Below the pieces are notes generated by a model. That model did not search any database. It was given only the letters and a program-made list of their open reading frames with translations, and was not told the DNA's origin. Position numbers and translations under genes: made by a program. From Neelides folsomi (taxonomy: Eukaryota; Arthropoda; Collembola; Neelipleona; Neelidae): DNA of 64,000 bases. Of this stretch, positions 1 to 64,000 are shown in pieces. Position 1 is the stretch's first letter. Every line of letters begins with the position of its first letter. The stretch spans positions 1 through 64,000 of the forward strand of contig JAQGBZ010000113.1 of the NCBI GenBank assembly GCA_034687125.1, in the 5' to 3' direction.

Positions 1-105
1 AAAATTTTAAAATATAGAAACCATAAAAAATAAATCAAAATTTGAAATAGGCCCTTACTGATATTCCAGTCCCATATGCATAATCATATACTTTCGTATG
101 TATAG

Positions 106-516
106 GGGATCAGTTCAAAAGTGTGAATGGTTTTTCGAATAAATTCTTTGGATGGGGTGGAGAGGATGACGATTTTATGAGAAGACTCGAGGAGCAACAA
201 TTAACTCGAATTAGATTTTCTCCATCTGGTATATTTACTATATATCGACTACATAGTATATCTTACATGTACATTTATATTCGCTAATCTAAACAAGCTA
301 AAGAGTTTTCTAGAGTATTCAATAATATGGGATTTTATTTTAGTTGGTTCATACAAGATGATTCCACACAAAAAGGAAGCTCCGAGTAGCGACAGATTTC
401 TGACATTAACTTCTGGACCTCAGCGATTTCAAATGGATGGACTGAGCAATTTGTTTTATAAAATCGACAAGTATTCGGAAACACCACTTTATACTAATAT
501 TCTCGTTAATTTATAG
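106..516 (+). CDS. B4GALT: Beta-1,4-galactosyltransferase, C-terminal part (5' end outside window)
   Basis: The product is a Golgi type II enzyme that transfers galactose from UDP-Gal to GlcNAc or a related acceptor. Two exons are visible, 106-228 and 344-516, with a GT-AG intron between them that keeps frame. The first carries the family signature VNGFSNKFFGWGGEDDDF, including the WGGEDD catalytic and acceptor-binding segment. The second carries the conserved end: YKMIPHKKEAPSSDRF, the GPQRF block, and PLYTNILVNL before the stop. The frame is already open when the first exon starts (two bases complete a codon), so the stem, transmembrane part and most of the catalytic domain lie upstream of base 1. 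Family assignment is firm; which B4GALT subfamily cannot be said from about 98 residues. Confidence 0.95.
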
Positions 517-1326
517 TCTCTTCACTTTCACTCATTTTTAAAGTCGATACTTTAATTTTATTTTTGAATCTCATAACGACTTGTCATTGTACCTATTTTA
601 TCAAATATTTATTTCATTATGTAAGCAAATATTTAAAAATATATAATTTAATATGAACGATAAATACACATTGTCTGTTATAAATACTTATTATCCAATA
701 TTTTATTAAAAACAAACACAAACTTCGAAGAATCATTTGTGCTATACGGCATACGGTCATCTCATACTAGCCACTAGCCATTAAAGGCATACTTTGGAAA
801 GCACCATTCATTCACGTAAATCTGTAGTTCATGAACACTTACTGACCATATATTGATTAAAATTAAAAATATTAAAGGGATTCGAAATCTTTCATATATT
901 AGTAAATAATAAAATAGAGGTATGTAGTATGTACATATGTATTATGTGTTTGATATTATGTTGAAAGCCTATACCGTTCCAAACAGATTTGTTCGGAGAC
1001 CAGTTTCGTACATATTTGCAGATAGGATGATAGAAAATGCTCCTTATCCGCGAAAGACTCATTGTCCACATTTCGGCAGTGCAGTGATCAGGGGGTTGTG
1101 AGTCGGCGAGCACGAGCACGAGCTTGAGCTTGGAACTTGGAGCACGAGTAGGACGAACGTGATCGAAACGTAAGGAACATAAAGTGACAACTGTGAGTTA
1201 GTAAGGATTCAGTATTTTATTGGATTTCATTTCAGATAAAAGAATTTCTTCGTTCTTATTAAGCTTATGAAAATGGAAGTGTTTTTACACTCAACCAGCT
1301 AAAAAATATCAAGTTGTTTTGTATTC
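517..1326. other. Intergenic: B4GALT 3' flank and TRMT1 upstream region
   Basis: This AT-rich spacer lies between two genes on the same strand. It should hold the B4GALT 3' UTR and the TRMT1 promoter and 5' UTR. A GC-richer patch at about 1070-1190 is the likeliest start of the TRMT1 transcript. A 75-codon frame on the minus strand across 892-1119 shows no domain and looks random. Confidence 0.5.
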
Positions 1327-3992
1327 ATGAGTCAAAATATCTTCGCGAATCAATTGATTAGAAGCTATTTATTAGGGCGAAAACAAATTCGGCAATTTAG
1401 AGTTTCTTCTCTTCGTTACTTTACTATTAAAATGGAAGTTTCCGAGTCTGCAGCAACTCCTGAAGCGAATGTTACTCCCGATAAACTATTATCCACGTTG
1501 GATAAAAATGATAGAGTAATACATGAAGGAAAAGTAGAAATTCATTATCCTTCAAATGGGAAGATTTTTTATAATCCAATTCAAGAAGTAAACCGCGATA
1601 TAAGGTATTAATCTTTTATTTTTAATAATTATTTACAAATTAATATTACGATATATAGAGTACATGCAAAATACATATCATAATTATAACATTATATGAA
1701 ATACGCTTAGTCACTTTTGATTTGATTTGTAGCATATTGGGGATTCAAACTTATATCAATCAAGAAGCAAAGGTAAAGTTAATAAATTTTATTCAATGAA
1801 AATTAAATAAATGTGACCATTTGATCCGAATTTAATTAATATGTGTATATCTTAATTTATTTAATTTATTTAACAGGAAGGCAAAGAAGTAAAAATCTTA
1901 GAAGCGATGGCTGCCTCAGGAATCCGATCAATTCGATATGCAAAAGAACTCGAGAATGTATCATGTATTTTGGCAAATGATTTGTCAAAAGAAGCAAACG
2001 AAAGCATTGTTAAAAACTCTGCAATTAACGGAACTGAATCAATTGTTGTTCCATGCGAAATGGATGCAAAGTAAGATATTTAATAATCAATCAAGAAAGC
2101 AGTTTTGATTTGAAATCAACTATTGCTTTAAAATTTTATTACATACTTAAATTTAATTATATTTTAACTCTAAATGATTGTGATTACCTAATTTATTAAC
2201 AGGGTGTTAATGCATAGCAAGCTTCATTCGCAATTTGTTGTTGATGTTGATCCATATGGAACTCCTATACCTTTCTTAGATTCTGCTATTCAAGTAAAAA
2301 GAAATAAAATTATGCCAATTTAAGATGAAATTTAATGTGCTAAAAGCTAAAATATTTCAGTGTGTTCAAGACGGAGGTCTTCTTCTCGTAACAGCAACAG
2401 ACATGGCACTTCTTGCTGGGAATAGCGCCGAGTCCTGTTTTGCAAAATATGGATCGATGTCACTTAAATCAAAGGCATGCCATGAAATTGTAAGTTTTTA
2501 ATATATTTAGATGTTTTGCTAAACGAATTATTATAGATTAAATTAAATAAGTGATAATATTTAATTACAATATGTTTTTCTATTAAACTTTAGGCACTGC
2601 GAATTGTAATTTTGGCAGTTCAGGGATTTGCGAATCGTTATGGATCATATGTTGAACCGCTGATTTCACTTAAAATTGATTTTTATGTTAGGATTTTATT
2701 TAAAGTGAAGAAAGGTGCCAGACAAGCAAAAGAATCCGTCATGTAAGATAAATAAATATTGTGAAAATATTAATGTGATCGATTTCTAATTTTGAAATGT
2801 CTCTAATTTTCATTTTAGAAATTCTTCAATGATTTTCCAATGTACCGGATGTAAAAGTTTGAACTTTCAATCATTAGGAATTAAAAAGAAAGAAGGGCAT
2901 TATAGTTTTGCACAAGGACCAGTTGTTGGGAAAACTTGTGAATTTTGTGATGCTAAATTTCATGTAAGGGGGAACAGAAATTTTTATACCTACATTAAAA
3001 AATACAACATTATAATATTTGTATTTTATATGACTCATATTACCAATCATGTAAATCGTTAAAGATAATACTAATTTAACTAATTTTGCTAACAAATATA
3101 TATTAATTTAGATTGGAGGACCAATTTGGACTGGACCAATACACAACCAAACATTTGTCAAATCAATGATGGATTTGTTGGATTCGAAATATTCATATCT
3201 TAATACATCATCTAGAATAAAGGTAGTAATAATTGATAATATTTGATCCCTTTATTAATAATTTCATGCTTAAATAAAACACTGTTTTTATTAACAATGA
3301 ATTTTTTTTACATAATTGTATTTTAAAGGGCCTTTTGAATTTAATTCACGAAGAAGTGGAAACTCCATTATTCTACGATCTCCCAGAAATTTGTTCATTT
3401 TTTAAAACTTCTACTATTCCCCTTCTTAAAATCAGGTACATATTTAAATATTTACATGTATAAAACTTCTAATTTACTATATTTTATGCATTTTAGTAGT
3501 AAATTTTCATAATAGCTCTAAATAATAAAATTGATTTTTAATAGGTCTGGACTTTTGAATTTGAATTATAAAGTTTCGTTGTCCCATACGACTCCAAACA
3601 GTATCAAGACAAATGCACCTACTCGAGTAATTTGGGACATCCTTCACGTTTGGCACAATATGTCAAAATTTGGAGATGGAGCTAAAATTCCCGAGAAATC
3701 AATATCAGCTAAACTTCTTGCTCTTCCAATTATAACGGAAGGAGTCAATCCCGATATTTTTACTTTGAGAAGAGATGCAAATCCCTCGTCTCGTTCAGAA
3801 GCACTACTTCGTTTTCAGCCAAATCCTACAAAGTTTTGGGGCCCAGGAACTCGTGACCAATGTAATTCTGATAAATTGGAGCCTCCTCAGAAGAAAATGA
3901 AAAATCAAGGAAAGAGAAGCCGAAAAGGCAAAAGAAAAGAACAAGTTCCAACCGAATCCAACCAAGAAGGTCCTCGACCAATGATTGAATAA
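1327..3992 (+). CDS. TRMT1: tRNA (guanine(26)-N2)-dimethyltransferase (Trm1 family)
   Basis: The enzyme dimethylates G26 of nuclear-encoded and often mitochondrial tRNAs using S-adenosylmethionine. Ten exons (1327-1604, 1733-1772, 1877-2070, 2203-2293, 2361-2489, 2594-2742, 2819-2963, 3112-3222, 3329-3435, 3545-3992) join in frame to 563 residues, a normal length. Visible marks are the N-terminal block [10 protein letters not shown], the SAM-binding segment [16 protein letters not shown] (about residues 113-128), the catalytic DPYG (187-190), and a zinc-binding pair of CxxC motifs (302-305 and 334-337). A basic stretch near 531-546 could be a nuclear signal. The first 35 residues, before a second Met, are basic and lack acids, like a mitochondrial targeting peptide. 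The two possible starts could give mitochondrial and nuclear forms, as known for Trm1; that is inference here. The poly(A) hexamer overlaps the stop codon. Confidence 0.97.
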
Positions 3993-3993
3993 A
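3988..3993 (+). promoter_or_regulatory. AATAAA overlapping the TRMT1 stop codon
   Basis: The hexamer AATAAA begins inside the last Glu codon and contains the stop TAA. If used, it gives a 3' UTR of only a few tens of bases. This is sensible here because the next gene converges from 253 bp away. Confidence 0.5.
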
Positions 3994-4243
3994 TAACTAT
4001 ATTTTCATTTTTGAGTATAAAATATTAAATCTCAAGCCATTTTATTCAACATTTTACTACAATAGCCGATAACATCTTTGAAATTATTTACCTATATTAA
4101 ATATGCAATACTTAAACACATTAGTATCAATTAAATGTAAATTGCTTATTTTATTAACATTAAATTCTTAATTATTTAAAACTATTAGGACATTTTTTAA
4201 TATTTCACAATTCACAAACAAATGAGATGTATGATAAAACAAT

Positions 4244-4249
4244 TTTATT
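4244..4249 (-). promoter_or_regulatory. AATAAA overlapping the TMEM86 stop codon
   Basis: Read on the minus strand, the last codons CAA TAA AAT contain AATAAA, so the poly(A) hexamer includes the stop, mirroring the convergent TRMT1 gene. Confidence 0.5.
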
Positions 4250-5654
4250 GATCTGATGATCTGACTTGGTAAGTAATTTGGCCTGCTTTGGATTGAAATA
4301 TACTCATAGCCAGACCAAATTGAGCAACATAGTATGAAACCATCAGTATTACCTAAAACATTAAGTACTTCTTAACTCTATTCATATTAAAATTTAATAT
4401 ATTCTCCTTTGAAAATAAAGTTACTCACCTCAGCATGATCCATTTTAGTATAGAACCTATCAAGACCAATGAATAAATCTGAAATTGCAAACCCGAGACC
4501 ACCTATACACGAAAAGAAGATCGTCCATGTCCTCATGTCCTATTGAAAAATAGTTAACGTAAATTTTAATTTACACTTTGAACTTTTAATTTTTCACCTG
4601 CATAGACGTGACTTTTGAGAATGCGCTCCAAAACATTGTCATAAGTAGGAACGAATAAACAATAACTGCCATCATTAGTCGAAACTCTGAGGCAAAGAGG
4701 CCTGGGAGGATTACCAGTAAAACTGCAAAGCAAAACGTTACAATTCAAGTTGAAATTAGGAGCGGATTTTTAACCGGCGCAGTTTATAGCATAAATGAAT
4801 TTCCCAAGTTTCCAGTTCATCCTATCGAGTCCAAGAGCCGAAATATAAAAGATCTAAAAAGTCAGTTAAAAGTATATGATTGATCAGTAATAAGATGCTT
4901 ACCTATTATAGAAATTGATTTACAATTCTATGATTCTAAATTGTTAATTGTAAATTGTAATTAAGCATACTTGTGCAACTCCATAGCCAACAATGGCATA
5001 AAAGAACTCTTTAGGCCATGCTAAATACGCATCTGCGACTGAAGACGCCACGAGGCCCATTAAAATTTTCCGACTATAACTCTGACTGATAAACAAACGT
5101 TTCATTAAACTCATATTATAAATATTTATAAAAAATTAATATTATATTGTATTGTGTATTTAATTAATTAAATGATTATAATTCAGATCTTACTCATCTG
5201 TATCCGAAAGGGCGACAAAAAGACATAGGAACAAATTGGGAAGACACTTAACCCACATTGCGAGCGTCGAAGGTTCCTCAATTGGAACATGAATGACAAA
5301 ATAGAGAGCAAAAGGTAAAGAGGCATAATACGGAATTAACCTCTTGCAAAAAAATTTCTGCCGAACAAAAATTGGAACAATTATAATTTTTAATAATATA
5401 ATGTAATATCAAATTTTCAGTAGTATGTGTATTAAATGAATTACAGTGTTGATGTAAAGTTGATTCATAGAATCACGCCTATTTGGATTTGGGTTCCAAA
5501 TTCCGAATGGAATGCTGTCTGATCTTGATTTGTTTAAAAGTCCAATACTGTTAGATCTGGATTTGTCTGCCACTCCAATGCTATTCGATCTCGATTTGTC
5601 AGCCAGTCCAAAGCTGTCGGATCGTTTTGTCATTGGTCCAAGTGTGGTCGTCAT
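4245..5654 (-). CDS. TMEM86: TMEM86-type lysoplasmalogenase (YhhN family) with Ser-rich N-terminal repeats
   Basis: This is a multi-pass ER membrane enzyme; family members cleave the vinyl-ether bond of lysoplasmalogens. Seven exons on the minus strand (5445-5654, 5194-5357, 4971-5085, 4775-4853, 4598-4722, 4429-4539, 4245-4352) join in frame to 303 residues. YhhN-type blocks follow in order: GLVASSVADAYLAW, AIVGYGVAQIFYISALGLD, the segment GGLGFAISDLFIGLDRF with the conserved acidic residues, and the end ILMVSYYVAQFGLAMS. The family is usually about 240 residues; the surplus is an N-terminal cytosolic tail of about 60 residues carrying three 11-residue Ser/Arg repeats. The start is the only ATG in the first exon that keeps the whole repeat. 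A strong upstream ORF overlaps it by 4 bases, hinting at translational control. TMEM86A versus TMEM86B cannot be separated. Confidence 0.93.
5505..5621 (-). repeat. 33-bp coding tandem repeat in TMEM86 exon 1
   Basis: Three units of 11 residues follow one another: SDSFGLADKSR, SNSIGVADKSR, SNSIGLLNKSR, then a partial SDSIPFG (residues 12-50). Each junction makes KSRSNS or KSRSDS, which fits basophilic-kinase or 14-3-3-type phosphosites. The DNA copies have diverged at third positions, so the array is not brand new. Confidence 0.85.
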
Positions 5655-5854
5655 TGTGGGCGGAAAACCAATTTTTTAGGTTCCAAAAGTGAAAAATGGG
5701 GAGAGAGCACTTGACTTTGGAATTCTTTGGTGTATTCAGAATAAAAAGTAAAATTGTTCAGCCTCCAACTCATTCGACCTTCCACTTCCTCAAGATGATA
5801 GAAATATTTTAATAATGAGTGTGGGAACTTCACATCCTCCTTCTCTCCCTCCAT
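5651..5854 (-). other. Upstream ORF (67 codons) overlapping the TMEM86 start as ATGA
   Basis: An open frame starts at an ATG in strong context (A at -3, G at +4) at 5854 and ends with TGA at 5653-5651. The TMEM86 ATG is 5654-5652, so stop and start share ATGA. The peptide shows no domain. Whether the transcript starts far enough upstream to include it is not shown. Confidence 0.4.
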
Positions 5855-7342
5855 ATTCCCAGGGATTCTACGCTGCCATCAATACACACCATTGGGGTTG
5901 AAAAGTGTAAATTTCAACTCCTACTTCTAATTCACTTGTAAAACTGATAATAATGGAGGAGGAAATGAATTTGAATCGGTGCATTTATCAATGTTATTAC
6001 TTACATACTTTACGTGTGTATAACATAAGCTTTGAAATAGTTTGAAATATGAAAATAAGAGGTTCTAACTTTTAACATCCTTTTTCATCCTCCATTTACA
6101 TTTACAATTTTAATGAGTATTAAATGTTTAAAGTGCGTATTAGATTTATAATAACAATGTCAGAAATCTTTTTTTATCTAAATTTTATTTCTGTTTTCAA
6201 ATAGTTTTTTTAAAGTACATACTTAGATTAAATCACTCCAATATTATATTTTCTATATATAATAATAGATAATCTTTAGGTATACAGTATTTTTAATGTT
6301 AATTGAGGCTTATTGTTTATTTAACATATAATTGTAAAAACGAATTTAACATATTTAATAATCTCAATATCGTGAACTAATTTTATATTGTACTTGACTT
6401 TACTTTACTTCATTTATTTTATAGTCTTAATGGCATCATAAAATCAGTATTACACTTGCAATTAATCATTGTTTGGTGTTAAGTTTAATTATTGTTAATA
6501 ACATTATCTAATATAGTTACCGGTTCGCAGTTTTACATTTCGTTGGACTGCTCTCGTATGAGTGAGAATATCAGTTTGTACGTGATTTACAATATCTCTA
6601 TTGATATTTGGGACAAATAGGACCAAACCACTTTAACCTGTGAAGAATGCCGACTGATTCGGAATGATAGGTTTTACTTGTATAAAATAATCCTATGAAT
6701 TTATAATAAACATATTTGGTACATAAATTAGGTATAATTTGTAATATTTAACTATTTAATTTAGGTATACAGATAGATATATTGGGTAAATAATTAAATA
6801 GGTGTGCTAACAATAATTAATGCAGTGCCACTTCCCGCATTCCAATATAAATTCATATTTGATTGTGCAATAGATATTAAGAAATTAAAGGTTCCATCTT
6901 ATATTCCAAATAAAAATACTTACATTTAGTCATGATTTGTGAGTGTTAATATATAAATCATATGTAATCATTTCAAATAGATAAATAACATTAATGTATA
7001 CTTTACGTTTAATTACTTCTAATTGTACTTATAATACAATATGCTTAAATCTTAAGATTGAAAATATAATAGGTAAATAAAACAATGTAATGAAATATAT
7101 CTATAGCCAAATAACATAAAAATATGTATTGTAACAACAGTACAGGTAGGCATACATAATATATAAATATAAATGCATATCCATACATTAATACACGGAT
7201 ACATTAAACATATAAATGAAACTTTATACAAGATTTCATCTAGATGATTTCCAGGACTTGAGAGGTTGTGATTAGAACGGAACAACACGCAATATTTGGA
7301 TTTGTCCATATAGAAAATATGGAGTGAAAGGAGGGTAATTAA
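5855..7342. other. Intergenic between TMEM86 and CUB paralog A
   Basis: This AT-rich DNA has no recognisable exon on either strand. It should contain the TMEM86 promoter at the low end and the 3' UTR of paralog A at the high end. Open frames here (such as 7052-7309, minus) are rich in Ile, Tyr and Cys from AT-rich text and show no domain. Confidence 0.5.
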
Positions 7343-9699
7343 TTAAATCATTTTCGTCGCTTCTGAGTATGAGGGCAAATATAAGGACTCATAAGAGGGT
7401 GGAAGGATGCGGATTTCATTCGGTTCTGCCCGAACCTCGGAGTTGAACTTAGGAATAAAGCACTGTTCCGGTGTCTCTGCTAATGGGGCTCTGATTGGAT
7501 TGGCCATCATGGAGCTGAGCATGAGATTCATCTCTTCGGAACGGCTCACTTCCGTTTCATGATGAACCGCGTCCCTGAAAAATATTTTCATAACTCAATT
7601 TTCAGCTCGTCTTCTCCCCAAAAGAAACTTTCTATTTTCCAGATTCTCTCCCCTAACAAGATTCAACTTTTTTAAAGTGGAAAGTTTCCTCATGGAACAA
7701 AGTTTTGCAGACAATAAATATTTAAGAAAACTTAGTGTACTTTTTCAATGCTCAGATAAACTCAGATTCAAACAATATGATTTAGAAGAGAGGAATATTC
7801 ATATAATTCATCTTACAAATGTATAAGTATGGAATTTGCATCTGTTTATTTAAACAAGAATCTGCATAAACAAAGGGTTTTCAATGCAAATGCAAGTACA
7901 TGCTTACCTTCGAGTTTTAGGACTTCCGTATAAGTGAAAACCAATGAGAATGATGAGAATGACGATTCCGACGGAAGCAGATGTGGTTCGCACGAACCCC
8001 ATTTTGTTATTCGCATAATATTTCCCTGATCCTCCTTCATTGGAGAAATGGGGCTCGGGTAAGAAGCCCATTTGTGTGAGGAGAAACACTTCTTGTGGAC
8101 AATCGTATTCTCCGCAAAATTCTTCTCCGCGCCATCGACTACAATTGCTATCTTTTTCTCCATCACTTTCTTCAGAGTCTCCCACGTTGAGATTCCGATA
8201 TTGCTGGACTCGGATTAAATTACACGTCGAACCTATAAAATTGCAAATTTTTAATGAAACTCCCAATTTATTGTAAAAGTGACAAATAAGATTTCAAGCA
8301 AATAAATTAATATACTATTGAACTTAACTTTAATACTTAAAACAAGCTTTGTACAATATTTTGAGTAGTGGTAAGTAAATTCTAATGCCGGGAAAGAAAG
8401 TTTTAATAAGTTATGTTTGCACATTAGGTAAATAACTTTTATAAGCACTTTGATTGAACAAGAGAACTCGCGGAGTTTGAAAGAAAATGTTATTTTATGA
8501 ACCAAAGAACAGAACAAGTTAAGGTCCAATTATAACTTTATGTTTATTTAACAACATTAAATAAACGGAAAAGATGATTTAATAACGCATTAGCATGCAG
8601 GGTATCAATTTGAGACATCTTATACATAATATAGAAATAGTAGGTATAGTATATGCTTTATACATATATTTTATGAATAATATACATAATATATAATATC
8701 TGTACTACAAGACTACAAAGTAATACCTATAACAGAAGATGATTTGGATTAAAACAATATGTATTTACCTAGTACATGTATGAATATGATTTTTTCACCT
8801 GTATAAGAAATGAAGATGATTTGAAGGTAACGTTTACTCAGCCAATTTTCATCGTCGGCCGAAGGAGTAAATTTGATTTTTCCTTCGGCCGATTTCCAAA
8901 TGTCAAGGAAGACTTCCGGTTGGCCCTTACGATTTCGACTCCGTCCATGAAGTTTCTTTAACTGTCGGCTCTGGCACAGGAAATGCTGTTCTGCTTCGCT
9001 TCCACGAAAACTCCCAAACTACACCCAATTACCGTAAATATTTAGGTCTCAGCTTTCATAAACTTTTTTTTGGTATGTTTGACAATTTTTGGCATCCATT
9101 TAAGAAGGAAACATTTAAGTGTTTATAAAAAGCGAAATATTTTTAGTACAAGCGAAACATAATTTCATTTCTTAACAATATGAGCATTTTAAGATCATAC
9201 CTCAAATACTTTATTGCATTTTTTTGAGAAAATGAAATTCCAGGGCTTTGAGTCTGAATTGATTGCTCTAAGCTCAACTTTAACAACGACTTGACTCTCC
9301 TCTTTTTCATCCTCAATCGGCCTCTTTTTCAATTTAAATATACAAGGCTTGTAATAGAGACTCTCAAGAGTCTCAAAACTAAAGTTCCGTTTCTCAATTT
9401 GGTTCAAAGGGTCCGGACATAAATCGTCGCTAGGAATGAAACCTGGGGACAAATAAAGAACAATACTATTAAGCCTATTTTTCTACATTAAATGTGTAAT
9501 AAATTGTCGTCGAATTGAAGCTATTCAAATGACTCCAATTAAGTTTAATGTTATTAATGTGGGGGTTACGTGTGGGCTCGGAGATTGCAATCGTTTTCCT
9601 CAGATTGATGGCGACGGTGAGCGGGAAACAGGAGAAAAGAATGACAAATGCACAAAAGACGGTGATGAAGAAGAAAACTTCATGTTCCGGCCCACTCAT
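7343..9699 (-). CDS. CUB-family type I membrane protein, paralog A
   Basis: Five minus-strand exons (9570-9699, 9201-9442, 8799-9018, 7908-8232, 7343-7574) join in frame to 382 residues, with intron phases 1, 0, 1, 2. A signal peptide (about residues 8-30) is followed by an ectodomain with the block LCPDPLN, a hydrophobic-alternating stretch around CIF and VKVELRAI, and QIIFISYT. These positions match paralog B and, more loosely, the CUB domain of paralog C. A Cys-rich stretch follows where C has an LDLa module, but the LDLa pattern is not kept. Then come a transmembrane segment (about 281-299) and a tail of about 77 residues ending PPSYESLYLPSYSEATKMI, which contains a PPxY motif overlapping a YxxL signal. 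Ligand and role are unknown. The start is the ATG directly before the signal sequence. No enzyme motif is present. Confidence 0.88.
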
Positions 9700-12645
9700 T
9701 ATTCCGAATCTTTCTCAACATGAGATTCAAGGACACAGGGCCGGGGAAAAGTCCCGGACTTCCTTCCCACAACAAACCCCACCGACGTCTGAGCCCGGGC
9801 AGGGGAATTAGAAAATAAAAGGGGGATTCCGCGCAGGGTCCTTGTCAAAATCTGTAAAATATAGAAGGATGAATCGGATATTCACCGATAAGACCCGCGA
9901 TCGTCTGCACCGAAATCATCATCATCTTCTCATCTCCACCATTGGGGAAATAAATACAGGTTGAACATGCGACGGAACATCCAGAGCTCAACATGCAAAA
10001 TCCCAATTAACCCAACGAACGTCAAATGTCTCCACTTTCCTCCATTTCCCTCCACCCGATTCAATTATCCGAGTAATTTGATTATTAGAGAAATGTATAG
10101 GGAATTCGGTATATAGGATTATTTCCCCGGCCGTCATCTCCATTTGAGTTGAGTGGAGAGCGGCGCTGAAATAAATCTCATTCTTTTCATCCATTCATTT
10201 TTGTCATCTCACAGCGAGACTCTTTATGTAATTGCATTTTCTCTTGGGTGTAATTGGAAGCAGTAAAAGCTTTTAAAGCTTTCACAATTTTACCTACACA
10301 CTTCATTTTTACCTTGTTCACTTGTTCATAAAAGACTACAAAGTATTATACTTAATACACTACTTTACACAATACTATACAAGTACTAACTACTACATAG
10401 GTAAGTATCTAATATTACAACTTTCATAAAATATAAATCATGCATGTAAATAAATCTTAAACCTAATTGCATTAATTTCAATTGTTATATTATTTATCTT
10501 CTTTTTGTATAAATATTTACCTTGTATTCAAAAGAGGTATTATTTATTTTAATTAATGTTAGTATTGTACCTAATATTAATTTGTACTCCCACGTATCAA
10601 ATAACTAATTATCTAAATTATGCTTATATTACAAACAATTTCCTATGTAAAATACAGTAAAATGTTTCTAATAAAAGACGACAGGAGCAATAATCCGAAG
10701 AAGGAAGGATTAAGAATAACGATTATATCATGCAATTACCAGTTTTCTCTCCCTGTGACTTGATCAAGGTTATTAACTTATTTAGGGTGAATTGCGGTTT
10801 ATTATAAAACTTTATACAACCTGTCTGAGTGAATACATTTGATGTCATTCAAAGTTCCAATTAAGCTGTCGAGTTCCATTAATTCAACATTAATTTACTC
10901 CAGTTTACTCCTACATTTACATTACCCGCAGTTTAGCAAAATGAGAGCGAATTTTCAAGGCATTTCTTTAATGGAAATGATGTAATAATTAATAATGTTT
11001 ATTAAATAAATGTGTAGATGAATTATACAATAGTTTTATACAGGACTACAATATTATATAATCTTATAAATATGTGGATATATCTATGTATTTAAAAATT
11101 GTGTGATGCATTGGAGCCGTTTGTTAGAGTCGCAATTGATGCTGCACTACGAATTCAAATACTCACAATTAAAACAGGATAAGTTTATTAACTTCTTATC
11201 GTTCCTTCTCGGTCGGCTAATTGGATTCTCAACACTCCTCATTAACTGCACAGAATAGTTGCGTTTGATTCCAACATTTTCAAAGGCTCGAATTCACACT
11301 ATACCAATATAATACACATCCATGATTCATGACTTGTGCACATGCGACGACGTAATTTAATATTAAAATTTCACTACCAAATTGAGAATCATACAATGTA
11401 ATGTAATATTTATAAATGACTTTTAACATAACATAAGCATTGGAATATGAATCATACAGTTCTTAATAGAATCGTATTTTTTTCTAAATCGTTTAGTTCA
11501 ACTCATAACAATTAAAGTTGAATAAGATAAGTTCCTTGCTCAATTGCGATTAGCCACAGGAAGAGAAGTTTTGAGTAAATGGTTCTTTTTATCATTTTAT
11601 TACTCTTCGGTCATCCCATTATGTAAATCAACATGCAGCCTGTGAACTCTTCTCTGATTGAGACAATGTTACGATAAATTGTTTTTACACACAGTGAGAT
11701 ACATTTAAGCTCTTTGGCAGTTCACGAAACTCTCAGGTCTACAAAAAGGTTATCCATGTACAAATAAATGTATATGATTAATCTCCATAAAGGAGCATTG
11801 GTACAAAGGGTTCAAAATTTCCTCATTGAAGTTTTCTAGGAAGAGTCGTACATGTGCTAATTACACCGAAGACGAAAAGATTAAAGAAGGAGCTTGTGTA
11901 CTCTGTGTAATTGGCATACACAATATATAAATCCTCGTAATTATGAATAAAATATTTTCACAGGGACGGCTCTGTAGGTTTTTTACGGAATGGGGGATTT
12001 CCACTTCTCTCATCCTCAATAATCCGCAGTGAATGAAGTGGAGGCGAATCCTTAAAGGTGAATTCACTGGTTATTTTAATACTTTTCTTATTCCAGTCTA
12101 ATCTATTCCCCTATATGAAATTACATAAGCGAACATTAGCATTTTGAACCTTCCCATCCAATTTCCTTCACAGGGCCAAAATATTAAATTGCGAGGCCCG
12201 AAAGTGAAATTGACATTCAAATTGTAATAGGGTTTGAAAGGATTCATCCTCCAGGACCACTCGGCAGAGCCTCTGTGTTTCTCCAATAAAGGTTTCCCCC
12301 ATCGTGATGGGATTCGAAAATCGGGAGTTGGGAAGGAAGCTCCGCTATATCCCTCCTTGGGCTGAGATGACTATCAGTAATTTATAGAGAAGTTATATCT
12401 GTGGACTCCTTTTTATATCCATTGATATTCCGGGGAAGTAAACTACAAGAGGATTTATATTCTGTCTGTATAAAGAAAAGGTATAAAAGCGGGACATTTG
12501 TCTCCGAATTCAATTTGACCGTTCTTTCCTCTCTTTCGGCTCATTGGATGAATCAATTCTAAAACCTTGGTAGTTTTAGCACTCCAACACTGCACGGCTA
12601 CACACACTGTTCCACCCATTCGACGAGTGTTTTTTGAGACCTGAA
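9700..12645. other. Intergenic between CUB paralog A and ELOVL
   Basis: No gene was established here. The minus strand at 9720-10200 is GC-richer and is likely the promoter or 5' UTR of paralog A; an open frame at 9988-10194 (minus) has no known domain. From about 10200 to 11900 the DNA is AT-rich with nothing visible. The minus strand at 11958-12305 holds coding-like stretches described in the findings. The ELOVL promoter lies at about 12480. Confidence 0.5.
12482..12489 (+). promoter_or_regulatory. TATA box of the ELOVL gene
   Basis: TATAAAAG in a GC-rich setting lies 164 bp upstream of the ELOVL start codon. A start site some 30 bp downstream would leave a 5' UTR of about 130 bp. This is supported by position and sequence only. 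Confidence 0.6.
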
Positions 12646-14122
12646 ATGAGTTTGAGTTCAATAATGAAACCCGGTGATTCTATTTCCTTCCTTCCCGACT
12701 CAAATCCCACTTTCTATGAAGTCTACGAGTGGGAAAAGTTTGATTTTGTCGGGGCTCAGAACTGGATGAAGGATTATTGGTGGGTGAGCGGGATGTTTGT
12801 CTTTTCCTATCTCGCCCTCATCCTCATCGGGAGGAAAATGATGGAGAAAAGAAGCCCAATGAAGAAGAAAGGAATCCTCGCTCTTTGGAATTTATTTCAC
12901 TCCGCCTTTGCCACGCTCGCCTTCTTAAGAACAATGCCAGAAATGATTTTTTTGTTATCGAAACCCAATGGCTTTCACACTTCCGTGTGCTCGAGGTAAT
13001 CTTTTAATTCACACTTTCCCCATTTCGTCAATGCGCCCATTTTCTTAAAAGGAAAATTCCCCAATAAAGGACAAAAAAGCAGCAGATGGGAAAAGAAATG
13101 AGTTGGGGAATCGTGGAATGATGATTTTGCTCTGTTAAATAGAAACAATTTGACCATCGGGACTGCATATTGGATTTGGATTGGCACATTGTCAAAAGTG
13201 ATGGAGCTTGGAGACACCGCTTTCATCATCTTAAAGAAACAACCGCTCATATTCCTCCATTGGTATTTTACAATAACTCCCTTTTATTGCCATTCCTATC
13301 TTTTTGGATTTCGAGTGGGTTTATTGATCATAATCAATGTTGATGTATTTTCTTGGTGGGAAAGTCCAAGTTGATCAAATATTTTTGATCAAATAACAAA
13401 TTTCGAAGGTACCATCATGCGACAGTAATGCTCTACACTTGGGTCACATATGGAGACAACGACCCTTCTCATCGGTGGTTTATGGCAAGTCTGCTTGAAT
13501 TCGGATTTATTAAACTTGTCCCTTTTTAATATAAAATTGTCTTTTTATACACCTAAATTAATAAAAGCTCCAGGGGCAGTTAAAGGAATCGTACACATTT
13601 GTGAGTATAATTAAATATTGATTTCCTTGTAGGTGATGAACTACTTTGTCCACAGTCTGATGTACGCTTATTTTTTCCTCAAATCTCTCAAAGTGTCTGT
13701 TCCCAAATTTGTGGCGATGACGATCACAACTCTCCAAATCCTCCAGATGATCATAGGAATTGGAGTCAACTTCTACGCATTGTTCGCCTTAGGTGAGTTC
13801 TTATCAAGAATGTATTGATTTCGAATCAAAGGATTTGCATATATTAAGGCTTAGCCTCCAAGAATGCTTTGAAAAGGTATGGTCCTGAGTTCGTGTAAAA
13901 GACCCTTTTCCCCATTCAGTGTTCTCTCCAATGAATGTGGCGCATTTAGGGATGTCCTCATTTGAGATTAATGAGGATGATTCTTTTTCTACAGGACTGG
14001 GCCGGCCGTGTGAGAGAGAAGCCAAAAATGTTCACCTTGCCATTCTCATGTACTTGTCCTATCTTGCTCTCTTCGCTCGCTTCTTCTCCCAAAGTTACTT
14101 CCAGAAGAGGAAAATTGATTAA
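12646..14122 (+). CDS. ELOVL: Very-long-chain fatty acid elongase (ELOVL3/6-like)
   Basis: The enzyme is the ER 3-ketoacyl-CoA synthase that condenses acyl-CoA with malonyl-CoA. Five exons (12646-12995, 13143-13262, 13409-13484, 13633-13792, 13995-14122) give 277 residues, the usual size. Diagnostic blocks are [28 protein letters not shown], the histidine box LHWYHH (H156, H159, H160), [17 protein letters not shown], and the C-terminal [16 protein letters not shown], which ends in a KxKxx ER-retrieval signal. FHTSVC and the general order resemble ELOVL6 rather than ELOVL1/7. Intron 3 starts with GC (ATG|GCAAGT) and is needed to join WFM to VMNYF. The next gene, a WS/DGAT acyltransferase, converges on it. 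Confidence 0.95.
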
Positions 14123-14633
14123 ACACTCTCCACTTGGATAAAAAACATACACAGTTCTCATACATTACAATCTTATAAATAAATGACAGACTGTGCCAGT
14201 ACACTAGTAATATGTTATTTAAATAGGTAAAGTGGGTTCTTTCACAATGCGATTCTTTTCTTCTCCCATTCAATGCGTTCAATGACATTTTCTTTTCCAA
14301 AGAACCTTTAATATAGGAATGTGCTAGGAGTAATATATCTGCATAGTCCATTGAAGAGTAATATGTTGCAACTGATGGAATTCTCTCCACGTGTTGGCAA
14401 TTAGAAAATGTTAAATTTTATTAGAACACCTAAAATTAAGGAATTGAAGCCATAAGTGAATTAATAATTGATATGTATTTAAATATTTATTTATTTTTCA
14501 ATTTTATTGTTCAATATAAAAACAGAATTAAAATGGATTTTAAAATGGTTAAATAATTTTAATATGTTACATAGTATGGTGGTATTTATTAATAACACTA
14601 TTTATATAATGAATGGAATTTATATGATTTAAG
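14123..14633. other. Convergent 3' flanks of ELOVL and WS/DGAT
   Basis: The stops of the two genes are 511 bp apart and face each other, so this stretch holds both 3' UTRs. Plus-strand AATAAA occurs near 14178. Nothing else is visible. Confidence 0.5.
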
Positions 14634-16858
14634 TTATACAACATCCGGATCGTTTCCTCTTAAAGCTTGAAACTCTTTCATAACAAAATGAAGAATTTCT
14701 TGAACAAGGGCGTCGGTTGATATAATCGCTTTATCCGCCCCACCAACAATTTGAACTTTATATTTTTGAAGTAAAAAGATTCAATAAATATTATCGAATG
14801 CCATTAATATTACACAATGTTAAGGATCCTTGAAATATAAATTATAATAAACATTTAATCAAAATATGTTAATAAAACTTAAACCTCACCTCGTCCGTTG
14901 TAGCTCAAAGCGGTGAATCCAATTGCTACATATTTTGCAAATACAATTAATTTACAACATGTGCATAAAAGCTAAAAGAAAATAATTAAAACTTGCCCGT
15001 TCCCGACCATAGGCCACCTCCGATTTCCATATTGACGCATTCATGTCCGACGAAGCTGAGAGATTGAGTTGGGCCTGGGAAAGAAGACACGACGGCTGTG
15101 GCCATGTAATTTTCCGTAAAGGGTTTGATGAGGGAGGGAAACAAGGCTCCTGCTAATGGGAATAAATTGAAGATGCTCCATGGGACGGAGGAGTCTCGCA
15201 ATTCACACATTTCTTTCTCGAGAGCTTTGAGTCGTTCCACCGGCTCGTTGATGCCCGTCCACAACCTCACGTACACTCCAGCCCTCGTCAAATTTTAATC
15301 TCAATAATCCGACATTCCTCCCATTTCAATAATTTGGAAGGAAAGGGAAATACCAGTGATTTCGAAGTTTATCCGGATGATTCGGAACTGGCCACGGAAT
15401 CCCGCAATGGATCTTTTCTGGAACCTATACAATATAACTTTTATATTACTATTGGTTTAAATTACACTCCTAACTATACCCATATAACTCTTTAAAATAT
15501 TGTTTAGTTTACATTTAATTGTTAATTAGTAAAGGAGAATAAAATTGAATTTAATGATTCTAAATAAGTGGTTATTTAAACCAATTATATGATAAATCTT
15601 CTCATTTTGAGTAATAATAAATTTCAAAAATTTGAGTCGCATTAATCATTTAAGCATGAAAGAGAAATTTGGAGAATTCCCTGTAAATGCCATTTTAGAA
15701 GTTTGGGAGATTTAACGCAGGGGAGTTGCGAGGTTTTAAATTAATTAGTAGGATTAAAAGTTTCATGATACCTTAATTCCTTCTTGGAGCATAAAGTTCC
15801 TAATTCCTCCGGCAATAGCTGCCATAATGAGCCCAGACATCGAGACTTTGTGCATTGTAGTGATTTCCTTAAGATACTTCATCGGAATGGGTTCCAGAAC
15901 TCCGCAAGAGTATTCGGACGTCATTTTCAATCCGGGCCGATGCCACTCATTGTTGTCTACGGATCTCACAAGGTGTTCGAGGAGCTCGTAAGGAGCAGAG
16001 AAAAAGACAGAAATCCCCCGACAGACCCTCATGATCGGATTCCTCACCCGCGGTTCTCTCGCCCGGCTCAAATTCTCGCTAATCCCCAATACTTTAAGAC
16101 CAGTCTTGAATACTGAAAAGCTAAGAAAACAATCCCCCAATTATTTCCTATTATCATAGTAGACACAGACACCAGACACCATTATAATAATTGGTTTTAA
16201 AAAACTTCAATTAAGTGAATAAAAATTTGAACCCATCAGCAACAGCATGATGACATCTTAGAGCAAGAATCGTCCTCGACCTCACTCTGAAATTCCTAAT
16301 TACAATGATTTCCCACGGAGACCTTCTTCTGGGAAATGGCTGTCTCAACAATTCCTTCTGAATAGATAATAAACGTCGATCGTCGATGATTTCATTTTTG
16401 GAACATTCTGGATAATATTTAATATGGTTTTTGATATCAAATGTAGGGTCGAATTTCCAAAAGAAAAACCCCATCCATGAAGTAATATATTGTTGCATTT
16501 CCGGCCATGCTGTAGATCCTCCCTCACGAGTCGCATTGATCACATTGTCCAAAGCTGCTCTTCTGAAGGTTTCTACGTCCACGTCGCCGACCACTTCACC
16601 ACAAAACACCATGTTCAACTTGGGATTTTCATATATCTTGTCCACGGCTAGGATGGCCGACCGAGTGGCAACTATTTTCCCAATGTCTGGACGAAACCAG
16701 GGAGCGAGCTTGATGAGGAGGAAACGAAAAATGTAGACGGGGCTGAAAAGAGCAACAAGAGGAGGAAATAATATAATGGAGAGAATAAACGTTAATAAAA
16801 TGACCGAAACACGAAGAACTCCGCGGAATAAAATGGTAAGAACATTTTCTCCACTCAT
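14634..16858 (-). CDS. WS/DGAT-type O-acyltransferase (wax ester synthase-like)
   Basis: Bifunctional wax ester synthase/diacylglycerol acyltransferase family members esterify acyl-CoA to fatty alcohol or diacylglycerol. Six minus-strand exons (16233-16858, 15772-16120, 15354-15412, 14997-15283, 14890-14925, 14634-14755) join in frame to 492 residues. The N-terminus holds a long hydrophobic segment (about 14-48), suggesting membrane anchoring. The catalytic motif HHAVADG lies at 203-209, after SPWEIIVI. The C-terminal domain shows GIPWPVPNHPDKLRNHW, SSFPGP and the end VGGADKAIISTDALVQEIL. Intron 4 must use a GC donor (ACGG|GCAAGT) to give SGTAIGFTALSYNGR. The acceptors before exons 3 and 4 have weak pyrimidine tracts and were chosen by frame and homology. 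The substrate is not shown. Confidence 0.9.
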
Positions 16859-19278
16859 TTTCCACTCATTAAATTTAACTTTAAAACTTTTACAAATTGA
16901 TGGGTTTGTAATTGTAAAATTTATTTTAGTTAAAGTTGCAATTATTTTTATTACTTTTATTTACCACTTTAATTTTTATTACACCGCCTTTGTTCGAGCT
17001 CCACTACCTATAAACACTGCATGTATAAAAGTATTCTTTTGATAATATTTCTCCTCTCAAATTGTTGAAGTTGAGTTTTAAAAGGATTTTTTCTCATAAT
17101 TGAATTTCTTATTTAATCATTCCATGTTACATTATTTCAATGTTTTTATATTCTTGGGTGTGTTTTTCTTGTACTGGGATTTGAGCTCAAAGGGGTGAAA
17201 ATGTTTCATGGAAATTGATTTAACTTTAGATATTACAAAAGGGCAGGGAAAGATAAAGCGTGGAGTAATATACACTTTTTATGCTATCACTCCTTTCCTA
17301 TCTTTCATGCTATCATCATTGCATTATTTTCTGCTTGCAAATGCATAAGAAACATAACTTTACTTTTTAATTTTAAGACACATTATACTTCATTTTTACC
17401 TCATAAATATATAAAGTAAATTGTACAATATCCATATTATGTTAAATGTATATATTAATGGTATAAAACATGGTTTAATAAAAATAATAAACAGTCGCTT
17501 GAGTTTTATTTATAAAACCTGAGAGTAATTTGATATTATCATACAACGTTTGTTAGGAAAAATGGTAAAGATTCATACATTTACTTCTCAGAGATACAAT
17601 CACAGTCTAAATATTTGAGTACATTAACTTTAATATTCACTGTTTTATTATTGTAGTTTAGTTTATTTTAGTATTGTAGGATTAAAAAGATTTTATGGAA
17701 ATAACGTTGAGCTATCAAAAGTCCTTTACTTAAGTTATTAAGACACTATAACATTAAAATAAGAGCTGTTATCGTATTTAAGCTCAATGAAATGGATTGA
17801 GTAAAGAAAGTCGTTATTGTGAGCGGATTGAAGAGAGTGTTTCCGAAAATCAATTTATTTATTCCATTATTTTAGAAGGGGAGCTGAAGGGCTGTCAACT
17901 CCAGTGAATCTTCCAAGATGTAGAAAATGAAAGGAAGTCATTGAAAGTGGAGATTAGGTGGGTTGTTGAAACTTATTCAGCCCCTGTTAAGTCAGATACG
18001 TGGAAACCCTTCTCTGCACAATGGGAAACTTCTAAACATTCTTTGTCCTCCCACTCGGAAGCTCAAGACAAAAAGGGGATTTTAATTACTTGGATACTTT
18101 GAGGTGGAAGGAGATTTCAAAGGGACTTCTTTCACTAAATTCATTTAAAATCTAAAGCTGTAGAACATTTTATAATAATTATAACTAGACATATAATTTT
18201 CCTATATATTAAAGAATGAAACTAAAACATAATTTCATCTTTAGGCAATTTTATTCCTTTGATGGCATTTGATGAGATTTAGAGCAAATTCTTGTAAAAT
18301 ATGAATAATCTATCACTATAATTTAAGTATAGTACTAACAAGTATTTAATGCATATTTTATAATTTGGTTTATATTGGCGGATTAATGTTAAAAGTTAAA
18401 ATAAATAAATAATATGGCATTATTTAACAACCCCTCTTAAATAAAACATGAGATTTAAGTGGATTTTAAGTATTGAATCATTGTATTAGAAGTTTATGAA
18501 TATTGGATTAATTTTCAAATAAAAGTTAGTAAAATACTTCAAACTAATTTGGCCTTTCATATTGAGAAAGCTCCCTATAAAGAAAATTCTTCCCAAAAGC
18601 CCTCATTAAACTTTCTCATTAAAAACTTTGAGATGAATATTGCTCCTCATCCATTTACTAATAGTAATAATGCCCTTTTCTTAATTTCGCATACTTCATG
18701 TCTTGTTTTACTTGTGTAGGCTCCCAGTAATTTTATATTCTAACAAGAAAGATATAGACATTACACGTAGTACTATATAATATCTTATAACAGCGTGTTT
18801 TGTACTCATTTAATTTCAATAATTCTATACTAGTAGAAATAATGGTATACAAAAGATGGTCATTTTAATTTGAAGAGATTATGATAGGGATTTAAATAAT
18901 GATCGGATAAATTTGTTTGCTCAACAACCCAAGAGTTTAATGAAATGATTCGCAAATTGGTTCAATAAACCGTAAAACCTTTTAAGGTTCGGATCATTTG
19001 AGGTTTCATTTGAAAGGAAAAACAATTCCACCGTCTCTGGTTTTTTTTGTCTCAAACTTGCCGTCGAGAAAGTGAAGGAGCAAATAACAAGGTTTTTAAA
19101 AGTATTAGCTAAAGGTTTAACACACGAAGCTGGAAGGTAAAGAAGACTCATCGTGTAATAGTAATGATTATAGAGATGGGAATCCGGTTTGAATAAGTGG
19201 TCGGATGGACGGACCTTGTGGAAGTCCAGTGACCTGGTGGGTCAACGGCATCTCCTAAGATTCCTCCAGGAGACTCGC

Positions 19279-19299
19279 AAAAGTCGTTCCACGACTTTT
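19279..19299. promoter_or_regulatory. 9-bp palindromic element upstream of TATA
   Basis: AAAAGTCGT, a 3-base spacer, then ACGACTTTT form perfect inverted half-sites about 50 bp upstream of a TATA box. The layout fits a dimeric transcription factor site; the factor is unknown. Confidence 0.4.
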
Positions 19300-19351
19300 T
19301 CATGTTGACCTCCCCGAGAGAGAAGGAGATTTTTCGAGTCCGCCTCCTTCC

Positions 19352-19359
19352 TATATAAG
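19352..19359 (+). promoter_or_regulatory. TATA box of the Gly/His/Trp-rich secreted protein gene
   Basis: TATATAAG lies 70 bp upstream of the start codon in a GC-rich background, the spacing expected for a start site near 19382-19395 and a short leader. Strong TATA promoters are typical of abundant secreted structural proteins. Confidence 0.7.
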
Positions 19360-19421
19360 ACCCCCGAGAAATATCCGCTGGTTTCGACAACTCATTACCC
19401 GAAGGAGAACACAACATCACA

Positions 19422-21009
19422 ATGCACACGTACTTCGTAAGTCCATACATTTTAATATAATTATTTCATTTTCATTTTCATTCTCATTAAGTTTTATTTA
19501 TTATATTATATATCATTAACTATTTAACATTAAACACGAGTTCACTAATATAAATGTTTTACAACATAAAATTAAGTTTTTGTTTTACTGAATTATTCGA
19601 GTACTCGTACATTAAAGGATTGTTTTGTTTGAAGGTGCTGCTGCTAGCAGCATTATGGGCGGCTGCTGACGGGTATTATGGATATGATTACCCGTTAGGA
19701 GACTCGACGTCCCTTGAAGACTATTACTTCTACCCTGCCGAGGAGTCGTACATGGTCGACCCTTCCTATTCCCGAACAGGAAGACATAAAGGCAAGGGTT
19801 GGGGTCAAAAAGGTGGCTGGTGGTATTCATGGGGACCTAAAGGATACCAGTCAGGCTCTTGGGGAGATCCTTGGCCTGAAGGTACTTAAACACATTGCGT
19901 CACTTTTATTTTTTAAAACTAACACCTTTATTCATTTCAATTTCAAGTGACAAAAAGGATCTTACTAACCTCTGAATTCAGGGCTCATAAGATGTATTTT
20001 AACTATTCAATCAAGCTTTGTGTTAAAAATATACATTTCACGTGTATTTAATAGAATTGTAAAATAGAATCAAGTATTTTAATAAAAAAGTAAAGTAAGC
20101 ATTTTAGTAAAATTTTGGTTAAATTAGATGTATTTTTGATTAGTTATCATTTGATAATTTTGTTTAGTTTTATGCTGTAGAATTGAGTCTTTCTTTATAA
20201 AATATAACAAGGAGCTGTGTTTAATGTTTAAAATGAAACTATAGGTTGGTCCGGCGGTCATGGAGGCCACGGAGGCCATGGAGGACATGGAGGCTGGGGT
20301 GGCTGGGGTGGCTGGGGAGGTCATGCCGGACATCATGGAGGACATGGACACGGTCACGGCCATGGAGGACACGGAGGATGGGGAGGTTGGGGCAACCAAG
20401 TTCACTACAACGGCGGACACGAAGGCTGGGGATGGGGAGGAGATCATGGCGGTTGGGGAGGATGGGGCGGCGGAAAGAAAGCCCAGAAAGCTAAGAAGAA
20501 GGCCGCCAAGAAGAAGAAGAAGGCGTACAAGAAGGCCCACAAGAAGGGAGGTGGATGGGGATGGGAAGAACCCGTAGTTCACCACTTCTACCCACCAAAG
20601 GTAAAAAAACTTTTATTAATTAATCAACTTTCTCTATTCAAATAACGACTAAATTTTATATGCTGCTGTGAAGACCATCAAAGTTAAAACTTGATTTCTA
20701 AACATAAAAACTTGAAAGCATTCATTGTTAGACTTTTGACATTTTACATTCTCGTTTATTCCGATTTTTACCATAAGCCTTTTTATTGAAGTTTTATTCC
20801 TAAAGAAAGCTCATGGGAGAAATGGAAATATATTTTTATAAAAGTATTATTTCTACCTCTGGCCATGTTCAGCTTGATGTATGCATAAAAGAATGAAAAA
20901 AGGTATTTATTGGACATAAGATATTAATTGCGTGTGTAAACTATAGGTTAATGTCCATCACCCGATCCAGACAAGTGGTTGGGGTTGGAACCAAGGCTGG
21001 GGTTGGTAA
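19422..21009 (+). CDS. Secreted Gly/His/Trp-rich structural protein with Lys-rich block
   Basis: Four exons (19422-19436, 19635-19881, 20245-20600, 20947-21009) join in frame to 226 residues. The five-residue first exon plus the start of exon 2 make a signal peptide (about 1-16, ending AAA). The mature chain has an acidic Tyr-rich part (YYGYDYPLG), a Gly/Trp/Lys linker, then residues 88-164 built of GGH, GHGH and GGWGGW units. A Lys/Ala block of 24 residues follows (about 165-188, 16 Lys) and then a GWGW, VVHHFYPPK and GWGWNQGWGW ending. His-rich repeats can bind metal, and Lys/Tyr-rich chains can be cross-linked, so a cuticle, adhesive, silk or glue role is possible but inferred. No chitin-binding or other named domain is seen. 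Confidence 0.85.
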
Positions 21010-22395
21010 ACTCCAAAGGACGACCCAAAGGAGAAATGAAAATGAATGGAGAAAATCCAGTTGGTTCAGTTTTTTTCCTCCTTCCAATGAATTTACAACC
21101 AAACGATAAATGGATGGAAACATCTTGAGACTTCTCTCCTCCTCCTCATTACTTATTACATTCCCCGATGTTCAAAACTCTATTCGCTCCACTCGGGATT
21201 CCAGGCGAGAAAAAACTCTCAATTCTGCTCAAAAGGACTTCCTGAGAACAATTCAAATTTCCTCAAATTCTCATCAATTATAAGATTTTGAAGAGTCACA
21301 AGTTATTATTTTTGGCAAATTCCCAGTGTACCTTGAATTATACGTAATGTATCAGATATGAACAGTTAAACCTCTTTCTTATTATTTAAGTATTACAAAC
21401 AATGAGTGGTATTCAAATTATTCAATATGAAATAAACTATTTGAAAATTAAAATGAAGTTTTTTTTATCATTTTTAATATTTTCATGATATATTGTAACA
21501 TACCATAACATGTACATTTATAATATAGGGATTTTGTATGTATGTCTTTCATGATATGCATTGATATGCAACTTCTAATATCTGTAATAATAGATATGTA
21601 AAATGATTTATAATATACTACCAATTGTATATTGGTATATCAGCTATGCAGTTTAAAAATCATTATACCTAAGCCCTATTAGGTGAATTAAGTATTTAAC
21701 ACAAATAAAATAAATATCTGTACTTGTAAACTACTCTACATATACCTAAATTAAACCTAGAAGGCCTTTTACATTCAATGTTAATCTTAGTTTTAACCCA
21801 AATAAACTTTCACTAAATACACATACGAAAAAAGGTATCAGAAAACCTGCTAAATGATAACTCATAACGAAAGTAAACACTTTACCAAATAATTGGAAAA
21901 TGTCGTGATTTTGATATGTCTTAACGTTCACAATCTTTCCATTTCCTCCCTCTACCCGAACCAAACTGAATTGACCCGAAATTCGGTCCGGGCAACTCAT
22001 GCAACGTTGTACGTATATTTCTTCTATACAGTCTAGGCAGAATATAAGAGACGAAGAAAGATGAATCGATAGTCTACATATTTAACCTAACCTAACATCC
22101 TTGAAATCTTTCTTCACATTTAACAATTCCTCTCGTTCACTTTCACCCAAAACATGAATATTATTTATTTAACAGTCAGTTGAATATTGAATAAAATAAA
22201 TTGCGTTTGTTCACAATGTTCAAAACTTATAAACTCCGTATTCATAATGATATGAAAATATTTGTTCAGTGAAATACAAAAGTTGAATAATTTTTTTCAA
22301 ATACCTTATCAAAATTTCTCAACCCAATGAATCGTGAAAGAATCAACATCTCAAACAATAATTTTATTTGTTCCAAGTAAACATAATTTACAATT
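21010..22395. other. Intergenic upstream of CUB paralog B
   Basis: The 3' UTR of the preceding gene is followed by AT-rich DNA. A GC-richer patch at about 21930-22110 has an open minus-strand stretch described in the findings and may instead be promoter DNA for paralog B. Two CCTAA units at 22086-22095 are too few to be telomeric. Confidence 0.5.
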
Positions 22396-24295
22396 ATGGC
22401 TTTCGGGACTTTCACTTCACATTTGAGTCTCGTAGGATTTAAAGGACTTTCAATCATTTTAACCCTCGCTTTCAATATCAACTTGACAATTGGAAAATCC
22501 TTCATTAGAACAAGTACGCAATATTTTAATCAATTTAATAGAAATTAATCAATGATGATTTTATTGTAAATTAAATATTTGAATTGAATTCTAAATGTAA
22601 GGATAAATCTACATCGGGTGTTTTTGTTCAAGTAAAGGGTATTTATTGAATTTAATAAAATATTTTCTAATAGGTGAAAATGATTTTTATTATCAAGCAG
22701 CAAATCTTCAGAGTGAAACTTTGTGCCCGGATCCCCTCAACATCTTTCCATCTAAAGAATTCAATTTCCAAACGCTTCAGCGACTTTACTTCAGACCATG
22801 CATCTTTGCCGCAGAGGGAAACGATAAACTTGTGAAGGTCGAAGTGAGGGCAATTCATTCAGAAGCCGAAATGTGGGATTTTAAAGATCTACCAAATTCA
22901 CAGACATGTCGTGATATTTACAATGTAATTAAAATATGACGCATAATATTAATTTTTAATATATGGTAATTTACATAATATGTATAGGTATATTGCTTTT
23001 TTATCTAACTTTTATAAATCCACTTACCTATTCGTTTTTATAAATACTAGGTGAAAGTATTCGATTATTGAAATACTAATTGATATTAAATGAACCATAT
23101 TGTCTTTTTATCCAAATGACACATTTTACATCATTGAATGCCTAACATTAAATACCTAGTTCTCAAAATAACTGTTTTTGAAATTTTTTTTAGTTTGAGC
23201 CAATTTCTCGACAAAACGATATAGAGAAAGTTACTGGCCCATTTCTCATTTGCAAGAGCCGAAAATTGAGGAAATACGAATATGAAAATGACAACTTCTT
23301 TGACATTTGGGACGTTCAAGGGAGATTAAAATTCTACACAACATACAATATTTGGGAAGAAGCCAAATTCTTTCAAATCATTTTCATCATTTATGAAGGT
23401 AATTCACACTCTTGAACATAACTCGATGGTCTTTCAGATTTTATTAGTAACATTAACATTGAGTAACATGTTTTGTATTTTAATCCGTATATGGTTTACA
23501 TAAACCTTATAAACCTTTGTGTTAGAATAAATATTTTAAAATGTTCTTTACACAATTAAAAAATATTTTAATTTTTAGAATATTCTTGTTCAAGAATTCA
23601 AGTTCAGCAATATGCGATCACTTCATGGTGCAATGCAACTCTTTTGAGTGAATTCTCATCCACAATTTGTGCCCATTTTAATTGCTCTCAAGAAACGGCC
23701 ATTATGGAGAAAATAGGATTCCTACCTGACAAAAATACCGATTTTCCGCGTTACAGACGAAATTTCATTGGGAAGCTCAGGTGGATTTTCAATACAAATA
23801 CAAATACATTATCATTTTATTAAATATTTAATGAGCCTGTTCAATAAAACATTTTTTTAGTGTTTTGATATCAAATATCACGTCTTTGGCTCTTTTCATC
23901 CTTGTGGCCATCGTCCTTAAATCGCTCATTGTTCGATACCTGAGGTAAATTGAATTAACTTAAAAGAACAACTTGATGACATTCGCAATATCTCCAAGTG
24001 TATACATTGAATGTTTCATTATGGCTTGAATAGGAAACCATATGGGATCTACGGAATGTATCCGAACAATAGTCCGGACGGTATTTCTCCCTCGAGCGGC
24101 GGAACAGGGTGGGGAAGTGAAGGCGAGCGTCCTCATGTTCACCATCACAGGAGCAGACGGTCGACGACACCGCCGAGTCGACAACTCCCTCGGACAATCA
24201 ACCACTCTGCACATCTCCCTGTGGATCTCGAAACTCCCCCGCCAGCTTACGACTCACTTTCGCCTCCTTCTTACTCGGAAGCCACAAAAACATAA
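22396..24295 (+). CDS. CUB-family type I membrane protein, paralog B
   Basis: Six exons (22396-22513, 22674-22924, 23194-23398, 23579-23780, 23861-23944, 24034-24295) give 373 residues with intron phases 1, 0, 1, 2, 2. The first exon is a signal peptide exon (MAFGTFTSHLSLV and SIILTLAF) found only by asking for a phase-1 start; it is antisense to a longer minus frame. The ectodomain parallels paralog A: ETLCPDPLN, FNFQTLQRLYFRPCIF, VKVEVRAIHSE, FFDIWDVQGRLKFY, QIIFIIYE, IQVQQYA and KIGFLP. Exon 5 is almost entirely the transmembrane segment. The tail of about 85 residues has a Gly/Ser stretch, a His/Arg stretch, and the end PPPAYDSLSPPSYSEATKT with two PY motifs. The extra intron before the last exon is the only difference in gene structure from A. 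Function is unknown. Confidence 0.9.
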
Positions 24296-25498
24296 AATAA
24301 TATTATTCACAATTCCCGTTCAACATTGCAGCAATATTAGTATTAAATTAATATTGATCTATTAAGAATTTTAATTTAATGAGTTCCATTAGTGCCTATT
24401 AAGGATTAATGTATTTATTTAGGTATAATCATATATCACTATCACTGATATTGTTGTATACAGTAAACAATACAGGTAGTATTATTTAACTTATTTGTTG
24501 TTAATTTATTATAGGTACATTATTACATTATGTAATTTATGTATGTCATTGAGTGATAAAAACCTAATATATTTTATTTCGAGACTTTTCGAATTGATAC
24601 TCATGAAATATTTTATACAGGTATCCGCGCTTATACCTGTATTATTTCTTTATACTTTGTTTATTTTAATGCATTATTAAATATTTTTGTGATAGATCAT
24701 TTATATTAATTATGCTAGTAGGTACTTGAGGTATTTATTATTTGTGCTTAATGGTGGTAAAAAATAACAAACTCTTGAATTTATATTAAGCACTTGTCAA
24801 TTATAATGGCGTTTGATCCGAGCTAGTTAGCTCACTTACTGTGAGTGTTCTGCGTGCTTTAGTATATCGTAAATCGACTTTAGATTAGGCATTTTACAAA
24901 ATTACAAAATTTGAATTGTAACATACTGTAATAATTAATTATACATTTATAATCAAAAATCAAATTAAAAGAAATGTAAAAAATGTTATAATATAGTAAT
25001 CGTTAAACACTTAAATTATTTAAGATTTCAATGTGTTATACTACTTATGGTACTTATACATGTTATATGATATATGATGTTAATTAATTATGGAATTTGA
25101 TTTATCTAAATGTAACAAAATGTTAATTATAACGTTATCAATAAAATAAATTCGATTTACATATTTTTCGCTGTGCCCGTTTGTATGTTATCCATCCATA
25201 CATATATACATATTGTCCACATATTGGCCACATTGGCCAGAAATCATTTAGTTACTGTAGAGAAAAATATATGGATTCAAAACATTGATTTCGTTCACCC
25301 TGAACGTGTTGCAGAATATTTGCACAGTTGATCACATTAACAGCCATCAAAAAATGTTAAAAGAAGATTTTTAATACATTAGTAGTTTACATTTGTTAAA
25401 ATATAATTCATAAAATCGATTAAAATGTTGAAACTTTGCGTTACAATAATGGCTCAATTTGTCTAAAAAATTATATATAGAAATACCATATATTTCAA
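24296..25498. other. Intergenic between CUB paralog B and C1GALT1
   Basis: Very AT-rich DNA holding the 3' UTR of paralog B and the promoter of the next gene. No exon, repeat or RNA gene is visible. Confidence 0.5.
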
Positions 25499-26985
25499 AT
25501 GATTGTCAAAATTTTGAAACGTAGTATCAGAGCAATCAGAAGAGACTCAAATTCAACTTATTTTATTGCCGGAATTTTTTTGGGGTTAATAATATCTTTA
25601 ATTTTTTACAATATTCAACAAACTCAAAGAATAGCAAGCAATTTATTAGCAAAATTGAACAGGTTGAGATTTTACTCCTTATTTATCTAAATGTACCTAA
25701 ATTTACCCAACATTTTTTAATCAACATTTATTAAAGACCAAAAGAAGAGAAAGAAAACAAATCAATTTATCGCAAAGGTCGAACCTTAAATGGTCAAACT
25801 AAAATAGCAGAAGATTTGAAGGAGAAAATAAGAGTTCTTTGTGTGGTCGTGACGAGTCCATTTGACCACGAAGAGCGAGCAATTCACGTTAAAAGAACTT
25901 GGGGGAAAAGATGCAACAAACTCATTTTTGCAAGTTCAGAAGATGGTTAGTAGATAAAATAGCAAAATATGCATTAATTTAATTATAAAAAAATCATTTT
26001 TATAATAAAATAAATTTTCTTTTTAACGAATATAAAAACCAAGATAAAATGTTATTAAAGATGAAGATTTGGGAGCAATAGGGCTTAAAAATGTAAAAGA
26101 AGGACATGAAAACCTTTGGGGGAAAACAAAGGAAGCGCTCAAACACATTTATGAAAATCATTTACACGAGGCTGAATGGTTTTTAAAAGCTGATGTTGAT
26201 TCTTATATTGTTCTTGAAAATCTTCGATTTATGCTCAAAGATTTCAATCCAGAAGTGGCTTATTATTTCGGCTGTAAATTTCGTCCACATGTCAAACAAG
26301 GCTATATGAGCGGAGGGGCAGGTATGTTAAAAATATAAATTCTTCAATAAATATTAATTACATATATAATATAATATTTCCATTTATGTAATTTTATCAA
26401 ACATTTTAAAAAATGTCAACAGGTTATGTATTAAGTAAAGGAACGTTGAGAAAACTTGTTGAAATTGGATTTCCAGATCCAACAATGTGCAAAACTAATT
26501 CCAAAGGAGACGAAGATGTCGAACTTGGTTATCATATCACATATCTTCTAATTATTTTAAATAAATCAATTAAAGCGTAAAAAATAACCCTATAATATTG
26601 ATTTTTCTCAGGCCATTGTCTGGAGAATCTTGGCGTAAATGGCGGAGACACTCGAGATCAATTTGGCCGCTATAAGTTCAACGCACTTCCACCTGAAATG
26701 CTTTTATTTCACAATCCCTCTGGTTGGCAAAATAACGAGTGGTATACGAAGTTCATCTATTATCCACAAATGCTTGTAATTCGGAATACAACTATAGAAT
26801 TAAACATCGGCTATCTTTAAATCATTAAAAAAATTTAACTCTGAATGATTTAGGAGGCAGATTGCTGTTCAGATGGTCTCATATCTTTTCATTACATCAC
26901 GCCTTCGATGATGTACACAATGGATTATTTAATCTATAGAGTCATCCCATATGGACTTAACATTGAAAATCACAATTATGAGTAA
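25499..26985 (+). CDS. C1GALT1: Core 1 beta-1,3-galactosyltransferase (glycoprotein-N-acetylgalactosamine 3-beta-galactosyltransferase)
   Basis: This is a Golgi type II enzyme that adds galactose to GalNAc-Ser/Thr, making the core 1 (T antigen) O-glycan. Six exons (25499-25662, 25737-25945, 26061-26321, 26423-26527, 26612-26775, 26854-26985) join in frame to 344 residues. A short basic tail and a transmembrane anchor (about 21-41) are followed by [31 protein letters not shown], the metal-binding segment [43 protein letters not shown] and the ending [14 protein letters not shown] with the family CCSD. The acidic triad is D-V-D rather than the common D-D-D, so both outer Asp are kept. At 344 residues it is near the family length. 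Several arthropod lineages carry many C1GALT1 paralogs, so it may be a divergent copy. Confidence 0.94.
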
Positions 26986-27818
26986 TACTTAATTTTCAAG
27001 AACTGATAACGAATCAATCTAGAGTATACCTAGTTATCATTATCATTTATTTGAAATATAATAAACAAAAATATTATAGGAAAATCTGACATTGAGATTT
27101 TAAGATTAATTAAAAAAAATTAAACTACCTACACATAAATTGTAAGCCTTTGTACTTCCTTGTATGGCATAAAATGCTTAACATACTTAACAATAAATTT
27201 CGTTTACACGAATAGCAATTTTGAAAATGATTTGTGATTCCAAATAAGGGAAACGTCATAATAATAAACCTACATATTATGTGCATTTCATAAGGAACAA
27301 GTTCATTTTTCCAACTATGACATTTGGGTTCAAGTGCTAACAAGGTATGAAATAAAAGCCTTCATACAATAATCTTACCATTAACAAGTAATAATGAGAA
27401 ACGGCCGAAAGCTAATTAAGTCAACTATTTACGTGCCGAACGTAAATTTGATTCATGTAATGTCATCATTACAATAAAGATCCTCTACATCATGAGCTTC
27501 TTCTCGTGCATAATGCATTCTAGCTATAATCTCCAGATAGAAATATAATATAAGGAAAGGTGTAATATATATATACAATTTTCTATTCCTCCAACTCCTA
27601 AATGCATTTAAAGACATTTTTCTTCATTTGCTCCAAGTTGGTTGAATTGACAGTTGGGATTTTTCTCAATGTTAAATTATTTCTTTAATCTTGTTTAAAT
27701 CCCATTATCAAAAACTGTAATATAATAGATTGTATTTAAGTAATATTTTGTTTTGTGTTTATTTGAACTCAAAATAAGCTACAATAATATTCACAATTCA
27801 TTTGAAGTTTAAAGTTTA
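26986..27818. other. Intergenic between C1GALT1 and the small membrane protein gene
   Basis: AT-rich spacer with no recognisable element. A 72-codon minus frame at 27125-27343 has no domain. Confidence 0.5.
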
Positions 27819-28817
27819 ATGATGAATTTAACGGACAATAGTCAATTAGAAGAAATGAAAGATCAAGCTGAATATTACACGTTTCACATCACAGTTCCAT
27901 GGATCGGGTTTACACTCTTTGTGGCTTTTCTCCCTGTTGTCTTCATCATTCTCATCATCATTTTCTATAAATTCTACACAAGGTGCTCCTTATCAATGTA
28001 ATTAATAGAAACTTTTCATCATTATTCTATATAATAATTCATCGTTTTTTTATATTATAATTTTATAATTCATAATCAAATTGGATTATTTATTTTATTC
28101 CAATTTTTATGTAATACTCGTATTTTGATATTAGATAATTAATTTAGTTAACCTTCATTATCACGCTGTTTTATTATATCTGCAATACAGATATTACATT
28201 CTTCTCAACAATATTTACTAGTTATAATGCTTAAATCCCCTCTAAGTAATAAGAACAACTGTTAAATAATAATTGTCATTAAAATGTTTATTAACTGAGG
28301 AAGTTCTTTTGTGCTAAAGGGAAGACGATGAAAGAATCTCGCGATGTTCGAGTGGAAGCAGCACATTAATCTCCGCCCTTTCCACTTCCTCTCTCAAATT
28401 GCGTAAGGATGCAATTCTCCTCTTTAATAAACAACCAGATCCCGTACTCAAAAGAAATTCATCTTATACAAGCAACCACGAAGGTCAAACTCAGAATAAT
28501 ACAATTTGTGAATCATTTACAAATTAAATGCTTAAAAATTATTTTAATAATGTTTGTTTTATATAGTGTGTTAATAAATAAAGTATTAATAAATAGGACG
28601 CTATTGGGGAGTTTCGCCGGAGAGTTCTGTTGGCCAAAATTCATGCGGGTCGGAGAGTGACGAGGAGAATCGTTTGTGCTCAAACACATGCAAGAGCATT
28701 CTCCACCATCATCATGGATCTTGTTTCAGACTCCACCAGCATCATGTCAAGTTTCGCGAAGAAGTTGGAGTTCACTTAAAGTCCAACACTGAACCTTTAA
28801 ATGGGCCAGAAACATAA
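27819..28817 (+). CDS. Small single-pass membrane protein, unrecognised (155 aa)
   Basis: I do not recognise this gene. Three exons, 27819-27982, 28320-28402 and 28597-28817, join in frame (phases 2 and 1) to 155 residues. The first encodes a short acidic N-terminus with a possible N-glycan site (NLT), then one strong hydrophobic segment (about 27-50, WIGFTLFVAFLPVVFIILII) followed by a positive YKFYTR. By the positive-inside rule the C-terminus is cytosolic. The tail is Ser-rich (SRCSSGSSTLISALSTSSL), then GSESDEENR and a Cys/His cluster with HHHH. No signal peptide precedes the anchor. The second junction uses a strong GTAAGG donor; a weaker donor at about 28482 would keep the same phase and insert 26 residues. 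Codon texture and phase support the model; neither downstream exon has its own ATG. Confidence 0.7.
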
Positions 28818-29365
28818 ACCCAATTTCCAACATTACGTTGTTATAAATTGTAAACAAGGGATGAACTTCCTCTAACAAACTAATTGAATCGTTAACTTAC
28901 ATAATACGTTAATTGCACGAAAAAATATATTAAAGGGGTGATTAAAGTCACATAATGAGTTTTATTGTTTCCAACTCTGGTACAGATACAGTTTTTCAAC
29001 ATATTTCAATAATGCTTAAGGAAATAGACTTAACATAAAAAGACAAAAACGAGTTGTGACTTTGACACTTCATTGCTACAATTCACAACAAAGAACATTG
29101 GCCATAAACGATGCAAATGTATGTCGTTTCATTAATCGCTTCATTGCATCAAAACAAATAGAAAAAACTACACTTTATTTCTCATTTTACAAGATGTAAA
29201 GATGCAAAATGAAAACAATTATTATTAATTGGTATTGGTATCAGACAATTTACAGCGACCATATTTATATAATTATTTAAGGTAGTATAATTTAAATTAA
29301 AAACATTTTATGAAGAAATAAAGCATATACCTTACCTAACACATTATGTATGGTTTATGGCATAA
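28818..29365. other. Intergenic, AT-rich, before the transposon cluster
   Basis: Probable 3' UTR of the small membrane protein gene followed by anonymous AT-rich DNA. No structure was seen. Confidence 0.5.
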
Positions 29366-29373
29366 TAAATAAA

Positions 29374-29598
29374 GGCTGATCTTCGGATATGCTGCATTTC
29401 TTGGCTCTCACCATGGTGAACAAAACCTCACCATGGTGCACCATGTCCATGGTGAAGACGCGCCAAGAAATGAAAACTGGGAATCGGAAGATTAACACTA
29501 AACTCACCATGGTGAAGAGGAATTTTGCGTGGTGCACCATGAAAAACCATGGATTTTGCATGGTGCACCATGGTGTGCAGCATATCCGAAGATCAGCC
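29374..29598. mobile_element. 225-bp MITE with 8-bp target duplication and CACCATGGTG palindromes
   Basis: A perfect 23-bp terminal inverted repeat begins GGCTGATCTTCGG at both ends. The flanks 29366-29373 and 29599-29606 are identical (TAAATAAA), an 8-bp target duplication as made by hAT or P-type transposases. The interior holds four copies of the palindrome CACCATGGTG, linked forms reading GGTGCACCAT, and an internal inverted pair (CATTTCTTGGC at 29395-29405 with GCCAAGAAATG at 29462-29472). It encodes nothing. The intact ends and duplication suggest a fairly recent insertion. Confidence 0.9.
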
Positions 29599-29625
29599 TA
29601 AATAAATACATGCACATGTCATCTA

Positions 29626-30607
29626 CAGGGTCCCTCTTAATGTTTTGCCTCTATCTTAGGATGACTTCTAAATATCACATATTTTTTCATTCATTTTCAG
29701 TTCAGACCTTTTTTTTAATCACAAACATAAGTGACTTTATTGTGAAACAAATAAAAACACCAACACAAATTAGATATCCAGGGAGTTCAACAATTCTTTC
29801 CGAATCATCAATTTGGGGAATTGATTTTGCCGACTCTGTCGTTTTGAAAATTCGGTTTTCTTGCTTGATAAATGAAGAATTCGTCACTGGGTGCCAAATG
29901 GATGGAATCTTCTATCCAATTACGAAGATATTGACAGAACCATAATCAGTCTTCAATATTCGCTTTTGACTTCTTTGGTTTTTTGATGACATGAAAGGGT
30001 TTCATCCCTTCTTTCTTAAGAAATCGTCTCGCGGTTTCAGAACTAACGATTTTGCACCGCTTTAAAGCAATTTCACTGGACAATGTCGATGAACTTCTTT
30101 TTGAATTTTCTAAAATGATGTCTTTCGGCTCTTGAATCATTTTATCTGGTCTTCCAGATATTGAAGTGTCCATTTTACACGTATAGTAAGTTTGTTTCCA
30201 TGTGCCCCTAACCCATCTTAAGTTCTTTTTCAAACTGTCGGAAATTCACTTTTGCGTTATGAATATCGCGCCTTCATCTTTAGCTTCTTTCCAAGCTATT
30301 GCTTTAATTCTATCAATGTAACAATTTTCCTCTGAATCGTTAACAAGAGGCATTGTAAAAATTAAATCCAATAACTTTTATTGAGTTTAAAATGATACTC
30401 ATTTTTGCATTTTCAAATTATATTTTTATACGCTTTATTAAAATTTTTCTCATAATTCCCATATAATATTTGAACTTTGACATATCATGATGAAATTATA
30501 CACCCTAATACAGTTTTTTGTGCTCTTTCAAATGGTATATGGCTCATCTTTCTGAGATATTTAAAAATCATCGGACGGATAGAGGCAAATCATTATGAGG
30601 GACCCTG
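29626..30607. mobile_element. Tc1/mariner-type DNA transposon, decayed, about 980 bp
   Basis: Both ends begin CAGGGTCCCTC and are flanked by TA (29624-29625 and 30608-30609), the mariner-type target. The terminal inverted repeats match over about 55-60 bp, with some divergence (TCTTAATG at one end against TCATAATG at the other). The interior encodes an N-terminal transposase remnant on the minus strand but no complete DDE catalytic domain. Only 20 bp separate its start from the end of the MITE's target duplication. Confidence 0.85.
29946..30353 (-). pseudogene. Transposase N-terminal remnant (helix-turn-helix part)
   Basis: From an ATG at 30353 the frame reads about 35 residues to an in-frame TGA at 30248-30246 and then stays open to 29946. 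The later part, SSEIALKRCKIVSSETARRF followed by LKKEGMKPFHVIKKPKK, resembles the second DNA-binding helix-turn-helix and linker of Tc1/mariner-type transposases. The DDE domain that should follow is not recognisable in the 320 bp left before the terminal repeat. The copy cannot make active enzyme. Confidence 0.75.
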
Positions 30608-30609
30608 TA

Positions 30610-33600
30610 CTCTATGCATGTATGGTATGTAAAGTATATTATCTAATATAAATAATTTTTAAGTGGATTAACAAATATAAAATTTTTAGGGTATTTTCAC
30701 ATTATATGGGAATTTTTCAAGTATTTAAGTAACATACTATTTATTTATATAATGCTATAGAAGAAATAATTCTGTAAAATTGTTGGCTTTTGTTATGTTA
30801 TGAATAATCTCATTACGAACATAAAACGGTCTTGTTGATAGTGAATTAAATGAAAATTATACACTTTTGGACTTTGTTCCTCTTTCTCTTTGTAAACCAC
30901 GTATTTAAGAGCACGTAGAGTCTGAGGTGGATCGAATGAAGGACTTGAGGGCTTGACAGTTGATAGACACTAATGGAGAAGGATATTTAATGTTCATATT
31001 ACAGCACCGAAATTACACGAGTTAAGAAGCATATTATATTCCTCTCGACGTTTATGTAATTGTAATCCATGAAGGTTGAAGACATTTGTAATTCCATGTT
31101 TTTGTTCAGGTATTAATTCTATTTAACTTCTGCCTCATGCTGACTAATGATGAACTCTAACTGCTTAACTGATTACTGTGTTACTGACCTCAGTGAAGCC
31201 GATCCTGTCTCGAAACTCTCAACGACTCTCTGACCAAATATCCTTCAGCATAATACTAATTTTGCATCCTCTTATAAAACTAAATGACTTCTTTAAGAAA
31301 AGCTTTCCTTAACAAACTAAAAATAATTTCAGCAACATTACTGAATTGTTTAATTTAAATTGAGAATTAAAAATCTTTAACTAAAATCTTTAACTAAAGG
31401 TACATTAATGATTCTACTTTACCGGTGTGCAAGTTCAAAGGAGTTAGAAATAGGAGCAACATTGTTGTATACCTAGTATACCAAATTATTAGTTCAAAGG
31501 TTTCATATTACAATACAGGTAAACATACTTAAGTATATTATGGTAAAGTACACCTTTGGATATATTACAAATATATTATTTCGAATATGTATTTGACTCT
31601 CCCATCCGGCTTCCATTGGAGAGAAAAATAAAAAAGATGAAACCTTGAAAAGGGCAAGGCCACATGGAGCAGGAAGGCTAATGACACCCCCAATTCCCCC
31701 AACTTGCTCTTTTTCTCCCCGCACACCTGAACTCTAAAAAGGACCCAAAATTCATTTTACTTTTGTGTGGTTCTCCACTTACATGGATGGTCAAAGAACT
31801 TTTGCACTCCTACTTTTTATGAGGTTTAATCCTTTCCCCAAACTTTAGTAGTTCTCCAGTTTCAATTTCCCTAAGCTTCAGTTTCGAATTTGAACAAATG
31901 TCTTAAAAATAATAAAAGTATACCCTTTGTCATGTATGAGCCAAAGGTAAATAAAATAGAGGTAAGATTTTATGCTTTTGGGGTATTTTTACATATTTTC
32001 CACCATTATTCATTTTTAAGTGGGAAACCCCAACTTTTAATTTCAAAGCGGAAAGTTTTAAAATAAAAGTTTAAGGGCCCGATGAGGAGGAGGTCAAGTT
32101 GTTAAAATAAGGGAAAAGAACATGACAAGAGCATGAGATTTTTATGTGCTCGAATTGCAATTTGGAACATGTTCTGAAGGCATTTTGCCTTTTGCTCTCA
32201 TATTTCCTCGAAAAAGATTAGGAGTGTAAAGGGAGGAACATAAACCTACTTATTTGCTTCAAATGTCGCAAGGAAATTGGGGGAGTTTGGTAAGTCCATT
32301 GTTTAAGAAAAGTCTCGTTGTCCCGTTAGAGTCTTTTCGTGGTTCAAAAGTTAAAACCCTTCACGAGAAATCCATTTCAAACCTCGTTATGTCATTATAT
32401 AAAGTTGAGCATATTAACACGTCGGACCTTAATGTTCAAAACCATTCAATTCTCTTTAAATTCATGTTGTGGTTTGGTATCTTTGAAAGACAAATTGCTC
32501 CACGAGATCTCATCGTCTCAAAATAACAAATCCAAAACAAATATTTTTTTCTCTGTAAAATTGAAATTAAATAAAAGCAAAGTTAATATCATTGTTTTAA
32601 ATCACGAACTTTCTGAATAAGTGAATATTCTTTATTGTTTGGTAAAAGAATGCGAATGATTAAATTGCCTTAAAAGTCGTTAGGCGTTAGAAAACAATAG
32701 AAATGGAAGTTTATGGAATTTAATTTATTTATGAATTGAGGGGAATTAGAAGTATTTCATTAAACTGTAAAGAAGCGAAGGAAGGTGGAGGACCAGAATG
32801 GATAATATAAAAAGAAGAATTGTAGGAAAAGGTTCCCGTTAGCAGTCGAGGAATGATGATGGGAGTTACCGATTTTTTCCCCTTCGTTCCTTTTTCTTAG
32901 ACGTGGAGGGTGAATGAGTGAAGTGAGTGAAGTCTGATGTCTGATGGAAAAGCGTAAGGAAATCACGGAAGTCGCCATTTACAACTTCACCTGCTCCCCA
33001 TTCTTCAGTTTCCTCTCATTTTTCCATTATTTTCCTCTCAAACAACTCTTTTATTAACATCATTTATATTTTTAATAAGCAAATCATATTTTGTAAATAT
33101 AAAGCGATCACTAAATTAATCATTTGGTTATTTAATGATAACTTTACGTATTTACCTAATTAATAAATTACTCTGGAACATTACTAGCATGTGGGAAAAT
33201 AAATAGGCTAGTTAAATTTGAAAACATACAGGTATGTATTTACGTCAACTTGAATGATGTCAATATGATGAATTGATGAATCATAACTTGACTTTAACGC
33301 TAATCCTAACATTATAATAATACAAATCAATAGCAATATATAAAAGTCTTTGGTCTTTGATTCATAAAATCCTTATTATACATAGCTCTAATTTAAAATG
33401 TACACATGCATGAGATGACTAACAAAGAGGGAAAATTTCCATTGGGATCATTGAATGTGTCCTAATAAAAATGACTTTTTAAAATGTTTAAATTATGAAT
33501 CTAGTTTTGGATAGGTAGTGTCTTTTTCCTTATAGATGTTGGAAGTAAAGTATCACGAGAGTCAACACTATTGAGCCTATACCCTTGATAATTAAAGTAG

Positions 33601-33923
33601 GTAAGATATGGAAATACGATGGGACATTTAATGTCTTGCTTATTGTTATCTCAGAGTGAGTGCGAAGTGGAGGAGGATGTAAAGTGGAAGGAAACGAAGT
33701 AGAAAGTTAATTCTCCTATAGTATAGTTAAAGTAGTAGTTATATTCTCATAATAGAACCCAAGTGTAGGTTGTTGGAATGGGGTCTCGAGGATTAAATAG
33801 CGTTTGTTCGCATCCCTCTGTGCTTGGCTTGAGGGCAAGAGGGATTTTGTCAGTGCAGGGGGATGTTCGCCCTACACCTTTCCCATCCAGCCTCAGTCAT
33901 CTCAGGAGCCAGGAACACTCAAC
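30610..33923. other. Intergenic upstream of CUB paralog C
   Basis: About 3.3 kb with no convincing exon. Patches at 31600-31760, 32780-33000 and 33640-33920 are GC-richer; the last is the likely promoter and 5' UTR of paralog C. Open frames at 31503-31724 (minus), 32254-32620 (plus) and 33778-34191 (plus) have no domain support. Confidence 0.5.
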
Positions 33924-36900
33924 ATGGCGAGGCTCATCACGAGACTCCCAAATCTTCTTTTCCTCATCTTCGTCCTCGTCTCGTCCACGTTATCCGCCTC
34001 AGTTCCTCCGACAAATTCCGACTATCTGCACCGTAAGTAAAAGTTCATACATGATAGCTCCCTTCCAAATAAGTTTAAACTGTTTAAAGTTCAAAAGAGT
34101 AAGAGTTCAAATGTGCGAGGAATTGAAATTGATAAGAGATTTGAATAGATTTAATTCTGTTTTAATTAATTTCTTAATGTTAGCTATTTGATTTAGTTTT
34201 GGAGCTATTAGTTTTTAGGATTGATTTTTGATGAGGGAGCCATTGAACCTGTTGTTTTGTTCCCCGTTGAAGTGTTTTCCGATTTATTACTAAAAAGTGG
34301 TTTATTGCTGAGAGAGTTTGAGAGTTGGATCAACAGGATTCGAAGCATCGCTGAAAATGGCATTGACTTCGACGTGGTGTTTTTATTACGGTTGCATATC
34401 GGGGCGGATCTTGTTTTTTAAATTTAACTTTAATGTGAGGGATAGCTTTTAGAGAAAAATATTTTTTGACCTGAACGTTCTTTGAGGGAAATGAGGGCAA
34501 GTGCAAGTAAAGAAGTCTTGACTCACGTTATACGAGGATGATTTTCGAGAGAAGGAGATCGTCACACTCAATGATGAAAATCGAGATATTCTGCACGAAA
34601 CTCTTCTTTTAACAATAACAAAATTTGTTCAATGTTATTTTCATACATTTTACTATACTTGAATACTTTGGAATTAATATCCCAACTTTTGTAGAATTTT
34701 CCTTTTGACTTCTTCAACTTTTACAAAAAACATTTTCTATTTATCTCGGGTTTGAAGGATTTCTTCCTTACATTTGGAGTAACTTAAAGAGGAAAATTTT
34801 GTTGAACTCAGCGATGCGTAGTTTGTACAAATTTTATTGTCCAGCTCCTACCCAGATTCATCTTGGTATTTGTTACATTGTTACGTATAGATTTAATATA
34901 TTACTTGAATAAGATTGTCTCGCCAAGATAAGTGCAATTAAAATTTTAGGTAACATCTTTCCCCTTATTTTCAACGATATATGATCACAATTTGACTATG
35001 AAAAAACTTGGTGGCCTCTTACACCTTTTTTATATTAATTGACTGCACCTGATGTTAACAAGAGGATAAAGGAAATGAGGATAAATTAGATTCAACACGA
35101 ACTCGTTTATTCTTCTTTTATCTTCTTCATCGGAAAGAGAGGACAATATTTTACCCAAATAAGCACACACATGGAAAAGAAATAAATTTACATTCTAAAT
35201 TCCACCAGCCGTATTTAAAATAAGTATTTGCAATTTATTCCTCCATAGCTGAAGTAATATACGGAATATTGAGGATTTAAGGGATTGCATGGGAAAAATA
35301 CGGTAAAGAGTGAGAAAGTCTTATTACAATTCAAACTTATTTATCAAAATAATTGCGAATTCACTACAGAATATTTTGTATTTAAAATGCGCATAATTAA
35401 TGAAGGTGGTTTACTTGAGGTTTCCTCGACCGTTCAGTTGAACACTTGGAATGCATTTCCCTATACACCTTTATAAGCTCACGAACGTTATTTTTGGATG
35501 AGAGAAATTGAAATTAAGGGCGAACCCTTTTCATGTGGCTTTGAGGTCAAGTTAAGACGGAAGCGAAATATTCCAAACTCTGACAATAAATTGTATAGAC
35601 AATACATATGGTGAGTTCGAACAAGTGGATACATTACTTATTCTTAAAGAGCAATTACGAGATAAAGTTTGAAGGACTTTTGCTACCTTGTTCATCCAAA
35701 TGTAGATGCAACAAGTGGGATTTTTACTTTATTTCACTCTTTTATTCTCCTTGTTTTATTTTCATTATATTCGAATAAATGAGAGTTTTATGTGCCACCA
35801 AATGGCACCGGCTTTTATCACCTATTTAGATTTTCTAATGGAAAATGACGCTTTTTACCATTTTTACGACATTATTATTCACTTTACTTTGAAACTTACA
35901 TACTTTTCAATAAATACGTTTCCGGGTATTGGATCTATAGTATATATGGGATATATTCTGATATATTCCTTAATCCAACACTGAAAATATAGATAATTAA
36001 AGTATAGTCTGTATAATTGTTATTAATTACGTTATATTGCAGATCATGTTTGGCTTTTGGAGGAGAAAAGTATGCTATTTCGGAAACAAATTTGATTTTG
36101 GTGGTTTTTAACGATTTTTATAATAAATATTTTAAAACATTTTGAAATTGTGAAGATACACAAGATTATATTTCAAATGTGGAATTTTAAAATTAATTTG
36201 TATTATATTTAATTAAGCATCCGGTCATTTTCTATAAGGTGGGTTTGGTTAGACGGTCCTTCTTATAATTATCAATTCGATTATTATAGATTTGAAGAAA
36301 CGCATGTAAAGTATTATCTTCTATTCTTACTTATCTTATAAATATTGTTTATCTTTTTCATTTAGTTTATCTTTCTGTCTTTTCGTATTTTACCAAACAG
36401 TTGACTTATTACATCACTATTTATTTTGAATTGTAATACATAATTCGTATTATTTAAAATTGTATTAACAACACTTTACAACTGTATTGTATGAAAAAAT
36501 TGTTGTTTGATTGCGCATTTTGAAATCAATGAGTCAGATAAAGTGGATAGTTTATCTTAAATAAATCATGAATTAGGTAATTAATCTGTTAGGGATTACG
36601 GAAGACATCAATTATGACATAACTTTGTCATTTGAGTCTCAGAGTATTTATCAACTTACGATAGACTCTGACTTTTTTAAAATTTTGTACTAAACGTTGC
36701 AATGCGTTAATGTATGTAATACTGTTTAATAATTTTTAGCTAAAGATTGTGACTCATTTTACATTTAGAATAGATAACATAAAACTGTCTTTTTTGTGAT
36801 TTGAACAAGGGTTAAATTCATTTTCACAAGATTGTAAATATAAACACAATGCAAGTATGGAAGGATTTTTATATAAGAGTGCTGACTTCACCATAATAAA

Positions 36901-39900
36901 GTAAAAAAATGATGACTGTAAGCTACGTAACTTTTAAGCGGGTTGTAGTGAATCTGCATACTAATGACATTATGGAAATAATTTAAAATATTATGCTTGA
37001 GTGCTTGATATGAAATGAGTTGTTGTGAGTTGTGACATGATCCATAACGAGATTTTTACACAGCGAGGAAATTTTACTGACATTTGTCCCCCATTTTTTT
37101 AGCGTAGTTATTTGATAAAGATGACTATAAAATAAGAATAATTTGCTTATTTGTTCAATTTTTTTGTTTATTGTTTGGTTACAATTACAATTTATTGTTT
37201 GGTTTATAGTTCGTCATAATATGACGAACTATAAACCAAAACAATATTATGCAAATGTTGGGATTTCTATTGTAGTGTAAAAAATAGCATGAATCTCTAT
37301 TGAAGGTCAAAAACTTGAATTATCCTCGCTTTTATATGGGGATTGGACGAGACGAAAGGGAAATGTGAATGTTCAATATTCACAATTAAGCCCTTTAATC
37401 TCCACTATTAACAATTTGACCACATTAGGACAAAAGGCGCGGTTTTATGCTCAATTTCATTATTTTTCCTCTCTCCAATCCACAGGGAATATTTCTGTAA
37501 ATGGAAGTATTAATTTTAACAGTAGAAGGAAAACTAGTGGGATTGTTTCGTGAATTGAAAGTTAAAAAACCCCCTTGTGCAGTTACATTGATAAAGGAAT
37601 TAAAAGAGGAAGTGAACATCAATCTGCATGACTCTCATGATTCCATTATTAACTTCAATATTTAGAGAAGGTGAAGGGGTTGAAAGGAAAACAGTTAAGC
37701 GTAGGAGGGGAAATGATGAGTTGTGATTCCTTGGAACAATTAGAACTCAAAACTTATCAATTTATTTATTTAGATGTTCTGTACAATTGAGGAGCTGTAA
37801 TGACTATACAGGTACCTTTGTTTGGTATCTCAACTCGTATTTATTAGAATGCAGTTAGACGGATGTTATATTCGCCAAGGTGCACCTAATGCGAATTTCT
37901 CATCTTCGCTCTCTCTTCACTTTCGAATATACACGGAACTTTGTAACAGGACATGGTGGAGATTCATACATTGTAAGGTTCAAGATCCGGAATTTATATT
38001 TGTTGGAAAGGAGTCTGATTGCGGAAAATAATAAAGAAGGTTCTCCCATTTACCCTTTCCGTTCCCTGACCAGTCGAACGAGGAACGAGACTCACCCTCA
38101 CTCCCAGTCAGATGAAATTATTATATCTGAGACTTTATTATCAGCAGAATTACTCACATCCATATGCCTTTTTACCTCTAACCATTAAAACCAATGACTC
38201 CTAGTTCCACACCTTTGAGATTTCACTCTAGAACCAATGTTGAACATTCATGGACATGGATCAAAATTTCAGGATTAAAACTTAAACCGTGTATGATACG
38301 ATTGATGATTTTCTCATTAACTTCAGGGTCGCTCTTAAACTTACAATTTATGAGCCGTATAACCTTGTCTATTCAATTTCTTCGACATTTATTAATATTA
38401 CTTTAAAGGTAACAAACACACATAAAAGTATTTATTATTATTGTTATTGCATAAATATTCATCTAAAACGATTAGCAGATTTATTCAATATAAGCACGTT
38501 CATTTAAGGACAGAAAAAATTATACATTTTTGAGGCAGCTATATTTATTGTTACGATATTTTGGAATTTTTAAAAACTTTATTAACACTTTGACGTATGT
38601 ATTCACTTCCGTTGTTTATTTAGAAAACTCCTCTGTCTGAAAGAGTTAAATTTGTTAAAGAACGGGCGTTTGTATACAAAGAAGTGGATACATTCCCTTG
38701 AATTGTTTAGCTCTGGTTTAACGTCGCTTGTGCATGTGTGTAAAATTTGATTCTTCATGGGAGCCATGTTGGGCTTCAAAAATGATATAGCGTGGGAAGT
38801 GTTAAAAGAGATTTGAAAAATATTCCCAATTCAGCCCTCGTACTTGATTGCCAAAGATATAATGACCATGTGCGTTGAGGGAAACTGAAATGAATGTAAA
38901 CATGAACTCTGAGACATGGAGAAAATGTTTCTTGTGTTTATAAATAGGAAATGTAGTGGATATTTATAGGGAGTTTATTAAAGAGAGTTTTTTGGGTAAT
39001 CCAAACCGTGGGTTTTTTCCAACTTGACTAATTTTCCTTTCCTGAAAGATGCGATTAAACATCACAAGTGACGGTCGTCGAAGAAAGCATTCTAATTATA
39101 TAAGAAAACGTGATGTTGCTTTACGAGCTTAAACTATCTTTCTGCAACACGTTTCACAGTAAATTTAAAATCAACGTTCTTATGACATAACGTCGAGTAT
39201 ACCAGTTGTATGTTTATGCAGTGAAGAAATTTTGCATGGTTCAAGATCCAAATTTCTGTTTTAATGGTTGAACATGTAATAGCAATAGCAGTCTCTCTAA
39301 ATGTTTGAATCTTGTGTATGCACTGAAGAAGAGTAATTTCACATTTCTAAACATAACCTCGACATTCTTGCGAAAACAGACTTTTCTTGTCAGCGTCTTC
39401 AATTTCATTTCTGATTCTTCCATATGTATCAGGAAAAAAGTTTTTCTGATTACGCCAACTCGTGTAATGGAAATACTGATAGTAAACGCTGTGCATTTGA
39501 AACGGAAGTTTAAGCTTAAAGAGAACGTTTTGGAATTCGAAATAATCTTATGCATTTTTTAAATGGCTTTCTACGCTGCGAGGTCAACCCAGAGGAGAAT
39601 GCAAATGGGGCTTTTAAATCTCTGAAATTCAATTGTATGTAAATTCCGATTTTGAGGCGGGGAAATCCCTTGAATTTTTATTCCGCACGTTTAACAATAT
39701 TCCTAATTGCAAAATTAAAGTTCATTAAGCGAGCCTGAAATTGTTTGTGTGCCAAAGAATTGTGAACAATTTTCAAGAATCCTTTTTACTACGTGAGGAT
39801 CATTTTAAACTAGTGTAACATATTAATTAACTACTATTTTCTTTTGGTTTCGGCTATGTTTAAAATAATAATATCTTAATAATAAATTACATGTTCTATT

Positions 39901-41717
39901 ATAATTTTTTGCTAATTGATGGTTTTTTTTCTTTGTAGAATATTTAGAAAATGTTGAGATCTGTGCAGCAACTGGAATCGGGCTTTTTGCCGAATTGGGG
40001 AAAAAGAAGATTCGACTTTCGAATTTTTCTAATAATACCGTCTCAATGAAGATCTCAAGATGGGAGGATTACTCCGGCTCCTTCTATAACTATAATTGCA
40101 AATTCCAAGTCTCAGCTCCGAAGGGCCAAGGGGTAATGGCAGTCATTCAAAGTCTTCATATGAGGACCAAAGAGGGGCCAAAAAATACGACAATTTGTAA
40201 AGACTATATAAAAGTAAGAAAATAATAATATATCTAATTATTATTATCTAATGATAATCTAATTTTTTGAGTTCATTGTTTAATTGGAAATTGTTATTTT
40301 TTTAGTTTGAAGATCATTCAAATAAGAAATCTCCGTCCATTTGTGGAGAAATTGAGAAAAAGGATCCAAATCCTCGTCCAGCGAAATTGATTGGACCAAG
40401 ATATTTTTATGACTCCACTGGAGAGATGGATGTCATATTTTCCACACAAGACCTTGGGCCAAAAGATGAAAAGAGAGTCGATCTCCATATTGTCTTCACG
40501 GCGTATTCAGGTCGGCACAAAAATCCATTTTTATATTCATGAGACCTGTTGAACTTCACTTAATATTCCATTTGTATTTGAATAGCTTGTGTATATCCTA
40601 CTTATATCCTATTATAGTAATATTAATTATAATATTTACTATTTACTATTAAACATAATTATATTTCTATTATTGAATATATGGAAATCTCAAATATCAG
40701 ATAGCATTAATTTAGATTGGTAAAGTTATAGTAATTTCCAACATAGAGAGACTTTAAAGTTTAGAGACAATCAAGAGAATATTTGAATTCAAGAGTCGAA
40801 TCAATCTCAATGTAATATTATAAATTTTATTTAAATTTTGGGAGTAAGTGGGGAAAACAAAGTATTATTTAATGATCTCTCATATTTGAAATATTAATTC
40901 GGCATACCTATTAAATCTTTCGTCTGCTCGTTTATAATAAACGGAAATTAGAAAAAAGATATCCCATAGAAGAATAAAATCTTTTATTCTTGGCTTACTC
41001 GTTTTGCATAACAAATAGAGTCAAATTACAAAACATAATTATGAGTGGTGTGTGAATGTATGATGAATAATGATTATTATTTAAAATTAGCGATAAAGTC
41101 ATTATAATAACTCCATTTTCATTCCAGATTGCTCTGGGAATGAGCTTGAGGATATGAAAGTGAAGGCGTGCTCGAGGAAACGTGACAAATCTTGTGTTCC
41201 TTCCGGTCTCTTCTGTGACAACGTGATCAACTGCGGATTTGACGAAGACGACTTTGGAGACGACGAAATGTGTTCTAACGAGGCGAGAAGTGCTGGAGAG
41301 CTTGAGAGCTCCTTTTCTCATTTCACGCTCATCTTTGTCGTGACTTTGATTGCGACGCTCGTGAGCTTCGTTCTTGTCATCGCCTTCGTTTGTTGCTGTT
41401 GCCGCCGGGTGGCTTCTAAAAGAAGAACCGTCGCTTCTTCTCAAACACAAAATAATCCCGAGTCTCTCGAGTTCAATTTGGATATTTCAGGGTAAATATC
41501 AATTTTATAAATTATCGTAAATTGTAAAATGTTATTAAAATATTGTTTAACAATGTTGGGATGATTAAATTAATGTTTTTCTTTTAGGCCACCTTCAGCT
41601 CCACCAAGAACATTAGAACGCTCAAGCCCAAGTGGTAAAATTGAAGATTTGCCTCCAGCATATGATGCTTTGTTTCCATTTAAAGACCAACAGGATTCGA
41701 AATGTTTCAAGAAGTAA
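33924..41717 (+). CDS. CUB-LDLa type I membrane protein, paralog C
   Basis: Five exons (33924-34032, 39939-40213, 40306-40510, 41128-41491, 41588-41717) join in frame to 360 residues with intron phases 1, 0, 1, 2, the same series as paralog A. The first exon is a signal peptide (MARLITRLPNLLFLIFVLV). The CUB-like ectodomain has CKFQVSAPKGQGVMAVIQSL, CKDYIKFED, SICGEI and VDLHIVFTAYSDC. An LDL-receptor class A module follows (about 198-245) with CVPSGLFCDNVINCGFDED and GDDEMC, keeping Cys spacing and acidic calcium ligands. Then come a transmembrane segment ending CCCC, a basic stop-transfer stretch, and a proline-rich tail with PPAYDALF (340-347). Intron 1 is 5.9 kb, far longer than the others. 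The CUB-LDLa-TM order recalls a cut-down Neto-type auxiliary receptor; partner and role are unknown. Confidence 0.92.
34033..39938 (+). other. 5.9-kb first intron of CUB paralog C
   Basis: It is bounded by a GTAAGT donor and a TTTGTAG acceptor. No internal exon is needed: the phase is kept directly from exon 1 to exon 2. Open frames inside (37822-38507, 39241-39562, 35706-35984) lack domain or splice support. It holds a tight foldback at 37193-37246. Regulatory content is likely given the length but not shown. Confidence 0.6.
37193..37246. repeat. Near-perfect foldback in intron 1 of paralog C
   Basis: Left arm 37193-37218 and right arm 37220-37246 pair almost completely (one extra A on the right), with a one-base loop at 37219. 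The core pair is GGTTTATAGTTCGTCATA with its complement. The sequence TTATTGTTTGGTT also occurs once more just upstream (about 37169-37181), so a partial duplication preceded the inversion. Confidence 0.8.
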
Positions 41718-44700
41718 TTTAACCAATCGTTAAAATATTATATAACTTCTAAAATACAAATCTTTTTCTACTTCAACATTGTTACTTATTACATCGTTGT
41801 TATCCTACAAATACTATAATATATTAATCTATTATATTAAACTGTGGAATTATATGAATTTATAATAGGTATATCTGGTACGAATGCTATGAAAGTTGTT
41901 TGACTTTCATTCTCAGGTTTATGCATTGTATTTATTTACGATATTAAGCAGTTGATTTACGATTATGCGTAAACTAAATTAAAGATATTAGTATTAAAGA
42001 TTTAATATTGTATATGTGTGAAAGCATTAAATTCGCAATTACATTGAACTTTTATTACAATTTATAGCTAAAGTGCGATTTTGCATTTATTATTTGTTTT
42101 ATGGATCTATGTTGTGAACTAATGTTATAAAAAGCTAGAGTTTTAGTTTGACTTTTAATGTTGTTTATTTACAATATACAATGCATGAAACTTCATAGAC
42201 TTTTTTCTTACTTTTACATGTAAATATATAATTATATCATGGTACTTTTTAATTAAGAATTCTCAATGGCAAAAATCATTACAAATAAGGATAGTGTATG
42301 TGATTGTATTAAAGGTTTAGTTATTTGAATTGAGCAAGTGGAATGTTTCTTTTTTAAACAATTGTATACCTAATTATATTTATTCTACACACCTATTTAC
42401 AAAAATTAATGTCATTCTATCTATTGTATACTTTTATAAAACAGTCTTTAAATGTACGAAACTTATAAGACACTTATATAATTAAATAATGTTTAATTTA
42501 TAATTTATGTTTTTGTATTTTTAAATCAATGTTAGAATTACATATAGCCAAACGGACGCACAAAATGTTAATTTCACTTTTGCATTTTTAGAAAATAATG
42601 TTAATTCTCTCAAGTTAAATCGAGTTTAACTGGTATGGCTTTGAAAATGTTAACTATTTATCAAGTTAACTTTTGGAAATAAATGTAAGCTTATTAAAGT
42701 AATTGTATGTAAACACTACAAATGATCCGTATGTATTTGTAAGAATTTATAAAATGAAATCGAAAGAAGCTCGGCATAACTTTTTGGAAAATATTGCTGA
42801 CCAAAATTTTTAGATTACTTTTTCTATATTTAATTCATTGCATAGAATTTTTGAAATAGGATATAATAAGATGTATACAACAGTTATAAATTGTATTTAT
42901 TAAAACTTTAATAACAGTAAATTTTTACATGCTAGACATGTTTAAATAAGTTCACTAACTGTAACGTTTCAATCAAAGCCAATTGATACTCTGAATAATA
43001 TTTGACTATAGGTATGAATATCAGATTAATAAATATATACATTAGTAATGTATTTTTACTAATATTTATTCGAATATATTGAATGTTAACATGAAGTGAA
43101 ACTCTATTTGTAAATATAAATCTACGAATGTTAAATATTTCTATTTTTAAAATATTTAATTGTATCAATCGCGCATAAGAAGTCGTTATTATTTATTGCG
43201 CTAAGAAAACTACACATTTTACTGTATGTTTATTCAACTTAAATATGTAATGAAATTAAGTATCACTAAAAATTATTAAAACAATACAATTAAATAATTT
43301 AACGTCCATTTTTTTCATTTTTATAGGCATTTAAGTATTTTAAGAATACAAAGATTTCAACATTTACTTGTATGTATGCATTTCGTATTCACGGGTCGTT
43401 AATCCTCAATTTCACGAATGAGGCTGCGAAGATGAAACATGAGCATGGACATAAACACGTAATTATAATGGTAATTGTATCTTTTCACAGGACGTTTAAC
43501 AAGAATCGATAAATTATCCAATTTGACAATTGAATCATGATATGGTGGAGAGCTAGGGAATTTCTTAGCATTAATCTACATTTCTCTTCTATTAAACCTT
43601 TCAACATCTTCTCAGTCGTAAATATTGATTTATCGTTCATAGTAAGGCTATTGTCTTTGTATAAATTACAATATTTAAATAACACATCTTTACATTCGAA
43701 CAACAATAAATTAAATATGAATAGTTATTTTGGTATTTACTAAATTTACTTACTGCAGGCTGTAATACTCTTCCTATATTTCGAGTACTCATACTACAAC
43801 AGACGTATAACGAAGTATAGAAAAATACACATTTATAAGTATTAATTTTATTAGGTATATAAGGTAAGCCCAATGAGATTAAACATAATTGATCAATTGT
43901 ATGCAAGTAAACTAACCCGAAGTTTAATTTTAGTCTCTAGTATAAGTATTACAGTCTTTAGGATTACAAAATGACCATGATGAATTATCATTTGTTAATT
44001 AACCTTAATGCAAAAGGGAATTTATCAAAAGAGGACGAAATAATAAAATATTGTAATTAAGGCGAATAACAAAGCCGTTGGATTTAAATGAAAAAAAGAA
44101 AGGCCATGAAGAAGATTCATCCTTCCATTTCTTCGCTATTGCTCTCTCATAGCTTTATTATCTCTTTTGGAGTCTCATCCTTCAAAGCTCCTTCATTTTT
44201 CTATTGTTTTCCACCTGCCAATGAGGAGCAGCAAAGTTGAGATCATAATGATATTTGATACTCTCAATACCTCCTCGGGCTTCTTCACTCTGATTGATTC
44301 TTGCCTCGACAATCCATGCATAATTAATATGTAACAGAATAATAAAATGTGTAATTAATAAACATTCTTCAGGTCTTTGCTCTTTTATATAAATTACTTC
44401 GTTTTTATATAACTCTCGATCAAATGACTACAAAGTATTTGATATTCATTGATGAATAAATTGGGAAAGAAGCAAAAAAAGTTTTTCATTTCAATCGACA
44501 ATCAAACTCACATGTTAGAAAAAAAGTTAGAATGAAAAAAATGTTTAGATGAAAAGTAAAAAGGAAATGCAAATTGAAATGCGACTTCTACAATAAATTA
44601 CTCTCTTAAAATTTATGAGTCAAATTCCACTTAGGAATTAATCTCGAGAGTCAGTTCACTTTATAAAAGCTTTTCATCTCCCCATTACAAATGAAATGAA

Positions 44701-47700
44701 TCGGTGTAATTTGTGTTGAAGAAAGTTCAAAATTTAAGCTGAAAAAGAGGAAGATCAAGTTAAAAGGGCAATTTACAGCGAATTTCATCTTCTCGAACTT
44801 GCGAATTGTTTATGAGATCAAACTCGTTTTAATTCAAATCATTGCGGATTTCCTCAAACAATTTTCCCGTGTAATTGCATTCATTCAACAAAGTCTTCTT
44901 ATCACATATTTGATCCTTGAATATTTAAAAGAGGAAAAGTGAATCAATTTATTCACCTTGTGTAATTGAATGCAAAAGCCCTTGTACGTTATTATAAATT
45001 ACAAACGGCTAATACTTTAATAAAAGTATCCAACTAAGGCAAGGTTTGAAGCCGTGAACATGAGGTTTATAATTCCAAACAAGTTGATGGGGCTCTGAGA
45101 GGGAAATTGAGCACCGAAAGAATCCCTCGTCTGAAATTCATAATCACAACCCATTTTCATATTAAAAAGACGAAGGGATCGTGAGAAGGAAAACGGGTTT
45201 ATTTGGACCTTCTATTTCACTATACAAAGGAGTCATTCAAAGGTGTATCAAACTTCAGTCCATCTTTATTTTCTTTATGAGCCTTTCAGAAGCGATGAGA
45301 AATTTGGACGTAGTCGTTCGGTTCCTCTGTCGTCCCCGCCGGAAACATTATTTTCCATTACTTATGGGATTGAACTTGAGCCTCTGAACCAAGCTTTTCG
45401 TATACATTTTGAACATTGTGAAACTGAAACTCTTGAAACAACCTGTTGAACCTAAAGGCAAACCGGGCAGCATAATAATTAAACTTCATCATATCTGTAA
45501 ATATCTACATTATAAGGTTATACGCTGTATGTTGTACGTTGAGTATTTTATTTTACATTCTCGCATAATGTACAGGAAATACCGGGAATTCTTATACATA
45601 ATGTTTAATAATTGAACATAAATGTTGCACTGAGACATTAATTGTATACACAAATGGCAATAGGTTGAATTCGTTAAGCATTGAGTTCAAGTTCAAGGAA
45701 ACTCTTAAAGAACAATTTGAAGAATGCTTATAAGGATATTTATGGGAGAAAGAAATGTTTAGAAGAGAAAAGAACTATTAAATACATAGATAAATATGTT
45801 TTCGAATCTCAAAATCCCATTTGCACGAGCAGAGTGGCATGATAAGAAATTCATTATTTATTGAAATGAATCTCCCATATAGATTTTTGACACACTTTAT
45901 TTAAAAGTTTTAAACCATTTGAGGGATTTGTAGATTACATCCTAAATGCATCAAGAGTTTAAAAAAATCCTCAAAAACTCGAATCGAACAAATTCTCCCT
46001 AATTTCCTACTTAAGATTAGGAGAAACCTTTCAAATTCCCCATACAAGTCCTTGATTATAATAAGTTGAAACAAATGAGTTAGAGTTGTTTTTCAGAATA
46101 CTAAAATGCTCTTAAGTACTTTCTGATAAATCCCCGCAAATTCGAATACTCATTAATGTATTGAATGCAATTGGCTGCCATAATACAAAACTGCTTATAA
46201 AGCATAAAAGCTGAATTTATACTTTGATGAATCCTCTATGATGATCAAATATTATAACCAATTACTAAATTACAATATAACAAGGGTCAATCATTTCATA
46301 GTAAATACATACATATAGGAGAGAACAATTAGCAATTAAGAAAACTCTCCAAGTGGATTGATCATAATAATAAGCATTTAAGAGTAAAAAGGGCAAAGTT
46401 GAATATTTGATCTTTTGTGGCTTGCGGCCGAACCGGATGGACTCTATGTGGATGAGAAATTAAAATTTGTGGGCGAGGAGCGAAGACGCTCAGGTCACTC
46501 ATTTAACACGTTTAAAACCTCATCATTATGCGGCTATTATTTTCCTCAAATCGAATATGGGCCTCTCATAACTCTCCGCCAGTTCGTGGATCTCCTTCAT
46601 CTTTCCACTCAAATGGCTCCATTTTGGCGTGCCATTGTGGCGTGGGGCACAAAATTCCTATCCCACCTGCACATTCAAAATTCAAACAAACACCACGAGC
46701 TCATAAGGTTCACCATCTCCACTCGTTTGACACATACTCCCAACATATATGCATTATTAATACATACACGAGGTTTAAACCATGGATTGTTTCCCTTGTT
46801 TATACTTTATTGCTTTACATTATTATTATCAGAAGATCCCCGTTGTTCTCCCCAAGTTCACCTTCTTACAATTTCACATTTACATGCATTTGACCAGTGC
46901 GGGAAGAAGATCCGTGTTATTTGATTCGAAGGGCTGGCCGTCGCGTGAATTTTTTTTCCTTCGTCTTGATTAAACTCTGGTTTACGTCCTTTTAATGAAC
47001 AAGCAATTTGTAGCGGAAGAGGAAAATGAATAAAGGAGATATTCATGCTCTTCAATTTATTGGGAACGAGGAAGGCCGTTTTTAATATTTTTTTTACAGA
47101 TTCGGGGAAATGATTTTATTCGTCATGAATTTTAAACTTTCCTTTGGAGGATCAGAATTTCAACACTTTACCTTCCATTAACTTTAAAATAAATTACCAA
47201 TTTAATGTAATTTCTTGGTCAATAATTAAATTAAATTTAAATACAGCATAAGAATAATAATTGAAGAAAGTAAACCATTTCACCGGTAATTTATGTGACA
47301 TGAAAAATTTGAAAAATGATATACATCTTGCAAGATTATCATAATTTCACATATAGTTCAGGAATTAGTATTTTCCGTGCTTCATTCCTTTCAACCTGCT
47401 TTCAACCTACACGGAAAGAAAGTCATTTTCGAAGCAAATATTTAGTCATTATTTACAATTTAAGAGAAGCTAAACATTTCAAGATAGAGTGAAAAATCCT
47501 TCCTGCAAATGCTAATTGTACAATTTCCATTAGAACTGCTATCTAAAAAGTCTTTTTAGGAATATTTCTATTGTTTGCACAATATTACCATGTGTGTATC
47601 GTCCAGAAGCAAAGTTTAAGCACTTATACAAGTGTAACTACATACAATTATTGTTATTATTCTATATTGATATTGGGCACAAGCGAGCAAGACCAGAAAA

Positions 47701-50700
47701 ATAAGGAGAGTTCGTAATGGGAAAAACCGGCGAGCATCTCATAAATTGTAAAAAAAACTCAGAAATGTAATTCTCATTCAATGATTTAGAGATTTGGGTT
47801 TTAAACTCCAGCAGTGAAGAATTCCACTCTCCAAATTCTCACTTGACTCCTCGTTGGTAAATTGTATATTTCCCTCATCTCCTCCTTTAATTTCCATGCG
47901 TGGAACCATTTAACTCTAAGGTTCAGTTCCTCATTTCCTTTTCCCTCGCTCCTGAACCATAATAGTTAATAGTTTGTAAACGGCGGGTCAGAGAGGTGAA
48001 ACTGTGAAGAATTCATGGATGGGAGAGGAAGAAACGCGTCGGCGAGGTCTTCAACTTCGTTTCGCCCTCGTTCCCCCGTTCATCCCTAATTGCGGACTCA
48101 TTTCAACCATTTTACACACACAAATTCAAGGGATTTTAATCTTGAGGCTTCTGCGAACAATTAAATTCAATCTTTTCAAAATAAGGCACATAATACAATT
48201 TTGTTATTTACGACCCCGCAATAAACTCACGTAAAACTACAAAGTGTAAATTGGAGAACATAAAACAATATTATACTTTTTGTAAAGGTACAAGACCTTA
48301 CCTGTACTTTTAATATTAAATTAGTGTTCTGATAATTGCAAAGTTGTTTAAGGAGAAGAGAGAAGGCAAAGGGCGTAGTCCATTATTTGCGCATCATAAG
48401 GAAAGATTCTTTTGTAGGTAATGAACCACAGTGAAAAAAAGGAGAAGGTGGGATTGGATAGCGCAATAAAATAAATAATTAAATTTATCGCTTCCAAATC
48501 CAAAATGTTCATTTGACAGACAGAGAGAGAATAAGGAATAGACAAAGATAATATCTCAGTTGGATAGATTTTTTTTAAATGTCTTAAAAATATATGATAT
48601 AAGTTACATTTAAATGGTTTACATTATTCCAATACTCCAATCATCCAATTACAATATACCTAGTATGTTTTGATGGGACAGGTAAGATTATTAGTGAATT
48701 GTTCATAAATAACATATTTATCGACTCCCTAACTCGTAAGACGCTCAACCTGCAATTACGCTCACAAGCTCACGCGTGACTTCATTCGGATCTTCTAATT
48801 ATTCGTGTAATCGAATACATCTATTTATGTTTAGAAGTACTTATTCTCTTAGGTATAGAATTCTACACAATATGGCGTAAGGGCCAGTACTGGTATTATA
48901 AGTTACATATACATAGATGTATTATGCACTTAATGTATTACTTTCATGTATGCTCAATTATGCCTTTGGATTTGCTCCTGTTCAGTTCATTTATGTACTA
49001 ATGTAGTTAAATATCAGTAATCAGTTATAAAGCTTATAGAAGAATGTAATTAAAAGCAATATGGATACGTAGTAAGCTAGTTGTAGATATTTACAATACA
49101 AAAATACTTAATTCATATCGTTTATACGTATGTATCCCGAAAAAGGAAATTTAACTTAAGGCAAAGAGTCAAATTCAATTAAATAATTTAATTAGGAATT
49201 AGTGAATTAGCCTTAGTAGCTTCCAGGCTCCGTATAGTTATCTATAAACTATAATTAACTATAGTTAACTACAATCTATAGTTATAGTTTAGTTATAGTT
49301 GAAGAGTTTGAAAAAATTGTAGTTATTTGTAGTTAATTACTTTAACTATCTACATGTATTGATATAGAATTAACTATAGTTATAAGTTATAAATTATAGT
49401 AGAATTTTTTTAACTAGTTATAGTTGACCATTTTTTCCAACTATACGAAGCCTGGAGTAGCTTGAAGCCCTTGACACTTCTTGAGTCGTTACAAAGCCGT
49501 TTCATTACTTTTAATACGTCATTGATGCCATTAACTTCTTGTCCTTAAGGTTCAGCCTTTGGATATTCAAATGTTACGAATAGAATGGAGATTCAAATCC
49601 ATTAGCTTTTTTCACATTTTTATATTTTACACGGCAGAATCATAAACTCAAAATGTAAAAAAACTTTAAGACAATGAACTGCTTCTTGGCTGATTGTTTG
49701 AATGAATTTGTAATTCTAGAATCAATTTAAAATTCAGTCGCGAATGTGCAAAGTGATATACAGACTTATTTTTTTGATATAATAAATAACCATTTTAAAT
49801 GATGACTTTTTATACTGTGAGCGAGTCAGAGTCAGTATAAAAGTTTGTTTGTAGGGTACGAGCTTTTAATTTTATGTAATTATTAATACAAACGTTTTCT
49901 ACTACTTAAATTCGAAGTTGAACTAAAGTAGGGTAATCAATGCTCCAATTTAAATTGTTTTCATGATAAATCGTTAAATTTTAATAAATTAATGGTGAAA
50001 ATGATCAAAAGATTCAATTCCGCAATGGTTCGTACTTATGTATACCTTAATGAAAACCAGAGATTTCTCTCATTTATTCCATTTCACTTTCGATATCATT
50101 CATTAAAATAGTGTTGATTTTTTTCATTTCTGCTTCTTAAAATTATGAAGAATGAAGATATGAGAGGCACGATTACACTTGATAGTGAATAGGTGAATGA
50201 ATACCTTACTTGTTTATTGTTGAGATCTTAATGCTAATGTTGAATGTTGCAGGTATTCAAAGTACAGAACAGATACTTGTGGGAAAATTTGCGTAAATCT
50301 ATTTACTATTTGTATGTTATATATGACAATAAAGAGTATACTCATCCTCTATAAGAAAGTGCTATTTTTATCATGAGATTTTTAATTAAATTGTAAAATC
50401 GAGAAACACATTTATAGGTAGAAAGCTTTCAAAATATTTATTATATTTTTTTATAACATACTCAAAAGTTTAATGTAATATTTTTAATGCACTCAGGATG
50501 AATTATAAAGTTTCAATATGATGCGAAAAAAGTTAAATTCGAAATTGAACAATAGGGAGTGGATTTGGGAAAGCGGAAACGGAGATGAATTGCATCTTTG
50601 AGAAAAGAAGAAAATATTTCCCACGATCTTCTCACACACATCTTCCATCCTTTCCTAACAATCTGCTTTAATTCAATCTCAAAGGCCTTCATTACAAAAT

Positions 50701-53700
50701 ATCACAAACAGCATTTTTCCCACAATATAAATAATAATAAATTATATTTTACAATTATCAAATTACATTTTAATGTCCAGATACCTACTTACTGTATAAT
50801 TAAATAAAATGACCCAATATCTAACATATTAAATATTACAGGTAGTAAAACCATTAAATAAACTGTCTTCCTATTAGCATTGTCAATATCCAATTAGTAT
50901 TTCATTCAAAATGAGCCAAAGTGGTTTTGAAATGCTATCAACTATCAAGTGATAAGAATGTCCTGTTTGTCCTTTTATAGACTTTGAAAGTGCTATTGTG
51001 GCTGGATTAGGAGAATAAAAGGAGAAAGAGAGAGATTAAAAAAGTAGAAGAAAAGAGGGTGTGGAGATTAAATAATACGAAAGAGGAATTGAATGAAGAA
51101 AAGGACTTCGATCTTTTCACCCTCGTGATGAGTGAGAAATGAATGGGAAGAAGAATGATCTCAATGAGTCTCAAAAAAAAGACAACCAATAACGTTTCCT
51201 TTTCCAAATGAGATTCTCCAACTCACAACAAATCAAACATTTCATTCCATTTAACAAGAATTTCTGGAGGAATTGGGAAGAGAATTGCTGGAATTTAAAG
51301 CGGAAATCGGCGAGTCATCTCCGGACCCCAAATGTGGGTCTTGGTTGAGTGAACAAAAATACCATGCATTTTGCAAGACGACAACATACACATACACCTA
51401 CACGTACTCATGGATATCATTGGTATAAGAAATAGCAACATCAATGCTGTACGTTCAAATGCATATCCAAATGCTTATACAGGGAAGGAAAGAAGCTCAC
51501 GAAGTCTGTGTATTAATATATAAGAATTAACGAAAAGCTTAACACATAGCCAATCCACATCTTGAGCTGAGTTCGAACGAGACGGCGATGATTTTTTTTT
51601 CTCTCTCTGGTGCTTCCTCGCCGATTCTTATCCTTCCGGCTGTTGAACTCCAGAAGAGAAGCTCAACTTCCACACACTTGCCCCATTAATACCACAATTC
51701 ATACTTACGTACCTAATAAAACTAGACTTTATTAACACAAGAGAACAGTAACCTTGTGGCCTCAGGGGAACTTTACATTTTCTTCTCCAAACTACTTACC
51801 GAAAAACACCAAAAAACAACTTTACATTTTTTCAACCAGGTTGAAACCTCGAAGGATGTAAATAAATAGAGTGATTATTTATTAATATGAGCTTAAGTAA
51901 TTATCATAGAGTAATAAATGTCCACATAAATTAGTTACAATTTTATTAAGAGCAAAAAGTGGGTTTTCTCTTTTGAATCAACTGATTTTAAATTGCTATA
52001 AACCGTGAATTAATGGTAAGAGTTAAGACAGTATAGGGCACTAGCCGCATCACCGAGTTTTCTGTCAAATTCTTTAATTTTTTATGTCTTGAGACATTGT
52101 GAAAGAAATTTCTCATCGACGTGTAAAAGTAATTTAAAGTTTAATGAATCAAGTCTGTGTTCTATCAAATGTAATATTCCTCAAAAGTAATTTGATATTG
52201 TTAAATTAAAAGCTTTATTGTTCTCACGTTCACGCCACTATTATGCACATTAAACCCGAGATGAATATGAGTTCTTATTGCCGTATAGTACCTAATAAAC
52301 AACTTGATACTGATACATTTCCTTCACTTATAAAGCAAAACGAGGATTTAATAAGAGTTCCATAGGATAGATAAAGTAAAAGATTTTCTTTTTTCTCGAC
52401 CCGTGGTGAGTTAAATAAATTGAGGGTTGGTGGCGGCGGAGGCGAGTCAATTGTGGGCTCATGAAAATGAAAGATGAGGTTGAGGCTGAGACTCTGCGGG
52501 GAATGTAGGTTGATTTCCACCTCCAAGAGCGGCGAATCGGCGCAATTGTCCACAATTGGAACTGCTCCTCTTCTCCGCCTATTTTCTCACTTTAATTCCC
52601 TCACCAAAAGAGTATTCCTTATCTTGGCTCATCTCCTGCTGCTGCCCTTGGCCGTTTTCATCTCTTCTTCTTCTCCTCCCTCACAATTCCACGGAGACCT
52701 TTCCAAAACATGAGTTGAGTGACGGGTCAATGGGCTTAAGACTTATTGCTATTGCAATGTTCGTCTCACAATCCCACAAAAAACCATCACATCATTTACT
52801 ACTTTTGAGATATATATTTATACTTTCTACAGATAGGAATATGTATTATAGTGCATCTTCTTTTCTTGACTAAATTGTAGAAGTCTTTATATGAGCATAC
52901 ATTGTAGACTCATATTGCATAGCTAAAGAGATAAATATAAAAAAGAGAACAATTTCTACAATATCTGATATCTCTAAAATCCTTTTACTGACTGCTTCAA
53001 TTTTTCTAAACAACGTTTCTTCTCCTAATTGGGAGCGCGAATGAGTTGAAATGTAGTGAAGAAATGGGACAGTTAAAAAATATCTGTGTTTCCTTCACCG
53101 CTTGCTCTCAATGCTTCTATGATCCGTATCCGTGGATTAGAAAAACTCAAATGATTCAAGAAACTATCACTCGTATCATCATTTCACCATGTCCAATTCC
53201 GTTGACCGCATCTCACACCTGAGCTTAAATCTTTCATCTTCATCCCTAACACATTTCACACCAGGAATATTTTAGATCTGAAAACTATTCTCAGATGAAT
53301 TTTGATTTTTTACATGTGCATGAATATGGAGTGGAAGTGGATTTAAAATGGAAATGAAAACTAAATTATATAAACAAAGCGGATACTTTCCTTTGCGGTG
53401 CGGTGAAGACAAAGGAATAAAAGCCGGTAACCTCTTTGTTTAAATTAAACCATGAATGGATGCATAAGTGAAGGACTGAAAGGAAAAAAAACAAATGAAA
53501 GTCCTTTTGAAAAAGGTAATGAGGAGAAGAAGAACATAAAAACAATGATTGACTTCATCCATATATCATCGTAAAATTTAAAAAATCTTCTTTTAACAAA
53601 CAACTGACTCAAACTTGAAATAAAGTTTCACATTATGAATTATATATGAAAATGGAAATTAATTTATTAGTTTTTTTATCATAAAGATTTTTTTTAATAA

Positions 53701-55498
53701 AGATGAACTTGCTTTCTTTTATTTAACATATTATTATGAGATTTATCTATCATTAAAGTTTTTAACAAAAGCAAATACTATTTTAGAAAGTCAAACCATC
53801 GTATCTAATATAGAGGTTCCATTTAAAATCTTATTAGAATGTAAATAATAAAATACGATCAAATTTGTAGCATTACTTACTTATTTTATCTCTTAATACA
53901 TATTGTCATTATATTGGAAAAAGAGAACGGCAGTGAATTGAATCGGGAACATTTTTTTTTCTAATTACATTAACTTTGAATCATCTAAAAAATTTTCAAT
54001 TGAGGAAAGAGATTAACTACCATGGCATACAGAGTAATACACTTACCACATATACAGGTATTATCTACATACCTTACCTACACATACATACTTAAAGGTA
54101 TTATTGTAAATGAAGGAATAGTTAGGGCGAAGAGAACATCGCCAAACATTGTTTTTTAAAAGATAATTTTTTCATTCTCAATTTCACTAAATTGATTGGG
54201 AGATTGAGCATTCAGAGATCCAAAGACTTTACAAACCTCAAAAATAAAGATTGATAGTTGCGAATGTTGTAAGAAACTTCCATATTTTATTCACAATCTT
54301 CTCCTTGATCCACAATTAGCAAATAATTCACCGGCGCTTTAAACATCTTTTCTATACATCTTTAATCAAAAGGTTTCCTAGCTGAATTTACAATTTGTTT
54401 TCGTCATCTTCCTTTTGATATCCATCTTGACATTGAACTGACAGCGAGCTAAATGTTAAATTATTGTTATATCCCAACTTTCTAACTTGCTTGTACACCA
54501 TAAGACTAAAACCATAATATTTATTTCTAATAAATACAGCGCTAATTAATCTAATAAAACTACCATATAATAATAATTCATATTTTGACTACATAACATG
54601 TAGGTATATTAGTAGGCAATAGACAAATAGACAACGTGTCAATTTTTCAAGTCTAAATACCACATATGAAAAAATGAGTTCCTTTTGCATAAAACACCCT
54701 CAAGTGTATCATGTACCAGAACTCTTACACATATTGTCTAAACTCAAAAGATTGCGGAATTCACAGAAGAGCAGTCATATATTGTTTGTAGACACATTGA
54801 ATTGTTATGTGCTGGACTACATTTCACGCCGTATTACCCTCAAAATAAATGGGCGTCGGAGAGTCCCTCAAATATGACTTATGCTCTGACTATCTCCACA
54901 CTCGGTTGATGCAAAAAGCCTCCTTCTTCTTTACCTTTGCATACCTGAAGGAAAGTGGCAGGGAGAGAATGGGAGTTGGACGGACGGAGGGGATCTTTGA
55001 GATTCCTCCAGGCAGGTTGGAGTCAGTTCTGGTCGCTCCTCTCAAGAGTCACGACGTTCCTTTCCGCTTCCAACTCTCCGGCATTCATACTTAAAATAAA
55101 TTGTTCTTGATCAACAGAAGTAGTGTGGGCTAATCTCGGATTAGTTTAATTTCCTTACAAGGTATCCCTCCCCGTGAGAAAGTTCGAATGTGAGCCAATA
55201 ATTCAATTCCCATTCACCCGTCCAATCACTTCCTCACCCTTCTCTTTCTCAATGGATCTTTATTGACTCTCTTAATCTCTCATAACACATCATTGAGACA
55301 TAATTAATCCACTTCCATTCACTCAACAAGCTCCTTGATCGATCCAACTATAACAATTTAAAGCTAAGCCCCTTCATTAAACCAACCCAATTTGACAACT
55401 CAGGTAGCTATTTCGCCAGATGTCTTAAAAACAAGCAAAGAAGGAGGAATTTTGAACAATAATGGTGAAAAATTGAAGTAAAAAGGGAGAATTTTCCA
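41718..55498. other. Gene-poor stretch, about 13.8 kb
   Basis: No exon could be supported on either strand. The DNA is AT-rich with scattered GC-richer islands at about 46410-46970, 47880-48110, 51540-51690, 52390-52720 and 54850-55090, which could be promoters, enhancers or unrecognised terminal exons. A hAT-type MITE lies at 49223-49455. No tRNA, rRNA or other transposon was recognised. Confidence 0.5.
49223..49455. mobile_element. 233-bp hAT-type MITE rich in ACTATAGTTA
   Basis: The ends are inverted repeats: CCAGGCTCCGTATAGTT on the left, and on the right the complement of CCAGGCTTCGTATAGTT, with one mismatch. They are flanked by an exact 8-bp duplication AGTAGCTT (49215-49222 and 49456-49463). 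CAGGCTTCG-like termini with an 8-bp duplication are typical of hAT elements. The interior is a dense array of TATAGTTA and TAACTATA words in both orientations and has no coding capacity. Confidence 0.9.
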
Positions 55499-55615
55499 AT
55501 GTTCGTCATCAACAGTGTGTGGTCTCAGTCGGAAGAAGAAGAGAGAAGCAACAAGTACGGCGGCGGAGTGCAATACACAAATAGTAATCATTACGGGAAA
55601 AAAGAAGAAACCAAA
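55499..55615 (+). other. In-frame open stretch before the Rab23 start
   Basis: The frame stays open for 39 codons from an ATG at 55499 (MFVINSVWSQSEEEERSNKY...) into the Rab23 start, with a stop further upstream at 55466-55468. It is either a lineage-specific extension or 5' UTR. The normal Rab family N-terminus favours UTR. Confidence 0.35.
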
Positions 55616-58600
55616 ATGAAGGATTTTTATTTTGAAGATTTTGAGATTGCGATGAAGGTAATATGTTTATTCTTAATTGCTTTAAAGTAAACACTGTTAA
55701 AGCTCTATGTGTTCCCGCTTACAAATATTACAATACCGCTTTGGAACAATAATTAGTAGTAATTACAATTAAGAATGTGTATATTGAAATTAAATTTCAC
55801 CGGTGAGCATAAATTGCTTGAATGATAAAGTCATTGTGAAATCAATCATCATTTGGTCAAATCCTTGGATGGGTTTGACACTAACGATTTCTAACGAAGG
55901 AAAACCATAGGATTATCCTCAATACTCCTTGATTAAGACAAACAATGCTCAGAAAGGGAAGGAAGGTATTAGGGAGCCATTCTTTGAGCAATTAATCGGT
56001 AAATACTCACCGTATTTAATAACCAGTCATGAGAGTAATTATTCCTTGCCTCCTTCAATGAGCATATGGAAGAGAACATTTTATTTACATTGGGATTCTC
56101 TCTCATTCCGTTGGGCCTCATGGGATTAATTGGTTGAAAATTGCAAATACAAAATGAGCTGATGGGTTCTTTCATCTTGTTTTATGAGCTGTGTATGTGT
56201 GCTTTGATTGCATTATCTTCATCTCTCATCATCTTTTCATCATTCATTAATAACATTATTCATCGGTCAATGTTGCGAGATATGAGAAATTTAATTGATT
56301 GGAGTGATTGGACCAATAAGGCAAAGTAAGTTACTAATGGTAAGATAGCTAATGTGCATTATTTACTATGTTGAAGAATCTACCAGAGTAGATTTTACAT
56401 ATAAGAACGTACAATATTTTGTTATGCATAAGTATTTATTCTGTTTGGGAAATTTTGCATAGTATATAACATACCCGATAATAATTTATATGTATTTGCA
56501 AATAAGCAATCGTCCATTTATTAAGGAAGTAGAAGAATTATTAAATTGGTTGTTGGTTATAGGTAATATCTGGAGGTAATTTGTGAGTTGGTGATCAATT
56601 CGCAAGAAATTAGTAATTAGTGAAAGCTTTTAAATGCCACCGAGAGGAAAGAACAGACTAAAATTCAAATTGACTTCTTGACAATTTAATTTCTGGGGGA
56701 GAGCCTAATGAGAGGAATTAAGATAGGATTTAAGAGAAACCTTCAAATCAACTCAGACTTTTCTTTATTATTTTTTAATGAGGATGATTGCAGAGAAATA
56801 TTAGAAATTTGATTTCCTAAACTTATTTTATGCTAAATACAAACGAGTTAAATCTAGGATGAATTAGATTGCATTAATTACATACATATTTACAAAACGG
56901 AATTTAATTTTAATCGCTTTAATTATTTCAAGAGTCCAAAGTTGTTCGATCATTTTATTATTTAATTTAGCATAAAGCGGATTACTTTAGATTTCATAAA
57001 CTCGACAAACCAAGGAATGGTTTAGGAAGTAATTTTTATAAAGCAAATAAGTATTGCATACTTACATTTTATGATTTTTCTTTAATGCATTTAAACATAT
57101 TATGGTTATGGAACTCATATGGTATTATATTACATCTTGTCATATTGCAAAAGACGTGATATTTCAATTTGAAATAAAATATATTTGGTCATAAAGAGAA
57201 TAAAAGCTAAGGAAGATACAAAAGAAGGATTCCTCAACGAGTCTGAATGTGTGAGTGATTTAGGAAGGAGCCATGATGATAAGTTACGCCGACGTTCCTT
57301 TTGTACCTCTTCGGCCAAGAAACCTTCCAATTGAATTTTCTGCAAAAGAGTTGAGGGAAGAAAAATTTATAAAATTACGTGTATAGGAGCAGATCCACCT
57401 TCACAAGAGAAGCCAGTAAAGAATAACATGGAAAATGAAAAGTCCCGTCAGAATCGTGTCTCATAATAATATAAAAAAACATTTCCACCACTGCTTAATT
57501 TAAGAAATTTAAGGACCAAATCAAACCAGACTTCAATTAACAAAATTATTCAACGCTATGCGCTTAATTCGTAATGGGCAGAATTTTTATCATATGAATA
57601 ATTCTCATGAGAATATTATAAATGTAAGCTCAATTGTTGAAATTGACTCTAAACAAGAAACGGATACGCAGGGTAGATGTGTATTATTATTAATCTTGAT
57701 CATATTCCGTTGTGGGCTTGTATTGAACTCTGAACTTCTGTTTAAAAACTTGTTAAAGGAAGGAGAATTAGTTCCGAATTAAGAGTTCACTTGGGAAAGT
57801 TCTCTCAAAGAGTTGCACGCCCCCGGTTTTCCTATCCAATTTCACCCCCAATTCAACTCTTTTGAACTTTGGAGGAACCCCAAGTGGAATTCGACCTTTA
57901 TGGAAGACTCCCTTAATAATAAATAATATTACTTTGTTCATTACCACACATATCTTGACATTTGGCCAGTTGCGTTTATTATCCCAATACAAAGAGATTT
58001 CTTAATTTTAAATTAGCGAAATTGATGTGAGTTGAATACAAAAATGTGATTTCATTTATGGGCATGTAGAAAAGGGCTTGCAGTATTTATCTATCAAATA
58101 TTGTGAACTAACCCTCCTTAACCATTTGAAATTATGAATCACAAATATGATTTTGGAACAATTTGAACTTTAGGTACAATAACAATTTTGTTGTACCAAG
58201 CTTATTGCCTTATTAAGATTCTTTATAAAATAACATTTATTTATTGTTGGCGATGATTAAATAGGAAACAGTTAAGTTTTAGAATATAATTCTTTATAAT
58301 GCTCATAGAGAAAGAAAGAAATAATGAATGATTCATTGGATGATTTAAAAACCATTTTGGCTCCGTGGTTGGAGTCCAATTATATTTTATGTCTTCTTTT
58401 GTCTCGGGAGAAAAGGGTTAATTTAAGTGGATAATAACCACTTAAAAACTTAATTTCTCATTGGGCCAAAAGAAAACAGGATTCGGTATGATATTGACTC
58501 TAGAGATGAGACAACTCACATTCGTTCTTTTGAACAATACTCGTTTTCCTGAGATAAATGAGAAAATCTCCTTTTGTGTCAAAGATTCTTAATTTTCTCA

Positions 58601-61600
58601 TTTCTTCATGTAGTTTCAAATCCTCCTTTTAACTCTTCGATGGTCCCAAAGTGTCAAATGGGAAATTATGGCCTACAAATCCCATACGAATATTAAAATA
58701 TTCAAGTGTAGAACGTATTCAACTTCCATAAACTTGGTCATATCTCAATCCTTTAAGTCCACTTTCATTCCTGTCCTTTTTCCCCAAATTGTTGACTATT
58801 GGGAAGAAAAACTCAAGTTTCTCTTTTCATAGGTTTAATTTGTAATTGAATTCATAAATAAAAAGCATTGCAGTAATACACATTTCCTCACTTTCAGCCA
58901 CGTTTAGTAAGAGATTAATTTGCCCTTTCTGAGGAAAAAAGATTCGAGAGCCATTTCACGATTATGTTTATTTCGTAAATGAATAGTATAAATATCCTTT
59001 TCTACGGTTTATTAAGTAAGGAAGCTCAGGAAGGCAATTTGTAAAGAAAGAATTTCTATTTACAATTTACACGCTTCTAGAAATTCATATTCATATTTCA
59101 CTTTTTACATAATTTGATTTAATTTATTATGCATCTAAAAGTGAAGTGGTTTAGCGCTCTCTAAACTATGTCACATTTTTTCTCAAACTCAGAATTCAAT
59201 TACCACTTAAGGCGTAAATTTGAAATCATTTTCATAAGAAGCGGATCGAGTACATTGTGTTAATATGCAAGGGCTGTCAACGGAAATTGTGATATAATTA
59301 AATGTAAATTCGCATATACGGATGAATGAAGTTTTTTACAAAAGTTCATGTGAAAGATTTAAAATTGGGTTCTTAACCCACGTTTCCCCTACCGCACTTC
59401 ATCATTCACATTCACAAACACGAATAAATGGATGGGGTGAAAAAGAGGTAGAAAGCGGCAACAAGTTATGAAATTGAACTACTGCAATCAAATTAAACGA
59501 ATACACGCCGTTTAGAATCCCGAACGCAAAAATTAAAATAATTACGACGAAAGAAACGGAAATGTTCATTAAACCTCTTCCTAATTTCCTCTCGTTAAAA
59601 TTCTTTCAACTAATTCGGCCTTTTTGAGGATTCGAAACTTCCTCTCGTCATCACCCGAACAATACCAAGAATCAGAAGAATGGGAGTTCATTTGGTGAAG
59701 ATGCGTGGAAAGGATGCGTGTATATTTCACAATCAATTTAACATTTCTTATTCAATATGATCATAAAGTTGATCAACTCGCAAAACTTCTCTGCCGGAGT
59801 TAATGCATGAGGAAAGGTGTTCGAGTGGGTGAAGTGGCAAGATTCTAATTCCAATCTCGTGTTCGCCTTACAGACATTTTCATGATTATTTCTTATCTTT
59901 CGAGATTATTTTTTTCGTCTCGTTTTCACCTTTCTCTTTTATCACTCTCCAACATCTCCAAGTTGTTGATTTGATGAATGCGCCCTACAAGTCCATGTCT
60001 ACAATTGTGTACAAATGATCCTGTTGTTCGCAATATTAATATTGTAAAAATGAACTTTACACATATTCCGCAATCCTTTAATTTATCGCCTTTATTTGAA
60101 ACGAATGCCGTGTGTACCGTAACATGTTACATTTTATCTAAAAATAGTGTAATATTCGCATTATAGCAGATCGAATGTCAATATACAAACAATGTATAAT
60201 TTATTCGCCTCTAGTTGTAAGTCAATGATTAAATAATCAAAAAAATCACCAACAGCGTGTCTTTATTGTCAGTAGTTCTGTAGCCCCAGAACCGCACATG
60301 ATCGTACAACGCTCGGAACAATTGTGAATATAAAAAACTCCTTATTTGTACACAGCCTGCGTCTTTTGATGAGACGCGAGATGAAGAGATGAGAAAATTA
60401 AATCTGGCCTTTGTATCTCCCAAGACACGCCGAAGGTTCTTGGTCTGAACTTCATTCATGATCCTATGCATAGAGGAACTTGCTTCAGATCCGAGTGATG
60501 AGAATTATCCATTGAAAACTCCTATTCATCAGGTTCAATCTAATAAATGCTATTCCGTTTACACGGTTCTCCGGCTACAAGACATGTCACTCACAAACAT
60601 ATTTATACAAGAGTTCAATATTGCTCAGTGACTTGGCCAAATGGATTCAATGGAATATTTAATCATTAATAGTATGTATTCGACGAATAAAGATTCCTAA
60701 TGTTAATTTCAATTCGCTTCCCCAACCAAGATGAGAATTGTTATTCGCAGTTATTATAATATATTTATAGCAATTATAATCTTTGTATGTATTATGTATG
60801 GCATTCTCCTTACATTCATATTAGCATTTATAAAGTTGTTCTTTGTACATGAATTGAATCCAGTCAAACGATTTCTCTCTGACTAATATTAAGCTTTACT
60901 TTGTTAGGAAACAGGGAATGGTGTATTTTTTGTATCAGAATATAAGAACCCATTAAAATGTAACATACTTGCGTACATGTAAAAGCATGTAAAAGCATTT
61001 GTATTTGTATTTAAAGTATTTGCATTTTACAATTTGTTGTGCCGGAATGTCTGACTAATATAAAGTAATGAAAGTTCATATGGGGGATTTGCCGCTATGG
61101 GTGCAAATGAGATCTAACAATGAATCGGATTCAATTGATGCGAATAAATATCAAAGAATCTTTAGTCGAATCTGATGAGAATCTCTGAGGATCCCTGCCG
61201 GACTCCAATAAACGAAGAATTAATGAGATATGCGAATTACTTACATTGTACATCCTCATACAAGATTAGTTCAATTTATATGCCATATGGTGGAGTTTTC
61301 ATATCTACCATGCTCATCCTTATAAAATACTAGATTACACTTGAAGCGTATACAAGCACATTTACAAAGGATTATGCCCATAATGTTTATGTAAGTCTTT
61401 TAAATAATGTTTGGTTATGTTATCGGACGTAATTTATAAAAAACAGTTTAAAACTGCGATTTCAACTAGGTACATATATGAAATAGATTCGTATAGTCAA
61501 ATAACAATGTGAAAAAATACATCCTGTGTATTGAGGATGTGGACAAATACAAATTTGCTTGTTCTTACTTATATGATTCATGTGAGTGAATATGAAAGAA

Positions 61601-62977
61601 ATATACCTGAAGATGTTAAGGATAATTTTGTGTGGCAAAAACTCAGTTCATTCTCAGTCCACGTCTCTGATCAGATAATATCCTATAATTTGAGTTTTTT
61701 ATCCGATACGATTCAGATTCAACAGCGATTCCTCATGTTTGGGAAATAATGGAGAGATTCTTTGAAAATCATATGGTGCTCGAAGTTTGCATAAACGCGG
61801 ACAGCCCCCTTCTTCCTAACAACATATAAGAACCGGAGAACACTAACAAGGGACGTTTGCACTCTCCTACCCATGTTCAACATGTCTAATTATCCTGTCA
61901 TTCTTCAAGCAAGCACAACTTGAAGAAACATTCTTATTCTATAATGCTTTTGTATTCTCACTTCAATTCCTTATTTTTCATTATAATTATGGAAGAGTTT
62001 CCTGTAGTTGAATTTCACTGGATTCATAGAGGGATCTTTAAGAAGTTCAAAATTGTTTGACATCTGTGATATGATGAAACTTTTGTTATTAAAATTAAGT
62101 AAAAGAGTAGAATATGGGATCTTGCGTGAGTAAAAGTATTAATGTAATTAAACAATCAACTTTTTCACTTTGGTTCAATGATTTGAAAATTATCGGATGA
62201 TATTCGATGGCCAGAATTTTAAAACATTTTCTTACAATCGGATATCTTTACAATACGAAGATTAAATTTCACACACGAAATAATGAATAACATTTTAATA
62301 CATTTACATAATCTATCTTGCATACGGAAAACAATAATTTTAAAATCAGTTCTGAGCATAATGCATTTCTCCTGGAAATACTTAATTTGATGAAAAGAAT
62401 ATCGGAAATATCTAATGTTCAATCATATTAAAATCAAAATTGTCATTCTGGTTGATTGCATGTTCCCACCACTAGGAATATTTGTAATTTTAGCTAATTA
62501 CTGTCTTCGTCCCCAATCAGAATACTTTACAGTTTGAAATATAATAAGGAATTTGATTGAACACATCATTAAAATTTCCAAATGCATGCAGGGAATTCAT
62601 GCTGCATTTCCATTATGGCATATTCTGAATAAATCTTAATTATTTGATGTCCATTCATGAGGAGTTTTCTAAAGACATATTGATTTTTACAGGTTGTAAT
62701 TGTGGGAAACGGATCAGTAGGGAAATCCTCAATGATTCAACGTTTCTGCCGCGGCATCTTCACACGCGAGTACAAGAAAACAATCGGAGTTGACTTTCTC
62801 GAAAGGATCCTCACCATTGTGGACCAACCAGTGCGACTCATGCTATGGGACACGGCTGGACAGGAAGAGTTCGACGCCATCACGCGAACTTACTATCGTG
62901 GTGCTAATGCTTGCGTCTTGGCCTGCTCCATCACCGACAGAGATTCCTTCCTCGCTTTGCCAAAATGGAAAGCGAAG
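55616..62977 (+). CDS. RAB23: Rab23 small GTPase, N-terminal half (3' end outside window)
   Basis: Rab23 is a vesicle-trafficking GTPase that in animals acts in cilia, Hedgehog signalling and planar polarity. Two exons are present, 55616-55657 and 62693-62977, separated by a 7-kb intron in phase 0. Joined, they read MKDFYFEDFEIAMK, then VVIVGNGSVGKSSMIQRFCR with the P-loop (G19-S26). TIGVDFLER (switch I, the Rab23-type variant), WDTAGQEEFDAITRTYYRGA (switch II) and ITDRDSFLALPKWKAK follow. The NKxD and SA guanine-specificity motifs and the prenylation tail must lie beyond 64000. The chosen start aligns with known Rab23 N-termini; an earlier in-frame ATG at 55499 would add 39 residues. Confidence 0.93.
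55658..62692 (+). other. 7-kb first intron of Rab23
   Basis: It runs from a GTAATA donor to a TTTTTACAG acceptor. No exon was recognised inside; frames at 57558-57782, 59978-60166, 60229-60471 (minus) and 61531-61749 carry no domain. The 60230-60480 patch is GC-richer than its surroundings and contains a short hairpin near 60360, possibly a transposon relic. Confidence 0.55.
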
Positions 62978-64000
62978 GTACGGTTTTTTACCACTCTTCC
63001 CAATTAAAAAATGATAAGGATATAAACATGGATAAAATGAGCAATGATGCATTATAAAAGATGGTTTAGTTTTTTTAAACCATTTTGTGCATTTTATCCA
63101 CAATGAAGTAAAATGATTGTCAATACCACCGTCTTTTGTCACGATGACCAAAGAAAGGATTACGAGAGAGGCAGTTATCATTTCTATTTATTTGTCGTTG
63201 AGCTCCTTGGGATTGACAAGTTCTAAATAGGACTTCCCTGTCGAGGCATCAGGGCAGTGAGGCGTGAAATTCCAAATAAAAAAGGATTTAAGGAAGTTGA
63301 ATCCGAACGGCGCACCTTATTAGCATCCCTTCGCCACTTTTTTTCCTCTCCTTATTCCGCAAATTCACGTTCCTTCAGAGGAACTAATAGAATGTTGGAG
63401 ATACCCTTTGTTGTGGATTCGTTCAACTGTGTTTTGGACTTTAAGCGTAGTCGCTTTGAGTGTTTGTCTCTTGTGGATATGTTGAGCCTGTAATTAGATT
63501 TCCTTCCCACTCCCACTTCCTTACATGGAACGCTGATGAAGATGAGACATTCGACATGTTGAAGGATTAGAGGGAAGGGAAAGAGGCACAAAGAGGCAAA
63601 TCATCTTCTTTTCAATCTCTTGCCCTTTAAATTTATTCCTTATTTATCATCAACACTTCTCCCAATGTTTAGCCCCTACATTCAACAAGTGGTTCTCCGT
63701 TTGACAAAGAACTTCAAAATATCCCAATGCAGTTCTGGGGAAGTGTAAGTAGCAAAATTTCAAAACTTATGTCATAATGTTATCAAAACACTTAAATTAA
63801 ACATTATGATTTTATAAGAATATTTATCAAGTTGCATCCCAATCCCAATAGAGTAGAAGTGAGAACGTGTGAGAAGAATTGAAATAAGATTGTAATAATA
63901 ACAATAAGAATAATATTCAGTTATTTACTTTAACTATCAGTCCTCAGAGGAAAATTAGGAAAATAAACAGAGTGGAGGAAAATGCTTCTTTTTCCTATTC
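62978..64000 (+). other. Rab23 intron 2, truncated by the window end
   Basis: A GTACGG donor follows exon 2. I looked for the next Rab23 exon (the NKxD region) and did not find it, so the intron runs past the window end. Open frames at 63257-63493 and 63352-63591 are in conflict and show no domain. Confidence 0.5.

Follow-up and report, generated by a model that had tools for sequence, protein, structure and literature searches.

Organization of the locus

The window analysed here is a 64 kb stretch of AT-rich DNA (GC 32%) and harbors three intact multi-exon genes, denoted A, B and C, with full spliced open frames and canonical GT-AG introns (Table 1). The encoded proteins share one layout, namely an N-terminal hydrophobic segment (signal peptide), a cysteine-containing ectodomain, one transmembrane segment (TM) and a short proline-rich tail harboring a PPxY motif. 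Exon 3 is 205 bp long in both B and C, as stated by the initial annotation and borne out by the spliced models, and 220 bp in A. The first intron of C spans 5906 bp, and the TM of B sits in an exon of its own, flanked by the two phase 2 introns of this gene. The TM of C is immediately followed by a run of four cysteines (CCCC, 41391-41402 (+), residues 285-288), which is absent from A and B and represents a plausible palmitoylation site.

The three genes are located on both strands and are, in agreement with the earlier description, interleaved with unrelated genes, among them a TRM methyltransferase, an ELO elongase, a WS/DGAT acyltransferase and a Fringe-like glycosyltransferase. A three-member profile run against all six frames of the window revealed no fourth member of the family, and relatives of A, B and C are absent from the prokaryote and viral collections searched.

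Table 1. Coordinates of the genes and sequence features within the 64 kb window.
Feature	Position	Strand	Remarks
Gene A	7343-9699	-	382 aa; open spliced frame
Gene A, exons	9699-9570, 9442-9201, 9018-8799, 8232-7908, 7574-7343	-	last exon including stop
Gene A, TM	7931-7987	-	residues 280-298; Kyte-Doolittle peak 2.10
Gene A, tandem PY tail	7343-7402	-	C-terminal PPSYESLYLPSYSEATKMI; two [PL]PxY in 0.07% of shuffled tails
Gene B	22396-24295	+	373 aa; open spliced frame
Gene B, exons	22396-22513, 22674-22924, 23194-23398, 23579-23780, 23861-23944, 24034-24295	+	
Gene B, TM	23862-23918	+	residues 260-278; Kyte-Doolittle peak 2.64
Gene B, tandem PY tail	24239-24295	+	C-terminal PPAYDSLSPPSYSEATKT; two [PL]PxY in 0.85% of shuffled tails
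Gene C	33924-41717	+	360 aa; open spliced frame
Gene C, exons	33924-34032, 39939-40213, 40306-40510, 41128-41491, 41588-41717	+	
Gene C, CUB domain	39939-40510	+	by profile; exons 2 and 3; Cys45, 90, 123, 141
Gene C, LDLa-like module	41130-41273	+	six Cys, spacings 12, 7, 6, 5, 12; acidic end
Gene C, TM	41328-41384	+	residues 264-282; Kyte-Doolittle peak 2.98
Gene C, extended PY motif PPAYDAL	41652-41672	+	PPxYxx(hydrophobic) in 0.5% of shuffled tails
TRM methyltransferase gene	upstream of gene A		unrelated to A, B and C
ELO fatty-acid elongase	about 12580-13700	+	between A and B; unrelated to A, B and C
WS/DGAT acyltransferase	14986-16960	-	Pfam WS_DGAT_cat and WS_DGAT_C; between A and B; unrelated
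Fringe-like glycosyltransferase gene	between B and C		unrelated to A, B and C

The ectodomains

The initial annotation had assigned a signal peptide, a CUB-like ectodomain, a TM and a proline-rich tail to each gene and had proposed a comparison with CUB and LDLa profiles as a check. Signal peptide, TM and tail are confirmed throughout, and the CUB assignment finds profile support in C and none in A and B. The match of C to the Pfam CUB family (PF00431; E-value 0.0038, 18 bits) remains below the curated cut-off of 21.4. A second profile, built with a CUB consensus as search seed from eight structurally solved CUB domains in the PDB, scores 9.5 bits on C, compared to 7.2 bits for the best of about 830 scored shuffles. 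On A and B this profile scores no better than on shuffles, and no Pfam CUB match is observed for them. Neither C nor the three-row alignment found a match in sequence searches of the PDB. Weak Pfam matches to BAAT_C (A) and to SUR7, SCIMP and others (C) lie below cut-off and are judged to be due to chance.

All three proteins contain four cysteines in the CUB region, with successive gaps of 25, 42 and 20 residues in A, 25, 36 and 25 in B and 45, 33 and 18 in C. They thereby conform to the cysteine pattern of CUB domains (two pairs, about 26 and then about 20 residues apart), the gap between the first two cysteines of C being long. A putative CUB fold of A and B is based on this cysteine pattern, on the intron sites they have in common with C and on the alignment of exon 3 with C described below.

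Between the CUB domain and the TM, C harbors a six-cysteine, LDLa-like module with a core spacing of x6 and x5 and with acidic residues in the CDN..NC and DDEMC segments, which gives no match to the Pfam LDLa family (PF00057). The predicted structure of this piece alone (pLDDT 44) is uninformative. A six-cysteine LDLa is absent from A and B, where the corresponding region contains four cysteines only.

Intron positions

The intron phases are 1, 0, 1, 2 in A, 1, 0, 1, 2, 2 in B and 1, 0, 1, 2 in C. The series 1, 0, 1, 2 noted earlier for all three genes is thus numerically correct, but the equivalence of the fourth introns does not hold, as their positions relative to the TM differ. In A, the fourth intron (phase 2) lies 7 residues past the TM. 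In B, the fourth intron precedes the TM, and the fifth (phase 2), located 8 residues past the TM, is the counterpart of the fourth intron of A. In C, 35 residues separate the TM from the fourth intron, which precedes the PPxY motif by 23 residues. Since the fourth introns are not equivalent, the series common to all three genes is 1, 0, 1 only, and the phase match at intron 4 was rejected as evidence. Comparable are three introns across A, B and C, and four between A and B if the fifth intron of B is used.

In all three genes, the signal peptide is followed by intron 1 in phase 1, a phase often seen for introns behind signal peptides or flanking extracellular modules. Counted from the third CUB cysteine (Cys3), intron 2 lies in each gene exactly five codons downstream in phase 0, and intron 3 is found in phase 1 exactly one codon after the CUB-terminal tyrosine. 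The chance of exact placement of introns 2 and 3 is about 1e-5, as calculated for random placement in one gene. No literature on CUB intron phases was found.

Relationship and age of the three genes

A and B share 35% identity in the whole-length alignment, and their ectodomains align with a score of 277, the highest value among 1000 shuffles being 67. Judged by their sequences, they are unambiguously paralogs. At four-fold degenerate sites the third bases of A and B are identical in 8 of 27 cases, with a chance expectation of 26%. As this identity is at chance level, the duplication that gave rise to A and B, the closest pair, is already old, and C goes back further still. A recent tandem or lineage-specific expansion was rejected for A and B, since low synonymous divergence is not found and the four-fold sites are saturated; the view that the family is expanding in this lineage is therefore unsupported. 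With three members within 35 kb and on both strands, it is a reasonable inference that the genes spread via local duplication and inversion.

The position of C is less obvious from direct comparison. Free local similarity in the ectodomain is absent (A-C z -0.7, B-C z 0.0), and in a profile-profile comparison of A and B with C the PPxY tail alone is matched. In an intron-anchored test, which presupposes exon correspondence as exons are aligned end to end with their counterparts, exon 3 of C aligns with A and B with a z of 5.0 (0/200 shuffles reach the score), and the comparison of exon 2 gives p 0.02. The best match of the tails has a z of 5.7, and the ectodomain part of exon 4 depicts no similarity of C to A and B in the anchored comparison. 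The two exact intron positions, the anchored exon 3 and the PPxYxxL tail support C as a far more distant relative of A and B. Alternatively, C might be unrelated to them, two kinds of type I protein having converged on PY tails and phase 1 introns. The missing free similarity of the ectodomains, the profile match confined to the tail, the dissimilar exon 4 and the general frequency of phase 1 introns around extracellular modules would all be in line with such convergence. We nevertheless consider it quite improbable, because it accounts neither for a phase 0 intron at Cys3+5 together with a phase 1 intron at Tyr+1 nor for the alignment of exon 3, and because all three genes lie within 35 kb. 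The common ancestry and the shared gene architecture proposed by the initial annotation are accordingly retained, based on the A-B score and, for C, on introns 2 and 3, exon 3 and the tail.

The cytoplasmic tails

Every tail contains an extended PPxYxxL motif, which reads PPSYESL in A, PPAYDSL in B and PPAYDAL in C (shuffle probabilities 0.007, 0.014 and 0.005, respectively). A and B possess a second PY motif at a distance of eight residues, PPSY being succeeded by LPSY in A and PPAY by PPSY in B, and at the C-terminus of both proteins SYSEATK is followed by one or two further residues. Given the shortness of PY motifs, a single one occurs by chance in 4-15% of shuffled proline-rich tails. In ENaC, Nedd4 is bound via an extended PY motif of the form PPxYxxL, and the motif can act in the protein's own degradation (PMC2582799).

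A tandem PY tail on a single-pass protein is also known from Commissureless, which via PPCY (residues 220-223) and LPSY (229-232) acts as a substrate adaptor recruiting Nedd4 for the degradation of Robo1, and reaches late endosomes (PMC12101832; PMC5578492). The two motifs are nine residues apart in Commissureless versus eight in A and B, and its extended PY motif GLPSYDEAL (PMC5578492) compares with LPSYSEAT in A. Commissureless is, however, not described with a CUB ectodomain, and no homology beyond the motif is claimed.

Comparison with known CUB membrane proteins

The family had been described as uncharacterised, which is half right, since membrane proteins with a single CUB domain, an LDLa module and a TM are already known from Drosophila. 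Loaf (lost and found, CG6024) comprises 378 residues with one CUB domain ending at Thr208, an LDLa, a TM and a cytoplasmic part formed by residues 292-378; it is localized to Hrs/Rab7 late endosomes, where control over the trafficking of other surface proteins has been proposed as its role (PMC8205486). CULD (CG17352), with the same single CUB, LDLa and TM, acts in the endocytic trafficking of rhodopsin and TRPL (PMC4732287). The proteins reported here resemble Loaf in signal peptide, single CUB-type domain, single TM, short tail and size (360-382 residues), and their CUB regions end at residues 192-198, near the position seen in Loaf. C fits the complete order of signal peptide, CUB, LDLa, TM and short tail if its LDLa-like module is accepted, whereas A and B differ from Loaf in having no six-cysteine LDLa. 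CULD has one CUB, one LDLa and one TM, as would C with its LDLa-like module, and an endocytic role comparable to the one proposed below; its function concerns rhodopsin and TRPL. The likeness to Loaf and CULD refers to published domain layout and, for Loaf, to size.

Proposed function

Single-CUB membrane proteins are poorly understood, and two of them in flies act within endosomes rather than at the surface. As the tail offers a putative docking site for protein-recycling enzymes, the proteins reported here probably direct other proteins of the cell surface to endosomes, in a manner resembling known proteins of the fruit fly. We give somewhat better than even odds to the view that A, B and C belong to a single old family of animal proteins, whose members are of small size and type I topology and serve as endosomal cargo adaptors by recruiting ubiquitin ligases of the Nedd4 family. 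The luminal CUB-type domain, in C together with the LDLa-like module, would serve to bind a receptor or channel at the surface, and the cytoplasmic PPxYxxL motif, which is doubled in A and B, would bring in a HECT ubiquitin ligase of the Nedd4 family. Adaptor and cargo would then be ubiquitinated and sorted to late endosomes rather than kept at the surface. C may have retained the Loaf/CULD layout, and A and B may form a derived sister pair in which the six-cysteine LDLa disappeared and a double PY tail resembling that of Commissureless was either acquired or retained. The gene structures, the paralogy of A and B, the common intron positions and the PY motifs are observed directly; cargo binding, Nedd4 recruitment and the endosomal site of action are all inferred.

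CUB and LDLa modules in type I membrane proteins are equally found in Neto1/Neto2, Drosophila Neto, SOL-2 and LEV-10. Of these, Neto and SOL-2 (CUB, LDLa and TM) bind and regulate ionotropic receptors; both possess two CUB domains, and LEV-10 possesses five (PMC9083331). A, B and C could likewise be cell-surface receptors or auxiliary subunits, the CUB domain clustering or tuning a synaptic ion channel and the tail governing nothing but their own turnover, as the PY motif of ENaC illustrates. This seems unlikely, as A, B and C contain at most one CUB domain and thereby match the architecture of Loaf and CULD, which are active in endosomes. Neto1/2 carry PDZ-binding tails, and the Neto, SOL-2 and LEV-10 proteins have channel auxiliary or clustering roles. 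A receptor of the LRP10/LRP12 or LRAD3 type, with a ligand-binding module outside and a PPxY motif inside that activates Itch/Nedd4, is a further candidate, whose mechanism is close to that of a cargo adaptor and whose family is different. LRP10, LRP3 and LRP12 combine CUB domains and LDLa repeats with a proline-rich tail, which in LRP10 includes PPxY, and LRAD3 activates Itch via two PPxY motifs (PMC11315911). What this group has in common with A, B and C is CUB and/or LDLa on the outside and a proline-rich tail. Those receptors, however, possess several ligand-binding LDLa repeats, and two CUB domains in LRP10, as opposed to one degenerate LDLa at most in the present proteins, and we regard a relationship of this kind as very unlikely.

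Taken as endosomal cargo adaptors, the three proteins display an architecture which is ordinary in kind and not a new type of system; a new and useful lead comes from their conserved PY tail. The family is real, old, small and akin in build to Loaf and CULD, and its tail suggests Nedd4-dependent endosomal sorting. A PY tail kept across three very divergent members would link a CUB ectodomain testably to ubiquitin-driven sorting. It is a tentative and rather doubtful idea that A and B form a branch of their own among proteins of the Loaf/CULD kind, one that dispensed with the LDLa and acquired, by fusion to a CUB-type ectodomain, a tandem PY tail like that of Commissureless. If true, A and B would be transmembrane adaptors ready to recruit Nedd4, and their luminal cargo specificity would have diversified in the animal lineage of the window.

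Further features of the window

RNA families and tRNAs were not found in the window, and the open frames tested within 42000-62600, about 20 kb, gave no recognisable coding match. Beyond this stretch a Rab-like GTPase exon is located at 62684-63007 (+). Between the Fringe-like gene and C, an open frame at 29946-30245 (-) matches Pfam HTH_Tnp_Tc3_2 below cut-off (E-value 0.00018); it may represent the helix-turn-helix of a Tc-type transposase, a mobile-element remnant that could have aided rearrangement. An open frame at 20232-20645 (+), without Pfam match, is rich in glycine, tryptophan and histidine with a lysine-rich end, and its product resembles a cuticle or silk-like protein. The ELO elongase (+) and the wax ester synthase/diacylglycerol acyltransferase (-) adjoin each other and form a lipid gene pair.
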